From Oceanospirillaceae bacterium (GTDB taxonomy: Bacteria; Pseudomonadota; Gammaproteobacteria; Pseudomonadales; Balneatricaceae), in NCBI GenBank assembly GCA_013215505.1, contig JABSQZ010000011.1, forward strand, positions 118,138 to 182,137: DNA of 64,000 bases, in the 5' to 3' direction. Numbering within the stretch: the first letter of the stretch is position 1; every line of letters starts with the position of its first letter. A program made the translations under genes and the position numbers. Below are positions 1-64,000 of the stretch, piece after piece. The notes beneath the pieces were generated by a model, which saw nothing but the letters and a program-made list of their open reading frames with translations, was not told the origin of the DNA and made no database searches.

Positions 1-221
1 CGAACAATGTAATCTTGAGAAACCACTGGAACCGGTTTGCTCTTCACTAGTATTGATCTAACTTGGAACCTTTGAGTGACACGAAGCGTTTATCTTCCAG
101 CCCTAATCTGATGCCATTAGTAGCTGCCTCCTTGAGGAGATCTTCCCCGGTGCACCAAGTAACCAATAAATAAACTTTGGCATAGTTTCAAGTGCTCCTT
201 CACCGACTTGTCAGAAAGCCT
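1..221. other. Left edge, no intact gene
   Basis: No complete gene is visible. On the minus strand an open frame of about 46 codons ends with TAG at 47-49; its translation (TGEDLLKEAATNGIRLGLED in part) looks protein-like, but the frame has no convincing start and I do not recognise the family. It is probably the tail of a decayed gene of the adjoining remnant element. Confidence 0.25.
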
Positions 222-371
222 CTGAGTTCGCCTGTAAGCCGCTTTCCTGAAGTAAGAGTGTCGTAGACAGCCATTCATCTGGATGATATGTCGCCCTATA
301 CCTCAAGCGATCTACCTGGTTCGACCGCGGGCCGCGGCACATGGATCCGTATTTGATCTTGCTCCGAGTGG
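222..371 (-). ncRNA. Partial copy of RNase P RNA (3' part)
   Basis: About 150 bp closely match the 3' part of the intact rnpB at 2768-2911, in the same orientation. The match runs from the P1 closing strand (GAGTTCGCC on the plus strand) through the CCGCGGGCCGCGGCACATGG and TTGATCTTGCTCCGAGTGG segments. The copy carries a block just inside the tail, GCTTTCCTGAAGTAAGAGTG, that intact rnpB lacks but the short tail copy at 2651-2704 also has. It has no 5' half, so it cannot be a working RNase P RNA. The likely explanation is an attachment-site scar of an element that integrated into the 3' end of rnpB, since a recombinase fragment lies immediately to the right. Confidence 0.8.
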
Positions 372-440
372 TGAGCTTAGTGTTTCCTGTGTCTGACATC
401 TGGAGCTTAAAGTAGCATTCTGTACCAGCTCAAGGCATAG

Positions 441-689
441 ATCACCTGCCCCACCAACATCACTAAGTGGTTCAGTAGAGCGGCTAAACACGGAGGCCTG
501 GAGCAAGGTAAAACCTTTCACTCCTATCGGCATACTATGGTGGATAAACTCCGGGATCTGGGACCTCAGGATTATGTAATTAAGCGGATACTGGGGCATG
601 CTACTCAGAGTGAAACCCATGATAAATATGGGTCGAACAAGAATGTGAGGTTGCTTGCAGAGTCTATTAATAGGATTAAGTACGGCTAA
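441..689 (+). pseudogene. Tyrosine recombinase (phage-type integrase), C-terminal remnant
   Basis: The frame is open from 441 to the TAA at 687-689, about 82 codons. It reads as the catalytic end of a tyrosine recombinase: FHSYRHT contains the H-x-x-R box, followed by IKRILGHAT with the third catalytic His, then THDKYG with the tyrosine nucleophile position. The N-terminal arm- and core-binding domains and the first catalytic Arg are missing, and a TAG precedes the frame at 438, so it is a truncated, inactive remnant. Its place directly beside an rnpB 3' fragment fits an integrase next to its attachment site. Family assignment rests on motif order only; the exact integrase subgroup is unknown. 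Confidence 0.75.
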
Positions 690-1022
690 TCCGGTTCAGA
701 CTGAATCCAGTCGTTGGCCTATCAGAACAGGTCGGAGATATAACGGAAATTATCGGTAATAGTCATAGAACCCACTTGAAATGTCTGAGTTATAAACCCT
801 CAGATGCGCTTAAGCTGGGGGATATAGGATTACTTAGCTATAAGGGCATACCATTGGCATGGGACAGACAGTATGTCTCTATATCCCCCTATTAATTTAC
901 CTTACTCCACAGCTGTGTCACACCCGCAGCGGTCTTTGAAGACCTCCCCATTAACTCCTGAATGCAACCATCCTGTTCTAAAGGCACGATAAATGAATAA
1001 TGGATAGTTAGACTTGGGATGC
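690..1022. other. No gene recognised; one half of a diverged repeat
   Basis: No coding frame stands out on either strand. The segment 955-1011 resembles 2095-2151 (shared words include a run like CAACCATC..TGTTC, then GATAAATGAATAATGGATA versus AATAAAGGAATCATGGATA). The two copies flank the methyltransferase gene in the same orientation and look like remnants of a duplicated or repeated element. Confidence 0.4.
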
Positions 1023-1868
1023 CTACTCATCCGCCCCTCCCATCACAGCTAACATAACGCGATTATCAAAACGCTGCCAAATCGTTTCTACCTCAGTAAA
1101 GCCCGCATCTGCTAAAGCTGATATGTGCAATGAAGCCAGCGCTTTGCCATAGCGACGATCTCGCACATCGTAGTTGTTATTGTGCTCATCAAACAAAGCT
1201 TGCAGTGAAGGATCTATAGCCAGCCAATTACTTTCAATAGCTTCCCACCATTGCTGAAAGCCTTCACTTTCCTGATGTGTGTTTAACAATTTTTTTCGTT
1301 GATCTTTATCTTGCTGAGCTAAATCGAGAAAAGTTGGCAGTGACGGATTAAAAGCCATATGGTCAGCATTAAGCAGTAAGCCACCGGGGCGGAGTAGTTG
1401 TGAAATTTCACGATAGACATCAATTAATCGAGGAGTCGTTAACCAGTGTAAAGCAGTGCTGCTTAAAACGGCATCTAAAGAGTTACGCCCAACGCTTTTT
1501 AAAACCTCTCGAATCTGGACAGTCCATTGAGGGTCATTCAAATCAACTTTGAGCCAGTGTAATCTCCCCTGTGCATTTCCTAAAGTCTCTTTACCTAGCT
1601 TCAATAATACCGGGTCGTAGTCGGCAGCAATCGTTTGTGATTGTGGTAGTTGAGACAACAAACGTTGACTGATAGAGCCCGGGCCACAAGCCAAATCAAG
1701 CACTATACAATCAGGAGAACAAAGCGTTTCAACTGTAGATAACATTATTTGAAAGCGCTCTTCACGTACTGGTAAATGATAAGATTGCTGGGCATCCCAG
1801 CGCTTCATCCAATGATGCCAATCGATATTCTTTTCTAAAGATCTTGAATTCATCTGCTTTATTCCCAA
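1023..1868 (-). CDS. Class I SAM-dependent methyltransferase
   Basis: A 281-residue protein with a Rossmann-type methyltransferase core. Motif I is VLDLACGPGSIS (about residues 97-108), followed by an acidic residue after the second strand (IAADYDPVLL) and a post-II region SSTALHWLTTPRLI similar to small-molecule methyltransferases of the BioC/trans-aconitate type. A second Met at residue 6 is an alternative start. The substrate cannot be deduced: the length is close to BioC, but no biotin genes are near. It is the only intact gene between the rnpB 3' end and the recombinase remnant, so it may be cargo of a vanished integrated element. Function call is at the fold level. Confidence 0.8.
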   Translation of the reverse strand: MGIKQMNSRSLEKNIDWHHWMKRWDAQQSYHLPVREERFQIMLSTVETLCSPDCIVLDLACGPGSISQRLLSQLPQSQTIAADYDPVLLKLGKETLGNAQGRLHWLKVDLNDPQWTVQIREVLKSVGRNSLDAVLSSTALHWLTTPRLIDVYREISQLLRPGGLLLNADHMAFNPSLPTFLDLAQQDKDQRKKLLNTHQESEGFQQWWEAIESNWLAIDPSLQALFDEHNNNYDVRDRRYGKALASLHISALADAGFTEVETIWQRFDNRVMLAVMGGADE

Positions 1869-2533
1869 GTGAAAGATAACGCTCTAATAGCCGTTGTGCA
1901 ATACAGACCATATTTAAAGGACTTCATTGAAACAATGGTTATGGTAATACTTATAATAATAGTTATCAATCGCATTTGATATTATGCCGCCGAAATAGAA
2001 CAGAATACCCAATAAAGAAACAATAGGATTAAGGGCCAGCGCCCCATTTTTCGAATAGAAAATAAATTATCACAGCTACGTGTTTACCCATCAGCACCTG
2101 AACGAAACCATCATGTGTTCAACAGGTACAATAAAGGAATCATGGATAACCATATTTGTATACCACCGAGAATGCATTGTCGCAAATGCCTCTATCTGGT
2201 CAGTAAAGCGTCTAATAATAAGTAGATCAAGGATGTAAACGTAGCCCCAGCTTAGCTACTCGTCAATACTGGCCTCTATAATCCGGTAGTAGGTCAAACT
2301 GTATAGCGAACTGATATAGAACCTCTTTCCAAGACGTAGAAGTAATTGGTTCCCTTTCGTCTCTTGTGGGCCACCCTTTCTATGCTCTCCTCTATGGGGC
2401 AAATTATTGCGGCGGGTTTTCAATGTTTTAACAACTCGACAAAGATCATCACTCCAGTGATCAAGCCCCACAGGTAGCTACTGCTGTCGACCAGCAGACG
2501 CAGATGACTATCTGAAATCACTTTATAAAATAA
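1869..2533. other. Non-coding or fully decayed stretch
   Basis: About 665 bp with no credible gene. A 71-codon minus-strand frame at 2256-2471 has no recognisable motif. The segment 2095-2151 is a diverged copy of 955-1011. The stretch lies between the methyltransferase and the rnpB-tail repeats, where related genomes carry mraZ and the dcw cluster next to rnpB, so it is best read as residue of insertions. Confidence 0.4.
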
Positions 2534-2704
2534 GTGAGTTCACCTGTAAGCCGCTTTCTTTTTTAGAGAGTGGCGTAGACATTCATCAGTCATATAAACA
2601 AGACAAAAAAATACCCAGTTGGTAAGACCAACTGGGTATTTTAGAATGAGTGAGTTCGCCTGTAAGCCGCTTCCCTGAGGTAAGAGTGACGTAGACATTC
2701 ATCT
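2534..2704 (-). repeat. Two tandem short copies of the rnpB 3' tail
   Basis: Copies at 2534-2590 and 2651-2704 repeat the last ~55 nt of rnpB in the same orientation as the intact gene at 2764. Each begins with GTGAGTTCNCCTGTAAGCCG on the plus strand, and each is followed (on the minus strand) by, or lies between, near-identical terminators. Both have CGCTT plus an insertion in place of the native GGGTTCTG segment, a change also present in the 222-371 copy. This arrangement is typical of serial integrations that each rebuild the 3' end of an RNA gene used as attachment site; a local tandem duplication is the alternative. Confidence 0.75.
2602..2643 (-). terminator. Rho-independent terminator, copy 2
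   Basis: On the minus strand the hairpin AATACCCAGTTGG-TCTTA-CCAACTGGGTATT is followed by a run of seven T. It is nearly identical to the rnpB terminator at 2718-2757 and lies behind the short rnpB-tail copy at 2651-2704. Confidence 0.85.
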
Positions 2705-2717
2705 GACTTTTCAATAG

Positions 2718-2757
2718 ACAAAAAAATACCCAGTTAGGAGTACTAACTGGGTATTCT
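2718..2757 (-). terminator. rnpB terminator
   Basis: Minus-strand hairpin with stem AATACCCAGTTA/TAACTGGGTATT, a short loop and a T7 run, starting about 8 nt beyond the mature 3' end of rnpB. Position and structure fit the intrinsic terminator of rnpB. Confidence 0.9.
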
Positions 2758-2763
2758 TAATAA

Positions 2764-3128
<365 letters not shown>

Positions 3129-3197
3129 GCGTAATTTAACAAATGTCTCGCCGCTTTACTACTACTATTGTCAATATCCAATAAATTAACATTCAAT

Positions 3198-4037
3198 CTA
3201 TGATTTTCTTAGCAATGCCTCTTGATAGAGGGCGTTTTTTTTCTCACCGGTAATTTTGGCGGTCAATGCACAAGCTTGTTTAACCGGCAGTTCTTCGATC
3301 ATTAAATCCAGGATGCGTAAAGTCTCTTTAGAAATACCTTGATCTTGCGGTGGTTCAGCCCCAGACACTAAAACCACGAATTCTCCTTTTTGCTGATTGT
3401 GGTCGGCTTTGACCCATTCAAGCAACTCGCTAAGTTTCGCACCGTGAATAGTTTCGAAGGTTTTTGTCAGCTCTCTGCCTATCACTACATAGCGGTCCGC
3501 TCCCAAAACTTCTTGCATGTCGGCCAGCGAATCCAGAATACGGTGGGTGGATTCATAAAAAATAACCGTGCGGGTATCGTCGGCAATCGCTTGCAACTGT
3601 TGCTTACGGCCCACACGCTTAGCGGGAAGAAAACCTTCAAAGATGAAATTGTTTGAGGGCATACCCGCGGCACTTAACGCTGTAATCAACGCGGAACAAC
3701 CGGGAATGGGCACAACCTTAAACCCGGCCTCGCGGACAGCACGGACTAAAATAAACCCCGGATCGGAAATTAACGGCGTACCTGCATCTGAAATAAGTGC
3801 AATATTGTCGCCTGCAGCCAACTTGCCAATGATTGTATTAACTCTTTGTCTTTCATTGTGATCATGTACTGATATCATTGGGGTTTTAATGTTAAAATGC
3901 GCCATTAAACGCGCGCTGTGGCGAGTATCTTCCGCGGCGATTAAGGCGACGGACTGTAGTACCTCTATGGCTCGATGGGTTATATCCCCAAGGTTACCGA
4001 TAGGTGTAGCAACCACATATAACGAAGCATCTGACAT
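3198..4037 (-). CDS. rsmI: 16S rRNA (cytidine-1402 2'-O)-methyltransferase
   Basis: RsmI uses SAM to 2'-O-methylate C1402 in the decoding centre of 16S rRNA. The 279-residue protein has the tetrapyrrole-methylase fold: N-terminal [18 protein letters not shown], then [12 protein letters not shown], the [15 protein letters not shown] loop and [15 protein letters not shown], all signature segments of the family. The ATG at 4037 is chosen over an upstream TTG at 4046 because TAGGA sits 9 nt before it. It is divergent from lpoA with only about 33 bp between the starts, so their promoters must overlap. Length and order match the usual rsmI-lpoA pair. Confidence 0.96.
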
Positions 4038-4070
4038 TATTCTCAATCCTACTAGGGTTTATATATACAT

Positions 4071-5897
4071 ATGACGAATTTGAAACGCTTGGCGATAATA
4101 GCGCTATTTGCCATTTTAGCAACTGCTTGTAGCACACAAAAGCCAATATCAGACAAAGACACTACCCCAGTTACTGTAAAAGACCCTAGCAGCAAAATAA
4201 CCAGCTTATTGCTGAGCGCACAAAGTGCCCCTGCGCAACAAGCGGCGCAACTGAAATTAGCTGCAGCCAAGATAATGTTGCAGCAAAATAAACATACCGA
4301 TATATTGAATTTACTGGATCCGCTGTCGACCTCTGAACTACCTAAAGAACTGCAATTCTCCATCGCATTGCTACAAGCCACAGCAGCGATCGCGCTTAAT
4401 GATGCAGCCAGCGCCCTACAATACCTAAGCAGCGACATCGTGGATGAAGATATCAGCGCTGCACTGCTTAAAGATAAATATACTCTATTAGCTTCCGCTT
4501 ACGGACTATCAAATAAACTCAGTCAAGAGGCCACTGCGCTAGTAACAGCAAGTGAGTATACCAATGATCAGCAAGAGATTGACTCGCTGAATGAAACAAT
4601 TTGGCTAGTGTTTAAAACCCTCGGGCTTGACGATTTAGCGAAAATCAAAGAGCAACAGAATAATAGCTATACGCTGCGCGGCTGGCTGGGTTTATTTATC
4701 GGTTTCAAAGAGACGCCATACAGCGAAAAGCTAATTGCTAACCACTGGCTTAAAAGCTGGGCTTCCCACAACGCAGCTAAATTCCCGCCACAGCAACTCG
4801 CCGGTTACCTGTCAAAAGAGCCGCTGCTCAATAGCAGTTATACTTATCAGCATGTCGCCATTGCCTTACCGACACAAGGCAAATATGCCAAAGCAGCAGC
4901 GGCAGTGTTAAAAGGTATTGAGCTGGCAGCAAAAAACAACCCTGCCAATAGCAATATTCAAATCAGTTATATTGATACCGCAGTCCATAACAGTGGGGAT
5001 GCAATCTTAAATCAAGCAGAGCTACTCGGTGCAGACGCCATTATCGGTCCATTAGATAAATCTCTGGTGTCGCAACTGGCCCAGATGAGCGCCCTGCCAC
5101 TACCAGTACTGGCCTTAAATAGCACCGCCATTGGCAACAGTAACTTATACCAGTTTGCCCTTAGCACTGAAGACGAAGTACGAGATGCTGCACAAAGAGC
5201 TTATAAGGATGGCCGCAGAAACATGCTGGTATTAGTCCCTGATAATGAACAGGGTATTTTGGCTGCGAGTATTTTTGCTAGCCAGTTTAACTCTCTCGGC
5301 GGCCAGCTTGTCTCCAATACATACTACGATACTGACAAAGGTAACTTGACCGATTCTATTGCACAAATGCTGCAGCTGAACCAAGTTGAAATTCGCGCCC
5401 TGCAAAAGAAACTTAAAACTCTGGAGTTACGCGAAGCTATACGCAATTTGATCCGCCAGGACGCCGACGGCATATTCCTGTTAGCCGGCGCCGCCGATGC
5501 CTATCAGATTGGACCCAGCATCCTGTATTTCTATGCGGATAATTTACCTTTGTACGCAACTTCCAGAATTTATTCCGGGCGGGAAAACCCAGTCAGAGAT
5601 GAAGATCTGAACGGCATGATGTTTGGTGACTTACCTTGGGTACTGGCAGAGAGTATAAACAAGCAGCAGATGGCAACACTTTCAGATAAAACACAAACGC
5701 GCTTCGGACGTTTATTTGCCTTCGGCATCGATGCCCTTAACATTGCACCGAACTTGTATAATTTAGCCACAGAACCTGAAACCAGTTACACAGGTGAAAC
5801 GGGAGAGTTGTCAATTTCAGCTGACAACTACGTACAGAAAACATTGCAATGGGCCCAATTTATCGACGGAACTCCGCAACTGCTACCGGCTCAATAA
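4071..5897 (+). CDS. lpoA: Penicillin-binding protein activator LpoA (lipoprotein)
   Basis: LpoA is an outer-membrane lipoprotein that reaches through the periplasm to stimulate PBP1A in peptidoglycan synthesis. This 608-residue protein has an N-terminal lipoprotein signal with lipobox ATAC (Cys about residue 20), a helical N-terminal half of repeat type, and a C-terminal half with the periplasmic-binding-protein-like LppC fold (ADAIIGPLDKSLVSQLAQM; RNMLVLVPDNEQGILAASIF; ADGIFLLAGAADAYQIGPSI). It is somewhat shorter than E. coli LpoA (about 678). It is the first gene of a plus-strand run with yraN, diaA and dolP, divergent from rsmI. Identification is firm from domain content and position. 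Confidence 0.95.
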   Translation: MTNLKRLAIIALFAILATACSTQKPISDKDTTPVTVKDPSSKITSLLLSAQSAPAQQAAQLKLAAAKIMLQQNKHTDILNLLDPLSTSELPKELQFSIALLQATAAIALNDAASALQYLSSDIVDEDISAALLKDKYTLLASAYGLSNKLSQEATALVTASEYTNDQQEIDSLNETIWLVFKTLGLDDLAKIKEQQNNSYTLRGWLGLFIGFKETPYSEKLIANHWLKSWASHNAAKFPPQQLAGYLSKEPLLNSSYTYQHVAIALPTQGKYAKAAAAVLKGIELAAKNNPANSNIQISYIDTAVHNSGDAILNQAELLGADAIIGPLDKSLVSQLAQMSALPLPVLALNSTAIGNSNLYQFALSTEDEVRDAAQRAYKDGRRNMLVLVPDNEQGILAASIFASQFNSLGGQLVSNTYYDTDKGNLTDSIAQMLQLNQVEIRALQKKLKTLELREAIRNLIRQDADGIFLLAGAADAYQIGPSILYFYADNLPLYATSRIYSGRENPVRDEDLNGMMFGDLPWVLAESINKQQMATLSDKTQTRFGRLFAFGIDALNIAPNLYNLATEPETSYTGETGELSISADNYVQKTLQWAQFIDGTPQLLPAQ

Positions 5898-5996
5898 GGA
5901 CTCATGAGCACCTAATAGCCAGTCTGGCGACTGGATATTAGCTAATTCAAAGAGCAGCAGATACCAACAATGTGAAATTGTCAGGAGCTGCTATTT

Positions 5997-6350
5997 ATGA
6001 ATAAAAAAGGACAACATGCCGAGGCAATGGCACTGCAGTGGCTGCTGAAAAACCAGCTCACGCTGTTAAGCAGAAACTACAGCTGCCGCTTTGGTGAGAT
6101 AGATTTGATCATGTTGGACCGATCAATACTGGTATTTATTGAAGTCAGAGCGCGCAGCAACTTAAGATTTGGCGGCGCGGCAGCTTCAGTAACTAAACAA
6201 AAACAACAAAAAATAATAACCACTGCAAACCACTTTTTACTGTGCAACAGCAAATACAAACTTTTCACTTGCCGCTTTGATGTAATGGCATTTGAAACTA
6301 GCTCTGCACTGGGTGGCCCAGTATGGTATAAAGACGCCTTCAGACTTTAG
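5997..6350 (+). CDS. yraN: UPF0102 family protein YraN
   Basis: A 117-residue protein of the YraN/UPF0102 family with a nuclease-like (Holliday-junction-resolvase) fold. Visible family marks are the start KKGQHAEAMALQWLLKNQ, the acidic FGEIDLIML segment and VFIEVRARSN, which together form the E-x-D / E-V-K-like putative active site (here EVR instead of the common EVK). The cellular function is not established. It follows lpoA by about 100 bp and precedes diaA, the normal gene order. Confidence 0.93.
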   Translation: MNKKGQHAEAMALQWLLKNQLTLLSRNYSCRFGEIDLIMLDRSILVFIEVRARSNLRFGGAAASVTKQKQQKIITTANHFLLCNSKYKLFTCRFDVMAFETSSALGGPVWYKDAFRL

Positions 6351-6360
6351 GAAACAATCG

Positions 6361-6951
6361 ATGGAACTCGAAGATCGAATTGTAAATCAATTTCATAGTG
6401 CAATGGATGTCAACGCGCATACCATTGAGCAATACACCCCATTGATTGCACACGCCAGTGAGATGCTATTACACTGCCTGGCCTCAGAGAAAAAAATTCT
6501 CTGTGTTGGCAATGGCGGCTCCGCTGCACTGGTGCAACATTTTTGCGCGCTACTACTGAGCCGCTTTCGCACAGAGAGACCCGGATTACCGGCAATGTGC
6601 CTGGCAGCAGATGGCAGCACACTGACTGCAATTATAGAAGACATCAATTTCAGCGATGTCTACTCAAAGCAGATCAGCGCCTTTGGCCAGCCCGGTGATG
6701 TGCTGTTGATGACAACCACCCACGGTAAAGCTAGCAGCTTAGTACAGGCGATCCAGGCGGCACATGACCGCGAGATGGTGGTCATTTTACTTAACGGTAA
6801 TGATGGTGGAGATGTTACGGCACTTTTACGCCCTGATGAAGTCGAAATTTGCGTCCCCTCTAGTGACAACATATTAATCCACAATACCCATTTATTAGTA
6901 TTACATTGTCTTTGTGATCTAATCGATTATCAATTATTCGGAGCCCAATAA
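6361..6951 (+). CDS. diaA: DnaA initiator-associating protein DiaA (SIS domain)
   Basis: DiaA binds DnaA and promotes its assembly at oriC; it belongs to the SIS-domain family related to phosphoheptose isomerase GmhA. The 196 residues include the sugar-phosphate loop region ILCVGNGGSAALVQHFCALL, then RPGLPAMCLAADGSTLTAI, GDVLLMTTTHGKASSLVQAI and the C-terminal LHCLCDLIDYQLF, all aligned in order with E. coli DiaA. I start at the Met at 6361, not the upstream Met at 6292, because the family begins here and the longer form would run back into yraN. Stop and next start overlap by one base (TAATG). A GmhA role is possible but less likely in this context. Confidence 0.92.
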   Translation: MELEDRIVNQFHSAMDVNAHTIEQYTPLIAHASEMLLHCLASEKKILCVGNGGSAALVQHFCALLLSRFRTERPGLPAMCLAADGSTLTAIIEDINFSDVYSKQISAFGQPGDVLLMTTTHGKASSLVQAIQAAHDREMVVILLNGNDGGDVTALLRPDEVEICVPSSDNILIHNTHLLVLHCLCDLIDYQLFGAQ

Positions 6952-7523
6952 TGCTTAAACTGAAAATCCTCAGTGTCTTATGTTTTGCAACTTTAGTGAC
7001 TGGATGTGCATCAATCATCGGCGAGACTACCCAAGAACCGATTGCCAGCACACCTGGAGTACGCAGTGCCGGTACGGTAATTGAAGATGAGATTATTGAA
7101 AATAAGATATTAGTTAATTTAGGAAAGGGAGCTGACAGTGTTAAAAACTCCCACATTAATGTGGTCAGTTTTAACGAAAATGTATTGCTAGTCGGCCAAG
7201 TTCCTACGCAGCAAGCCAAAGCTGAAGCGGCGGCAATAGCCCAGTCGACACGCAGAGTAAAAAGCGTGCACAACGAATTATTAATCGCTGGCCCCACTTC
7301 TCTGCTGATCCGCAGCAATGATACTTACCTTACCAGCAGAGCCAAAGTCAGCTTGCTGGCCTCGCAAAACGCCAATGGCATCAGAGTAAAAGTGATCACT
7401 GAAAATGGCACCGTCTTCTTAATGGGCCTAGTGACAAGATCTGAGGGACAAGCCGCTGTGGATGAAATCGTCAGTATCTCCGGCGTCAGAAGAATAGTAA
7501 AAGTGTTTGAGTACATTGATTAA
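6951..7523 (+). CDS. dolP: Outer-membrane lipoprotein DolP, two BON domains
   Basis: DolP (YraP) is a small outer-membrane lipoprotein that supports envelope integrity and BAM function in E. coli. The 190-residue protein has a signal peptide ending in the lipobox VTGC (Cys about residue 19), then two BON domains: about residues 45-110 (NSHINVVSFNENVLLVGQVP) and 120-190 (GIRVKVITENGTVFLMGLVT). It is the last gene of the lpoA run and overlaps the diaA stop by one base. A strong hairpin terminator follows at 7546. Confidence 0.94.
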   Translation: MLKLKILSVLCFATLVTGCASIIGETTQEPIASTPGVRSAGTVIEDEIIENKILVNLGKGADSVKNSHINVVSFNENVLLVGQVPTQQAKAEAAAIAQSTRRVKSVHNELLIAGPTSLLIRSNDTYLTSRAKVSLLASQNANGIRVKVITENGTVFLMGLVTRSEGQAAVDEIVSISGVRRIVKVFEYID

Positions 7524-7545
7524 GCTAAGCTAAAAATTAGCCAAT

Positions 7546-7576
7546 AAAAAAGGTCGCCAGTGGCGACCTTTTTTTG
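7546..7576. terminator. Bidirectional terminator between dolP and sspB
   Basis: Near-perfect hairpin AAAAAAGGTCGCC-AGT-GGCGACCTTTTTTT between two convergent genes. With A and T runs on both flanks it can stop transcription from dolP (plus) and sspB (minus). Confidence 0.93.
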
Positions 7577-7594
7577 TTGTAAGTAAAGCTAAAT

Positions 7595-7987
7595 TTATTT
7601 GACCACTTGTAACTTAGGCCTTTTAGCTTTGCTCGGTGTCGGTGTTGGCGGTTCAGGGTGCTCAAAGAACTCAACCCCGGGCTCCATACCAAAACCCATG
7701 CCCATACCCGTCTCTTTAGCGTAAATAGCAACAACCGCAATCATCGGCACGTATACATTCATAGGCACACCGCCAAAGCGGGCACTAAAGCTGACCGCAG
7801 CTTCGGCTAACTGCAAATCTTGTACCGCCGAACTATTAATATTTAGCACAATCTGCCCATCTGAAACAAATTGTTCAGGCACTACAACTCCCGCTAAAGT
7901 AGTATCAACTACAATATGCGGAGTACAATTGTTGTCTAACAACCAATCGTATAGAGCGCGCAATAAATAAGATCTACTAGGATTCAC
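7595..7987 (-). CDS. sspB: ClpXP adaptor SspB
   Basis: SspB tethers ssrA-tagged proteins to ClpXP for degradation. The 130-residue protein contains RSYLLRALYDWLLDNNCTPH, the substrate-binding core VLNINSSAVQDLQL and FSARFGGVPMNVYVPMIAV, followed by a flexible tail with a short basic C-terminus (KRPKLQVVK) matching the ClpX-docking peptide position. I prefer the GTG at 7987 as start: AAGGTG lies 6 nt upstream, while the GTG at 7996 overlaps that ribosome-binding site. It lies downstream of sspA, with a terminator-like hairpin between. Confidence 0.94.
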   Translation of the reverse strand: MNPSRSYLLRALYDWLLDNNCTPHIVVDTTLAGVVVPEQFVSDGQIVLNINSSAVQDLQLAEAAVSFSARFGGVPMNVYVPMIAVVAIYAKETGMGMGFGMEPGVEFFEHPEPPTPTPSKAKRPKLQVVK

Positions 7988-8046
7988 AACGTTCACCTTG
8001 ATGCATTAAATTACTCCTAGGATTAACTGAGCTGAATTGTCAGCGA

Positions 8047-8078
8047 CAAAAAAGGGATGTTATACATCCCCTTTAACT
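8047..8078 (-). terminator. Terminator behind sspA
   Basis: On the minus strand GGGATGT-ATA-ACATCCC is followed by TTTTTT. It lies between the end of sspA and the start of sspB, so sspB may be expressed by read-through or from its own promoter. Confidence 0.8.
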
Positions 8079-8109
8079 TTGTAACTATAGCGTATTCTCG
8101 GCCAGAATA

Positions 8110-8745
8110 TTAGTAGCGTAATTCACGCTCATATTCTGATAATCCTTCCTGGAACGCTTCTCTTTCAAAAAGCCTTTCCATGTAAGCAAGTAGATCTTCA
8201 CATTGATCTTCTGGAAGTTCCACTCCCAAAGAAGGCAAACGCCATAAGATCGGAGCGATACAACAATCAACTAAAGTAAACTCTTCACTCATGAAGTAAT
8301 CTTTTTCACCGAAGATTGGCGAGATAGTTACTAAGCTATCACGCAGCTGCTTACGGGTAGACTCTAACTCATCAGCAGACAACTTACCGCCTAGAATCTG
8401 ATCCACCAGTACACACCAATCTTTTTGAATACGGTGCATATAAAGACGGCTTTCAGCCCTGGCTACCGGGTAAACCGGCAACAGCGGAGGATGAGGAAAA
8501 CGCTCATCTAAATACTCCATCATGACGTTTGGCTCGTACAGAACCAAATCACGATCCACTAACGTAGGCAGTGTATTGTATGGGTTCAACGAAGCTAAAT
8601 CTTCAGGAACATTGTCCGCATCACAATCATTTATTTCTACTGTAACACTCTTTTCCGCAAGTACTATACGTACACGGTGGCTGTAGTGATCTGACCCATC
8701 TGAATAAAAGGTCATGGAAGAACGTTTAGTCACAACTCCCATCAA
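8110..8745 (-). CDS. sspA: Stringent starvation protein A (RNA polymerase-associated)
   Basis: SspA is a glutathione-S-transferase-fold protein that binds RNA polymerase and acts in stress and stationary-phase gene control; it lacks GST catalysis. The 211 residues include the thioredoxin-like N-terminus ([20 protein letters not shown]), the conserved patch [20 protein letters not shown], then [20 protein letters not shown], which carries the surface known to matter for RNA polymerase binding. The start at 8745 is favoured over 8808 because GAGGGG precedes it and the protein then matches the usual length. Partner gene sspB follows. Confidence 0.95.
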
Positions 8746-8767
8746 AATCCCCTCGTTAAAAAATTCA

Positions 8768-8808
8768 CTAAAAACAAATAAAGCGCGACTTGTTACAAGT
8801 CGCGCCAA
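8768..8808 (-). terminator. Terminator behind petC
   Basis: Minus-strand hairpin GCGCGACTTG-TAA-CAAGTCGCGC followed by TTTATTTGTTTTT, placed about 55 bp after the petC stop and just before sspA. It closes the petABC operon. Confidence 0.85.
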
Positions 8809-8860
8809 GCAAAAGCAAAGTAGTATACCAGAAAGCCCGCAGGCTTACTCGATATTACTT

Positions 8861-9625
8861 TTAATGGATATCGCGCCAGTATTCCTTTTTCAATGCATAG
8901 GTAAAGAAGAAGAAAATAAACAAGAAGATAAGCACATTGGTACCCATAGCCTGTGACTGCAACTTAGTAGGCTCACCTATGTAGGCCATATAGTTAACCA
9001 GATCATAGACTGTCTTATCAAATTCTTTGGCGTTCTGTTCGCCACTGCCATCGACTAAAGAGTAACAACCACCAATTTCAAGACCGGTTAGCGGGTCTAT
9101 TTCGGTTTCATGTTCCGCCATCTCCTGTTCGCTGCAGTGATTTAACTGCACACCTTGCAGATAACCTAATACGTTAGGCATACCGACATCTTTAAACACG
9201 GAGTTATTGACACCCCAGGGGCGCGACTCATCCTGATAGAAGCTACGCAGGTAAGTGTAGATCCAATCCGGGCCACGCAACCGAGACTCCAGAGTAAGAT
9301 CCGGTGGCGCGGTACCAAACCAGTTTGCAGAATCACCCTTAGGCATGTTGTTGGTCATCAGATCACCCACTTTTTGTTCACCGAAGATTAAATTATCCTT
9401 CAGTAAATCAGCGGGAATGCCCAAGTCTTCAGCGGTACGCAAGTAACGCTGATACTGCATTGAGTGACAACCCAGGCAGTTATTGACATAAGTTGTCATA
9501 CCGCGCTGCAATGAGGCTTTATTGTGTAAATCTACTTCCATCTTATCCAGATGGACTCCTCCAGCTTCAGCTGCAGCCACCACTGGAAGCACTAACAATG
9601 TCAGTAAAACTAGTAACTTTTTCAT
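8861..9625 (-). CDS. petC: Cytochrome c1 of the bc1 complex
   Basis: Cytochrome c1 carries electrons from the Rieske protein to soluble cytochrome c in respiratory complex III. The 254-residue protein has a cleavable signal (MKKLLVLLTLLVLPVVAAAEA), the haem-attachment motif CLGCH (about residues 49-53), the distal Met region and a C-terminal membrane anchor (VLIFLFIFFFFTYALKKEYW). The true start is the ATG at 9625, inside the petB stop (TAATG overlap); reading further upstream would run through petB. Third gene of petABC. Confidence 0.96.
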   Translation of the reverse strand: MKKLLVLLTLLVLPVVAAAEAGGVHLDKMEVDLHNKASLQRGMTTYVNNCLGCHSMQYQRYLRTAEDLGIPADLLKDNLIFGEQKVGDLMTNNMPKGDSANWFGTAPPDLTLESRLRGPDWIYTYLRSFYQDESRPWGVNNSVFKDVGMPNVLGYLQGVQLNHCSEQEMAEHETEIDPLTGLEIGGCYSLVDGSGEQNAKEFDKTVYDLVNYMAYIGEPTKLQSQAMGTNVLIFLFIFFFFTYALKKEYWRDIH

Positions 9626-10872
9626 TAGCCTGTCACCCTCTCTGGTACCGGTTTGGTCTTTTCCATCCGGGTATAGAACGGCATACCAATGAAGTAAGCG
9701 AAATACAACACAGTACAGATCTGGGCCAGTAAAGTACGCCCAGGTGTAGAACCTACCACACCAAGATAACCTAAGATAACAAAGCAAACCGCAAAGATAA
9801 CAATACCGATTTTGCTCGCCCAGCCTTTATAACGGATTGACTTAACCGGGCTGCGATCCAGCCATGGCAGTACAAACAGTATTGCAATTGCCGCGCCCAT
9901 AACCACTACGCCAGGGAACTGAGAGGCAGCAATCGGCGGTATTGCACGCAACATGGCATAGAAAGGTGTGAAATACCAAACTGGCGCTATGTGCGGAGGT
10001 GTCTTCAACGGGTTAGCCGGTTCAAAGTTCGGCGCTTCAATAAAGTACCCACCACCTTCTGGGAAGAAGAAGACAATGGCACAGAAGACAAACAGGAACA
10101 CCACCACACCGACAATATCTTTGACACTGTAATAGGGATGGAAGGGAATACCGTCTAGAGGAATGCCGTTCTCATCTTTTTTATCATTGATCTCAACACC
10201 GTCCGGGTTGTTCGATCCCACTTCATGCAAGGCAATAATGTGTAGCACAACCAGCGCCAGCAAAACGATTGGCAAGGCAATCACGTGCAGGGCAAAGAAG
10301 CGCGTCAAGGTAGCGCCGGAGATTAAGTAATCACCGCGAATCCACTGTGCTAAATCGGGACCGATAAAAGGTACCGCCTCAAATAGCGAGACGATTACCG
10401 CAGCACCCCAATAGGACATTTGCCCCCAGGGAAGCAGGTAACCCATAAAAGCTTCAGCCATAAGTGCAACGTAGATCACCATACCGAAGATCCACACTAG
10501 CTCGCGTGGGTTGCGGTAAGAACCGTACAACATGCCACGGAACATATGCATATAGACAACAAAGAAAAATGCCGAGGCACCGGTTGAGTGCATATAGCGA
10601 ATCAACCAGCCGTAGTCGACATCGCGCATAATATATTCAACAGATGCAAAAGCCCCCTCATTGGTCGGGGTGTAACTCATGGTCAGCCAAATACCGGTCA
10701 GGATCTGATTGACTAACATCAGCAGTGCCAGAGAGCCAAAAAAGTACCAGAAGTTAAAGTTTTTAGGTGCGTAATACTTTGAAAGATGATCTTCCCACAT
10801 CGCCGTTGCCGGGAAGCGGTCATCAATCCAACCCAGAATACCTGGATTGCCTTTATTTCTATTGCCAGCCAT
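9625..10872 (-). CDS. petB: Cytochrome b of the bc1 complex
   Basis: The membrane core of complex III, which holds the two b haems and the quinol sites. The 415-residue polytopic protein shows the N-terminal segment with NFWYFFGSLALL, the haem-ligand helices (YMHSTGASAFFFVVYMHMFR and LTRFFALHVIALP) and the Qo-site PEWY-equivalent written here as PVWYFTPFYAMLRAIP. Its start touches the petA stop and its end overlaps petC, so the three are translationally coupled. The PVWY variant in place of PEWY is the only unusual point. Confidence 0.97.
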   Translation of the reverse strand: MAGNRNKGNPGILGWIDDRFPATAMWEDHLSKYYAPKNFNFWYFFGSLALLMLVNQILTGIWLTMSYTPTNEGAFASVEYIMRDVDYGWLIRYMHSTGASAFFFVVYMHMFRGMLYGSYRNPRELVWIFGMVIYVALMAEAFMGYLLPWGQMSYWGAAVIVSLFEAVPFIGPDLAQWIRGDYLISGATLTRFFALHVIALPIVLLALVVLHIIALHEVGSNNPDGVEINDKKDENGIPLDGIPFHPYYSVKDIVGVVVFLFVFCAIVFFFPEGGGYFIEAPNFEPANPLKTPPHIAPVWYFTPFYAMLRAIPPIAASQFPGVVVMGAAIAILFVLPWLDRSPVKSIRYKGWASKIGIVIFAVCFVILGYLGVVGSTPGRTLLAQICTVLYFAYFIGMPFYTRMEKTKPVPERVTG

Positions 10873-11486
10873 TATGAGTTCCCCTCAGGATTCAAGCCCA
10901 CGACTAAGATATTGTCACTTTCGTAGTAGTGTGGTGGTATCACCAAATTCTTTGGCGCGGGAGAACCGGAAAATACACGGCCGGACAGATCAAAACGAGA
11001 ACCGTGACAAGGGCAGAAAAAACCACCAACCCAGTTAGCATCAAAATCTTGTGGTTTAACTTCCGGCTTATAAACAGGCGAACAGCCAAGGTGGGTACAA
11101 ATACCCACAATAACAGCGACGTCTTCACGTACCGCACGCGCTGACGTTCCCGGAACGTATGCTGGCTGTTGCTGCATTAAAGAATCAGGATCCGAAAGCC
11201 TATCACCGATAGTCTCTAATGTTGCCAGAGAATCAGCACTGCGCTTAACAACCCATACTGGCTTGCCACGCCACTCAACGATCATTTGCTGACCTTCTTC
11301 TAGCTTGCTGATATCAGCTTTTGCCGGGGCTCCTGCAGCCCTGGCCTTGGCACTTGGATTCCATGAACCCAAGAAAGGTACAGCCACACCGACTGCCCCC
11401 ACTGCACCCATAGCAGATGTAGCACCAAGCAATAGACGTCGCCGCTTAACGTTCACGCCGTTATCGGACATCGTGGTTTCGCTCAT
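10872..11486 (-). CDS. petA: Rieske iron-sulfur subunit of the bc1 complex
   Basis: The Rieske protein takes an electron from ubiquinol and passes it to cytochrome c1. The 204-residue protein begins with a twin-arginine-type signal ([20 protein letters not shown]), which stays as a membrane anchor, and has both [2Fe-2S] boxes, CTHLGC and CPCHGS. The ATG at 11486 is preferred because GAGGGAGA lies upstream at good spacing; another ATG at 11507 would add seven residues. First gene of petABC. Confidence 0.96.
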
Positions 11487-11714
11487 CAAGATTTCTCCCT
11501 CTTTCAACTACAATACTTATTCTTTGTAAGTATTGTGTAGTTGCACAGTATATAACCAAATAGAAAACAGTATTTTAGATAGTGGGATGGTAAAGAATAT
11601 CCACTTCACAATCAAGGTTAATTCTCAGTATAGCCTAGGATTAAACGCAAATGCGCCATACACCTAGATATAAACAGAGCGTTTAGCCAGCGCCAAATTT
11701 ACAGCTTTGAACAG
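11487..11714. promoter_or_regulatory. Intergenic region upstream of petABC
   Basis: About 230 bp without a gene, between the petA start and the rpsI terminator. It must hold the petABC promoter, but no -35/-10 pair is good enough for me to place it exactly. Confidence 0.4.
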
Positions 11715-11757
11715 GCAAAAAAAAACGTCCGTAACCCGAAGGCAACGAACGTTTTCT
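11715..11757 (-). terminator. Terminator of the rplM-rpsI operon
   Basis: On the minus strand an imperfect stem AACGTTCGTTGCC / GGTTACGGACGTT with a TTCG tetraloop is followed by a run of eight T, about 30 bp after the rpsI stop. Confidence 0.85.
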
Positions 11758-11788
11758 ATTTGAAAGCTGCCGTACAGGCAGCGATCGA

Positions 11789-12181
11789 TTAACGCTTAGA
11801 GAACTGAGGACGTTTACGCGCTTTGCGTAGACCAACCTTCTTACGTTCAACTTCACGAGCGTCACGTGTAACAAAACCAGCTTTACGTAGTTCTGGACGT
11901 AAAGTTTCGTCATATTCCATCAGTGCACGAGTGATACCGTGACGGATAGCTCCAGCTTGACCGAAACCACCACCGCCTTTAACAGTAACAAAAACGTCGA
12001 ACTTATCTAACGTTGAAGTTAACTCTAATGGCTGACGTACAATCATACGCGCTGTGTCGCGACCGAAGTAAACTTCGATAGTGCGATCATTAATAGTGAT
12101 AACACCCGTACCTGGACGCAAAAATACGCGAGCAGTAGACGTTTTACGACGACCTGTACCGTAATACTGAGTAGCTGACAT
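11789..12181 (-). CDS. rpsI: 30S ribosomal protein S9
   Basis: Ribosomal protein S9/uS9, 130 residues, with the diagnostic start [19 protein letters not shown], the middle [14 protein letters not shown] and the highly basic C-terminal tail ending [11 protein letters not shown], which reaches into the P site of the 30S subunit. It follows rplM by 13 bp in the standard two-gene operon. Confidence 0.98.
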
Positions 12182-12194
12182 AATCTACTTCCCC

Positions 12195-12623
12195 TTATAC
12201 TTTCAATTCTAGTGGCTGCTGAGCCGCATGTGGATGTTCAGCGCCTGCGTACACTTTTAATTTAGTGTACATAGCACGTCCTAGTGGACCTTTTGGTAGC
12301 ATACCTTTAACTGCAAGCTCGATAACACGCTCCGGAAAGCTGTTGATCATAATTTCAAAGTTAGCTTGCTTCAAACCACCAGGGTAGCCAGTGTGACGGT
12401 AGTAAATTTTGTCTTTACGCTTGTTACCAGTTACATGAACCTTCTCAGCGTTAATGACAACAATGTAGTCACCTGTGTCTGCGTGCGGAGTGTATTCTGC
12501 TTTATGCTTGCCGCGTAAGCGACGGGCAATTTCAGTAGCCATACGACCCAGAGTTTTTCCCTCTGCATCTATTACGTACCAATCGCGTTTTATTTCGGCT
12601 GGCTTAGCAACAAAAGTTTTCAT
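12195..12623 (-). CDS. rplM: 50S ribosomal protein L13
   Basis: Ribosomal protein L13/uL13, 142 residues, with [27 protein letters not shown] and [20 protein letters not shown], all standard family segments. First gene of rplM-rpsI. The upstream region has an unusual pair of 7-bp repeat arrays before zapE is reached. Confidence 0.98.
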
Positions 12624-12787
12624 CTTTGTTCGCCTTACTTAATCTTAAACCTAGTTCACAGATCCAATGTAAAACATCTTGCCTGCTACCGGTTTAGCTT
12701 ATAATTATTCGTTAACCGCCCAATATACCGGACTTTTAACATCGAACCTCATTTCGAGGAGCGCGTATAGTACATAAGGCTTTCGTA
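12624..12787 (-). promoter_or_regulatory. Upstream region of rplM
   Basis: About 160 bp before rplM, which should hold its promoter and leader; no feature can be placed with certainty. Beyond it the heptamer arrays begin. Confidence 0.35.
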
Positions 12788-12912
12788 GAAAGCAAGTCGT
12801 AAGTAGCGAGTCGGAAGTAGTAAGCAAAAAACTGAAAACCAGGAGTCGCTGGCAGCGACAGTAATTAGTAGCGAGTAGCGAGTCGTAAGGCGTAAGGCGT
12901 AAGTAGCGATCA
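12788..12912 (+). repeat. Heptamer repeat array, GT-strand on plus
   Basis: Runs of 7-bp units in phase, for example GTAGCGA, GTCGGAA, GTAGTAA and GTCGTAA, with two GGCGTAA copies, interrupted by a non-repeat segment near 12823-12865. Units vary but keep the form GTNGNNA or close to it. The orientation is opposite to the array at 12966-13136, so the two could form a long imperfect hairpin. Confidence 0.8.
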
Positions 12913-12965
12913 AAAACAGAGGGAAAAAGATAAACACCCATAAGCCAACTATTAAACACCGCACT

Positions 12966-13136
12966 TGGCGTGAATTAACTTACGACTTTCTACTTACGAC
13001 TCGATACTCACTACCAGCTCACTATGTCTTGGCGTGAATTACCCACTTCCGACTTACGACTTCCTACTTCCGACTAGTTTACCTATGTCTTGTCTTTTAA
13101 AACTTACGACTTCCAACTTCCTACTTACGACTGCGT
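12966..13136 (-). repeat. Heptamer repeat array downstream of zapE
   Basis: Read on the minus strand directly after the zapE stop: GTCGTAA, GTAGGAA, GTTGGAA, GTCGTAA, then a spacer, then GTCGGAA, GTAGGAA, GTCGTAA, GTCGGAA and more. Two copies of a spacer related to TTGGCGTGAATTA occur at 12966 and 13027. The units keep a 7-bp phase and share the consensus of the other arrays in the window. Confidence 0.85.
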
Positions 13137-14261
13137 CTAAGCCCTATGTTCGCGTGCCAGATATTCGTGGGATTGCATTTCTAGAAGGCGGCTTTTGGTG
13201 CGCTCGATCTCGAATTCCAGCTTGCCTTCGGTGTAGATTTCAAAGATGGGTACGGCGGCTGAAATGATCAACTTTACGCCGCTGTCGTAGAACTCATCGA
13301 CCATGTTGATAAAGCGCCTGGCGGCGTCGTCATTTTCTCGACCCATTTGCGGAAGGTTGGACACCAGTACCGCGTGGAACAGTTTGGCGATTTCGATGTA
13401 GTCATTTTGTGATCTCGGCCCCAGACAGATATCGCTAAAGTCAAACCAGACTACGTCTTCACAGCAGCGCCTGGATAATATTTCGCGGCCATTAATTTCA
13501 ATCAGCTCATTTTCTACGACTTCATCCAGATCTGGCGCTAGGTTTTCGAAACTTTTATTTAAACTAGTATCTGCAGCGCCATCCAGAGGGCAGTGATAAA
13601 GTTCGGCTTGCTCTAGTACCCGCAGACGGTAATCGACACCGCCATCGACATTCACTATTTCAGTGTGTTGTTTAAGCAGGGCGATGGCCGGCAAAAAACG
13701 GGCGCGCTGCAGACCATTGAGATAGAGACCGTCGGGAATAATATTTGAAGTAGCCACCAGTGAGACGCCCTCTGCGAACAAGCGCTCAAATAAACCACCT
13801 AAAATCATCGCATCAGTGATATCTGAAACAAAAAACTCATCAAAGCAGATAATACAGGCTTCTTCGGCGTAATTTCTGGCAATACTGTCCAGTGGATTCA
13901 CTTGCCCTTCCAGTACTTTTAAATCAGCATGTACCCGCTGCATAAAGCGATGAAAATGGGTGCGCACTTTACGCTCAAACGGCAGGCTGTCGTAGAAGGT
14001 ATCCATCAAGTAGGTTTTACCGCGCCCGACCCCACCCCAAAAATACAAACCTTTTACCGGTACTTTCTTCTCAGGCTTATTAAACACAGCGGACATCTTG
14101 CCAAACAAGCTTTTCTTAGGCGCAGGAGCCTGAGAGATAATCAACTCGTCATATAATCGCTGCAAATGCTTTACAGCAGTCTCTTGAGAGGCATCGTAGG
14201 AAAAATCATCACGTTTTAAATCTTGCTGATAGCGAGCGAGCGGAGCGAGTGCTGAAGACAT
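13137..14261 (-). CDS. zapE: Cell-division ATPase ZapE (AFG1-like)
   Basis: ZapE is an AFG1/LACE1-type P-loop ATPase that associates with the Z-ring in E. coli. The 374 residues include the Walker A GGVGRGKTYLMD (about residues 75-86), the Walker B-like ICFDEFFVSDITDAM, the sensor segment LVATSNIIPDGLYLNGLQRA and an arginine-rich R-F-L-P block, all in normal order. It is upstream of rplM-rpsI as in many gammaproteobacteria. The heptamer array begins within about 6 nt of its stop codon. Confidence 0.94.
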   Translation of the reverse strand: MSSALAPLARYQQDLKRDDFSYDASQETAVKHLQRLYDELIISQAPAPKKSLFGKMSAVFNKPEKKVPVKGLYFWGGVGRGKTYLMDTFYDSLPFERKVRTHFHRFMQRVHADLKVLEGQVNPLDSIARNYAEEACIICFDEFFVSDITDAMILGGLFERLFAEGVSLVATSNIIPDGLYLNGLQRARFLPAIALLKQHTEIVNVDGGVDYRLRVLEQAELYHCPLDGAADTSLNKSFENLAPDLDEVVENELIEINGREILSRRCCEDVVWFDFSDICLGPRSQNDYIEIAKLFHAVLVSNLPQMGRENDDAARRFINMVDEFYDSGVKLIISAAVPIFEIYTEGKLEFEIERTKSRLLEMQSHEYLAREHRA

Positions 14262-14347
14262 AGTACTAATTTTCTTCCTTATTAGGATCCAGGATTTCAG
14301 CAGCGCACTTTACTCCTGATCCCAAAAATGTGCAAATAACGACAAAC

Positions 14348-14419
14348 TTTTGACTCACTACTCGCTACTTCCAACTTCCAACTTCCAACTTCCAACTTCC
14401 TACTTCCAACTTTCTACTG
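14348..14419 (-). repeat. Heptamer repeat array at the mobA 3' end
   Basis: On the minus strand: GTAGAAA, GTTGGAA, GTAGGAA, then four GTTGGAA in a row, GTAGCGA, GTAGTGA and GTCAAAA, all in perfect 7-bp phase. The first unit contains the mobA stop codon (CAG TAG AAA), so the array begins inside the gene end. Confidence 0.9.
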
Positions 14420-14983
14420 CAGCTCTGCTGCCGTGTTTATATTAACCAACCCCCCGCTCTCCTCAGCTGTTATTTGTAATTCTATAACGCAATGCTGGTA
14501 ATACCATTTTCTTACCGCCCTGCCACCATCAATTAAGTAATCTTCCAGACTCTGTTTTAAAGCTACAGGAATCGCAGCGTGCAAAGGATGCAAAAACTCA
14601 CCTTCGGCTAGTACAATAATAGCCTCCGGATTTTCAGCAGATGCAAGCAAAATCTTTTCGACAATGGAACGGGTGATTAACGGCGTATCACAGGGAAGCA
14701 CCAGCAATGTTGCCGATGCCGTAGATTCCATCGCGGCATGAATACCCGCCAACGGGCCCAGAGATCCAGCAATGCGATCACAGACAACGCTATCAGCCAA
14801 TGGCATATAATCGGTAAGATTGCGGTTACAGCTAATCAGCAACTGAGACACCAAGGGCCGGACCACATCTAAGGTCCACTGAATCATTTTTTTGTCCCGG
14901 TACTGAACAATGCCCTTATCCAGACCGCCCATGCGACTTCCCTGCCCGCCTGCGAGTACCACTGCTGAAAAATCCATATCCAC
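14414..14983 (-). CDS. mobA: Molybdenum cofactor guanylyltransferase
   Basis: MobA transfers GMP from GTP to molybdopterin to make the guanine-dinucleotide cofactor. The 189 residues start with the nucleotidyltransferase signature VVLAGGQGSRMGGLDKGIVQ; the metal-binding region VVCDRIAGSLGPLAGIHAAM and LVLPCDTPLI follow. It lies 11 bp downstream of moaB in a likely two-gene unit. Its stop codon is the first element of a heptamer repeat array. Confidence 0.94.
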   Translation of the reverse strand: MDMDFSAVVLAGGQGSRMGGLDKGIVQYRDKKMIQWTLDVVRPLVSQLLISCNRNLTDYMPLADSVVCDRIAGSLGPLAGIHAAMESTASATLLVLPCDTPLITRSIVEKILLASAENPEAIIVLAEGEFLHPLHAAIPVALKQSLEDYLIDGGRAVRKWYYQHCVIELQITAEESGGLVNINTAAELQ

Positions 14984-14994
14984 GTTCTCCTCTA

Positions 14995-15543
14995 TTAATC
15001 GCGGCTCACACAGGCCGAATCATCACTGGGCATAACCATCTCAACAAAATTACAGGGCCTATGGCGCACATCCAACTGCTGGCAAATGATTTTGTCCCAG
15101 GCCGTGCGACAAGCATTGGGTGAGCCTGGCATGCAAAAGATCACGGTGCGGTTAGCGACACCTGCCACTGCCCGTGACTGAATAGTTGAAGTGCCAATAT
15201 CCTGAAAAGAAATACTGCGAAACAACTCGCCGTAACCGTCGATCTCTTTATCGAACAACGGAATCATGGCTTCAGGGGTACTGTCACGGGAAGTAAAGCC
15301 AGTACCGCCGGTAATCAAAATGGCATGCACCTCTGCATCGGCAATCCACTGCGACACACAAGCGCGTATTTTATAAATATCATCAATCACAATCGCCCTG
15401 CGGGCAATCTGATGCCCGGCAGCCTCAACGCACTCCTGTAACAGATCACCCGAGCTATCGGTGGCTGTGGTGCGGGTATCAGAGACTGTTAATACCGCGA
15501 TATTAATGGCCCTGAAAGCGACTTCTTTTTTAACCTTACTCAT
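14995..15543 (-). CDS. moaB: Molybdenum cofactor biosynthesis protein MoaB
   Basis: MoaB/MogA-family protein that adenylylates molybdopterin before metal insertion, or a paralogue of that activity. The 182 residues show IAVLTVSDTRTTATDSSGD, LITGGTGFTSRDSTPEAM and the late FCMPGSPNACRTAWDKI, the family's conserved loops. It is followed at once by mobA, which supports a molybdenum cofactor role. Confidence 0.93.
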   Translation of the reverse strand: MSKVKKEVAFRAINIAVLTVSDTRTTATDSSGDLLQECVEAAGHQIARRAIVIDDIYKIRACVSQWIADAEVHAILITGGTGFTSRDSTPEAMIPLFDKEIDGYGELFRSISFQDIGTSTIQSRAVAGVANRTVIFCMPGSPNACRTAWDKIICQQLDVRHRPCNFVEMVMPSDDSACVSRD

Positions 15544-15643
15544 ACTCTGCCTACTACTGGTAAATTAAATTTTGGCTATCTTCAGTTATAACCTATATAA
15601 ATGCTAGCCGTTGGATGTTTTTAACTAAGCACACCACTATATT

Positions 15644-16648
15644 TTAACAATTCCCGCTTACTTCAGCAGAGCCTTGCGAATCAAATTGTGTACTACCAAA
15701 GTCATTCACTAATTGTTGCAGCTGCTTAAGGTGCTGAAGCCAGTAATCTTCACTGTTAAACCAGGGAAAAGCTAACGGGAAGGCCGGATCATTCCAACGC
15801 CTGGCCAGCCACGCGGTATAATTAATCACCCGCAAAGCGCGCATCGCCGGAATCCAATTCAACTGGTAACTCGGGAACTCTATCGACTCTTCATAGCCTT
15901 CAATCAATTCAGATAATTGCTTTTTCTGCTGTTGCTGATCACCGGCTAAAAGCATCCAAATATCTTGTACCGCCGGAGCCATCATACAATCGTCAAAATC
16001 TAGCATGATCGGGCCATCACGGCTCATTAACACATTAGACAAGTGGCAATCACCGTGCACGGCAATAAAGTGGCTGTCAAAATCATCAGGAAGACAATCA
16101 GCTATGGCGCTTAAGAGTTCCATTATAATACTGGTATAGTGTCCTTGCAGCTTCTTAGGAATCCAGTTTTCAACTAAATAGGCACTGCCTGTACACCCCA
16201 TCCTTACAATATTGAAGCTGCGACGGTGCTTAAAATGCCAGCCCTTTCCCTGCGCGTGCAGTCTTCCAATCAACTGCCCCAGCTGGAACATACTATCCAA
16301 ATCGTCAAGTTCGGGAACACGCCCTATGACTTTTTGCTGCAGCGAACAAAAGTAGCCGCCAAGCTCAATCACTGACTCGCCAGCAGTATTAAGTACATTT
16401 TCGGCGATAGGCACATCTGCTTTATAGAGTTTATCCGCAAAACTGTGCTCTTCTTCTATCTGCTGCTTAGACCAATGTTGCGGCCGGTAAAATTTGGCGA
16501 TCACTGAGCCACCTTCATCTAAACCAACCTGAAACACCCGGTTTTCGTAGCTGTTTAAAGGGTAAGATTGACCACTGACTTCGTAACCGTATGATTCAAC
16601 CAGATCCAGTACCAGATCCGGTTGCAATTGAGAAAAATCTACCTGCAT
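15644..16648 (-). CDS. srkA: Stress response kinase SrkA (YihE)
   Basis: A Ser/Thr protein kinase of the aminoglycoside-phosphotransferase fold that counters stress-induced death in E. coli. At 334 residues it is close to the usual 328. Visible are the early FSQLQPDLVLDLVESYGYEV, the nucleotide Lys region SVIAKFYRPQHWS, the catalytic loop AVHGDCHLSNVLM and the metal-binding LDFDDCMMAPAVQDIW. It lies alone between moaB and the exopolysaccharide operon, on the opposite strand from the latter. Confidence 0.93.
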   Translation of the reverse strand: MQVDFSQLQPDLVLDLVESYGYEVSGQSYPLNSYENRVFQVGLDEGGSVIAKFYRPQHWSKQQIEEEHSFADKLYKADVPIAENVLNTAGESVIELGGYFCSLQQKVIGRVPELDDLDSMFQLGQLIGRLHAQGKGWHFKHRRSFNIVRMGCTGSAYLVENWIPKKLQGHYTSIIMELLSAIADCLPDDFDSHFIAVHGDCHLSNVLMSRDGPIMLDFDDCMMAPAVQDIWMLLAGDQQQQKKQLSELIEGYEESIEFPSYQLNWIPAMRALRVINYTAWLARRWNDPAFPLAFPWFNSEDYWLQHLKQLQQLVNDFGSTQFDSQGSAEVSGNC

Positions 16649-16967
16649 TAACTATGCCTATTAAAAATATTAAAAAGGAAGCTAGCTATAATAATGTTTT
16701 TGCACATCATACGCTTGGAACACTGAATAAGTAAGAAAACAGCGAACATAACCCAACGGTAACTTAATATAGACATCAACGTCTCTATAAGGAGACAGTT
16801 GCAGCATATAAATTTACACTTGTTTTAATAATTATATTATTTACCGAAAAACCATGATACTTTGCCCATCTAATTAAAGTCGCCATAGTACTATTCAATT
16901 ACATTTATAGCTGTATATGGTAAATTATCAATACATTATGAGAAATCCTCTCAGGGAAGGGCAGGTC
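16649..16967 (+). promoter_or_regulatory. Promoter region of the exopolysaccharide export operon
   Basis: About 320 bp between divergent srkA and the barrel gene. It contains a short inverted repeat GTCTC-TATAAG-GAGAC at 16781-16796, a possible operator, but no promoter element can be assigned reliably. All five following genes on the plus strand probably depend on this region. Confidence 0.4.
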
Positions 16968-18146
16968 ATGTTACGCAATTCTACACCCGCAATACTATCC
17001 GTTGTAAGCTCGTTTTTATTATTCAATTCAACTTCTGTATTAGCGGTAGAGCCAGCGGCAGTTCCTCTTGGAGAAATGAATTTTTACCCCAGTCTCAATT
17101 TTGCGACAGGCCACGACGATAATATTCTGGCAGAAGAAACCGGCGAGAAGAGTTCTTCTGTTACAAGAATAACGCCTAACTTCTTGTTAGAAGCAGAAAC
17201 AGATAACACTTTATACCGCCTAAACTACTCTATAGAGAAGGGCATTTTACACAGCAGTAATTCCGATAACTACCTCGATCACAACTTAACCGGAACAGCC
17301 AACATCATCGGCAACAGCCGTAACCGGATTGATCTTCAAGTGAGCACCATTAAGGGTCACGAAGCACGAGGAGACGAAACAGGCAGTGCCACTGCTACTG
17401 ATGCACCGCTTAAGTTTGATTTAAACTCGCTGCAGGCAATATATACATATGGCGGAGAAGAAGCTAAGGGACAGGTTGAATTGAGAGCTGCTTATGAAGA
17501 TAAAGACTTCACCAACTTTAGCTCAGTTACTGACAGCAGAGACTTCGACAAAATTAGTTTTGGTGCACAGTTCAACTACAGAGTAACCGCTAAAACTTCA
17601 GCTTTATTCCAAGCTACACAAAATAAAATCGACTACGATGACTCGAATAAAGACAATACCAACAGGCGCTTTTTGGTCGGTGCCACTTGGGAGGCAACTG
17701 CTAAAACCTCTGGTACTGTTAAAGTAGGTTGGGCAGACAAAGATTTTAAAGACAGCAGTTTAAAAGATACGGATGGCGGAACCTGGGATGCATCCATCAA
17801 CTGGAACCCAAAAACTTACTCTACTTTCATCTTTAGTACTGGACAAGAGTTTGGTGAGTCGACCACTGCTGATTCCCACATAGACTCATCCAATTACGGG
17901 CTGAAATGGAACCACTATTGGAATGACAACCTGAAAACCACCATTGGCTACACCTTAGTTAACGAAGATTTCAGTGGTAGCACTCAAGACGACGATACAA
18001 AAACTCTACTATTGGGCATAAATCACGAGACTCGCAGATGGCTTAATCTTGGGCTAGGTTATACAATGGTCGACAAAGACTCAAATGTCACTGGCGGCAG
18101 CTTCAAAAAGAATATTTTGATGTTTACTGTACAGGGCTCCCTCTAA
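16968..18146 (+). CDS. Outer-membrane beta-barrel, VpsM-like (EPS export)
   Basis: A 393-residue protein with a signal peptide ending ...STSVLAVEP, followed by alternating beta-strand sequence through to the C-terminus, typical of the BBP2-type barrels found in EPS loci (GEMNFYPSLNFATGHDDNIL at the mature start; aromatic-rich strands; final strand ending FTVQGSL). I start at 16968 because AAGGGCAGG precedes it; an in-frame ATG at 16917 lacks such a site. Its neighbour is an OPX protein with no barrel-forming tail, so this barrel is probably the exit channel, as proposed for VpsM and the Wzp proteins of Myxococcus. The role is inferred from context and fold. Confidence 0.75.
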   Translation: MLRNSTPAILSVVSSFLLFNSTSVLAVEPAAVPLGEMNFYPSLNFATGHDDNILAEETGEKSSSVTRITPNFLLEAETDNTLYRLNYSIEKGILHSSNSDNYLDHNLTGTANIIGNSRNRIDLQVSTIKGHEARGDETGSATATDAPLKFDLNSLQAIYTYGGEEAKGQVELRAAYEDKDFTNFSSVTDSRDFDKISFGAQFNYRVTAKTSALFQATQNKIDYDDSNKDNTNRRFLVGATWEATAKTSGTVKVGWADKDFKDSSLKDTDGGTWDASINWNPKTYSTFIFSTGQEFGESTTADSHIDSSNYGLKWNHYWNDNLKTTIGYTLVNEDFSGSTQDDDTKTLLLGINHETRRWLNLGLGYTMVDKDSNVTGGSFKKNILMFTVQGSL

Positions 18147-18182
18147 AAAGGGACTCAATATCTTTTTATTGACGGTTGATAC

Positions 18183-18722
18183 ATGAATAATTTACTTAGC
18201 AAATTTAGAACATTTGTTAGCGTGTTGTTGTTGTTAAGTTTTATCTCCATTGTGCAAGGCGCAAGTTTCTCTGATTACCTATTAGGGACTGGAGATAAAA
18301 TAAGTATTAAAGTGTTTGGTGAGGAAGAGCTCAGTTCTGAATTTACCTTAAGCGATGCAGGGACAATTTCCTATCCATTTCTCGGTGAAATTAACGCACT
18401 GGATTTGACCATAGGTGAATTAAGTCAGCTTATTACTAAAGAGTTGTCTGACGGTTATATAGTTAACCCAAGCGTCAACATTGAAGTCATAGGCTATCGC
18501 GAGTTCTACATTAATGGTCAGGTTGAAAAACCAGGGGCCTATCCGTACCAGCCAGGCTTAACACTTCTTAAGGCAGTAGCGCTAGCAGGGGGCTATACCG
18601 AGAGAGCCTCTGGCAGCAAAATGTATGTGCTTCGCGAAGGTTCTAATAAACGCAAAAAAATCAAAAATAATGTAAAAATTCTACCTGGAGATGTGATAAC
18701 TATTGAGGAAAGTTTCTTCTAG
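18183..18722 (+). CDS. Short polysaccharide export protein (OPX, VpsN-like)
   Basis: A 179-residue periplasmic OPX protein with a signal peptide (to about residue 26), a Poly_export domain (YLLGTGDKISIKVFGEEELS; DAGTISYPFLGEINALDLTI) and one SLBB domain (INGQVEKPGAYPYQPGLTLL, then AVALAGGYTERASG). It has no lipobox Cys and ends after the first SLBB, less than half the length of Wza (about 380), so it lacks the C-terminal outer-membrane helix. It should bridge the Wzc-type protein and a separate barrel. Two hairpins lie between it and the next gene. Confidence 0.88.
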   Translation: MNNLLSKFRTFVSVLLLLSFISIVQGASFSDYLLGTGDKISIKVFGEEELSSEFTLSDAGTISYPFLGEINALDLTIGELSQLITKELSDGYIVNPSVNIEVIGYREFYINGQVEKPGAYPYQPGLTLLKAVALAGGYTERASGSKMYVLREGSNKRKKIKNNVKILPGDVITIEESFF

Positions 18723-18727
18723 TTTTC

Positions 18728-18798
18728 TCGATAACTACTTTAGTTATCATCATTTTAAATGTAATCACCAGGACGTTAATTAAACATTTATTGTCCTG
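18728..18798 (+). promoter_or_regulatory. Two hairpins between the OPX and Wzc genes
   Basis: GATAACTA-CTT-TAGTTATC at 18730-18748 followed by ATCATTTT, then CAGGAC...GTCCTG (18769-18774 with 18793-18798). The first resembles a weak terminator or attenuator, and the second lies just upstream of the Wzc leader. They may lower expression of the kinase relative to the OPX protein. Confidence 0.4.
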
Positions 18799-18845
18799 AC
18801 CCCTCTCATTCTTAGTACAAATGTCAAATAGTCCGGATAGGTGCA

Positions 18846-21080
18846 ATGGAAGCTAGTTTTAAAGAGCAAAACACATTAATCAATTCTGAAGAAGTTATAG
18901 ATTTACGCCAGTATTGGCGCATACTCATGAGTCACAAATGGGGAATTCTAGGTTTCTCAACAATTGTTACCTTACTGACAATCTTAGTGGTCTTTAATAT
19001 CACTCCTGTCTACAAAGGCACGAGTACCTTATTGATCGAGTCCCAGCAGACCAATGTTGTCTCGATTCAAGAAGTATATGGCTTAGATGGCAGCAGTGAA
19101 TACCTACTGACCCAATTTGAAATACTCAAATCGCGTAGCTTGGCCAAAAAAGTTATTCTAAAATACAACTTGTTAGACCATCCCGTCTATAACCAGCCTA
19201 AAGCAGAGTTGCCAGAAAAATTACAATTTCTGCAAGATTTTAGTCTTAAAGAGACTGCTGCTGAGTATTTTCCCGATCTGTTCACTGCTACCGATGAGAT
19301 AGAAGTAGTATCTGATGAAATCATTTTGGAAAATATGATCACTTCATTCCTGAAAAATTTGAGCATCTCCCCGATCAGAAAAACCCAGCTGGTAATGATA
19401 AGCTTTGAATCAATCGATGCCAAACTTGCTGCGACCATTGCCAATGCAGTTGGCGACACCTACATTGAAGATAACTTGGCGGCAAAACTGGAACTGACAG
19501 TCAAAGCGACAACCTGGCTGAATAAACAACTAAAGGGGCAAAGAGTAGACTTAACCGCTGCCGAAAAACGCCTACAGCAATACCGAGAACAAGAGCGAAT
19601 CATTGGTGTTGACGGCGGTTTAGGCATGGCAGAGCGAGAGATAGAATTAGTCTCTACCAAACTGGTTGATGCTAAACGTGAGCGATTAGAGCTGGAGAGC
19701 TTGTATAACCAGATCCAGAAATTAGGCAGCAAAAGTTCTGCCAAATTACAGCTTATTCCTTCTATATTGAGCCATACTTTAGTACAAAACTTGAAAGATG
19801 TAGTCGCAGGGGTTGAATTAAGACGCTCGGAAATATCTAACCGCTACGGTAAAAAACACCCCAAAATGAAAGCTATAAGTTCGGAACTATCGAGGGCTTA
19901 CAGTAATCTAAACCGACAAATTCTGTCTATCGCCAGAGGAATTGAGAACAAATACAATATTGCTCTGGCAAATGTGGAGTCATTAGAGGGAAGTCTGGAT
20001 GACACCCGGGATGATATGCAGCTCCTTAGCGGCAAGGAATACAAGCTTAAAGAATTACAACAAGATGTTGATACTAAGAGGACCTTATTCGAGCAATTTT
20101 ATACTCGCTTTAGTGAAACCAGTGCCACTGGTGATTTAAAAACTGCCAATGCCCGAGTAACTGACCTTGCAGCAACACCCATCGATCCTATAAAACCCAA
20201 TAAAAAACTGATCGTAGCGCTGGCATTTGTCGCCAGTTTTATGTTTGCTGTGATGGTGGCTTTTTTGCTAAAAGCCCTGGATAACACTATAAAAACCAGT
20301 TTAGAGGTAGAGACTAAATTAGGTGAGGTGATGCTAGGCTTATTGCCATTACTGCCCAAAACCAGGAAACAACAAAATCCGAGTTACAACCATTACCTGG
20401 AAGAGCCGCACTCCACCTATTCTGAATCCCTGCGCACTATTCGCACCGGTATTATATTATCGTCACTGGACAACCCTTACAAAACTATTAGTGTTACATC
20501 ATCAGTCCCAGGTGAAGGAAAAACCTCCACATCACTTGGATTAGCTTTTTCCCTGGCGCAAGTGGGCACTGTGTTGTTAATTGATGCAGATATGCGCCGT
20601 CCCTCGATTCACAAAGCCCTAGGTTTGACCCAGCAAAGAACTGGACTTTCCAATTTAGTTGCGCAGACCCATACAATGGAAGAGTGTATCCACACATATG
20701 AACAAGGGGGCTTTGACGTTCTGATCTGCGGAATCATTCCCCCTAACCCATCAGAGTTGCTTTCATCGGAACGCTTTAAAGATTTGATCACCGGTCTTTC
20801 TAAGATTTACGATAAGATCATCATAGACACAGCGCCATGCCAGGCTGTCAGTGATGCCTTGGTGCTGGCTCCTATAGTTGATGCTTATCTATATGTAGTT
20901 AAATCTGACGCTACTACCTCACACCTGGCTAAAAATGGCTTAAAAAGGCTCAAACAAGTCCAAGGTAATATCGCCGGTGTAGTACTGAACCATGTAGATA
21001 TAAAGAAAGCCGAAAAGTACTACGGAGAAGATTATAGCGGCTATTACGATAACTACGGCTATTCAGGTGCTAACACTTGA
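18846..21080 (+). CDS. Wzc/VpsO-type chain-length regulator and tyrosine autokinase
   Basis: Inner-membrane co-polymerase that controls polymer length and export through tyrosine autophosphorylation. The 744 residues include an N-terminal Wzz domain (TM1 near residues 36-56), a long coiled-coil periplasmic region, GNVR-type segment, TM2 near 458-478, and a cytoplasmic BY-kinase: Walker A SSVPGEGKTSTSLGLA, Walker A' VLLIDADMRRPS and Walker B KIIIDTAPC. The C-terminal tail has seven Tyr within about 16 residues, the phosphorylation cluster. GGATAGG precedes the ATG. The stop overlaps the TTG start of the PHP phosphatase, its likely counter-enzyme. Confidence 0.95.
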   Translation: MEASFKEQNTLINSEEVIDLRQYWRILMSHKWGILGFSTIVTLLTILVVFNITPVYKGTSTLLIESQQTNVVSIQEVYGLDGSSEYLLTQFEILKSRSLAKKVILKYNLLDHPVYNQPKAELPEKLQFLQDFSLKETAAEYFPDLFTATDEIEVVSDEIILENMITSFLKNLSISPIRKTQLVMISFESIDAKLAATIANAVGDTYIEDNLAAKLELTVKATTWLNKQLKGQRVDLTAAEKRLQQYREQERIIGVDGGLGMAEREIELVSTKLVDAKRERLELESLYNQIQKLGSKSSAKLQLIPSILSHTLVQNLKDVVAGVELRRSEISNRYGKKHPKMKAISSELSRAYSNLNRQILSIARGIENKYNIALANVESLEGSLDDTRDDMQLLSGKEYKLKELQQDVDTKRTLFEQFYTRFSETSATGDLKTANARVTDLAATPIDPIKPNKKLIVALAFVASFMFAVMVAFLLKALDNTIKTSLEVETKLGEVMLGLLPLLPKTRKQQNPSYNHYLEEPHSTYSESLRTIRTGIILSSLDNPYKTISVTSSVPGEGKTSTSLGLAFSLAQVGTVLLIDADMRRPSIHKALGLTQQRTGLSNLVAQTHTMEECIHTYEQGGFDVLICGIIPPNPSELLSSERFKDLITGLSKIYDKIIIDTAPCQAVSDALVLAPIVDAYLYVVKSDATTSHLAKNGLKRLKQVQGNIAGVVLNHVDIKKAEKYYGEDYSGYYDNYGYSGANT

Positions 21081-21796
21081 TAGACTTACACTGCCACCTA
21101 CTGCCTGGCGTTGACGACGGAGCCGTCAACGATGCGGACTCTATAGTGCTGTTTAAACAGGCGATAGCAGATGGCATCACCCACATGGTGCTCACGCCTC
21201 ATGTCCACCCCGGTAGGTATGAAAACAACAGAACTAATTTACAGGCCCCTTTTGTCCGTTTGCAGGCACTGTTAGCCGAACATAATTTAGATATTAATAT
21301 CGCCATTGCCGGCGAGGTAAGGCTCAGTGCAGAAGTGCTAAGCATGTTTGCCACTAAAAATTTACCTTTTATCGGTAAGTTTCGGGGCAAAGATGTAATG
21401 TTGCTGGAGTTCCCCCACGACGGCATCCCCCCGGGAAGTGACAAATTAGTAGACTGGTTAATGCAAAGAGACATCTTGCCCATCATCGCTCATCCAGAGC
21501 GTAACAAGGCAATTATGCGCGATATCAATAAAGTAGGTCCCTTTCTTGAACGCGGCTGTCTATTTCAACTGACCGCTATGTCAGTGACCGGAAAGTTTGG
21601 TGAAAAAGCCCACGAGATCGCACATCGGTTTCTAAGCAATGGCTGGACCACTATTATCGCCAGTGATGCACATAACATGAAACACCGCCCACCAGTGTTA
21701 TCCGAAGCCTATGAGTGTATTGAAACGCAATACTCCGCGGATCTCGCCAGACAACTTTTCATAGACACACCCGCCGAAATTATCCAATTACCGTGA
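21077..21796 (+). CDS. PHP-type tyrosine-protein phosphatase (CpsB/YwqE family)
   Basis: Metal-dependent phosphatase of the PHP superfamily that removes phosphate from BY-kinases. The 239 residues keep the metal-ligand motifs DLHCHLLPGVDDG, TPHVHPGRYE, IAHPERNKAI and SDAHNMKHRPP. The start is TTG, overlapping the kinase stop by 4 nt (TTGA), so the two are translationally coupled. CpsB-type enzymes are best known from Firmicutes; gammaproteobacterial Wzc loci more often use the low-molecular-weight phosphatase Wzb, which is absent here. The next gene begins inside this stop codon (GTGA). Confidence 0.92.
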   Translation: MIDLHCHLLPGVDDGAVNDADSIVLFKQAIADGITHMVLTPHVHPGRYENNRTNLQAPFVRLQALLAEHNLDINIAIAGEVRLSAEVLSMFATKNLPFIGKFRGKDVMLLEFPHDGIPPGSDKLVDWLMQRDILPIIAHPERNKAIMRDINKVGPFLERGCLFQLTAMSVTGKFGEKAHEIAHRFLSNGWTTIIASDAHNMKHRPPVLSEAYECIETQYSADLARQLFIDTPAEIIQLP

Positions 21797-22488
21797 TTAA
21801 AAGTGTAAAAGTAGTCATTATTTTATTAATCATCAGCTTATCTGCTTGGGTTATTTACCATGCCGGCAGGTTGGCTATTGCCGATGTAATTCACTACCCG
21901 GTAAAAAGCTGGATCGAGAGTGTCGATGCTAACGAGCCAGTTTCTGGGGCCGAGCTAGATAAAGCCGAAGATAAAATCTTAAGATCTATAAGCTTTAATC
22001 CTGATAACGCTGAGTATCAGGAATACCTCGGAAGAATTCATTATTTGCGAGCTATAGGTAATTTTCATGACGGCAGTTTATTTCAGGAAAATATACAAAA
22101 GGCCTATCTGGCACATAAACAAGCAATCAAATTGCGGCCAAAATGGCCTTACAGCTGGGCCAATTTAGCACTGATAAAATCTCACCAGCAGCAACTCGAT
22201 GTCGAATACTTATACGCCGTCAACCAGGCGGTACGCTTTGGTCCCTGGGAGATATCCAGTAATGAAGCACTTGTACAAGCAGGGTTTAATGGCTGGCTAA
22301 AGCTCTCAAAAAATAGCCAACAGATTACCATCGATGCCCTTGTACGAATCTATCAACAAACCCCTAAAGCCGCCCGTAAGCTACTTGCACATTACAGTGC
22401 ACAAGATACGGTCTGCCCACTACTGACACTAGAAAAATTCAAAAAAGATAAAATCTGTAGTAATAACCTAATTGTTACCCCGAGTTAA
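21793..22488 (+). CDS. VpsP-like membrane-anchored protein of the EPS operon
   Basis: A 231-residue protein with one N-terminal membrane segment (VVIILLIISLSAWVIYHAG) and a helical, TPR-like soluble part (AEYQEYLGRIHYLRAI; KWPYSWANLALIKSHQQQLD) facing the periplasm. Start GTG overlaps the phosphatase stop by 4 nt. Position after the Wzc-type kinase and the overall shape match VpsP-family proteins of Vibrio-like EPS loci; the molecular role of that family is not established. Three Cys lie in the last 50 residues. It closes the plus-strand operon. Confidence 0.65.
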   Translation: MIKSVKVVIILLIISLSAWVIYHAGRLAIADVIHYPVKSWIESVDANEPVSGAELDKAEDKILRSISFNPDNAEYQEYLGRIHYLRAIGNFHDGSLFQENIQKAYLAHKQAIKLRPKWPYSWANLALIKSHQQQLDVEYLYAVNQAVRFGPWEISSNEALVQAGFNGWLKLSKNSQQITIDALVRIYQQTPKAARKLLAHYSAQDTVCPLLTLEKFKKDKICSNNLIVTPS

Positions 22489-22530
22489 TCTGACAGCTCC
22501 CTAACAAGCATAAGTATCTGTCAGATTCTT
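22487..22530. terminator. Hairpin between convergent EPS operon and RTX gene
   Basis: Ten-base perfect stem AATCTGACAG/CTGTCAGATT with a loop of about 21 nt, exactly between two convergent genes. The T run is weak, so a bidirectional terminator is likely but not certain. Confidence 0.55.
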
Positions 22531-22540
22531 TCAGCAGTTT

Positions 22541-23557
22541 TTAAGAAACATCAATATCAAACCCAGCACTGTCCAGATCTAGTAGAGAATCTAAAGTACC
22601 AGCAGCAGTGCCAATTCCGGCCAGGGTGATACTGTGTAATCCAGCTACATCAATTACCACATCGCCCCCTTTCCCTCCATCATCCAGTACTGTAATACCG
22701 TAATCGGTACTAAAGTCGTCTAATGAAAGAATATCACCGGGATCATCTAGTACATTTAAGAAACCTATTTCCTCTCCTTTTTTGAGGTCTTTGATAGTAT
22801 CGTTTCCTGGGTCACTGATAAACACATCGAATTCATCTCTGGCAAAGTTGAAATAGAATCCATCATCACCTTTACCGCCACTCAAAATATCATCCCCATC
22901 CCCGCCATATAATAGATCTTCTCCCTTATCTCCTTTCAGTTCATCAATACCAGAACCGCCGAACAGCATGTCATCACCATCCCCCCCTTTTAACTTGTCA
23001 TCACCGCTACCGCCAAACAATTCATCATCTCCGTTCTCCCCTTTGAGATCATCATCACCTTTCATACCTACAAGTTTATCGTCCCCTTTCCCACCTTTAA
23101 GAGAATCCATACCAGAGCCGCCCAAGAGAGTATCGTTTCCATCCCCGCCTTTTAAAGTGTCATTGCCAGTAGCACCGACAAGGAGATCATCTCCTTTATA
23201 ACCGTCCAGGTAGTCATCACCAGGCCCACCATATAGTTTATCGTCGTCTTTGCCACCAAATAATCTATCGTCACCACCACCGCCTAATAAAATATCGTCT
23301 CCATCATCGCCAAACAACTGGTCAAACCCAGCACCACCCCATAAGGTATCGTCCCCTTTGCCACCGCTTAGGATATCGGTACCACCGAGCCCCTTAATTT
23401 CATCGTTACCATCCTTACCAAATATAAGATCCGGGCCGGCAGTCCCGGTTAATATGTCATCGCCATTAAAGCCCTCTTGTAATATCCAGGGAGTCCCTGG
23501 CAACATATCCATCGCTTTTTCTATTTCTTTCGAATACTTTGGCTTAGGTTTATGCAT
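22541..23557 (-). CDS. RTX calcium-binding repeat protein
   Basis: A 338-residue protein dominated by about 23 consecutive nonapeptides of the GGxGxDxLx type (about residues 30-235), which form a calcium-bound parallel beta-roll, e.g. GGSGDDKLKGGDGDDMLFG. A C-terminal region of about 100 residues ends in ...DLDSAGFDIDVS, an acidic tail compatible with type I secretion. No catalytic domain and no Sec signal are visible. The repeats are unusually Lys-rich (KGGKGDD, LKGENGDD). The ATG at 23557 is chosen over a TTG at 23575. No type I secretion genes are in the window. It probably contributes to the cell-surface or EPS matrix, judged from position only. Confidence 0.88.
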   Translation of the reverse strand: MHKPKPKYSKEIEKAMDMLPGTPWILQEGFNGDDILTGTAGPDLIFGKDGNDEIKGLGGTDILSGGKGDDTLWGGAGFDQLFGDDGDDILLGGGGDDRLFGGKDDDKLYGGPGDDYLDGYKGDDLLVGATGNDTLKGGDGNDTLLGGSGMDSLKGGKGDDKLVGMKGDDDLKGENGDDELFGGSGDDKLKGGDGDDMLFGGSGIDELKGDKGEDLLYGGDGDDILSGGKGDDGFYFNFARDEFDVFISDPGNDTIKDLKKGEEIGFLNVLDDPGDILSLDDFSTDYGITVLDDGGKGGDVVIDVAGLHSITLAGIGTAAGTLDSLLDLDSAGFDIDVS

Positions 23558-24020
23558 CCTGTTATCCGTCCTCAATCCGATTGACTCTCACTTGCCAATA
23601 CAAAGATCAATATCTAATTAAACTCTGCTGAAATATTCCGATTATCTGCTAAACTGAGGGTAAGACAAAATTTACAGTTAGCCAGTAAGCAGAAATATCC
23701 GCTCTGAACTACACTTGGCCAGTATTCTAAGACACTGAAAGACCGCGTTTCGCAAGCGGAATTTAAGCCTCATCAGAACTTGGTGATGTTAATACAAAAA
23801 TGGAATTCGGATAAACAAACTCCCACAGCATTGAAGCTAGGCTCAGATGCATATGTATTAGCAGTTAGTTTTTTATTACCCAAGTTACTTCAATCTGAAT
23901 CCTTCAAAAATTTCTCTATATGCGCACTCCTTTCCTCATTAAACTAGTGACGGTTCTTCACATAAGCCCTAAAAGTATTCCCTTACGGCCAAGACAATCT
24001 TTTAACTCACTACATGCTAC
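23558..24020. other. Intergenic, possible gene remnant
   Basis: About 460 bp between the RTX gene and wcaJ, both on the minus strand. A plus-strand frame open from 23708 to a TAG at 23945-23947 (79 codons, including KTLKDRVSQAEFKPHQN) has a protein-like composition but no start with a ribosome-binding site, and I recognise no family. The RTX promoter should lie at the left end. Confidence 0.35.
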
Positions 24021-25520
24021 CTAATAGATATCTTTTGAAAGCAGGCTTAGTGGCGTCTTAAGCAAGATCCTGTAATCTTCCCAAAGTGACCAGTTATTTA
24101 TATACTGCAGATCATAGTCTACCCGTCGCTGCATCTTATCGATTGTTTCAGTTTCGCCGCGGCAACCATTTATCTGTGCCAACCCGGTAATTCCTGGTTT
24201 AATCCTGTGCCTGACCATATATGTACTGATTCTTGCAGAGTAATAATGGTTGTGAGCAATTGCGTGCGGTCTGGGACCTACCAAAGACATAGAGCCCTGC
24301 AGCACATTAAACAGCTGCGGCAATTCATCAATTGATGATCTGCGTAAAAAAGCACCTAGCTTAGTAATCCGTAGATCATCTTTGGTTGCTTGTTTGACTT
24401 CACTGTCCTCATGGACCCGCATACTACGAAATTTCCAAATATAGATAACACTGCCGTCATAGCCATTACGTTGTTGTTTAAACAAAATCGGTCCGGGGGA
24501 GGTTATTTTCACCGCGATCGCAGTGATAACTAACAGAGGAGCAAGCAGTACCAGCATCACTACCGATATAAGCTTATCCGTGAAATGTTTGATACTTATC
24601 ATTACCCTTGAAACCATAACAGGACTCTCATTCAGGCAGATGATGGGAATACCAGCGACTTCCCTAACGGAATGATTCAACAGTTTCCAGTCAGATAAGT
24701 CTAGCACCCATATAACATCGACATGAAAATCAACCAAGTAGTCATTCAACTCTTCAACTTTTGCAGCCAGACGCAGCGGCAATGAAACATAAATTCTTTT
24801 TATTTGATACTTATCAATAATTTCATTTATATTATCAAGTTTACCTAAAAGCGGTGCAGACAAATCATTCTCAACGTCACTGGGTACTGTATCTTGTAAA
24901 CCATTGACCATGCCAATGACAACATCTGGCATCCAGTAGTTTCTGTTAATTTTATAGGTTAAATAACGGGCAGTGCGCCCTAATCCTACAACTAGACTAG
25001 GTATCGGTTTTGTATATCTTTTCCGGTATATTGATGCCGCATAATTGTTAAATTTCAACAACGGAATTTGTAACAAGGCCACTACCACAAACCAGGTTAT
25101 GATTATTTCCCGGGAGTAATACTCACTGGTTTTAGTTAAAAATCCTATGGCGATAAGAATTGCTATAGTGACTAACCATGCCATCGTTACTCTGTAGACC
25201 ATGGTAGAAAGTTTTAACGACTGTCTATAGACACCAAGCATTGGATATATGATGATAAGCAATAGAATTGATACTATTAACAGCAACTTATACAACTCGG
25301 GAAGTGTATTTAATTTATTAAAAGTAACTGCTATAAATGTAATTGATATTAATGAGCAACTTAGAAAAACTTGTACGATAAACAATCTTGATTCGTGGTT
25401 CCTTAATATCCTTTTACTTCTTCCCTTCGGAACTGATACACCACTTAAAGCATTGAATTTTCCGGTAAAATCACGACCGGGTAGTTCACTATTTTTTCCT
25501 TCAGTGTCATTTAACGACAT
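24021..25520 (-). CDS. Undecaprenyl-phosphate hexose-1-phosphate transferase (WcaJ/VpsL-type)
   Basis: Initiates repeat-unit synthesis by moving a sugar-1-phosphate from a UDP-sugar to undecaprenyl phosphate at the inner membrane. The 499 residues include four or five N-terminal membrane segments (about 50-165), a CoA-binding-like Rossmann segment (PSLVVGLGRTARYLTYKIN), a further helix and the catalytic domain: FKQQRNGYDGSVIYIWKFRS, LRRSSIDELPQLFNVLQG, MSLVGPRPHAI and PGITGLAQINGCRGETET. It is probably the only initiating transferase for both clusters, since no second one is visible. AGGAAAG precedes the start. Confidence 0.95.
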   Translation of the reverse strand: MSLNDTEGKNSELPGRDFTGKFNALSGVSVPKGRSKRILRNHESRLFIVQVFLSCSLISITFIAVTFNKLNTLPELYKLLLIVSILLLIIIYPMLGVYRQSLKLSTMVYRVTMAWLVTIAILIAIGFLTKTSEYYSREIIITWFVVVALLQIPLLKFNNYAASIYRKRYTKPIPSLVVGLGRTARYLTYKINRNYWMPDVVIGMVNGLQDTVPSDVENDLSAPLLGKLDNINEIIDKYQIKRIYVSLPLRLAAKVEELNDYLVDFHVDVIWVLDLSDWKLLNHSVREVAGIPIICLNESPVMVSRVMISIKHFTDKLISVVMLVLLAPLLVITAIAVKITSPGPILFKQQRNGYDGSVIYIWKFRSMRVHEDSEVKQATKDDLRITKLGAFLRRSSIDELPQLFNVLQGSMSLVGPRPHAIAHNHYYSARISTYMVRHRIKPGITGLAQINGCRGETETIDKMQRRVDYDLQYINNWSLWEDYRILLKTPLSLLSKDIY

Positions 25521-26010
25521 GCCTTATCTTTCCTTGGTCAACAAAATTGAAGCGAAAAATTCTATCTATGATGTGTATATTGGATAGTGATAGATAAGGG
25601 GCTATTATGTAGATTGCAATAGTTTTAAAGTATAGAAGTAATTCTTAAATGAATAGCTATTGCAGGAATGATTAATATATTTTTTTTGACAACAATCCAC
25701 TTAACTGGGCTGTTCAAGCCAATGTTATTGTATTTGCTACTAATTATTTTCATTCAACAATATTTTATAAAAAGATAATCACTATTTATCTATGCAATTA
25801 TATTTTCATCTCTTCAGTATAGAAAACTCGCCGCTTGATTAACACTGCATTAATATATATATTTTACGAAATTTACCTAAGCCTAAATATTATTAACACC
25901 GATCACAAAACATTAGTATTCCCTACGCAATTCAATTCAATTATTATAGCCATTAAGTTTAATCAGTACAGAAAATTTTATATAACAGCAAACTAATGGA
26001 GAACCATACC
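25521..26010. promoter_or_regulatory. AT-rich region upstream of wcaJ and the small secreted protein
   Basis: About 490 bp between divergent genes. It is very AT-rich and partly matches 58190-58560, the region before the broken second copy of the small protein: both contain TTTAAAGTATAGAAG and a CAATGNTATTGTATTTNNTA segment. The upstream region was therefore duplicated with the gene and may hold its promoter. No exact promoter is assigned. Confidence 0.45.
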
Positions 26011-26508
26011 ATGAGAGTACTTGCAGCATTCATCACCGTTGGTATGTTACTGACTCCCCATGCAGTTAATGCGGATGTAGCTAGCGATGTAAACTCTAAT
26101 CTTCCAATTAAAGAAATTTTTGATAACGCATTTTCTGATGGTTTATCTCTGGAAGAGATATTCAACCAAATAGCAGCTACAAGCCAGGGCATGACCCCCG
26201 CTGCAACAACTTATGCTACTTGTAATCAAGTAGATGCAATGGATACTATTCTGACCTTTGCCTTTGCCGCTGCACCCGATTTGGCACAGTCTATAGCAAA
26301 CGCAGCCAGAGAATGTGGTGTTAGTGAAGAGGACTTACTCAATAGTGCCTTAGCCGCTAATATAGACCCTACTACCATAGGTGAAGCAACCGCCGCAGGT
26401 GGAGCCCCAGCAGCAGGTGGCGGAGCAGTCACAGGAGCACCTCTTGGAGCACCATCATTCGGTAGTGCCGGAGGCACAGGAGGAGGAGGCACCGCCAGCG
26501 CAGGATAA
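26011..26508 (+). CDS. Small secreted Gly/Ala-rich protein, unknown family
   Basis: A 165-residue protein with a Sec signal (MRVLAAFITVGMLLTPHAVNA), a helical middle part with two Cys (YATCNQVDAMDTI and ANAARECGVSEEDLLNSALA) and a low-complexity Gly/Ala/Pro tail of about 40 residues ending GGTGGGGTASAG. The start at 26011 is used because GGAGA lies 8 nt before it; the ATG at 25996 is part of that site. I do not recognise a family. A frameshifted second copy with its upstream region is found at 58564-59017. Location beside the initiating transferase and polysaccharide genes suggests a matrix or surface role, which is inference. Confidence 0.75.
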   Translation: MRVLAAFITVGMLLTPHAVNADVASDVNSNLPIKEIFDNAFSDGLSLEEIFNQIAATSQGMTPAATTYATCNQVDAMDTILTFAFAAAPDLAQSIANAARECGVSEEDLLNSALAANIDPTTIGEATAAGGAPAAGGGAVTGAPLGAPSFGSAGGTGGGGTASAG

Positions 26509-26517
26509 TCCTACAAA

Positions 26518-26549
26518 CATAAAAAAGCGCAATTAGCGCTTTTTTTATG
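26518..26549 (+). terminator. Terminator of the small secreted protein gene
   Basis: Hairpin AAAAAAGCGC-AATTA-GCGCTTTTTTT directly behind the gene. A decayed version (AAGCGAAAATAGCGCTTTTTT) follows the second, broken copy near 59020. Confidence 0.9.
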
Positions 26550-27617
<1,068 letters not shown>

Positions 27618-27669
27618 TCAAACTTTTCAGAAAATATTGATAGACCCTGAAAGGATTCAACATAAATAC

Positions 27670-28158
27670 CTACCGGCTACCAAAACATCTTTCCAGCACA
27701 AAAGGCTCATGCATCTGGCAAAACCAATCGCCAAGTTGGATAAATAATTTATATCGGGCATCTTTTGATACATCGAGATCATCTTTGCGGGGAAAACCAA
27801 AGTCCACAGGACCAAATATCCTAGGATTACTCAAGCAATCGACCCGGGACAAAACCGAAGGATACCTATCCACTCCCACTGGATATAGGTGATATTTTTT
27901 TGCTAATTTAAAATTATCAATTCGAACATCACAATCTAAGAACTTCTATGAGTTAACCAAGCCGTGAAAGGCGACATAAAAGCCTTTGTGCGGCTGTTGC
28001 CTCGCCAGACGCCTCTTAGTATTGCGTAGTTTATGATGTCCCCATGATTGTAATATCCCATAGATCCCTTCTCTTGTTTGTAAATCATAACCCTCAAAAA
28101 AAAACAGAATGACAAGCCCTTTGCCAAAATCCATCAACTGATACTTGAACAAGTTCAT
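27670..28158 (-). pseudogene. Probable glycosyltransferase-like gene, interrupted by one TAG
   Basis: The ATG at 28158 overlaps the stop of the upstream gene (ATGA), so it was translated as part of cluster 1. The frame is open for 70 codons (EGYDLQTREGIYGILQSWG; PHKGFYVAFHGLVNS), meets a single in-frame TAG at 27946-27948, then stays open in the same frame to 27670 (NPRIFGPVDFGFPRKDDLD; LFIQLGDWFC). Apart from that stop it is intact, about 162 codons. I do not recognise the family with certainty; the wording resembles cell-surface polysaccharide enzymes. It is either a recent pseudogene or a read-through gene. Confidence 0.6.
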
Positions 28159-29108
28159 TTCGATACTCTACTTAACTTCCTTATCGCTCGTTTAAACAAC
28201 TGCCTTATGTCTAAAAAAAGTGATCGACACATCACATATATCCTATAAAACGTCAATTCTGAATGCCAAAAATTTTCAGGTAAGAAAATCCCTTGAGGTA
28301 CTATAAAGTACTCCTGAGGAATAACTGTCCATTCTGGAAGAATGAACCTGTCCTTTATCTTTTCTGAAACCAAATGATAGTACGCAAGCTCCTGCCCATC
28401 TTGACTATACAAACGCCCATCTAACATCTGTATATAATCACCATTTCCAAAAATTTTTTCCTTTACCAGGCGCTGTTCAAACCAAGCATTCAACTCACCA
28501 TTTTTAGCGGCGGCCTTCACTAAATAAGTAAATGACTGCTTTCCATCAATCTCAAGGATATTCTCTCCTTGACGCAGACGTTCATAGAGACAATTACATT
28601 CATCAAATGCAAAACTTTTCTCTGATGAAAAAACCTCTTCCCAACTAGTGCTAGACAAATACAACTGATTTATCTTTGCAATATTTCTAAAGACGCATAA
28701 TGAACCAGAAAGCCATTCAGGAACCATTGAGAGCACATCAAAATCTTGCCAGTTTTTTGGGAAATTATCCAAAACACTACCATAGATAACATCCACATCA
28801 CCCATTGCCCAAAACTCATAGTCGGTTATATAATCTTCAAAAATTAGACCATATGCAGGTCGAAAATCACATAATTTGTATCCATTATTGATACTTGCAT
28901 CAATTCCTAACTTATCTTTAACTAAGGACTTAAAATGTTCAATATCACTTTTAATAAAATGTAAGTTTTCAGGTATAAATCCATCATAACTACAGTCGGT
29001 AAACATATAGACGTGTATCTTTAGATTGTTGGCTAAACTATTTGCATAAAATGAAAAGTTTTTAGGGAGAGCTCCATAATAGGGACTTAACAGTGCAATT
29101 TTATCCAT
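28155..29108 (-). CDS. Putative glycosyltransferase, DUF6625-like
   Basis: A 317-residue protein starting MDKIALLSPYYGALPKNFSF, with the mid-region KLCDFRPAYGLIFEDYITDY, then EFWAMGDVDVIYGSVLDNF, where DVD could serve as the DxD metal/sugar-nucleotide motif. This matches glycosyltransferase-like proteins of the DUF6625 type common in polysaccharide loci. No membrane segment is visible, so it should act at the cytoplasmic face. It sits one base after the GH16 gene and overlaps the next, broken gene. Substrate unknown. Confidence 0.65.
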   Translation of the reverse strand: MDKIALLSPYYGALPKNFSFYANSLANNLKIHVYMFTDCSYDGFIPENLHFIKSDIEHFKSLVKDKLGIDASINNGYKLCDFRPAYGLIFEDYITDYEFWAMGDVDVIYGSVLDNFPKNWQDFDVLSMVPEWLSGSLCVFRNIAKINQLYLSSTSWEEVFSSEKSFAFDECNCLYERLRQGENILEIDGKQSFTYLVKAAAKNGELNAWFEQRLVKEKIFGNGDYIQMLDGRLYSQDGQELAYYHLVSEKIKDRFILPEWTVIPQEYFIVPQGIFLPENFWHSELTFYRIYVMCRSLFLDIRQLFKRAIRKLSRVSK

Positions 29109-29109
29109 C

Positions 29110-29934
29110 TTACAATCCTTGTTCCTGGTAAATTCTTATATAATCAATCACAAAATTCACTGGATAAAGCGCGCTATCAGGCTGGCCTGCCCATCTACCA
29201 CCCATCGCCAAATTAACAATTATAAAATGCGGTTTGCGAAATGGATTATTAACATTTCCAGCGATATCAACCTCGAACACTTTCCACACTTGGCCGTCAA
29301 AGAGAAAGCGGATCTCTTTTTCGTTCCACTCTATCTCGTAGGTATGAAATTCATTAGGTGTATCCGTAAGTTGAATTTCCCCTTTAATGGATGTCAACTT
29401 GCTTTTTTTCTGTGTTTTATAATCAAAAAAGTGCACGCCTCCATATATTCGCCTCGGAGAGGAGCCAACATACTCCATCACATCAATTTCACCGTTCCTG
29501 GGCCAACCAACAGTATTGATATTTTCACCAAGAGTCCAAAAAGCAGGCCATACCCCCTTACCCATTGGGAGTTTTGCTCTCATCACCATTCTCCCATATT
29601 TCCAGGAAGCAATACCTTTTGTAGTTAAACTAGCGGATGTAATAGGGATAAAGTCATCAGCGCCGAATAACTTACCCCACCACCCCTGATCATCCTCATG
29701 ACGAATAGCCCTAAGCGTCAGGACCCCACCCTTCACAAAACTATTTTCTATAGAGGCACTTTTATAGTACTGGAGTTCTTTATTCCTAACGTGCCCTTTC
29801 TCATAAGACCATTTACTAGAGTCAGGTAAGCCTTGGTAATTAAACTCATCGGACCACACCAAGGTCGGGGCCGCGGAGGTAGTACATGAAAACCCATATA
29901 CCAGTAGATAAAGAAAGAGAGGTAGATAACGCAC
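29110..29934 (-). CDS. Secreted GH16 family glycoside hydrolase
   Basis: A 274-residue protein with an N-terminal signal (to about residue 22, ...SCTTSAAPTLVW) and a full GH16 beta-jelly-roll domain. The catalytic motif is GEIDVMEYVG (E-x-D-x-x-E, about residues 146-155); the substrate cleft segments WSDEFNYQGLPDSSKWSYE and NLAMGGRWAGQPD are also present. GH16 enzymes cut beta-1,3/1,4-glucans, galactans and related chains. Located inside the biosynthetic operon between a sulfotransferase and a transferase, it probably trims or releases the polymer made by this cluster rather than digesting food polysaccharide; that is inference. Confidence 0.9.
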   Translation of the reverse strand: MRYLPLFLYLLVYGFSCTTSAAPTLVWSDEFNYQGLPDSSKWSYEKGHVRNKELQYYKSASIENSFVKGGVLTLRAIRHEDDQGWWGKLFGADDFIPITSASLTTKGIASWKYGRMVMRAKLPMGKGVWPAFWTLGENINTVGWPRNGEIDVMEYVGSSPRRIYGGVHFFDYKTQKKSKLTSIKGEIQLTDTPNEFHTYEIEWNEKEIRFLFDGQVWKVFEVDIAGNVNNPFRKPHFIIVNLAMGGRWAGQPDSALYPVNFVIDYIRIYQEQGL

Positions 29935-29935
29935 T

Positions 29936-30691
29936 CTAAACCTTGTTCGGTAACATATTCACCTGTTTAATAAAGTCTTGGTACAATATATTTGACGAAC
30001 ACAGTAAATGTTTATCTAAAACAATATCATCATGAGACTTGGTCTTTATCACAGTACCTGCACGTATATTTTCAGAAGTATCACCAAAAAAACGTTTAGA
30101 TGTTTTTTCCTGGACTTCATAGTCAGGTGACAAGTCTTTTACACCAATGAAACCGGATAGTATATTTAAACAATCTTCAGTATTATTCACAAAATATTCT
30201 GTCGTAATAAAGCAAAACGGTACTGCAGGATTAGCTTTGAGTAAACACAAAATATCAGACAGCCTACTTTTGTAATAAGTAACTGCCGACTCCATATCAC
30301 TCCACTTACTTCCCTGTTTTTTTCCCATGGCTATTATGCTTTTTATAGAAGCTTCAGGCTCTCGCACCATAACTATAACTCGATACAAAATTAATGACTG
30401 AGGGTCTGAATTACTATGAAGGACCTTATCATAGAGATACCGCGAGCCAGCTTTCAATTCGTTATCTATCAAAAGATTGATTTTAATCTTCTCTTCCATG
30501 AACTTTTTTTTATGCTCGACATGTTGCTCATAATAACCAGATATTTCGTTATGTCCCCCAATCACATGTGACAATACTGATGTACGACCCCTCATATGGC
30601 TAAGCAAAACAATTTTCTGATAAGATCTGAAAAATTTATAAGGATCGCATATGATAGGTACAATTTTTTTTAATCTGGATTTAACAGTCAT
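29936..30691 (-). CDS. Sulfotransferase A
   Basis: A 251-residue protein with a sulfotransferase-like layout: a 5'-phosphosulfate-binding region IVLLSHMRGRTSVLSHVIGG near the N-terminus and a 3'-phosphate-binding strand ILYRVIVMVREPEASIKSII (about 110-130). It should move sulfate from PAPS to a sugar hydroxyl of the polysaccharide. It starts inside the stop of the preceding GT2 gene (ATGA overlap), so the two are coupled. Sequence match is weaker than for sulfotransferase B; another nucleotide-binding transferase is possible. The locus's own PAPS-making genes (near 42.7-44.3 kb) are broken. Confidence 0.7.
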   Translation of the reverse strand: MTVKSRLKKIVPIICDPYKFFRSYQKIVLLSHMRGRTSVLSHVIGGHNEISGYYEQHVEHKKKFMEEKIKINLLIDNELKAGSRYLYDKVLHSNSDPQSLILYRVIVMVREPEASIKSIIAMGKKQGSKWSDMESAVTYYKSRLSDILCLLKANPAVPFCFITTEYFVNNTEDCLNILSGFIGVKDLSPDYEVQEKTSKRFFGDTSENIRAGTVIKTKSHDDIVLDKHLLCSSNILYQDFIKQVNMLPNKV

Positions 30692-31698
30692 TGTTTAGCC
30701 CTCCACGGTCTACTAGAAGGAATCACTTTCCACATATAAGTTTTTTTGGATATAACTCTTGGTAATAACAGTGATATCCACCATAAGGTCATTATAAACT
30801 TTACCTTAAATCCTTTAAACATATGCAATGCTACCAATACTTTATAAAATAATCGACACCTGTTTTCTTGTTCAGCCGGCTCAAATAAAGCTATGCACAT
30901 CCGTGATTGCAAATGATATATATCAGTATCTTCGTAGCGTATTTTATCCTTTAAGCCATTTTTTTCTGCATGTAGTTTTAAGTTTTTATAACGTGCGATA
31001 TTGTGTTCCACACCCCAATAAGCTTGTTTTAACAGGTCATTAGAGAATCCAGAATGGTTGCCTCCATGCTGGCGATAGCCTGAAAGTAGATAATCAAAAC
31101 CTTTGACCAAGCCATATAATGGGGCGAGTGTTGCCAAGTACCCATCAGCACCCTGCCGAAAACATTCTAAATCCATCGGCATAACTTTTTCTAGAAACTC
31201 TCGACGATAAACCATCCCCGATGTCACTGTTGTTTGGTAGCGACCATAGCGCAAAATATTTTCTCTAGCCTGAGCCGAATTCCAAGCCTGAGACATTATA
31301 GGAAAAACACCATAAGCAGATCCACTCTGGTCCACTAAGGTCATTCTATATTGATATAAAGAAACATCTTTGCAATAATTATTTACGACTTGTTGCAAAG
31401 AACCTGCCAACAAATAATCATCCGCATCTAAAAAAAGTACCAAATCACCAGTTGAATTTTCAAGGCCAGAATTAAACGCTGCTCCATGCCCTTGATTAAC
31501 ATTTTTTAAAACTGATATTAATTTATTGCCATAGGACACTATAATGCTCTTAGAGCTATCTTTGGAGCAGTCATCAACGACGATAAGCTCTTTATTAGAA
31601 TAACTCTGCTGTAAAACGCTATCTATCGCTTCACGTATAAATTCTTCATAGTTATAACTGGTAATTATTATACTAACTTTTATATCTGATAAATCCAT
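30688..31698 (-). CDS. GT2 family glycosyltransferase
   Basis: A 336-residue GT-A-fold enzyme. N-terminal VSIIITSYNYEEFIREAIDS, ELIVVDDCSKDSS (UDP-sugar binding) and LVLFLDADDYL (metal-binding DxD) are the classic family 2 motifs. No membrane segment is needed for catalysis, although a hydrophobic patch near residue 305 may touch the membrane. One of three GT2 enzymes in cluster 1 that extend the lipid-linked repeat unit. Donor and linkage unknown. Confidence 0.9.
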   Translation of the reverse strand: MDLSDIKVSIIITSYNYEEFIREAIDSVLQQSYSNKELIVVDDCSKDSSKSIIVSYGNKLISVLKNVNQGHGAAFNSGLENSTGDLVLFLDADDYLLAGSLQQVVNNYCKDVSLYQYRMTLVDQSGSAYGVFPIMSQAWNSAQARENILRYGRYQTTVTSGMVYRREFLEKVMPMDLECFRQGADGYLATLAPLYGLVKGFDYLLSGYRQHGGNHSGFSNDLLKQAYWGVEHNIARYKNLKLHAEKNGLKDKIRYEDTDIYHLQSRMCIALFEPAEQENRCRLFYKVLVALHMFKGFKVKFIMTLWWISLLLPRVISKKTYMWKVIPSSRPWRAKQ

Positions 31699-31701
31699 AC
31701 T

Positions 31702-32628
31702 TTAATTCTCAACTTTTCCGTATTGTACAAGGGTATCACCACCCCAGAGTTTTGAAACAACTCCCAAATGTAAACCACCACGTAACCACCACTTGCGCCA
31801 ATAAACAGGACTCCATAGAGTTAGAAGCATCATCGCATGACATACTAACGACTTAGCCAAGGCAAAGGCCGTTTGCGTTATCTTATCTTTGAAAGATATC
31901 ACCTTACCTGATAGCAGCACCGCATGAGTCTGCCCTGACCGATAACGCCTCATCCACAACCATTTTAGGGAAGCCCTAGACTCTGTAACCGGCTCAATTA
32001 ATACAGCATTCTCGGCATATTCAATTGTACAGCCTTGTTTATAAAGAGCTGAAAAAAATACAGTGTCTTCTCCACCAGTTTTGCCGTGCGACAGATCAAA
32101 GCCAGCATCTCTAACCCGCTTGTCGCGACGATCCAGTAATACATTACAGGTATAACCTGTTACTATTTTTTTATTTACATAAACTGGACGGGTTTTGAAA
32201 AAACCTCCTTTTTCCATCCAACTCTCACAGAATTCCGGGTCACATTTGGAATCTACTGACCCTAAAACAATAGATGCTTTAGAAGAGAATGCTTTCTGCA
32301 TTAGAGCCCTCAACCACCCGGGGTCAGCCAACTCATCGTCATCAATAAATGCTAACCACTGACTATCGCTTTCTGACAAACACGCATTGCGGGCAATGGA
32401 AATATTGCTCTGAGGCGCATGAACATAAATCACAGGAATCTTAGATTGATCTGCTGACATTACACGCAGTTCGGCACTTGGCTCAACGTCATTATCGGCC
32501 ACTATAATTTTAACCTGCCACTGTGTATCTAGTTCTAAATTCTGTAACGAGGTCAGAGTATCAACCACCGACTCCCTTCGAAAGGTACAGAGCGCAATAT
32601 CAATCTTAATTTTATCGCCAGTGGTCAT
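31702..32628 (-). CDS. GT2 family glycosyltransferase
   Basis: A 308-residue family 2 enzyme: IDIALCTFRRESVVDTLTSL, KIIVADNDVEPSA (second Asp motif), ISIARNACLSESDSQWLAFI and DDDELADPGWL (metal motif). The C-terminal 80 residues contain hydrophobic helices (AKSLVCHAMMLLTLWSPVYW), suggesting peripheral membrane attachment. It lies 17 bp after the ExoA-like gene. Donor sugar cannot be told. Confidence 0.9.
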   Translation of the reverse strand: MTTGDKIKIDIALCTFRRESVVDTLTSLQNLELDTQWQVKIIVADNDVEPSAELRVMSADQSKIPVIYVHAPQSNISIARNACLSESDSQWLAFIDDDELADPGWLRALMQKAFSSKASIVLGSVDSKCDPEFCESWMEKGGFFKTRPVYVNKKIVTGYTCNVLLDRRDKRVRDAGFDLSHGKTGGEDTVFFSALYKQGCTIEYAENAVLIEPVTESRASLKWLWMRRYRSGQTHAVLLSGKVISFKDKITQTAFALAKSLVCHAMMLLTLWSPVYWRKWWLRGGLHLGVVSKLWGGDTLVQYGKVEN

Positions 32629-32644
32629 ATACTTTCCCTTGTCT

Positions 32645-33643
32645 TCATTTCTTAAATAGCCAAGTTACACATCCATAACAAAAACCAAAAGACCAAGAAA
32701 AATGCATCGTAGCTGCAGCTAGTCCTATCATATATCGATAAAAACCATACATCTCTGGGGTCTTATATCCAATAAATACACCTATAGAAATGCTCAGTAA
32801 AAGCCATACAGAAAATGGTATGGCTAAGGGCCACCAAAATAATGCGAATAAAAAACAAATAAATAACGGAAAAATGGAAATAGGTATGAGCTGTCGAAAT
32901 TTAGGCATCACTTTATGCTTTATAATATTCTTAGATCTTCCTCCTCCATAACCCTTATACTGTTTGAATAATGTCAATAAAGTTTCACGTGGGTAGTAAA
33001 TAATATTGGTCTTTGCCGTCAACCAAATCTTATACTCAGCCATTATAAGGCGATGATCCAATTCGGCATCTTCATTATGACTAAAGCTTTCATCATACCC
33101 CCCAACTTTCCTGAAAGCCTCAACAGCCATTAGGGCATGATGTCCATGGTCTATCCAGCCCCCTACGGTGAGATTATTTCGATGACCAGAGCCACCATTG
33201 CCTAATACCGAATTTTGTGCAGTCGCTATTACTGCCTGCATTGAATTCTTGGCTTGAGTATCCATTGATACAACGACAGAGTCTGCATTATTATCTTGCA
33301 CTTCCTGTAAAAGAGTAGAAATATAACCCGCCGGATAATCAGCGTGAACATCCAATCGAATTAAATATTTAGCCTTAGCAGCATAAGTATTAACCGCAAG
33401 ATTCATAGCACAACTCTGTAGCTTGCCTGGATTATATAGATATCTCACCGATGCATACTTACTTGAATAGGATTTAATGATCTCCTGAGTCCCATCGAAA
33501 CTACCCCCATCCACAATAATTAGTAGTGGCTCCTCGTCTATGACCCTGATAGCTAAATCATCGATCAAGTAGTCGATAAGGGTGGCAATGTATGGTTGTT
33601 CATTGTAGCAGGGGATAATCACAATATAATCCAGCAAACCCAT
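32645..33643 (-). CDS. GT2 family glycosyltransferase, ExoA-like
   Basis: A 332-residue family 2 transferase with C-terminal membrane helices (about residues 245-265, 268-288 and 305-325). Motifs: YIVIIPCYNEQPYIATLIDY, LLIIVDGGSFDGTQEII, YLIRLDVHADYPAGYI (DxD region) and HNEDAELDHRL, a Q/RxxRW-like acceptor part. This layout is that of ExoA-type enzymes of succinoglycan synthesis. Part of the cluster 1 operon. Confidence 0.88.
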   Translation of the reverse strand: MGLLDYIVIIPCYNEQPYIATLIDYLIDDLAIRVIDEEPLLIIVDGGSFDGTQEIIKSYSSKYASVRYLYNPGKLQSCAMNLAVNTYAAKAKYLIRLDVHADYPAGYISTLLQEVQDNNADSVVVSMDTQAKNSMQAVIATAQNSVLGNGGSGHRNNLTVGGWIDHGHHALMAVEAFRKVGGYDESFSHNEDAELDHRLIMAEYKIWLTAKTNIIYYPRETLLTLFKQYKGYGGGRSKNIIKHKVMPKFRQLIPISIFPLFICFLFALFWWPLAIPFSVWLLLSISIGVFIGYKTPEMYGFYRYMIGLAAATMHFSWSFGFCYGCVTWLFKK

Positions 33644-33666
33644 TCTCCTTAATATGAATTATTTAC

Positions 33667-34635
33667 CTAATACAAGGACCACTCTTTTTCTACTTCAGGC
33701 CAAATATCAAGTAGTACTGTCCTTATCTTATCTTGAGTCTCTGCTGGCATCCTATTTCGCCAGGAATTTAAACGATCATCCATATTTACACCAACCCGGT
33801 CAGCTGAAGTAACGGGGCTATCTTTGGTGTAATCCACTGAATTTCTGATCTTTAATTCTAAACTTCCTAATAAGGATGAAAACTCAACATCTGGGTTCTT
33901 CAATAGGTCTTCATACTTAACAAAAGTAATATTTTCACCCCGTCTGATCTCCCGCTCTGAAAGAGCCCAAAGCGCTGCAATTTTCTCTTCCTTGGAGGCG
34001 TTATCATAAAATGCTAATTCGTTCCACAAGAGGCACTTAGAAGACTGAATTTCTCGCCAATAAATCTCTGTAAATGTTATATCAGATAAGTCCCACTGCC
34101 AATTTTCGCGCATTAAGCTTTGTGCTACAGCCAGCGGGTGACGACTGATATGAACGACACCTTGTGGTTTATATCTAGCCATTAAATCTGGCAGTATAAA
34201 TTGGGCTCTGACAAACTTTATAACCACGCGGTTCGCTATGCACTCTGTTACCGACGTTCTCGCTAGATAATTAAACCCAGAGCGTTTTGGACTAACGCCT
34301 TTAAATGCCAAATCCAAATAACACCAATCCTCTTGGGAAAAAAAATCCGCTGCCAATGGTATGTATGCCCCCTGTATTGGATCAAAATCTGGACCACCAT
34401 GTAAAGGAAATAAGGCATTGGGTTCAAGCGGCTCAAACTGAGTTTTTGCTGAAATCAACTCAGCCATTACTTGCTGTATCCAAGTTGTTCCACTACGCCA
34501 AAAACCTGAAAGAATGATAGGCGGCTGTGATACATGCCAACGCATTAGATAATCAAGACAATACCAATACTTAATATTCAAATTTTTACCACTTATATCC
34601 AAACTTCCCCCGAGATACTCAAAATAAGACTTCAA
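33667..34635 (-). CDS. Sulfotransferase B (Sulfotransfer family)
   Basis: A 322-residue PAPS-dependent sulfotransferase. The 5'-phosphosulfate loop is PPIILSGFWRSGTTWIQQVM (about residues 34-53, R-S-G-T-T-W) and the 3'-phosphate site is GVVHISRHPLAVAQSLMREN (about 156-175); a late K-Y-E-D-L segment is typical too. It is expected to sulfate the sugar chain or a lipid-linked intermediate at the cytoplasmic face. It is in the same operon as flippase and polymerase, so the cluster 1 polymer is probably sulfated. Confidence 0.9.
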   Translation of the reverse strand: MKSYFEYLGGSLDISGKNLNIKYWYCLDYLMRWHVSQPPIILSGFWRSGTTWIQQVMAELISAKTQFEPLEPNALFPLHGGPDFDPIQGAYIPLAADFFSQEDWCYLDLAFKGVSPKRSGFNYLARTSVTECIANRVVIKFVRAQFILPDLMARYKPQGVVHISRHPLAVAQSLMRENWQWDLSDITFTEIYWREIQSSKCLLWNELAFYDNASKEEKIAALWALSEREIRRGENITFVKYEDLLKNPDVEFSSLLGSLELKIRNSVDYTKDSPVTSADRVGVNMDDRLNSWRNRMPAETQDKIRTVLLDIWPEVEKEWSLY

Positions 34636-34640
34636 GACAA

Positions 34641-36125
34641 TTAACTAAACTTCACTTTAAACCAGGATTTAACTACTAACCAATCACTCCTAGCCATTAT
34701 CGGAAAAAATAATAGTGTAGTGAAAAGCACAATAAACCCTGAAATCAAAGCTGATACCACAATAGAGTCAAAATAACTAACAACAATTTGATTAATAGGC
34801 CTACTGATAATAAAAAGGGTTATAAATCCACGTATAACACCCTTGAATTCAGCAATAATGGATAAAAATCCATCATTAACTTGCTTACAGAGTATACTCA
34901 CTGTTATTAACACCATTAACAGCTGTACTAGTACAATAGAATAGGCTACAGAAACAAGTTCCCCGCTATATAAGGCTACTGAGAATACAAAGAATACTGT
35001 TAATATCGCTCGTAAGAGCGATAGTTTAAGTAATAATTTATCTTCACCAATTCCTTTTAAAACAGGATATAAAGCACTGAGGAATACACCCAAAAATCCA
35101 GTTAAAGCCATCGCTCTAAATATAGGCCAATAACCGTAAAATGTTTCTCCCAAAATAAGAAAGACTACCGACTCTGCATAAATGGCTAACAAGAGATAGA
35201 CACTTCCCAGCAAATAAGTATTCACTTTTGTTACCAATAATAAATCACACCACACATGCTCTAACTTTACCTTTAGTGGCCTGTTCTTATCCAACCCATT
35301 TTGAGTATTTGCCACACCAGAAAAAACAGCTTGATTCAGCGCATTACCAACAATTTCCCTTGGTAGATTAGACAGCCTATTACATACTTGATACCCTCCA
35401 ACCGCTGAAACACCAAAAAAACTCCCTACGAATAAAATGACCCCTTGAGTTGAGAACCATGCCAATATATCTGACGCAGTATTTCTCATGGCATAAGGCA
35501 TAATTTCAGCCAGTCGTTTTCGTTTAAATTCAAATTTTGGAATATATCTCGCTGCAAAAATAAATCCGATCATGAGCACTAACTCATACACTACTTGCTG
35601 CCAAACCAAACTCCAGGCGCCTGCTCCTGAGTATGCCATAGCTAAAGCGGTTATCCCGGCCAGCATTGAGGAAAAAAACCTAACACTCGCAATTTTTTTA
35701 TATTGCATTTTAAGTAATAGAAGAGAACGAGCAATTTGCGCTATCAACAACAAAGGAATCAAAAAGCTTATAACTTCGATATAGGGTTTTGCTGCTGGAA
35801 CCCCAGAAAAATCAGCTAATAATCCAGAATTTTCGTAACACAAAACTGCTAAGAGCATACCAACAAAAAGGTTCACCCAGAATGCCGTATGTACATACTG
35901 ACCAGGATCCGTATTTTCATAGTATAGAATTGCCGCTCCTAATCCTCCTTTGCCTATTGCCATCACAAAAAAGCCCATTAATGTAAGGGATATTGCAACA
36001 ACACCGAACTCCTCTGGAGAAAGTAGCCGAGCTAAGATAGGGATAGTCATAAACTTCAAGCTTAAAGAGGCAGCAGAACTGAGCCCACCATAAATAACGC
36101 CCTGAGTCAATTTACTCTTATCCAA
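34641..36125 (-). CDS. wzx: Polysaccharide flippase (Wzx-type), cluster 1
   Basis: A 494-residue MOP/MATE-superfamily protein with 12-14 predicted membrane helices. The N-terminus (TQGVIYGGLSSAASLSLKFM; PILARLLSPEEFGVVAISL) has the standard Wzx/RfbX pattern. It moves undecaprenyl-linked repeat units across the inner membrane. It lies 5 bp before sulfotransferase B and 11 bp after the GT4-type gene. Confidence 0.93.
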   Translation of the reverse strand: MDKSKLTQGVIYGGLSSAASLSLKFMTIPILARLLSPEEFGVVAISLTLMGFFVMAIGKGGLGAAILYYENTDPGQYVHTAFWVNLFVGMLLAVLCYENSGLLADFSGVPAAKPYIEVISFLIPLLLIAQIARSLLLLKMQYKKIASVRFFSSMLAGITALAMAYSGAGAWSLVWQQVVYELVLMIGFIFAARYIPKFEFKRKRLAEIMPYAMRNTASDILAWFSTQGVILFVGSFFGVSAVGGYQVCNRLSNLPREIVGNALNQAVFSGVANTQNGLDKNRPLKVKLEHVWCDLLLVTKVNTYLLGSVYLLLAIYAESVVFLILGETFYGYWPIFRAMALTGFLGVFLSALYPVLKGIGEDKLLLKLSLLRAILTVFFVFSVALYSGELVSVAYSIVLVQLLMVLITVSILCKQVNDGFLSIIAEFKGVIRGFITLFIISRPINQIVVSYFDSIVVSALISGFIVLFTTLLFFPIMARSDWLVVKSWFKVKFS

Positions 36126-36136
36126 AATAAAACAAC

Positions 36137-37321
36137 CTACAATTCATAAATATGCCTTGTAGATAATTTTTGATCTGTCTTGAGATTATCTAAAAAGCTA
36201 ACCAATTTGACGCACTCATTGTTATCTGCAACCCACTTATCAACAGGGATATTTTCAGAATAGCTCTTCAAAATCAAATACCCCTTTTTATCAAGCTTCA
36301 CAAAAAAACCTTTTATATCCGACAAAGCATTATCTCTATCAAAACCGACACCGACACTAAGAGCTTTCAATTTTTTTGCTATTTGAGTTGAAATAATATA
36401 AAGCGGCACAGTATTAAACGCCCCTCCTTCATAGATTCTGTTTGGTAATAACCACTCCGAGTTACCTCCCTCTTCAAAGAAATCAATTGCCCAAGTAAAG
36501 TCAACAGTACTATAAAGTTCACTCAGGTCATCTGGATATTGGTACTCACCCAGAAACGACATATGGGGGGAATTATTTACCTGAGAATCAAAATCTCTAA
36601 ACTCAGTATAGGCCGGCCTTCCTCTTAATTTTATTTTTATTTTTCCTTGAAATCGATCACATAATTCGTCTAGTAAATCCAATGACTTTTGGCAACGTAG
36701 TACTCCATACCAGCCAATAGTCCATGAATTTTCATCCTGATTTTGTCTAGTGCCAACCTTTCTTCCGACGTTTTTGTATTCATTACCCTTCAAATAAAAC
36801 AACTTGTTTTCTAACAATAGGTATGGGGTTCGGTGTTTTGCAATAGGACCAAAGTAATTTTTTATAAATGCTGGCGAGCTGGTAATAACAAGTTTACTGG
36901 ACTTTACTAACCACCTCTCAACAGCCACTAGAATCGAACTTTTAAAGTCATCCAAGGTTAATAATCTGTGGATATCTAGGCATTCAAACACTAAAGTTAT
37001 ATTTTTATTATGACGGTGAAAACGATTAGTCAGCAGTCGTGCGAGAATAAGCATCTCTAGATTCCTCGCTATCAATACATCGACTCCCTTCGTCATCCTA
37101 TAAAGCCTTCCTATTTTAATACAACATATCAACACCATGATTAATCGTTGAATAAACGCCCCATCTTTTGTATATCCAAGGCAAACACCATCTTTATAAG
37201 ATTCCCAGGCGCTACGACTGAATCCAGCTAACCTAACATCGGCACCACCACTTCGTAGCATATCCACTCTTCGCTTTACAGCCGGATCAGACAAATCGTG
37301 AACTAAATAAAGAATATTCAT
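36137..37321 (-). CDS. Glycosyltransferase (GT-B fold)
   Basis: A 394-residue GT-B-type enzyme. The N-terminal half has MNILYLVHDLSDPAVKRRVD and a VDVLIARNLEMLILARLLT strand; the C-terminal half includes WTIGWYGVLRCQKSLDLL, HMSFLGEYQYPDDLSELYST and LPNRIYEGGAFNTVPLYI, the region where GT4 enzymes bind the nucleotide sugar (E-x-G-A resembling the E-x7-E area). Start codon abuts the polymerase stop. Donor unknown. Confidence 0.82.
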   Translation of the reverse strand: MNILYLVHDLSDPAVKRRVDMLRSGGADVRLAGFSRSAWESYKDGVCLGYTKDGAFIQRLIMVLICCIKIGRLYRMTKGVDVLIARNLEMLILARLLTNRFHRHNKNITLVFECLDIHRLLTLDDFKSSILVAVERWLVKSSKLVITSSPAFIKNYFGPIAKHRTPYLLLENKLFYLKGNEYKNVGRKVGTRQNQDENSWTIGWYGVLRCQKSLDLLDELCDRFQGKIKIKLRGRPAYTEFRDFDSQVNNSPHMSFLGEYQYPDDLSELYSTVDFTWAIDFFEEGGNSEWLLPNRIYEGGAFNTVPLYIISTQIAKKLKALSVGVGFDRDNALSDIKGFFVKLDKKGYLILKSYSENIPVDKWVADNNECVKLVSFLDNLKTDQKLSTRHIYEL

Positions 37322-38581
37322 CTATAATACAACCCTAATGCGCTTGCTCTTATCCTTATACGTCCCTTTTGTTAAGACTATCCATGCCCAACACAACATA
37401 AAAGTGCTAAATGAAAATTGAGCAAAACCCACGGTCTCAAAAAACGTCTTAGAGAAAGTAATTAAAAATATACAGGTTGAAAATGCCAGTGCTCCGGTCA
37501 TTTTAAAAACACAAGCTCTGAGTACTCCTTGGATACCTTTTAAATAAACAAGTAACATTATCATAAAACCTGGAATACCAAGCTCTATCAAACCCGAGAT
37601 ATAGGTATTATGAAATCCAAATGGGGTACCTATCTCTTTAAAATTCGCTTCCCATATTTCAATAGCACCTACATTATCAGACTGGAAGTAAGAACCAGTA
37701 CCTACACCACCCCACATATTTTGTGAAAAGGACTCCATCGCAATGGACCAAATTTGAGTACGACCTGTTAAGGTAGGGTCTTTACCAATACTATACATAA
37801 ATGTTTCAAAGACACTGTAATCAAACCAATATAAAAATAAGAATACAAACAAAATAATACTAAAAATAATCCCTGATAATGTCAGTATTTTTGCCCTAAC
37901 ACTAACTTTCAAATTTGAATATGAATACAAAAGATATGTGACGCCTATGAATAAAAATACAGCTACAGTTGTTCCTAATGACTTAGCCTGCAGAAATGTC
38001 GCACCAGACAATAAAATACAGGAAAAAGTAAAAAATCTAATAATAACATTGCTTCTGAACATTAAAAACACCGCAACTCCACACAGCATTGCCGTAGCGG
38101 CATTGCCTGCCATATTATTTTTACTACCAAAAAGTCCGACTCTAACAACCTCGTTTGTGTAATAAACGGTTACTGTATTATGGGAGAATAAACTTAGAAA
38201 CATTACTATTGAAAGTGATAAAGTTAACGAGAAAATAATTTTCTCAAAAGAAACAGTATATATTATGCTGATAAATAGAATTATTGAAATGAGTAACTGA
38301 AGAGAGGATCTAAACGCAACAGTTGGATAGTCTGCCCAAGGCGAAGACAGTAAACCTAAAAGCGGATAAAGTAGTAATGGCCAATTAACACGACATCCAG
38401 CAAGTACGTATGACAATCTTGTAAAAACAAAAAACAAACCTACAATCAAAAAACCAAGAGTAGAAAACACACCTAAAAGGCTCGCACCAAGTAAAAAAAG
38501 AGTAAACAAAAAAACTAAAGGTGTTTCTAACCTAATAAATGGCATTCGTCTGTAAGCATTCCTACTCATCATATTACCCAT
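37322..38581 (-). CDS. wzy: O-antigen polymerase/ligase family (Wzy-type), cluster 1
   Basis: A 419-residue integral membrane protein with about 11 helices and the Wzy_C/O-antigen-ligase domain: the periplasmic loop GRTQIWSIAMESFSQNMWGG, VGTGSYF and GFHNTYISGLIELGIPGFMI hold the residues common to this family, and FGSKNNMAGNAATAMLCG precedes them. Joined to a flippase and transferases, it is most likely the repeat-unit polymerase; a WaaL-type ligase is the alternative and cannot be ruled out by sequence. Confidence 0.88.
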   Translation of the reverse strand: MGNMMSRNAYRRMPFIRLETPLVFLFTLFLLGASLLGVFSTLGFLIVGLFFVFTRLSYVLAGCRVNWPLLLYPLLGLLSSPWADYPTVAFRSSLQLLISIILFISIIYTVSFEKIIFSLTLSLSIVMFLSLFSHNTVTVYYTNEVVRVGLFGSKNNMAGNAATAMLCGVAVFLMFRSNVIIRFFTFSCILLSGATFLQAKSLGTTVAVFLFIGVTYLLYSYSNLKVSVRAKILTLSGIIFSIILFVFLFLYWFDYSVFETFMYSIGKDPTLTGRTQIWSIAMESFSQNMWGGVGTGSYFQSDNVGAIEIWEANFKEIGTPFGFHNTYISGLIELGIPGFMIMLLVYLKGIQGVLRACVFKMTGALAFSTCIFLITFSKTFFETVGFAQFSFSTFMLCWAWIVLTKGTYKDKSKRIRVVL

Positions 38582-38582
38582 T

Positions 38583-40463
38583 TCAATACACTTTATTTAG
38601 AAAAGATAATAGAGGCCTAGTGGCCAATTTTGCGCCAACCTTTGAGTAATGACCATAATCAGAATGAAGTAAAATACCATCAGACTCAAACTGGCAAATA
38701 GCTCCTTCGCACCATATGGCCATCGGGTCATAGAATCTATTTTTACCCGCTATAACCTCTAGTTCGCGATTAATTGAAGGATCATAATACACTTGCCAAA
38801 CAGAGTTTTTTGAACTTTGGCCCTTTCTATATTCCAATATACTGGCATCCATCACATATTGCGGGGACTGCCCAATCAAAACATATTCAACATCATTACT
38901 TTCAAGCCAATCCAATGTGGATTTTATTGCAAAAAGGCCCCTAGATTTATAATTAGTCCAACGGGCAGACAGAATAACTTTAGATATATTTTTTTCTTTA
39001 ATAATTTTTAAAGCGTTAATATTAAACTCATCGCAAAACGGCAAAGCAAAAGATCTAAATTCCAGAATAGGTGGACAGCCCACTGAGGTATATTGATATA
39101 AATTGAATGAGAAATGTTGTTTTAAACTATTAAAACCTGAAGCATAATGTGCAGAAAAAGAATCCCCCCATAACAACACATTTTCCCCTTCACCAAGGCC
39201 TTTACCCAACATACATTTTTCAGCATCCCAGTTTCTATAATTTTTTGCGTCCATGAGTAAACAATTATTTTTTGGTCTAGATATTTCCGCAACACTTTCT
39301 ATGGCGGAAAATTTTGGATACCTACTTTCAAAGCCTCCATTAATTAAGCCCCAATACCCAATGCTAACTGATACCAGAATAAGCAATGCTGCAGGTATAA
39401 ATAGAATTGTTTTATTTTTTACTTGAGATCCACGAAATGGTTTCTCTATAAAACGCCATGAAAACGTCGCTAGTAATAAGCTGATTATAACTACAACTGT
39501 CATATCGATATAATCCAATGGAACCAGGCGATCATATTTCATGAATACAATAATTGGCCAATGCACCAGATACAGTGAATAAGAAATTAATCCAACAAAA
39601 ACAACTGGTTTGAAAGAAAGCACACAATACGACAACGGAACACTTTCTTTATCATTTAGCTCCCTGCCTGCCACAATAATGAATACCGCACCAAGGCACG
39701 GAGCTAATGCCCCATATCCAGGAAATGGCATACTCTTATCGTAGAAGAAAATAGTCACTACTATTAATATTAGCCCCAGGCATCCTAAAAGATGTTTACC
39801 CCACAGATTTTTCACTGCCCATCGAGGGTTCACAGCAACTATAGCGCCTAAAAGTAACTCCCACGCACGCGTAGGCAAAAGGTAGAAATTAGCTGACGGC
39901 GCTTTATCAACTAAATAACAGCTCAACATAAAGCTTAAAATGATAACCGGCCAAAGGCATAAATTCCAATATCTGTAAAGAAATTTATATATAACCCACA
40001 TAGCGACGGGCATTAATATATAATATTGTTCTTCAACAGACAGCGACCAAGTGTGCAATAACGGCATAAGGTCACTTTGACCATTAAAGTAACTAATTGT
40101 TTTCCAAAAATATATATTAGATACAAAGAGAGCGCTTGAAGCCATACTCCCGGAAAATTCCTCAAAGAAGGGAGGTAACAAAAACCACCAAGCAGCAATC
40201 CAAGTTAAAATGAAACAAAAGAAAAGTGCAGGAAATATCCTTCTTACTCTACGATAATAGAAATCTGATATCGAAAAAGAGCCCTCTTCCAAATTTTTTA
40301 ATAAACTCCGCGTAATAACATACCCAGATATAACAAAAAAGACATCTACGCCGACAAAACCACCAGGAATAAATGTTAACCCGGCATGAAAAAGAACTAC
40401 AGGAATTACAGCAAGTGCACGCAACCCATCCACATCCGGACGATAAGTCAAATCATTACTCAT
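38583..40463 (-). CDS. OafA-type acyltransferase with SGNH domain
   Basis: A 626-residue protein: an acyltransferase-3 membrane domain (about residues 1-365, start YRPDVDGLRALAVIPVVLFH, GFVGVDVFFVISGYVITRSL, HTWSLSVEEQYYILMPVAM) and a C-terminal periplasmic SGNH domain (about 400-626) with GDS in LLWGDSFSAHYASGF and the D-x-x-H-like segment SDYGHYSKVGA. Such fusions O-acetylate surface polysaccharides from the periplasmic side. It is the first intact gene of the cluster 1 operon, after a broken epimerase gene. Confidence 0.93.
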   Translation of the reverse strand: MSNDLTYRPDVDGLRALAVIPVVLFHAGLTFIPGGFVGVDVFFVISGYVITRSLLKNLEEGSFSISDFYYRRVRRIFPALFFCFILTWIAAWWFLLPPFFEEFSGSMASSALFVSNIYFWKTISYFNGQSDLMPLLHTWSLSVEEQYYILMPVAMWVIYKFLYRYWNLCLWPVIILSFMLSCYLVDKAPSANFYLLPTRAWELLLGAIVAVNPRWAVKNLWGKHLLGCLGLILIVVTIFFYDKSMPFPGYGALAPCLGAVFIIVAGRELNDKESVPLSYCVLSFKPVVFVGLISYSLYLVHWPIIVFMKYDRLVPLDYIDMTVVVIISLLLATFSWRFIEKPFRGSQVKNKTILFIPAALLILVSVSIGYWGLINGGFESRYPKFSAIESVAEISRPKNNCLLMDAKNYRNWDAEKCMLGKGLGEGENVLLWGDSFSAHYASGFNSLKQHFSFNLYQYTSVGCPPILEFRSFALPFCDEFNINALKIIKEKNISKVILSARWTNYKSRGLFAIKSTLDWLESNDVEYVLIGQSPQYVMDASILEYRKGQSSKNSVWQVYYDPSINRELEVIAGKNRFYDPMAIWCEGAICQFESDGILLHSDYGHYSKVGAKLATRPLLSFLNKVY

Positions 40464-40479
40464 AGATACTCTCGAATTA

Positions 40480-40958
40480 CTACCGAAAATTAGAACCTTT
40501 ATACCAGTCGGTCAAAGATTTTTCTAAATCATACTGATATGTATAGCCATGCTGTCCCAACCAAGTAGGTTTAATATTGGTTGAATTAACTAATTTTAGT
40601 ATTAACTCAGGATCGATTCCTATGTTCAGAATATTGAAAACACAGAATAACCTAGCAATCGACATGAGAACCCATTGCGATATTAAAAATATATTTCGTT
40701 GTACTAATGTTTATATATATCCAAATTTTTTAAATCGTTTATTTCTCTGAAAGGCAACCCATTAAATAGTCTAGATCTATCGTCATGGTTACGCGCAAAT
40801 TCTATAGCACTTGGTGTGCTCATTAAGGTAAATAAGTCCCTTAACAGTATCTTTACGTCCCGAAAAGATAAAAAAACCCTTACCCAACATGGAAACCAAT
40901 CGGGTAAGATCCCCCTCTCCATTGCCAAACACAACAGCAGGGAAAACTACCTTTAACT
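40480..40958 (-). pseudogene. NAD-dependent epimerase, 3' remnant (second copy of 59427-60392)
   Basis: Pieces in order match the C-terminal half of the intact epimerase at 59427-60392: VVFGNGEGDLTRLVSMLGKG and FFIFSGRKDTVKGLIYLNE in one frame, then a shift to SAIEFARNHDD, then ARLFCVFNILNIGIDPELIL and TNIKPTWLGQHGYTYQYDLE to the end. The upstream half is missing; the break falls exactly where a 10-bp tandem repeat (40951-41000) begins. This gene would have headed the cluster 1 operon, so its function may now be supplied by the other copy. Confidence 0.88.
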
Positions 40959-41000
40959 TTCTTGAACATTCTTGAACTTTCTTGAACTTTCTTGAACTTT
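40951..41000 (-). repeat. Five 10-bp tandem repeats
   Basis: On the plus strand CTTGAACTTT is repeated five times with small changes in the first two units (CTTTAACTTT, CTTGAACATT). It lies at the broken end of the epimerase pseudogene and appears to be an expansion of its own sequence. Confidence 0.9.
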
Positions 41001-41179
41001 CTTCGCGATACTACTGTCGATGTACATCTTCCTCCTGCAGCTTATAGTATCAATAAGCAGATAGAGGAGCAGGAATGCTAGACTCCTGTTTTTAATCTTC
41101 CCCTTGGCGATAATGAGAGATTGAGCTGGGAAAGAATAAATAATCAGTCCGTTACATAAAATATTAATGATGATTTGGA

Positions 41180-41285
41180 GCTTTAATACCTTGGCCCAAG
41201 CGAATCGCTATAACAGACCGCCGATTTTGGCCTAAATTTCCTCACGCCTCACACCTGCCTTAAGCTTACGCCTAATCTTTTCAAA
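41180..41285 (+). repeat. Right copy of a ~110-bp direct repeat
   Basis: Resembles about 26660-26765 in the same orientation (TTTTGGCCTAAATTTCCTCACGC; TACGCCTAATC). It lies just before the heptamer array at the ΨcysQ 3' end. Together with the left copy it brackets cluster 1. Confidence 0.5.
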
Positions 41286-41361
41286 CTTACTACTTCCGAC
41301 TAGCAATTATCTTTTAGCTTGCGACTTACGACTCTCTCCTTCCGACTATCTCCCTCGTCCG
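41286..41361 (-). repeat. Heptamer units at the ΨcysQ 3' end
   Basis: On the minus strand GTCGGAA, GGAGAGA, GTCGTAA and GTCGCAA, then after an 18-bp gap GTCGGAA and GTAGTAA. As in the intact cysQ at 63421, the repeats replace the end of the coding region. Confidence 0.75.
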
Positions 41362-41871
41362 AATGATTACATCGACTGCCGACGAAACACCACTGATAGG
41401 CCAAGCCAGGAATATTAGGGGTACTGATATCTAATTTTCCACCTATCTCCAATTTATAAGCTCCGCTTGTACCACCCATATAAAACACATCAGGAACAGT
41501 GGCATAAACAACCCCGAACACCGGTAAGCCATCTTCAATCAAGGCAATATTTGTGATAAATCACCCTTGCGTTTTATAAATTTTTTAGTGCTATCTAAGA
41601 GATCTATCAACCAACACTTGTTCCATTGCTGCAGCCCAAACAATTCCACTTCTGATGTTTCTTATGAGAACACATGAATATCATGGGTATATTTTTAAGC
41701 CCAGCTACGATGAATTTGTGTGCAGCTAAATCCACTTCAGAAAGTGGACTTTGATCATTTTTAGCACCTATAGAATAATCACGCTGATAAATATCGAAAT
41801 TTTGTCACCCGCTAATGTTCCTAAGACAATAATATGCCCTGCTTTATAGATAAGCTCTCCAAAATGATCTT
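41300..41871 (-). pseudogene. cysQ remnant (PAP phosphatase), multiply frameshifted
   Basis: Pieces of CysQ can be read across frames: GAKNDQSPLSEVDLAAHKFI (matching the start of the active enzyme), LLDSTKKFIKR (from DPLDGTKEFIKR), then IEDGLPVFGVVYATVPDVFY and YQWCFVGSRCNHSDEGD. The middle and end of the protein, including the WDTAAAHAVV motif, are deleted. It is a second version of the cysQ at the right window edge, in the same orientation. Divergent remnants of cysDNC follow on the plus strand, so this was a sulfate-activation module. Confidence 0.85.
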
Positions 41872-42740
41872 GCTTTACTCCTATAACTTTAGCAGCTAAA
41901 ACAGAACTCAGATTATTTTAATCAATATTCTTAAATACCCATTAGAAACTTATTGTTTAAAGTCAGTCATTGTTAGTTGTGGCTATTATTCGTACTGTTT
42001 CTTTCAATGTTCAAAGGATTTTTTCATGGCCGCTTACCCACTTCAATCCAAGACACTGAATACTCTAAGAATATAAGCTTTAAAGCTGCGGTTTAATGGC
42101 GAGAGTTTGAACGCAATCCAAAACGTTACCCAACTTAGCCATCCCAATATTATCAACGCATATAGAATGTTGTTGGCAAGTGGTTGGTAAGCGGTGAAAG
42201 TAGAGCCAGAGGCCGCCACAAAGGTAAAAGTAATAGCAAGACGAAAGCTGTTTAGCACGTATGCTGAATAACAAACCTGCTTGGCAGTTTTATGGAGCAT
42301 AAAGTTAGTTAAGGATTGGCTGGAACAAACCTAGACGTTACATATTTCATCTAAAACAATTTATAAGCATCTGAAAAAATTATATTTAAACCCTCAACCT
42401 ACACTAAATCCGGTTATCCTGACAAAAATAAAACTAGTAGCATTAGCATATTAACCGGCGGAAATATTAACTGCCATACTCCCCAGCCAGAATAAACAAG
42501 CAGCCGCAACAACTAATTATTTTATCTTTGCGCAAAACCTAAAGGGAGAGCTCTACTGGCTTAATTGAAATCAATACCTGAACTTAGCAGTACTGATTGA
42601 TTTTTCAAAATATTTGTCAATTACAAGCAATGCCAGTCACACTCGACTTAGATTGTGTATCTGTGGATAGTCATATTGCGCTACAACACTGGCTGAAAGC
42701 CAAGCCAACTAGTATTACTTATTAACCACCCCCGAACCCA
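41872..42740. other. Decayed intergenic stretch
   Basis: About 870 bp between ΨcysQ and ΨcysD with no recognisable gene. An 85-codon minus-strand frame (42043-42300) has hydrophobic composition but no family marks, and stops interrupt all plus-strand frames. A short frame from ATG 42026 (MAAYPLQSKTLNTLRI) stops at once. It probably held further genes of the lost module. Confidence 0.35.
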
Positions 42741-43692
42741 TGCCAACTACCGATTTAAAACCTAGCCGGGGTTCTACAACTCAGTCATATGCGAGGCAGG
42801 GAATAGCATTAACACATTTAGGAAGACTGGAGGCAGAGAGCATCGAAGTAATGCGTGAAGTCATAGCTGTCACTGAAAATACAGTGATGTAGTCTTAAAT
42901 TGGTAAAGACAGCTCCGTAATGCTACACCTAGCAATGAAAGTCTTTTACCTTTAAACCTCCTTTCCCAATATTACATGTCGATACCGGCTAGAAATTTCG
43001 CACTATATACGACGTCAAAGATAAAATTTCCAACCGTTTGGGCATTAAACTAATTACTTACAAAAATCCGGCTGGGGAATTGCAAGGGAACAATCCATTC
43101 ATCCACGTACCATCAGTGCATACGGACATAATGAAAACTCAGGGGCTAAAGCAGCCACTGGTTAAATACCAATTTGATGCTGTTCTGGGTGGTGCACACC
43201 GGAATGGGGAAAATCCCAGCTAAAGAGCGGATATTTTCTTGCACAAGCGTGATCCCACTGCACCTTAAAACTCAATGCCCGAACTATGAAAAGACTTCAA
43301 TGCGAATATACACCCTGGAGAATCCATTAGTGTGTGCGCCAGTTAAAATTTGACCAATTAAATATTTGGCAATGCATTCACCTTGATAAAATAGCTGTAG
43401 TTCCATTGTATCTGTGTGCATCACGCCCTGTTGTAGAGCTTGATGCAGGCAGATTATGGTCTATGATAAACGGATGCCGGGCTGCGACTTCGAGAAGTAC
43501 CAGTGATGCGGAAGTTACGTTTTAGACATTGGTCTGCTATCCGCTAACGGGCGCCATTATATCTAACGCTACCAGTTAGTCCGAAGTAGTACAGGAAATG
43601 CACTTAGCTTAAATCTCAGGGCGCCAGGGAAGAATAAAAGACCAGGATTTGTTTTCTTCGATGGAGACAAGAAAAGGGAGGGATACTTTTAA
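42741..43692 (+). pseudogene. cysD remnant (sulfate adenylyltransferase subunit 2)
   Basis: Starts normally at ATG 42741: LTHLGRLEAESIEVMREVIA, then two stops interrupt the PP-loop region (TVM-stop-S-stop-IGKDSSVMLHLA, normally VMLYSIGKDSSVMLHLA). Later pieces: NNPFIHVPSVHTDIMKTQGL, VKYQFDAVLGGAHRNGENPS, IWQCIHLDKIAVVPLYLCAS, and the end KRxGYF in a shifted frame before TAA 43690-43692. CysD with CysN makes adenosine 5'-phosphosulfate from sulfate and ATP. The gene is dead through several stops and shifts. Confidence 0.9.
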
Positions 43693-44024
43693 TGGCTGAT
43701 TCCTCAGAATTCACCGCTAAAGATATAGAGCAATACCTGGAGCAGCATGAAAACAAAGTTTGTTACGGTTTCTTACTTATAGAAGTGTCGATGACGTCAA
43801 AAGCATACTAATTAGTCGTTTAGTTTACGATTCTAAACTGTTGTTTGCAGGTCAAGACAACGCTTTTAATGCTGACACCGATAACTGTGACAACGACAGT
43901 TTTAACTCAATCGACAGAATGACCAACAACACAGCGGGTACCGGCATGCTAAACTTCGCTTTACGAAGCAACCAAAACATCACTATTCAGAGTATGTATG
44001 TTAGCAGGCAACAGTGGGCGAAGT
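43692..44024 (+). pseudogene. cysN remnant (GTPase subunit of sulfate adenylyltransferase)
   Basis: Start overlaps the cysD stop (TAATG, as in intact operons). SSEFTAKDIEQYLEQHENKV, then a shift to LRFLTYRSVDDVKSILISRL, a worn form of the G1 loop (GSVDDGKSTLIGRL), and VYDSKLLF. After that the sequence no longer resembles CysN; most of the gene, over 1 kb, has been lost before cysC begins. Confidence 0.85.
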
Positions 44025-44035
44025 GAAATAAACAA

Positions 44036-44330
44036 ATGCCATGTTTGCAGAGGTTTACTGCAGGATCTGGTTTTGGTAAATCAACCATAGCCAATGCCAT
44101 CGTCAAAAAATGCTCGCAGTCGTAGATCATACCCATCTGCTCGATGGCGTCAATGTAAGCAGAATTTAAATAAATATATTGGCTTTACCGAGTACGACAG
44201 GGTAGAAAACATACGCAGGATTTCCTAAATCGCGAGGTTGATGCTCGGTTCCGGCCAAATTGTCATCACCACTTGTAACTCGCCTTTCGCAGAAGAACGC
44301 TTGATGGCCAGAGAATAAATTGCTTATGTC
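44036..44330 (+). pseudogene. cysC remnant (APS kinase)
   Basis: APS kinase fragments in shifting frames: GSGFGKSTIANAIVKK (the P-loop, normally GSGKST), HLLDGVNVS, LNKYIGFTEYDRVENIRRIS and GQIVITTCNSPFAEERLMAR. Each matches the family in order. The enzyme would turn APS into PAPS, the sulfate donor for the two sulfotransferases of cluster 1. Not functional here. Confidence 0.85.
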
Positions 44331-44858
44331 GAGTTTATCGAGTCTGTGTAAATACCTGTTGTGTTGAATATACTTACTTATCTCGATTTATGATAATTTA
44401 AGTGTTCCAGGTAAAATTCTAACGTGGTTGAGAAAATATTTGAAACTCGACGTTGATATTTATTGGTTGCGGTTGAATTCAAACTCATTGCATTCATTGT
44501 TGACAAATAAATTCATTTAGTTTGCTAACCTCAGAGTTATATCGGAGAAAATATAATTCTTATAATAAATAATTCTTTGTTTGAATATATTCCACATATA
44601 CACAATATTGTTTAAACTACTAAAAAAATTGATAAATGAAATTGAATACATTATATAACAATAAAATTGGTAACGGGTAACGGGTAACGGGTAACGGGTA
44701 ACGGGTAACAATATTACTTGTATTATAAAAAATATGTATTTCTAGGAAATCATAAGTCACTTTCATAATTCGATATGGAATATTAATAAAAGAAGAATAC
44801 TTAAAATTATAAATTGTTACGAAAATATATAAATATTTAATTAAAAAAATCAGATAAT
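44331..44858. repeat. Intergenic with GGTAACG heptamer array
   Basis: About 530 bp, very AT-rich. At 44669-44709 there are five perfect 7-bp units GGTAACG plus a partial sixth. No gene is seen; minus-strand frames here are chance extensions. The array lies about 150 bp behind the wzy gene of cluster 2. Confidence 0.85.
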
Positions 44859-46040
44859 TTATACACCAAAATTTGTGTTTGATTTGTTCCTGATGATAAA
44901 TCCTGAAAATATGGGCAAAAAGAAAATCAGCATCGAGGGTGTCCCAGCTGACATAAATAATAGCATTATTATTGAATACAAACAAAATGCGACAAAAGAA
45001 ATAATTGATTTTTTTGATTTTTTCTGAGATGTAAACATATATAATATATAGGGTAACAATAATAAGAACATTCCTACCAAGCCTTGTTCGATCAAAAGAT
45101 CCAAAAAAACATTGTGCGTATACATAGCTAGATCTGGATTAGAATAATAAAATTCCATATGTTGAGTAAGTGATTTGGCACCCGTTCCAAAGAGTGGATT
45201 ATTCATGAATATTTCCCAACCATTTTGAAGTAAAGACTGACGGTGCAGGTTTGAAATCCAGGGTGCATTTACTTCATCCAGATACAAAATTTCATAACTA
45301 TTATATTGAAAGAGGACAAACTTATCAACATCCAACGATAATGGATCAAATACTAGAATTGAAATAATGGTAACAAAAAGGACGGCAAATAATATTTTAA
45401 AAAATATAAATACTGAAAAAAACAAGATGTAAATTAATATTACATGAAATACCAAAATACCTTTTCTTTCTAAGGATAAAATTATAAATGGATATAATAT
45501 ACAAAGAGCCAACACATAAGACTTATCTTTAAAATGGTAGCTATATATTAGCAACATTACACCCGTGAGAGCCAAAATGTATTTAGCATCACCTAGACTT
45601 TTATATTGAAAAAACTTCCCAATAGAAAAATGATACACTACCACAAAAATTGAAATCGTTAATAGGGATCCGAAAAAAAACTTACGAAACTCTTCCGGAT
45701 AAACAATCGATAAACTATATACTATAGCGAGTGTAACTAAAACAAGAGTCCATTGAAAAGTCGAATGAACTGCAATAAATATTCCAGAATTTGCATAGGC
45801 ATTCAAAAAACTGTAAGTTACAAAAATCATTAACAATCTATAACCTTTGGGTACGAATAGTTTTAATTTATTGAATCTAACGCAAATAATAAACAGGAAA
45901 ATAATACCAAGAGAAATCAAATCAGCCAGGCGTAATATAATGCCGAAAACTAGAAATCTTAAATCGGTAAAATACATTGGTATCACAGTTGCACATAGTA
46001 TCAGTAATAATTTTGACAAAGCTGATATTTGAATTTTCAC
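44859..46040 (-). CDS. wzy: O-antigen polymerase/ligase family (Wzy-type), cluster 2
   Basis: A 393-residue membrane protein with about 10-11 helices and the Wzy_C pattern: HRQSLLQNGWEIFMNNPLFG, TGAKSLTQHMEF and MYTHNVFLDLLIEQGLVGMF. The start is placed at GTG 46040, where GAAAGGA precedes it; reading from upstream codons would run far into the GT4 gene, which ends at 46066. It is the last gene of the cluster 2 operon and its likely repeat-unit polymerase; a ligase role cannot be excluded. Confidence 0.88.
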   Translation of the reverse strand: MKIQISALSKLLLILCATVIPMYFTDLRFLVFGIILRLADLISLGIIFLFIICVRFNKLKLFVPKGYRLLMIFVTYSFLNAYANSGIFIAVHSTFQWTLVLVTLAIVYSLSIVYPEEFRKFFFGSLLTISIFVVVYHFSIGKFFQYKSLGDAKYILALTGVMLLIYSYHFKDKSYVLALCILYPFIILSLERKGILVFHVILIYILFFSVFIFFKILFAVLFVTIISILVFDPLSLDVDKFVLFQYNSYEILYLDEVNAPWISNLHRQSLLQNGWEIFMNNPLFGTGAKSLTQHMEFYYSNPDLAMYTHNVFLDLLIEQGLVGMFLLLLPYILYMFTSQKKSKKSIISFVAFCLYSIIMLLFMSAGTPSMLIFFLPIFSGFIIRNKSNTNFGV

Positions 46041-46065
46041 ATTTGCTATCCTTTCAATGATACTT

Positions 46066-47097
46066 CTACATGCATATATTTTTGTAAATTGAAGAATGTA
46101 TTTGTGCAGATTTTTCAATTGAAAACTTTCTGGCTTGGACAACGGAATACCTAGCAGCACGGTCATACAACTGCACCGAATTTCGAAAATCATTAATTTT
46201 ACCGACGAGACATTGGATATCGCCGACTTCAAATAAATATTCAAAATCAATTACCCCATTTAATCCGTTTACATTACTCGCAAGACAAGGTAATCCTGAA
46301 GCCATTGCCTCTACAACAGCTAGACCAAACCCTTCCTCGAAAGAAGACTGGATGTATACATCTAGGGATAGTAAAAATTTATTTACATCATTAACTTGAC
46401 CATGAAATATAACACGTTGATGTAGGTTTAAACGATTTGAAAGTAATTCAAACCTTTGTCGAAGACAGCCATCACCTGCCAAGTGGAGTTCAAAATTATT
46501 GTCGAGGTATGGCATAATCTTGATCAGAGTCACTATATCTTTTTGAGCCACTAATCGCCCAACCATCCCCAGTTTAAATAATATTTTATTTTTGGGATAC
46601 GGTTTTGGTACTAGTGGGAACCGTGCTAAATCGACCCCATTAGGGACTATTTGTGTCATGGCCGGATTAACTTTGATAGCGGATAGGAATGAAACCCGGA
46701 CACCTTGCGAAATACATAATATCCTAATAAATTTTTTAAATAGAAAGCTTTCAATTAACTTAACGAAAGGATAATCACGACGTCGGTAATGAGGGTTATG
46801 CTCAGTAATTAGTGTGGGTGTTGTTGTTAGCATTGCTATATATATAGATGGAAATAAATGGGCATGAACTACATCGGCATTGTTAAGGTGCTTTATAACA
46901 CCTGTAAGCCCTAGATCCCGCAAGTGAAATACTTCGACACCAATTGAAGCAAACTCTTGTATATACTCGTTTTCACCTCGTGTAATAATTATTTCAAACA
47001 AGAATTCATCTTTTTGTAGAGAAACCAAATCAACCAAGAGCCGTTGTACTCCTCCGAGCCTTTGTAAATCGTTAGTAATGTGAATTATTTTAAGCAT
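46066..47097 (-). CDS. GT4 family glycosyltransferase
   Basis: A 343-residue GT-B enzyme of family 4. N-terminal IIHITNDLQRLGGVQRLLVD (glycine-rich acceptor side), then LGMVGRLVAQKDIVTLIKIM, FELHLAGDGCLRQRFELLSN, VIFHGQVNDVNKFLLSLDVY and the nucleotide-sugar motif SFEEGFGLAVVEAMASGLPC (E-x7-E). Retaining enzyme; donor unknown. It lies between a 560-bp gap upstream and the polymerase downstream. Confidence 0.93.
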   Translation of the reverse strand: MLKIIHITNDLQRLGGVQRLLVDLVSLQKDEFLFEIIITRGENEYIQEFASIGVEVFHLRDLGLTGVIKHLNNADVVHAHLFPSIYIAMLTTTPTLITEHNPHYRRRDYPFVKLIESFLFKKFIRILCISQGVRVSFLSAIKVNPAMTQIVPNGVDLARFPLVPKPYPKNKILFKLGMVGRLVAQKDIVTLIKIMPYLDNNFELHLAGDGCLRQRFELLSNRLNLHQRVIFHGQVNDVNKFLLSLDVYIQSSFEEGFGLAVVEAMASGLPCLASNVNGLNGVIDFEYLFEVGDIQCLVGKINDFRNSVQLYDRAARYSVVQARKFSIEKSAQIHSSIYKNICM

Positions 47098-47664
47098 AGT
47101 TGTTAATCCGTAGTAACAACATTATAAAAAAGCCAGGCATTTCCACCAAACAATAATTTTGAAAATTTACCTAAATATGAAATTTTCAAAGTATTATTTT
47201 GGTAACAAATACAGAAACAGGGCTAATTTCATATGGTATGACAGCACATGTCCATTGAACTAGTCTTAACTAACACTAGCACTCCAAACTATACAACTAT
47301 TTATCCGGATGGAAATATTGCCTTATATACAAAAAATTAATATTTAGGTATCTAAACTATAGGTTAAATTTGAAAAAAATCTAATTACACATAGACCTAT
47401 TCTATTCAAAAGATATGATCAAAATCTAGTGGACAAGTCAATAAAAATTTAGATATTCAAGTAGACTATGGTATTAATACACATATATATAAAAATATGT
47501 TAAAGCTTTAAAAATAAACTGAATAAAAGTAGTTTACTACAATTCAGGCTTGCAATTATAAACGGAAGATAGATTAAGTTATGAAATTTAATACTATAAT
47601 GTTTATGGAACTGTAATATTATTGATTGAAAATCTATCAAACTAAATTCAATCATTTTTTCAAT
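47098..47664. other. AT-rich intergenic stretch in cluster 2
   Basis: About 570 bp with no gene on either strand. It is notable inside an otherwise compact operon and may hold a secondary promoter for the GT4 and wzy genes or be the scar of a deleted gene. Confidence 0.4.
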
Positions 47665-48606
47665 TTATATAATTTTTCCAAAAAAACAAATAATAATTGC
47701 CAATCTTATCCGAATGAGACCAAAATAGTTACTTCCAAATTTATTGAAAATTGATAAACACTCTCTATTCATAGGAGCACACAAATGATAAAACCGGCGG
47801 CGGTCAAGTTTGTCCCGAATTTTAATACCTTTTGAAGTCACCAGTAATGAGTATTTTGATACCTCTAATGCAAGTTCTTTCTTATATCGAGAATTTATAA
47901 TTATCATGCTTGTGCTATCAATTAAGTTTCGAAGTAGAAACGAATATTTTGATGTTCTAATCGACGTAGTTGATCCTTCACGTTTACGATAATATACTAA
48001 TTTATTGGTATATCTCTTGGTAATTTTTGCCTTTGAATATGCCAAAATTGAAAAATAAATATCTTCAAAAATCACCCCAACGGGGAACCTTAAGTTATTG
48101 AGCAGATTTTTTTTGAAAACTCGAGTCCAAATAAAAAAACCAGTTCTATATGGGTTCAGAGGTGAGGAATTTATCAAAATTTTTTCCAAATTAAATTTAT
48201 CTTCCGGGACCGTATCCTTAAACTCGCGATAACCAAATTCAATAATATCGTAGAAATTTGATTTGATATCATTTTCAAGTAAGAGCCAATAATTTACAGA
48301 TATAACATCATCAGAATCAATGAAGCCAATATAATGTCCGCATGCCAATGCCAAGGCGGTGTTTCTTGCTTCGGCTTGTCCTGCATTCTTATCATGTTTA
48401 ATTAGCTGATAGTGAAATTTTATATGTTTCGAATGCTTAATTAAATAGTCACAGCAAACCTCCATTGAACCAAGAGGGCAACAATCATCTACAAAAATAA
48501 CTTCTACATCGGCTACGTTAATACCTAAAATTAAACTGTCAATTAGACATGGAATAAAATCTTTTACCTTATATATTGGACAAATTAGCGATAGCTTTAT
48601 ACTCAT
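47665..48606 (-). CDS. GT2 family glycosyltransferase
   Basis: A 313-residue GT-A enzyme: LSLICPIYKVKDFIPCLIDS, VEVIFVDDCCPLGS, DKNAGQAEARNTALALACGH and IGFIDSDDVIS (the metal-binding D-S-D). Lys-rich and AT-rich in codon use like the rest of cluster 2. It lies about 55 bp behind the neighbouring GT4 gene. Confidence 0.9.
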   Translation of the reverse strand: MSIKLSLICPIYKVKDFIPCLIDSLILGINVADVEVIFVDDCCPLGSMEVCCDYLIKHSKHIKFHYQLIKHDKNAGQAEARNTALALACGHYIGFIDSDDVISVNYWLLLENDIKSNFYDIIEFGYREFKDTVPEDKFNLEKILINSSPLNPYRTGFFIWTRVFKKNLLNNLRFPVGVIFEDIYFSILAYSKAKITKRYTNKLVYYRKREGSTTSIRTSKYSFLLRNLIDSTSMIIINSRYKKELALEVSKYSLLVTSKGIKIRDKLDRRRFYHLCAPMNRECLSIFNKFGSNYFGLIRIRLAIIICFFGKII

Positions 48607-48661
48607 AAAATTTCCGAAATTTCTGGTTTAGGAAATTGTTTCCATTGATTAATACCCAGGT

Positions 48662-49720
48662 TTACGACAAATATAAATCCAACCATTGTGCTTTTACCTT
48701 TTTATACTCAAATTCAGATAGAGCATATTCGCGAGAAGCATTAGCCATTATAAGAGATTTTTCTTTATCCGATAGTATAGTTTCGATCGCATCTGCATAT
48801 TCCTTCAGATTGGCGCAGGAAAATCCATTCTTATAACTATCAATAAAAAAATCCAAACAATCGATATTTGCAGGAATAGCTGAAGTAACAATTGGACGTC
48901 CAATTACCAAACTCTCCAGTAAAACTCTTGATAATCCTTCCCACCGAGAAGGTAACAACATAACTGCGCAACTATGAATCTGTTTTAGTAATTTTTTATG
49001 CTCCATGTATGAAATTATCTCAATATTTTTAGGCATAGAATCCAATAAATATTTGTCTTGTGGTTCACAGCTACCTATCCATACAAAATTCCTTTCTGGC
49101 ATATGTCTAGCAATATCTAATACGATGTCAAACCCCTTTTGGTGACAAATCCTACCCACAGTGAGAACAGGCCCTTTATTCGAATATTTTACATCTCCTT
49201 CTGGAACATTTAGAGAATTATTGATTTTGGTTAAACGGCCAAAAAATGAACTCGCAATTTTTTCTTCGCTAGGGCCGCATGCTATAGTAGTAGCCATTAT
49301 TGAGGTAAATTTCTCAAAAAGATATATTATTTTTCGAACTATTATAGGCAAATCTTCTCGCATAAAAGCATATCCACGAGGTGAGTAATAGCGTTTTAGT
49401 GTTTTACTTATTGAATGATTAAATACACTTGCAAATTTAATGTAGACCCCTCCAAAGGTGCTATGACCATGAATTACTTTCACTTTATCATTCAAAAGAC
49501 TTCGTAAAAATAGTATATTTTTAAAATGCTTATATGGCCCATACCCTGGCATCTCAATCCACTTGATTTCTGGATCCAAATCAACTAATTCCAATTCAGT
49601 TCCGTCACGTCGTGCATAAAACACTGTGACAGAACCTTGTGCTTTTAATATCATGCCCAATTGCTTAACAGATTTAGCAGAGCCATAAGCAAAAGATTCT
49701 ATAACAAGGATGAATTCCAT
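48662..49720 (-). CDS. GT4 family glycosyltransferase
   Basis: A 352-residue family 4 enzyme: VIESFAYGSAKSVKQLGMIL at the N-terminus, VKVIHGHSTFGGVYIKFA, the sugar-nucleotide half with VLTVGRICHQKGFDIVLDIA, NFVWIGSCEPQDKYLL and PSRWEGLSRVLLESLVIGRP (E-x7-E). The GSAKSVKQL loop resembles transferases that act early on lipid-linked sugars. Donor unknown. Confidence 0.92.
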   Translation of the reverse strand: MEFILVIESFAYGSAKSVKQLGMILKAQGSVTVFYARRDGTELELVDLDPEIKWIEMPGYGPYKHFKNILFLRSLLNDKVKVIHGHSTFGGVYIKFASVFNHSISKTLKRYYSPRGYAFMREDLPIIVRKIIYLFEKFTSIMATTIACGPSEEKIASSFFGRLTKINNSLNVPEGDVKYSNKGPVLTVGRICHQKGFDIVLDIARHMPERNFVWIGSCEPQDKYLLDSMPKNIEIISYMEHKKLLKQIHSCAVMLLPSRWEGLSRVLLESLVIGRPIVTSAIPANIDCLDFFIDSYKNGFSCANLKEYADAIETILSDKEKSLIMANASREYALSEFEYKKVKAQWLDLYLS

Positions 49721-49826
49721 ATATAAACCAAAAATTATGTTTAAAATTTTTATACTAGTTTTAAATTTTATTCATTAGATTATTCTGTGTCGCACATTTC
49801 GTATTTTAACAATTAAAATAATATTT

Positions 49827-50768
49827 CTAATATATTCCTAACTTCCTTTTGCAGTATTTGATTATGGAAATATATTGGTATTTGAATATATATGGATTAA
49901 TAATTAGTAACTTCATGGCTGTAAAAAGACTACTCCTAACCCTAATAGCCTGATCGGATGTAATTGCGTCCTTACGGCAGCTATCTAATAATTTTTTTAT
50001 AGTAGGGGATATTTTATTTAAATATTTATTTTCAAAAAACGAAAATATTTCTAAGTGATCTTCCACTTTATAGACTGATGTTGAATGCCCTGAGTTTTTC
50101 CCCGATTTCTTACCTATGGATGTTGTATATATGTACATTGGCATAGACGTAATGAATGCTTTTGCGCCGACCGTAAGGAGTTCTAAATAGAAAAGTGAAT
50201 CTTCAGCCATTCTAAATTGAGTTCTATAGTGTATGGAACTTGAATTTAAAAATGATTTTTTAATTAGAGGTTGTAAAAGCCCCCATTTAAAGGGTTTATC
50301 AAGCCTGTCATTTTTGAGATGTTTTTCAAGCGTCCACTCCTGAATAGAATCATTATCTTTCATTGCATTTGCAACTATTTCACCTGCAAATTCGTCAAAA
50401 TATGCAATATTATCTGCTACCATATCGCTATTAGTTTCTATAGCTAATTTGTACAACACTTCAAGTCGGTTATTTGTAAATGCATCATCAGCATCAAGAA
50501 TGGCAATCCATTCACCAAGAGCAAGTTTAATTCCTATATTCCTACCATTACTTTGCCCGAGATTTTTATTTAAATTTATGCAAGTAATCCGTGAATCTTT
50601 TTCTACCTCTTTTGATACACAATCATATGTAGAGTCCGATGAACAATCATTAATGATTATAATTTCCCAAGAGCTAAATGTCTGTTTTTGCACACTTCGA
50701 ATTGCTCTAACAATTGTAGTGGCAGCATTAAATGTTGGAATAATTACGGTAATAATTGGATCACTCAT
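49827..50768 (-). CDS. GT2 family glycosyltransferase
   Basis: A 313-residue family 2 enzyme: ITVIIPTFNAATTIVRAIRS, WEIIIINDCSSDSTYD, NLGQSNGRNIGIKLALGEWI and AILDADDAFTNNRLE (DxD). The ATG at 50768 with AGGAAA upstream is preferred to the one at 50792. The C-terminal 60 residues are basic, suggesting membrane contact. Confidence 0.9.
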   Translation of the reverse strand: MSDPIITVIIPTFNAATTIVRAIRSVQKQTFSSWEIIIINDCSSDSTYDCVSKEVEKDSRITCINLNKNLGQSNGRNIGIKLALGEWIAILDADDAFTNNRLEVLYKLAIETNSDMVADNIAYFDEFAGEIVANAMKDNDSIQEWTLEKHLKNDRLDKPFKWGLLQPLIKKSFLNSSSIHYRTQFRMAEDSLFYLELLTVGAKAFITSMPMYIYTTSIGKKSGKNSGHSTSVYKVEDHLEIFSFFENKYLNKISPTIKKLLDSCRKDAITSDQAIRVRSSLFTAMKLLIINPYIFKYQYISIIKYCKRKLGIY

Positions 50769-50881
50769 AATCCGTTTCCTAGAAATTCCCAAACCGTTTT
50801 AGACTATTAATTTTGATATTTTTATATACTAGGATTAGAATCAATTTTTTGAAATAGTCGAAAGTATTAAATAATTATAAT

Positions 50882-51886
50882 CTACAAATATTTAATTTTT
50901 AAATATACGCCAAATAAAAATGAAAACTTATATTTCAAGTACCCAATGATTGACCGTTTTATTGGTGCCCCTTTACCCAAAGCATTCAATAGGAGTTTAA
51001 ATTCATTTCCATTTCTTTTTCCAAGATCCACGATTAATTGATGATAGGCCTTTTTACCAATTGCAATTTTAGTCAACACTTGGTAGTTGAATCTAAATTT
51101 ATCCATACTTTCCATTGTTTTTATATCATCAATAATTTGCTGAAGATCATAGGTACATCTAGAATTTCCAATAAGGGTTTCACCATATAAGATCTCATGC
51201 ACATCTGATGATAAATACAATGATGAAATACCACCATCTCTGTATTTAATTAGTTTTGTTTGTATGTAAGATATTTTTCCTAACAGTAAAGAGCGATATG
51301 GCAGAACAGTGTCTTCATGTGTTACATTTTCATTTAAAGGCCCAAACAATTCAAAGATATCACGATCCCAACCATGAGTAGCTCCATGTACAAAACCATG
51401 TTTTTCCAGATATTGCCGAGGCGAGGACAAACTAGATAAATCTGGAATATTCTGACTTTCATAAATATTGCCTAATATGTCCATTTTGTACCAGTTAGAA
51501 AATACCGATTTTGCTTTTCTTCCGGATTTTAGCCATACATTTACCATTTCAGTAGTTCTTTCGGGTATTGAAATGTCATCGCCTGCATTTACGACAATAA
51601 ATTCCCCCTTAGTTAGTTCCATTGCCCTATTGATATGCGCGCCAATACCCAAATTTTGCCTATTTTGGTTAATAATCAGCCTATGATTCCCTTTATATTC
51701 TTCATTCATTCTATTCATTATTTCAAAAGTGCTGTCAGTAGAACAATCATCCGTCAATATTATTTCCAGAGACTCATAAGTCTGAGATAATGCACTTAGT
51801 ATAGCTTCTTCTATGTATTTTTCTTGGTTATAAGAAAAAACAATAAAACTTACTAGTGGCCAATTGTTATCAAATTTATTCATCAT
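50882..51886 (-). CDS. GT2 family glycosyltransferase
   Basis: A 334-residue family 2 enzyme: PLVSFIVFSYNQEKYIEEAI, LEIILTDDCSTDSTFEIM, then EFIVVNAGDDISIPERTTEM, where NAGDD replaces the usual DADD; this is a known variation in the family and need not mean loss of activity. HGATHGWDRDIFELFGPLN matches the acceptor side. Part of the cluster 2 operon. Confidence 0.9.
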   Translation of the reverse strand: MMNKFDNNWPLVSFIVFSYNQEKYIEEAILSALSQTYESLEIILTDDCSTDSTFEIMNRMNEEYKGNHRLIINQNRQNLGIGAHINRAMELTKGEFIVVNAGDDISIPERTTEMVNVWLKSGRKAKSVFSNWYKMDILGNIYESQNIPDLSSLSSPRQYLEKHGFVHGATHGWDRDIFELFGPLNENVTHEDTVLPYRSLLLGKISYIQTKLIKYRDGGISSLYLSSDVHEILYGETLIGNSRCTYDLQQIIDDIKTMESMDKFRFNYQVLTKIAIGKKAYHQLIVDLGKRNGNEFKLLLNALGKGAPIKRSIIGYLKYKFSFLFGVYLKIKYL

Positions 51887-51942
51887 TTATCAAAACCCAC
51901 AATAATTCTTTCATCAAAAGTATTCACAACAATATTTTATTG

Positions 51943-53457
51943 CTATTTTTTAACACCTAGAATATGCAAGATATTTTTTACAAAAGTATATATTTTTTGT
52001 ATTTTTATATTTATGTATTCAACCTTGGATATAATTTTAAAAGTGTGAAATGAAAAAACTACTAGCAATATAAAACCTATGACAAATGTCAATGTTTTCG
52101 ACAAGTACGAAAGACCAAGCATTCCACCACAGCAAGTACTAATAATAATTATCAAGCGAACATTACTATCAGTCCATTTAAAATCGTTAACCCTTGAACA
52201 TACGCAATATACAATGATTAGGTAAATTAGATAACTTGAAACAAAAGCATATCCAGCAATATTTATTCCAAAATATTCAATTCCATAATAAACAATAACA
52301 AGATAACTAATGTTCCAAACAAATTCACAACAAAAATACAATTTGCTGCACCCTTTGGATAGGAGAATAAAACCCAATGGCCAGCTTATTATTTTTAAAA
52401 CATCACCGAAAACTTGCCATCGTAATATATTAACTGAACTTACAAAATCTGCTGAATATAGTACCGCTATGATTTCAGGGGCAAAGACTAGCATCCCAAT
52501 CAAAATTGGAGCTGCCAGTATTATTGATATTTTTGTTTGATCATTAACTAATTTGTTAGCAATTGACTGATTACCAATTTGTTGAGTCAGCCTTGGATAA
52601 TAATCAGCTGCCATGGCACTCAATACAAAACCTATATATGTCATTGAAATAGACCAAGAAGCTTGAAAATATCCAACAGATTCCAAATTCAACTGATCGT
52701 TTATAATATAACGTACTATCAACTGAGAAAAAACAGCCATCAATCCTGTCACCATAAAAACAAAACCTAGTGTAATTAGGCTATAAGTTTCAGTCCAAAT
52801 TATCTTATATTTGAAACTAGATAATTTGATTTTTGATAATTTTTTACAATAATACAATGCAATAAAACTAGTAACGAATGGCATTGTAATTACAAAGGGT
52901 GCAATTCCATTTTCCTTAAGTGTAATTATAAGCAACATTCCAATTATCAAAGAAACCAGAGCAGAAAATACTTTGACTTTTGCTAAATCGGCTATCTTTC
53001 TCAAACCTTGCAGAAGTGTAGTTTGTGACCCAGACACTAAAGAGAAAAAAACACCAATCGCTATAACAGTAATTGATATATCGTAGTTTGTAGTTTTGAA
53101 AAATAATTCTGATAATTCTTTTTTATAAGTAATAATTGTTATAAGCGCTATCAAACCCAGAAAAATATTCAAAGTCAATAATGATATTCTTACTATTGCT
53201 ACGTTATTACAATTTTCTATATTTTTTGCAATACTTCGTACACCACTCGTTGTTACACCTAATCCGAATAATGTTGTACCTGTTGACATAATAGTCAACA
53301 GTATTCCCATTAAACCAATTCCGGAAGGACCAAATAATAGTGCGAGTAATTTTACTTTTGCCAGTCCAATTACTATCACTACTATTGATGCACTACCAAT
53401 GATTGTTGTTGTTTCAATAATTTGACTTTCAGAATTGGACTCTGATCTTTTATACAT
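51943..53457 (-). CDS. wzx: Polysaccharide flippase (Wzx-type), cluster 2
   Basis: A 504-residue membrane protein with about 12-14 helices in the polysaccharide-transporter branch of the MOP superfamily (IVVIGLAKVKLLALLFGPSG; GIGLMGILLTIMSTGTTLFG; YFQASWSISMTYIGFVLSAM). It should move the finished dTDP-sugar-derived repeat unit to the periplasm. It is in line with the fdt genes (5 bp after fdtB), a combination known from O-antigen loci carrying 3-acetamido sugars. Confidence 0.93.
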   Translation of the reverse strand: MYKRSESNSESQIIETTTIIGSASIVVIVIGLAKVKLLALLFGPSGIGLMGILLTIMSTGTTLFGLGVTTSGVRSIAKNIENCNNVAIVRISLLTLNIFLGLIALITIITYKKELSELFFKTTNYDISITVIAIGVFFSLVSGSQTTLLQGLRKIADLAKVKVFSALVSLIIGMLLIITLKENGIAPFVITMPFVTSFIALYYCKKLSKIKLSSFKYKIIWTETYSLITLGFVFMVTGLMAVFSQLIVRYIINDQLNLESVGYFQASWSISMTYIGFVLSAMAADYYPRLTQQIGNQSIANKLVNDQTKISIILAAPILIGMLVFAPEIIAVLYSADFVSSVNILRWQVFGDVLKIISWPLGFILLSKGCSKLYFCCEFVWNISYLVIVYYGIEYFGINIAGYAFVSSYLIYLIIVYCVCSRVNDFKWTDSNVRLIIIISTCCGGMLGLSYLSKTLTFVIGFILLVVFSFHTFKIISKVEYINIKIQKIYTFVKNILHILGVKK

Positions 53458-53462
53458 ATTTG

Positions 53463-54566
53463 TTACTGTCTATATCTGTTGCAAACATTAATTATTCTTT
53501 TATATTCGGTTTCAGATAATGTTGGTCCCATGGGTATACTTATCACTTTTTGATGAATATCTTCTGAGATAGGCATGTTAACGCTATTTAATTCTTTATA
53601 AGCTAATTGTTTGTGCGGTGGTATGGGATAATGAATTATTGTTTCTATGCCGTTACTATCAAAGTACTTGGACATTTGTTCTCGACGGGATGTGCTTATC
53701 ACGAACAAATGCCATACATGAGCATCATAACTCTCTATCTTTGGAAGCTGTATATCTGGATTATTGATACTATTTAGATAGGCCATAGCCACTACTCTTC
53801 TGAGTTCAATCTCTTTATCCAAATATCGTAATTTTACTCTTAGGAATGCCGCTTGAATTTCATCTAATCGACTATTTATTCCTTTATACAAATTGATATA
53901 CTTTTTATGCGAGCCATAATTCCTTAGTGCTAATATAGTAGCAGCCAACTGTCTATCATTTGTTGTCACCGCACCACCGTCACCTAAAGCACCTAAGTTC
54001 TTACATGGATAAAAACTAAAACTTGCCGCATCACCGATACTTCCTACTTTTTTTCCTTTATAGATTGCGCCATGTGCCTGGGCGCAGTCCTCTATCACTT
54101 TGAGACTATATTTTTTGGCAATTATGTTAATTTCATCCATACAAGATACTTGCCCATATAGATGCACTGTTAAAATTGCCTTAGTTTTACGGGTAATTTT
54201 TTGTTCAATTAAGCTTGGATCTAAATTGTAGTTGTTAATATCCGGCTCAACCAGCACTGGGATTAAACCATTTTCTGATATTGCTAAAATTGAAGCGATA
54301 TAAGTATTTGCGGGAACAATAACTTCATCCCCGGGTTTCATATCACTTTGTTCAATGTATGCACGCATAATCAGTATCAAACCATCTAAACCACTCGCTA
54401 CACCCAAACAATATTTTGTTTCACAATATTCAGCGAATTCTTTTTCAAACTCTTTAACTTCATTGCCTAATATATACCATCCGGAATCAATAACACGGGT
54501 ACAAGCTGCAATAAGCTCTTCACGATACTGAGTGTTGATGGATTTCAAATCCAGAAAGGGAATCAT
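53463..54566 (-). CDS. fdtB: dTDP-3-oxo-6-deoxyhexose aminotransferase (FdtB/QdtB type)
   Basis: PLP-dependent DegT/DnrJ/EryC1 aminotransferase that puts an amino group on C3 of the dTDP-6-deoxyhexulose. The 367 residues show [60 protein letters not shown] and the PLP-lysine segment [20 protein letters not shown]. The start overlaps the fdtC stop by 4 nt. The order rmlB-rmlA-fdtA-fdtC-fdtB points to Fuc3NAc or Qui3NAc; which of the two cannot be told from sequence. Confidence 0.92.
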
Positions 54567-55027
54567 TTTTCAATATACCGTATAATTTTTGCAGGATTTC
54601 CTGCTACAACAGCATATTCCGGTACATTTTTCGTTACTACAGCACCTGCGCCAATCATTGCATATTGTCCAATAGTTAGACCTGGCAGTATCGTTGCACT
54701 AGCACCAACACTTGCGCCGGTCGCTATGTGAATGCCAGCAAACCCATTTGGGTATATCTTAGATCTTGGAAATTTATCATTTGTTAATGTTACATTGGGT
54801 CCGATAAAAACATCGTTATCTACTCTTGTTCCATCCCAAACAAAAACACCTGACTTAATCGTTACATTATCCCCAATTACAACATCCCCTTCTACTAATG
54901 TATGAGCACAAATATTGCACCGTTCACCAATCTTCGCCCCTTCAAAGATAACACTAAACTGCCAAACCCTAGTCTCTTTCCCTATACTGGTACTTTTTAC
55001 ATCCGCCAATTTATGTATTTTCGGCAT
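54563..55027 (-). CDS. fdtC: Acetyltransferase of the dTDP-3-amino sugar pathway (FdtC/QdtC type)
   Basis: A 154-residue left-handed beta-helix (hexapeptide repeat) acetyltransferase: [55 protein letters not shown] and [20 protein letters not shown]. It would N-acetylate the 3-amino group using acetyl-CoA. Start follows the fdtA stop directly; the end overlaps fdtB by 4 nt. Confidence 0.9.
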
Positions 55028-55423
55028 TCACATGTACTCCAAAAATTTTGAATAATCGCGTATATAATCAGTTTCGTTATAGTGCTCACTTGCTAGTACA
55101 AGTAATATGCAATCGATACTAAAGTCATGTATTTCACGCCAAACCATACTTTCTATTAGGAGGCCTTTATTGGGATTGTCCAACCAAACATCTTCACGTG
55201 ATTTTCCATCATCCAATATCATTCTGCATTTCCCGGAAATACACACAGCAATTTGTGTTAAATCTTTATGCGCATGAAAACCACGAGAAACTTTTTCTTG
55301 TGTTTTAAATATGTAATAAACGCGTTTTATATCAAATGGAACTGTCTTATTCCCCTCCAGAGCCACTAAACACCCACGGCTGTCATCTAGTTTAGGGAAT
55401 TCTAACCACCTAATTATGCTCAT
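55028..55423 (-). CDS. fdtA: dTDP-4-oxo-6-deoxyglucose 3,4-ketoisomerase (FdtA/QdtA type)
   Basis: A 131-residue cupin: RWLEFPKLDDSRGCLVALEG, VPFDIKRVYYIFKTQEKVSR, GFHAHKDLTQIAVCISGKCR and NKGLLIESMVWREIHDFS. The family moves the keto group from C4 to C3 of the RmlB product. Both the fucose-type (FdtA) and quinovose-type (QdtA) enzymes look alike at this level. The absence of rmlC and rmlD agrees with this branch being used instead of rhamnose. Confidence 0.9.
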   Translation of the reverse strand: MSIIRWLEFPKLDDSRGCLVALEGNKTVPFDIKRVYYIFKTQEKVSRGFHAHKDLTQIAVCISGKCRMILDDGKSREDVWLDNPNKGLLIESMVWREIHDFSIDCILLVLASEHYNETDYIRDYSKFLEYM

Positions 55424-55424
55424 G

Positions 55425-56291
55425 TTATGGACCTACTAGCGACAACAAATACTGCCCGTAGCTATTTTTTCTCATCATGGTGCCTGTTTTATACACGTCC
55501 TCTTTTGTTAACCAATGCTGGTTCAATGCGATTTCTTCAAGGCAAGCAATTTTAAACCCTTGCCGGCGCTCTATTGTTTGTACAAATTGCCCAGCATCCA
55601 TTAAACTATCGTATGTTCCTGTATCTAGCCAGGCAAAACCGCGTCCCAGCACTTCTACATTCAACTTACCCTGCTTTAAATACACATTATTTATACTGGT
55701 AATTTCTAATTCGCCACGCACCGAAGGTTTTATATCTTTTGCAATACTGACAACGTTATTATCATAAAAATACAAACCGGTGACAGCGAAATTTGACTTT
55801 GGTTTTAATGGCTTTTCTTCAATTGAAATGGCTTTTTTATTTTTATCAAATTCAACCACACCAAACCTTTCTGGATCTTTGACCTGATAACCAAAAACTG
55901 TTGCTCCATTTTGTTGGTTTTTTGCATTTATTAGTTTAGGTGTAAAACCTTGTCCGAAATAAATATTATCACCTAAAACTAAGCACACATTGTCTGCTCC
56001 GATAAATTTTTCCCCGAGAATAAATGCTTGTGCCAAACCATCTGGTGACGGTTGAACTATATATGTCAAATTAATACCAAATTTACTTCCATTTCCAAGT
56101 AAACGTTTAAAACAACCCTGATCATCTTCCGTTGTAATAATTAATATATCTTGAATTCCCGCTAGCATTAACACAGATAATGGATAATAAATCATCGGCT
56201 TGTCATGCACAGGCAATAATTGTTTAGAAATCCCCATTGTTATTGGATATAGGCGAGTACCTTCGCCTCCAGCCAAAATAATACCTTTCAT
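55425..56291 (-). CDS. rmlA: Glucose-1-phosphate thymidylyltransferase
   Basis: RmlA makes dTDP-glucose from dTTP and glucose-1-phosphate. The 288 residues have [20 protein letters not shown] (nucleotide loop), [34 protein letters not shown] and the allosteric-type C-terminus [20 protein letters not shown]. Start overlaps the rmlB stop by 4 nt. Confidence 0.97.
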
Positions 56292-57367
56292 TGTTTAATA
56301 CCTTCTTTGCGAGCATCTAAATGTTCACGATTGTATGACCCATCCAATACACAACTCCACCACTGTCGATTATCTAAATACCACAACACTGTTTTAAGAA
56401 TTCCAGTTTCAAAGGTTTCTTGCGGCTTCCAGTTAAGTTCCCTTTCAATCTTAGTGGCATCAATAGCATAGCGAACATCATGACCAGGACGGTCTTCAAC
56501 GTAGGTAATTAAGCTCTGATATGATTCAATTCCTTTTGGTTTGCTGGGCATTATTCTTTCTATTATTGAGCAGATAGTTTGGACAACATCAATATTTGCT
56601 TTCTGATTATGTCCCCCTATGTTATACGTTTCACCAATTTCACCTTCAGTGACAACTTTGTATAAGGCACGCGCATGATCTTCAACGAATATCCAGTCCC
56701 GAATTTGTAAGCCATTTCCGTATATCGGCAACGCTTTGCCTTCGAGGGCATTTAAAATCATCAGTGGAATCAACTTTTCTGGGAAATGATAGGGACCATA
56801 ATTATTTGAACAATTACTGATAATGGTAGGCAGAGCATAAGTACGTTCCCATGCACGCACTAAGTGATCACTTGACGCTTTAGAGGCAGAGTAAGGGCTA
56901 CTCGGCGCATAAGCTGTGGTTTCTGTGAATAAGCCATCAGTTCCCTGTAAATCTCCGTATACCTCATCCGTTGAAATATGATGAAACCTGAAAGCGGACC
57001 TTTTTTCAAAATCTAATTGATTCCAATATCCTCGTGTGGCTTCAAGTAGAACATATGTACCAATAATATTTGTCTTAATAAATGCAGCAGGGTCATCAAT
57101 AGACCGATCAACATGGCTTTCAGCAGCTAAGTGCATAACCGCATCGGGTTGATACTGCCTGAACAGACGATCAAGCTCCGCGCGATTACATATATCAACT
57201 TTTTCAAATGCATATCGACTACTATTTGTAACTTCATTTAAAGAATTTAAATTTCCAGCATATGTCAATTTGTCTACATTAATTACTAAATCTTCTGTAT
57301 TAGCTATTATATGACGTATTACAGCGGAACCTATAAAGCCTGCCCCACCAGTAATTAATATATTCAT
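56288..57367 (-). CDS. rmlB: dTDP-glucose 4,6-dehydratase
   Basis: RmlB turns dTDP-glucose to dTDP-4-keto-6-deoxyglucose. The 359 residues have the NAD-binding [49 protein letters not shown] and the catalytic [15 protein letters not shown] (Y-x3-K). I start at ATG 57367 because GTGGA lies upstream; a GTG at 57379 is in frame but lacks a site. First gene of the cluster 2 operon. Confidence 0.97.
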
Positions 57368-58546
57368 GTATAAGTCCACAACGCAACATTACATTCCGCA
57401 TCCATTTGATCCGATACCTTTCTTCATTCCTTTAAATTTATAGAATGCTATTATGTAACATCCCCACAAATCAGGTGAACCCCTGTGAACACATTGGCGC
57501 CTATTCAGACTCTGATTGTGTAGGCTAATCTACAGCACTGTTTAATATTCGGGTTCAACATAAATAGTCCTCGAGGTTGTAAATCCATCCAGCATCTACA
57601 GACGATCCCGCCTTACATTAGCGAACTATTATTGATCTTCGCATATCTACATATTCAATAATATAATACTTATTCCACGGATATCGTTTAATACAATCCA
57701 TCTTGTATTCCGATATACATTATTTATAACTTCACAAAGTTCTATAAATTTACTGACTTCATAAAGTTTTGTTATATACAATTTTTATCGATTTAAATAT
57801 GGATTTCCGTGCATATGTATCCATATTTATTAGCTTTATCAAGGTCTCAAGTACCATAAATTCTTACTTGTTGTATAGTATGGAGATCCAACTATGTATT
57901 AAGAATCTTTTCACCTTCATTTGAATTTCATATTGATTTAACCAATATTCCCTTAACATTGTTATAATCAATTTTTGTTAATACTGACAATCGACATACA
58001 ACTCGGATAAGCTTTGATGAATTGCAATACAATATATTTTCTACCAAGCCCCATACAAATTGTATACCGTGGGCTTCTCTGTGATAAAATTCAGTGACAT
58101 CTCTTACTATTACTTTGTTATAAAATCTCCAAATTTTAATATAATTTTTATTGATTATTTTTTACTGAAAACATCAATTATGTAGCTTACAGTTGATTTA
58201 AAGTATAGAAGACTTTCCAAAAATATTGACAAAATATTTAGATTTTTACTTTATTTCTTGAAAATTTATGTCAATGCTATTGTATTTATTAGTTTTTTTA
58301 TAATTAAAATAGTTAATTCAGATAAATATCTTTGAATTTCATTACAATAGTATTCACTGCGAGCACGAATTTCGATCTCTTTACTAAATCAACCAAAGCT
58401 AATATGCTTTTTTGATACATTTTCCTAAAACAAATATTATCCTTCCTTCGGAAATAATTATTATCCCTATATATTCTATTTTCTGTAGTACAATCGTAAA
58501 ATCCATATCCATATCCATATCCATGGAAATTTTATTTCCCCCGATC
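57368..58546. promoter_or_regulatory. Long AT-rich region upstream of rmlB
   Basis: About 1.2 kb without a recognisable gene; it must carry the cluster 2 promoter on the minus strand. The part near 58190-58300 resembles the region before the intact small secreted protein gene at 25.6-25.8 kb, so it was copied with that gene. I looked for JUMPstart/ops words (GGCGGTAG) and saw none. At 58501-58524 there are four ATCCAT repeats, just before the broken small-protein gene. Confidence 0.45.
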
Positions 58547-58563
58547 GTTTTGCAGAACCGTAC

Positions 58564-59017
58564 TATGGAAGTACTTGCAGCAATCGTCACCCTTGGTATG
58601 TCACTGGCTCCCCATGCCGTTATTGCGCAGTTAGCTAGCGATTTAAATTCAAACCTTCCTATAAACATTATTTTAATAACGCATTTGCTGATGGCTCATA
58701 ACTGGATGATATATAAGAGAAAACAGCAGCGCAAAATCAGGGATTACCTCCTGCTGCAACAACATATGCTGTTTGTAATAAACTGAAATAATGGACATTA
58801 TATTGACCTTAGCCACCTCACCTGATTTATCCAAACTTATAGCAAACAAAACCAGGGCCTGTGTTGTAACTGAAGGGGAGCCACTAGTATTGACCCTCCT
58901 AAAGATAGGTGAAGTAACCGCTGCAGGTGGTTGAGCGGTGACAGCCCCTTGTAGTACCTCATTGGTAGTTCGGTGGAGGGGCAAACACCAGTGCAGGGAA
59001 AAACAACAAACACCTAA
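58564..59017 (+). pseudogene. Second copy of the small secreted protein, broken
   Basis: Signal peptide and start are recognisable: MEVLAAIVTLGMSLAPHAVI then ASDLNSNLPI, matching MRVLAAFITVGMLLTPHAVN and ASDVNSNLPI of the intact gene at 26011. Frameshifts and deletions follow; later pieces are TYAVCNK, DIILTLATSPDLSKLIANKT and IGEVTAAGG, and the Gly-rich tail has a stop. Upstream sequence and the hairpin at the end also match. It shows that the gene, with its control region, was duplicated and one copy lost. Confidence 0.85.
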
Positions 59018-59426
59018 CAAGCGAAAATAGCGCTTTTTTATGCATGATAGCGCTTACTACCCAACTGATCTGAAATTGGCGGCACGACTAGCTTAAGGAA
59101 AGGTAATTAAGTAGTCAGTAGTCAGTAGTCAGTAGTCAGTAGTCAGTAGTCAGTAGTCAGTAGTCAGTAGTCAGTAGTCAGTAGTCAGGTAATACTGCGG
59201 AATTATTTACAATAATATTAGGTTATTAGTGTGCTAATTTCTCTTAGAATTCACATTTCTACAATCACCGAATCAAAGATAAAGTAAGCACTCATTTATA
59301 ATCTTAAAAAACTAAGGATATCCACGCAAGTAGTCAAAGCACCCCGGGAGCTAGAACTATTGCAAGCCGAATATACCATGAGCGGGAACAATGTAGGCCG
59401 TTCCCAAGCGGGATGTGCTAGTACAG
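59018..59426 (+). repeat. Intergenic with 11 perfect GTAGTCA heptamers
   Basis: At 59111-59187 there are 11 identical 7-bp units GTAGTCA (77 bp). The array follows the broken small-protein gene, which is on the same strand. Nothing else can be assigned; the rest is AT-rich. The epimerase gene ends at 59427 on the other strand. Confidence 0.95.
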
Positions 59427-60392
59427 TTAATTAAACTTTTTACCCGTGTCTATGTACCAATCACGTATTGATGTATCCAATTCATAGGAAAACTTATACC
59501 CATGATCTACCAACCATTTAGGTTCAATATTGGTCGATTTTACCAATTTCAATACCCTTTCCTGATTTATTCCAAGATGAAACTGGTCGAATACACTTAA
59601 TAATCTAGCCGCGTATATCACAAGTTTTATCGGCACCATGAATGACTTTACTTTATGAAAATAATTTCTCTTAAAACATTCAACTATATCCTCGATGCTA
59701 TATTTTTTTGGAAAAACTGCATTAAAAACCACTATCCTTTCGTTATTTCTCTGGGCAAAATCTATCGAAGCCAATAATTCCTTAATATATATGCAGCCCT
59801 TAATTGTATCCTTCCGGCCTGGATAAATAAAAAATCCTTTATCTAATATTCTTGCCAGCCTTGAGTAATTTCCCCCTTCGCCTTTACCAAATACCACTGA
59901 CGGTCTTACAATTATTAATTTTGCTCCGGCATTAGTATCAAACCATTGTTTATGAATACCTTCTGCCTGGGTTTTTGAAACACCATATGCGCTGGTTGGC
60001 AGCAAGTTACTTGCTTCATTTTTTTCTTCCTCACTGCTGCCATATACAGCAATTGAGCTTGTAAATATAATTTCCTTTATCGATTCTTTTGATGCAAATT
60101 TTGTTACTTCTAGCGCACCAAATACATTGGTAGAGAAATACTCAATGTCTTCGTGACCTGGGGTAGTGTGTATAGCTGCAAAGTTATATATTGTATCAAT
60201 ATTTGATCTGATTTTTAATTTACTTAGATCTCTAACGTCTGCATATATATATTCAACAGATTTATGTTTTTTTTCTGGGTCTTTAATATCTGCAGATATT
60301 ATTTTAATATTTTTATTGACTAACTGATTGATTAAATGGGTACCAATAAAACCTGAACCACCAAAAATTATAATATGTTTTATTTTGTCCAT
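59427..60392 (-). CDS. NAD-dependent sugar epimerase/dehydratase
   Basis: A 321-residue extended short-chain dehydrogenase/reductase: IIFGGSGFIGTHLINQLVNK (NAD loop), TIYNFAAIHTTPGHEDIEYF, FTSSIAVYGSS and the catalytic YGVSKTQAEGIHKQW (Y-x3-K), then PSVVFGKGEGGNYSRLARIL. The C-terminal part has the substrate-side motif common in polysaccharide epimerases, e.g. UDP-GlcNAc/GalNAc-type. GGAG precedes the start. A broken second copy heads cluster 1 (40480-40958), so this one may act for both clusters. Substrate is not known. Confidence 0.88.
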   Translation of the reverse strand: MDKIKHIIIFGGSGFIGTHLINQLVNKNIKIISADIKDPEKKHKSVEYIYADVRDLSKLKIRSNIDTIYNFAAIHTTPGHEDIEYFSTNVFGALEVTKFASKESIKEIIFTSSIAVYGSSEEEKNEASNLLPTSAYGVSKTQAEGIHKQWFDTNAGAKLIIVRPSVVFGKGEGGNYSRLARILDKGFFIYPGRKDTIKGCIYIKELLASIDFAQRNNERIVVFNAVFPKKYSIEDIVECFKRNYFHKVKSFMVPIKLVIYAARLLSVFDQFHLGINQERVLKLVKSTNIEPKWLVDHGYKFSYELDTSIRDWYIDTGKKFN

Positions 60393-61104
60393 CCTATTCT
60401 CCGTTCATTTTAATTCCAGTCAATACATTTCGACAACCTTAGAACTAGAAAAACCCTGATTAGGGTAATACATACTTCTATAGCGTTTTCAAATATTTAT
60501 TTTTCCTATAACACAACGTTTTACACGTTTATTATTTGAAGATACCAATTTAAAATCTTTGATTATTCATACTACAAATCAGTTATTTCATCCATAGCTA
60601 ACACCTTGCGTTATTAAAACTCTATACACTATCTTTAATAGTTTTAGAAACTGTTCAATCATGTAAATCGGCAAACTATCTACGGGAGGCGAACACTTGA
60701 TTCTTTTTGAATAATTTGTAATATTTTTTATATCTTTTACACACTTATGTTTTTTACTATATATTTGTAGAAATATATAGTAAAAAAATATTCTTCAGAT
60801 CTAGGATAGTTGAATTGCTTTGGTTAAGGAATATTATTGCTTTTCGCAGGAGTTATTAATATTTTTCCTTAAGAATAATTTTTAATTTAAATTTCGACTA
60901 CATTGTTGGTATGAACTTTTTATTTTGACAAATTGAATTCTAATAAAATGTGAATTTTCAAATAATAATGTATTAAATTACTATAATATTCAGAGGGTTC
61001 TGTTTGCGAATTTCACTAAGGAATATGCGATTCATTCCCGATATTAACTAATAGTGGCTTAATCACGGTAAGGTTGTGTTGATGGCACAGTAATTAGGGC
61101 ATTC
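60393..61104. other. AT-rich stretch with a perfect 17-bp palindrome
   Basis: About 710 bp without a gene, upstream of the epimerase. At 60750-60787 there is a perfect inverted repeat: arms of 17 bp (TTTTTTACTATATATTT and its complement) around a GTAG loop. With T and A runs at both ends it can act as a bidirectional terminator; an operator is the alternative. No promoter is assigned. Confidence 0.6.
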
Positions 61105-62040
61105 GGAAATAGATTCAAAATACATCACTTTAAAACTCGCAAAGAGGTTTTTCTGAACAGATGGAGTTCTTATTCCCTGGAATAGACTTGTAGCGCTGAT
61201 TGAGCCTAGCTGCCCTAAAGCAGGTAATGGTCGTAGGCCTTACCAGCTAGAATTAATGTTAGGTGCTCACTGTTTACTGCAATGGCATAACTTAAGTTAT
61301 GCAGCGACCGAAGATTTGCTCTACGAAAATCCTCAATGAGACGTTTCTCCCACTTGTCATTAGATAGATCTATACCAGGCCATACAACTATCATAAAACT
61401 TCGCCACTCACTGGAGGAACATTGCTTAGGTCGGCAGATTTTCGATGCTATAAATCAATTTCTTGAGGAGTCGGGAGTGTTGATGATAGAAGATACCTCA
61501 ACTGATACGACTATTATTGAATCGCCATCCTCGACTTAGAATAAACTGAATCAACCTGATCTAGAGGTGCATCAATCAAAGAAAGCCAACCAATGGCACT
61601 CTGGTATGGAAGCCAGTATTAGCGTCGATGTTCAAACAGGCTGGCTCATACATTTATAATAACAGCGGTCAACGGGCATGATCTTTGCCAAGCCGATCAA
61701 CTTCTGCAGGATGAAATGGAACATTTTTTTGCGGTTCAGGAAATCGTGGAACGCGAAAGCCAGAAGAACTTAACGAAACGACCGCTGCTTTGTATATCAC
61801 AGAGCAGCCGAGTAAAGTCAAAAACTGAAGAAGCATCCTAGAGTCAATATAATGGCGATTAACAAACATTATTTAAAAGCCTGTGTACGCGCTTTTGTTG
61901 AGCACCCTATCAGAATTATTAAATGCCAGTTTGGCTCTAAACAGCGCGCTATCGCGGCATCGCGGAAAATCGATAACAAATTGGCAGTTCTGTTCGCTCT
62001 GGAAAATATTTACAGACTGAGTCAGTTCATAAAGCTTTAG
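61105..62040 (+). pseudogene. IS5-family transposase, heavily decayed
   Basis: Fragments in several plus-strand frames, in order: [30 protein letters not shown] and [56 protein letters not shown] (first catalytic Asp region); then near the end FVEHPIRIIKCQFGSKQRAI (normally VEHPFRVIKRQFGY). At least four frame changes and stops; no terminal inverted repeats could be defined by eye. An old insertion between the epimerase and the membrane protein. Confidence 0.85.
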
Positions 62041-62195
62041 GATAGCTACATTAAAAAAGACGGAAAACCGCCTTGTCAGCTGAACTACTCCTGAATTAGG
62101 CGAAAAATACTGGATAAAATAGCAAAATATTCCTACGATGTTATACATGGATAGATTTTAACACTTAATCGCTGTTCCCCTAGATTGAGGTTAGC

Positions 62196-62930
62196 ATGTT
62201 AAGAATAGGCTATCGTATATCCGACAAGGTCACAAAATTTCTAGTAATTCAAGTATTAGTTACGACCAATATTGGGTGGGTGTTATTGGCATTTATAAAC
62301 CCGTCATTGGCGGTAGATCTGACTAAAGAAGATAACATTCTTCAATGGCTCCAAGTTCTTTTTTTGCTTGCTACAGCCTTTTATTGTTTAAAGATTTATC
62401 GAGGCTATCGTCTCTTACAGGAAAAAAAACTAATAGCGATAGCATTTTTAATATTTTTTATATTAACACTTTTTGTAGCATTTGAAGAAATTAGCTGGGG
62501 ACAGAGGATTTTTGGTATAGCAACCCCCGATTTTATTAAAGAAGTTAATCTACAAAATGAAATCACGATTCATAACCTTTCATATTTTCAGAGAGTCCGA
62601 CACTGGTTGTTGATATTATTTGGTGGTACTGGACTAATTCTTATTTACCAGCAAACATATATATATAAAATAAATGCACAGTTATTGGCTTTGTCCCCAC
62701 CTACTTTCTTCAGCACTGCATTTTTGCTAGTTCTAATAAGCGGCATGACACTTGAAATAGCATATTTATTCATAAAAGTAGCTCCTGGTGATATTGCAAA
62801 TGAAGTTCGATATTGGGCAGGTAGGTTTTCAGAAATTGGTGAATTTGGGGTTTCCATCACAGCATTTTCCTACGCCTCGAATAAGTTAAATTCTCTGCTT
62901 TCATCTCCCCTTAAAGAAAAACCCAAATAA
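62196..62930 (+). CDS. Unrecognised polytopic membrane protein
   Basis: A 244-residue protein with about six predicted membrane helices (near 18-38, 50-66, 80-98, 132-152, 168-190 and a weaker one at the end). A conserved-looking hydrophilic block, FEEISWGQRIFGIATPDFI (about 101-119) then NLQNEITIHNLSYFQR, follows helix 3 and carries acidic, Trp, Arg and His residues suitable for an active site. GAGG precedes the ATG. I do not recognise a named family. It lies alone between a dead transposase and a heptamer array, near cysQ. Confidence 0.7.
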   Translation: MLRIGYRISDKVTKFLVIQVLVTTNIGWVLLAFINPSLAVDLTKEDNILQWLQVLFLLATAFYCLKIYRGYRLLQEKKLIAIAFLIFFILTLFVAFEEISWGQRIFGIATPDFIKEVNLQNEITIHNLSYFQRVRHWLLILFGGTGLILIYQQTYIYKINAQLLALSPPTFFSTAFLLVLISGMTLEIAYLFIKVAPGDIANEVRYWAGRFSEIGEFGVSITAFSYASNKLNSLLSSPLKEKPK

Positions 62931-63011
62931 AAAGTGCGGCGAAAAGTCAGTCGGAAATTAAATACACGCAGGCTAAGTTGTTAAATACTATGCAGCGGCA
63001 GTCAGTCTTGA

Positions 63012-63095
63012 GTAGCGAGTAGCGAGTAGCGAGTAGCGAGTAGCGAGTAGCGAGTAGCGAGTAGCGAGTAGCGAGTAGCGAGTAGCGAGTAGCGA
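63012..63095 (+). repeat. Twelve perfect GTAGCGA heptamers
   Basis: 84 bp of exact 7-bp units GTAGCGA, 82 bp after the stop of the membrane-protein gene and on its coding strand. Together with the 59111 array it is the purest example of the heptamer family in this window. Confidence 0.97.
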
Positions 63096-63209
63096 GTAGG
63101 ATGCAACGCATCAGATTTTATTATCAACTATTTTTGATAGAATGTTTGGAAACTTCTATGGATAAACAGAGGCTTTTGGCACTGTAAATGCCTTCTCCAT
63201 GGAGGATTT

Positions 63210-63353
63210 ATGACCACACTTATTGTGACACAAGCCAATTCCATACTTGACAGTCTAATAGACGAAACCCAGGCCACTGATAAGTTGTCAGTTACATATA
63301 AAACCAATAGCTATAAATGCCAAGAACACTGCCCTAAATCAGTCCGTCTTTGA
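63210..63353 (+). pseudogene. Phd/YefM-type antitoxin remnant
   Basis: A 47-codon frame with GGAGG just upstream. Its first 30 residues (MTTLIVTQANSILDSLIDET) match the N-terminus of YefM/Phd antitoxins, which normally run MTTLTVTQAR..LxxLIDE. The frame then loses similarity and stops early; no toxin gene follows. Likely a relic of a toxin-antitoxin pair. Confidence 0.55.
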
Positions 63354-63360
63354 TTTTTCA

Positions 63361-63455
63361 TTTACCATTTAACTTACGACTGCCGACTGCCGACTCATTA
63401 CTCACGACTGTCAATGCCCGTTAACTTACAACTTCCGACTCACTACTTCCGACTA
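63361..63455 (-). repeat. Heptamer units at and beyond the cysQ 3' end
   Basis: On the minus strand GTCGGAA, GTAGTGA, GTCGGAA and GTTGTAA, then the stop TAA inside GTTAACG, and further GTCGTGA, GTAATGA, GTCGGCA, GTCGGCA and GTCGTAA. The first four units encode the last residues of CysQ (VGSSESEVVS). Confidence 0.9.
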
Positions 63456-64000
63456 TCTCCCCTGCCCAAGCTTGGTCAACATCAGCACAGACAATAAAAA
63501 AGGGATTTAATAATGTATCCGGGCGAGTGTTGTATACCAAAGGTTTCAGGCTTGGGTATTCCAACACCTTACCACCCGCTGCATTAACCACTGCATGCGC
63601 TGCTGCTGTATCCCATTCACTTGTTAAGCCTAGCCGTGGGTACAAATCGGCGGCACCTTCAGCGACTAAACAAAGCTTTAGGGAGCTACCCATACTAATC
63701 ACATCAGTATCAGCAAACTTTTTTACAAAGGCTTTAAACTCATCCGATTGATGGGATCGACTGCCGACAATGCGCCACTGATCAGCTAAGCCTGGTATTT
63801 TAGCGGTGCTGATATCTGTTTTAACGCCCTTCTCCAATTTATAGGCTCCACTTGCGCCACCTACATAAAACACCTCGGGAACAGGGGCATAAACAACCCC
63901 AAACACCGGTAAGCCATCGTCAATTAAAGCGATATTAACGGTAAATTCACCGTTGCGCTTTATAAATTCTTTAGTGCCATCTAAGGGATCTATCAACCAA
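63421..64000 (-). CDS. cysQ: 3'(2'),5'-bisphosphate nucleotidase CysQ, partial
   Basis: CysQ removes the 3' phosphate from PAP, the by-product of sulfotransferases, and can act on PAPS. The visible 192 residues begin at DPLDGTKEFIKRNGEFTVNI, the metal-binding motif of the inositol-phosphatase fold; ADQWRIVGSRSHQSDEFKAF, DVISMGSSLKLCLVAEGAAD and YPRLGLTSEWDTAAAHAVVN follow in normal order. The N-terminal part lies beyond the window. The last ten residues (VGSSESEVVS) are encoded by heptamer repeats and replace the usual ending. A decayed second version is at 41300-41871. PAP removal fits the two sulfotransferases of cluster 1. Confidence 0.95.
   Translation of the reverse strand, partial: WLIDPLDGTKEFIKRNGEFTVNIALIDDGLPVFGVVYAPVPEVFYVGGASGAYKLEKGVKTDISTAKIPGLADQWRIVGSRSHQSDEFKAFVKKFADTDVISMGSSLKLCLVAEGAADLYPRLGLTSEWDTAAAHAVVNAAGGKVLEYPSLKPLVYNTRPDTLLNPFFIVCADVDQAWAGEIVGSSESEVVS

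Follow-up and report, generated by a model that had tools for sequence, protein, structure and literature searches.

Introduction

Tandem heptamers occur in cyanobacteria as the STRR repeats. Among described systems, the G-rich heptamers of Xanthomonas and Nostoc (GGGAATC / GGGGA(C/T)T), which form quadruplexes in vitro, lie between genes, are rare between divergent genes and are mostly transcribed (Rehm et al., 2015; PMC4692102). In that report they are sense-oriented and no more than 50 bp from stop codons, some of which they overlap, inverted pairs occur, and Xac transcripts show both strands about equally. Their gene-end placement is discussed there largely in terms of G-quadruplexes, and repeats too short or too mutated to form quadruplexes are reported to be placed alike.

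A second comparison comes from marine Beggiatoaceae, whose TAACTGA repeats are described by MacGregor (2015; PMC4679880) as heptanucleotide direct repeats of which a genome may hold as many as hundreds of sets, patchily distributed and, in the main genome, found mostly just upstream of start codons. The passage of that paper citing Mrazek (2007) conveys the proposal that seven nucleotides is the length touching the polymerase, and describes no strand, stop-codon or word-set rule for the long simple sequence repeats. A search of titles and abstract starts in the openly licensed PMC literature found no paper that deals with GTNGNNA arrays or with heptamers from this group of bacteria. Stop-adjacent sense placement is known for G-rich heptamers; what is new here is the same rule in a family almost without G runs.

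Results

The window is the whole stretch of DNA analysed, 64,000 nt from the marine Oceanospirillaceae bacterium, and its arrays are collected in Table 1. A sequence-only reading had described in-phase 7-bp arrays of the pattern GTNGNNA, and these are borne out both here and genome-wide, where the three-unit pattern gives 557+767 overlapping matches against 5+3 for the reversed pattern. Most of the units it listed fit the pattern; GGTAACG does not. Five of its six gene-end cases held up, namely zapE, mobA, cysQ, a membrane-protein ORF (62196-62930) and a putative remnant (ORF 41300-41542) that reads like part of cysQ; neither of the two ORFs has a Pfam match. The array at 59.11 kb did not: no same-strand ORF of at least 60 aa ends within 90 bp of it, and the closest + ORF on the list (58412-58786) stops 324 bp short of it. 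The GT strand is, as claimed, the coding strand in the five gene-end cases, but not for the two + arrays at 12.8 kb, whose flanking genes, zapE and rplM (ribosomal protein L13), both lie on the - strand.

Table 1. Heptamer arrays of the 64,000-nt window and the genes beside them.
Feature	Position	Strand	Remarks
Mixed GTNGNNA array	12796..12823	+	antisense to both zapE and rplM; rplM start lies 172 bp downstream of it on the - strand
Mixed array including GGCGTAA units	12868..12909	+	antisense; exact GTNGNNA part 12868-12888
Mixed array, third from zapE stop	12973..13014	-	sense; GT..... run; exact GTNGNNA part 12980-13000
Mixed array	13040..13074	-	sense, 62 bp after zapE stop
Mixed array	13104..13131	-	sense, 5 bp after zapE stop
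zapE (AFG1-like ATPase)	13137..14261	-	Pfam PF03969, E 1.6e-149
Nine-unit mixed array	14355..14417	-	TAG of first unit is the mobA stop codon
mobA-like nucleotidyltransferase gene	14414..14983	-	Pfam PF12804
Two short arrays at putative cysQ-like remnant	41280..41346	-	in-phase runs 41287-41300 and 41319-41332; likeness by reading the sequence
GGTAACG x5.9	44669..44709	.	7-bp array outside the GTNGNNA family, without AGT
Pure GTAGTCA x11 array	59111..59187	+	no recognised gene end
Pure GTAGCGA x12 array	63012..63095	+	81 bp after ORF 62196-62930
Short array	63374..63394	-	sense, 26 bp after cysQ stop
Four-unit array	63426..63453	-	inside last codons of cysQ (inositol monophosphatase family)

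Placement and word use were censused in a 1.22-Mb sample, 21% of this genome, with a minimum of three units imposed; genes were predicted with our own hexamer model, which gave 1030 genes (80% coding) and missed some. A separate set of regions, picked around known arrays, is no measure of abundance, and little sequence was available to train its gene models. The sample holds 58 arrays of the form A(GTNGNNA)nGT, and we estimate a few hundred in the whole genome. They run from 3 to 18 units, with ten arrays of 3 units, ten of 4 and nine of 6. Arrays with a 7-bp unit far exceed chance. Exact tandem arrays of this unit length number 54, against 0-11 for each length of 4-6 and 8-12 bp, the excess over other lengths by which heptanucleotide long simple sequence repeats are recognised and a likeness to those of Mrazek (2007), as relayed in PMC4679880.

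The reported preference for gene 3' ends and for one strand is strong in this sample. A same-strand stop codon lies within 40 bp of the array start in 36 of the 58 arrays, for which random placement gives a mean of 6.1 and a maximum of 15 in 500, and a single array falls in a divergent region, against a null mean of 15.0. Arrays near one kind of stop only are sense in 29 cases and antisense in 2 (ORF 62196-62930 is absent from these counts and was added by hand for the analysis of array-to-stop distance). At the 40-bp threshold 22 arrays break the rule, and 20 have no stop nearby on either strand. Most sense arrays fall between -14 and +26 bp from the stop. The noted starts at stop codons are upheld, arrays beginning at or just after them. 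In convergent regions the 5' side of the array is closer to a gene's stop than its 3' side in 17 of 20 cases. One array lies 10 bp downstream of a tRNA gene, so a stop codon is not required; most gene ends, with 58 arrays for 1030 genes, are array-free. Among 60 clusters, 54 have a single orientation, and for 31 of these a sense stop is still found no more than 40 bp away; where neighbouring arrays are opposed, they point inwards (six -> <-, no <- ->). In 28 of 36 sense arrays the GT strand coincides with the strand richer in G over that stretch, a figure partly confounded with gene direction, and in convergent regions the split is 11 to 7; replication strand was set aside as the explanation and may be a minor factor.

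The proposed likeness to cyanobacterial heptamers is upheld by the nearly identical placement described for Nostoc and Xanthomonas by Rehm et al. (2015; PMC4692102). Like those repeats, GTNGNNA arrays are intergenic and shun divergent regions, lie sense near stops, some of which they overlap, and exist as inverted pairs. Those repeats have a quadruplex-capable G-tract in each unit, whereas GGG occurs in just 13 of the 375 units here, and quadruplexes are therefore not needed for the placement. Nor is there the preference for four units described there, and whereas antisense arrays within 50 bp before genes are part of that account, only 2 of 13 start-facing arrays here are antisense within 50 bp of a start codon. 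With the TAACTGA repeats of PMC4679880, GTNGNNA arrays share a heptanucleotide unit, high numbers and patchiness, but they draw on a set of words rather than one fixed word and stand behind stops rather than before start codons. They also differ from REP/BIME palindromes, stem-loops of inverted arms, in the single orientation of most clusters and in their weak folding. That the sense, stop-adjacent rule holds in a family so poor in GGG suggests that such placement is a property of 7-bp repeats more broadly.

AGT bounds the arrays at both ends (of the 58, 56 have A at -1, 51 have G at +1 and 42 have T at +2), and arrays of mixed words retain the 7-bp phase in the 1.22-Mb sample, as had been reported. 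The arrays are built from a small set of words particular to this genome, the commonest being GTTGGAA, GTCGTAA, GTCGGAA and GTAGCGA, none with GGG; G makes up 39% of the GT strand and C 8%. The seven commonest words make up 21 of 704 single AGTNNNNAGT seeds yet 104 array memberships, all remaining words 683 seeds and 62 memberships (the seven were chosen post hoc, and memberships are not mutually independent), which argues against growth from chance seeds. Non-identical adjacent units differ by one, two or three bases 36, 47 and 26 times, near the 28.8, 45.0 and 35.2 given by drawing words at random from the set. Isolated words that stand outside arrays do not outnumber reversed ones (29 vs 38), so no trail of new insertions is visible; at gene ends they lean only weakly to the sense strand (54 sense and 28 antisense, against 110 and 91 for reversed words). 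Growth polarity was rejected, with no significant difference between first and last units (p 0.20 and 0.29) and no clear one between leftover units past the two array ends. Word sets showed no sign of local spread, their Jaccard index being 0.17 for arrays within 5 kb (41 pairs) and 0.15 for distant ones (1576 pairs). All-frame stop codons were likewise rejected as the purpose of the arrays: a stop triplet is present in 47% of units (58% with runs collapsed) and missing from 53%, including GTTGGAA and GTCGGAA.

Array RNA barely folds (-0.07 sense and -0.01 antisense kcal/mol per nt; 30 arrays). Terminator-like sites are equally common after array ends (6 of 36) and control ends (82 of 589) and, where found near arrays, lie beyond them; the detector is strict and finds few terminators anywhere, and distances were compared between 6 and 82 sites. 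Given the nearly unfolded RNA and the position of these sites, we rejected intrinsic termination (GC hairpin plus U tract). An Rfam search of four loci (L190, L203, L160, L162) returned a single match, a tRNA.

Many array sites are shared with congeners, whose units there differ. The zapE-end arrays recur in place in G002 (where the contig ends within the array) and G003, and the mobA-end array in G003, all built of other units, and 5 of 8 array entries at L141/L160 placeable on both flanks have other units at the same site. Beyond the genus GTNGNNA turns up patchily and in no more genomes than its reversed control (32 and 43 of 369 class genomes; 23 and 27 in a scan of 116), which makes GTNGNNA special to the genus and leaves a class-wide motif unsupported. 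In G228, G345, G158 and G299 many arrays of 3-4 units are paired in inverted orientation, with a short spacer between them.

Discussion

We favour, with slightly less than even confidence, the reading that the arrays are a dispersed heptanucleotide satellite, which spreads by tract copying, gains or loses units by slippage and is kept in a single orientation. Slippage by 7 nt would change array length, with the AGT at each unit joint serving as a microhomology that preserves phase. Copying of multi-unit tracts between arrays, through ectopic recombination or template switching at AGT, would deliver new words and new sites and give rise to a genome-wide dialect. Tracts would persist where genes and promoters stay unbroken and, at gene ends, mostly with the G-rich, C-poor strand in the transcript, the C-rich orientation being selected against; this retention is the weakest step. 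Transfer between sites is what we infer from word statistics, no copying event having been observed, and word-specific slippage or word-specific selection could also produce the dialect. The sequence-only reading had proposed a spreading or amplifying mechanism tied to gene ends. A process favouring particular words agrees with the data, but retention after unbiased generation would look alike, and a tie of the amplifying step itself to gene ends is one possible reading.

The sense bias might instead be mutational, not selected, if arrays are made or lengthened in connection with transcription, through an exposed non-template strand, R-loops or nascent RNA. The persistence of the bias in convergent regions and the array behind a tRNA gene speak for such strand-asymmetric generation, which alone would leave both the tight clustering around stops and the word bias unexplained, and we think it doubtful, if a serious candidate. 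Somewhat harder to credit is a functional RNA or directional element, in which the GT strand does no harm in mRNA or is of use there and the C-rich reverse acts on opposing transcription, for example by loading Rho; such an element would shield gene 3' ends from antisense transcription. The strand composition, the nearly unfolded RNA, the inward-facing arrays and the many sites common to congeners would all suit it. Rho prefers YC dinucleotides, however, and units such as GTCGTAA have none on the reverse strand, so that a classical rut site is not a constant feature of the arrays; the majority of gene ends lack an array, and G262 carries a <- -> pair (L224). Rehm et al. (2015; PMC4692102), moreover, could not assign a regulatory role to the comparable repeats they studied.

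If the arrays were arms of a REP- or MITE-like hairpin element, geometry alone could yield the sense rule. The inverted pairs in G228, G345, G158 and G299, where this reading may apply, and the six -> <- pairs of the present genome are in its favour, but 31 of 54 single-orientation clusters keep to sense stops and array RNA hardly folds by itself; the lone arrays refute hairpin geometry as a general explanation of the strand rule here, and we rate it very improbable. We give least credence of all to ordinary slippage at chance seeds with tolerance behind genes and nothing strand-specific. One survey, it is true, is reported to have found heptamers more abundant than any other class of long repeat in most genomes (Mrazek, 2007, as cited in PMC4679880), but an orientation of 29 to 2 and the seed statistics (21 seeds, 104 memberships) stand against it.

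Word statistics offer a handle on how heptamer repeats spread, and with the placement found in this family the question of why bacterial repeats favour seven can be approached by comparing dialects. It is a long shot that one process, counting length, adds 7-nt units beside gene ends from a genome-specific word pool. On that same remote footing, the Xanthomonas and Nostoc quadruplex heptamers, the TAACTGA repeats and the GTNGNNA arrays would be dialects with the gene edge as target, their word pool AGT-bounded in this genus and built on other cores elsewhere. No universal AGT core is claimed, since the reversed control matches as many class genomes. AGT is common to the GTNGNNA arrays and, when the sequence is read on its other strand, to the TAACTGA unit given in PMC4679880.

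GTNGNNA heptamers are in excess across the genome

The genome under study comprises 5.73 Mb in 52 contigs, with the window at positions 118138-182137 of contig C5, and its ZapE has its closest named relative in 'Osedax' symbiont bacterium Rs2_46_30_T18 (93% identity), followed by Neptunomonas, Neptuniibacter and Nitrincola (about 72-78%). Three in-phase GTNGNNA units yield 557+767 overlapping hits genome-wide, against 5+3 for a control in which the pattern is read backwards (ANNGNTG). In a systematic sample made up of the window and 59 stretches (1,223,775 bp), exact tandem arrays of at least three copies were counted for each unit length from 4 to 12, giving 11, 6, 5, 54, 3, 2, 2, 0 and 0 in that order; GTNGNNA fits 47 of the 54 heptamer arrays, its expected share of heptamer circles being 5.5%. 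The zapE loci of named relatives, 79 in number and 683 kb in total, contained no exact heptamer array of at least three copies. Where the sequence-only reading had placed arrays, in-phase GTNGNNA runs were found, except for GGTAACG at 44.67 kb.

The sample holds 58 arrays of at least three exact units. Their 375 units use just 32 of 256 possible words, four of which account for 69%, and GGG is present in 13. An A precedes the first unit in 56 of the 58, and after the last unit the next two bases are G in 51 and T in 42; the next strongest flanking position is T at +3 (31/58). These counts describe an array as AGT recurring at 7-nt intervals and bounding it on either side. Phase was said to persist where different units mix, and it does: non-identical neighbours lie in phase across the 58 arrays. 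Neighbouring units are identical in 206 pairs and differ at one, two or three positions in 36, 47 and 26, near the 28.8, 45.0 and 35.2 expected from random drawing of words.

Repeats and neighbouring features (window positions unless a locus is named)
Position	Feature	Remarks
2526-2785	116-bp unit	2.2 copies
12970-13080	second repeated motif, about TTCA[A/C]GCCAAG, adjoining several arrays	by reading the sequence; also in loci L121 and L149
40951-41003	tandem CTTGAACTTT	5.3 copies
41300-41542	fragment resembling part of cysQ, array at 3' end	by reading the sequence; no match in a Pfam search
44669-44709	GGTAACG, heptamer array of another kind, without AGT	5.9 copies; within AT-rich spacer
61100-62080	resembles decayed transposase gene	by reading the sequence
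63421-63999	fuller cysQ copy (inositol phosphatase family), array likewise at 3' end	
L168:11119-11153	array 10 bp after tRNA-Met gene	

Most arrays follow gene ends in the sense orientation

The orientation bias of these arrays is well shown. A preference for gene 3' ends, with the GT-rich strand as coding strand, had been proposed, and 36 of the 58 arrays do begin no more than 40 bp from a stop codon on their own strand, against a mean of 6.1 and a maximum of 15 in 500 random draws of intergenic place and strand; an opposite-strand stop is nearby for 9. Divergent genes flank one array, against a null mean of 15.0. Counting just the arrays that have a single kind of stop nearby, sense outnumbers antisense 29 to 2 at 40 bp, with ratios of 22:1, 29:2, 30:2, 26:5 and 24:6 at 10, 20, 30, 60 and 100 bp. 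The 5' side is closer to a gene edge in 42 of 51 intergenic arrays (p = 3e-6). Counter to the rule, 20 of the 58 have no stop within 40 bp on either strand, single-orientation clusters between tandem genes comprise 9 antisense and 17 sense, and pure arrays are 11 of the 22 away from sense stops but 7 of the 36 near them (p = 0.02). The 59.1-kb array, previously counted as a gene-end case, is preceded by no recognised gene, and the array behind a tRNA-Met gene indicates that a stop codon is unnecessary.

Hairpin geometry as the source of this rule is ruled out by a more sensitive scan, in which 54 of 60 clusters had a single orientation, 31 of these 54 having a sense stop at most 40 bp away. 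Arrays as substitutes for terminators were also rejected: terminator-like sites occur at 6 of 36 array ends and 82 of 589 other ends and, where present at array ends, lie past the array, their median distance to the stop being 90 bp, compared with 26.5 bp elsewhere (small numbers). As to how arrays spread, slippage on chance seeds would give every AGTNNNNAGT its chance. The sample has 704 single seeds; the seven words most frequent in arrays, chosen post hoc, supply 21 of these and 104 array memberships, whereas the remaining 683 supply 62, a roughly fifty-fold difference per seed, with memberships not mutually independent. Outside arrays, single words show no excess (29 versus 38 reversed words). 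Either tracts of existing words are copied from site to site, or certain words are more prone to slippage or favoured by selection; near-random word mixing favours copying. We tentatively prefer, at somewhat short of even confidence, a reading in which arrays would have spread by tract copying and slippage, with one-sided retention. The cysQ-like fragment and the fuller cysQ copy perhaps represent a duplication whose arrays were retained or regained.

Congeners share sites, and heptamer families vary among relatives

Behind zapE, arrays occupy the same place in the congeners G003 and G002 (where the contig ends within the array), and G004 has a short one; behind mobA, units are present in all three. 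In G005, mobA is followed by antisense units and zapE by a GAGCATA array; G006 has traces only, and none were seen in G001. The G005 GAGCATA repeat has about eight units (locus L181), and the final zapE codons include GAGCATA; the repeat may derive from the gene's own end. For eight of ten array entries in the stretches L141 and L160, both flanks could be located in a G002 or G003 locus, the other four congeners having no locus spanning a site. Of these eight, five show two or more recognisable units there, one shows a remnant, and the two that are secondary parts of clusters show no units.

Four in-phase GTNGNNA units occur in 7/7 genomes of the genus, 23/116 of the family and 32/369 of the class sample (the genome under study counted in each), several of them having it at one or two places only. 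As the reversed control matches 27/116 and 43/369 (rows counted by hand), GTNGNNA is no more favoured outside the genus than a different heptamer pattern. Heptamer arrays generally are patchy, with words varying by genome. Among congeners, the AGT core is more constant than GTNGNNA: many among the G001 arrays listed are GTTAGAA-like. When AGT is counted at 7-nt spacing, the genome under study has 569+787 hits, and 37+58 with the reversed core; the corresponding figures for G004 are 119+105 and 113+75. ANNGNTG is itself common in G364, G432, G035, G199 and G239 (up to 185+154 hits), which represents other heptamer families with another core. Contig ends coincide with heptamer arrays or lie no more than about 250 bp away in L212 (G019:C66), L224 (G262:C122) and L225 (G342:C24), so draft genomes may undercount arrays.

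The pattern is real and strong, of a kind largely known already, and this variant is new. Rehm et al., 2015 (PMC4692102) report heptamers of Xanthomonas and Nostoc that are G-rich, seldom found between divergent genes, and placed either sense shortly after stop codons or antisense shortly before genes; including shorter and mutated repeats gave the same distribution. Quadruplexes are discussed there, and both strands were detected in transcripts, with no gene-regulation role found. Our arrays share the stop-side rule but lack the G-tracts, four-unit preference and start-codon side. In MacGregor, 2015 (PMC4679880), TAACTGA repeats lie upstream of start codons, and Mrazek's 2007 view is cited that 7 nt may reflect the length touching polymerase.

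In thirteen more distant genomes, 27 of 73 arrays lie near a sense and 6 near an antisense stop, the regions having been picked around known arrays. Inverted-pair geometry may explain the sense excess in G228, G345, G158 and G299, where such pairs are common; the other nine have 10 sense and 1 antisense of 26 arrays, and some of these also carry opposed units, G262 having an outward-pointing pair. The pairs in the former four (loci L190-L209, L228 and L229) consist of 3-4 GT[AGT]GC[GT]A units with a short spacer between the arms that often starts GGAAAA or similar; they form hairpin-like elements of about 80 bp with outer ends often CAGT...ACTG; several lie 4-8 bp after a stop codon, and one follows a tRNA gene.
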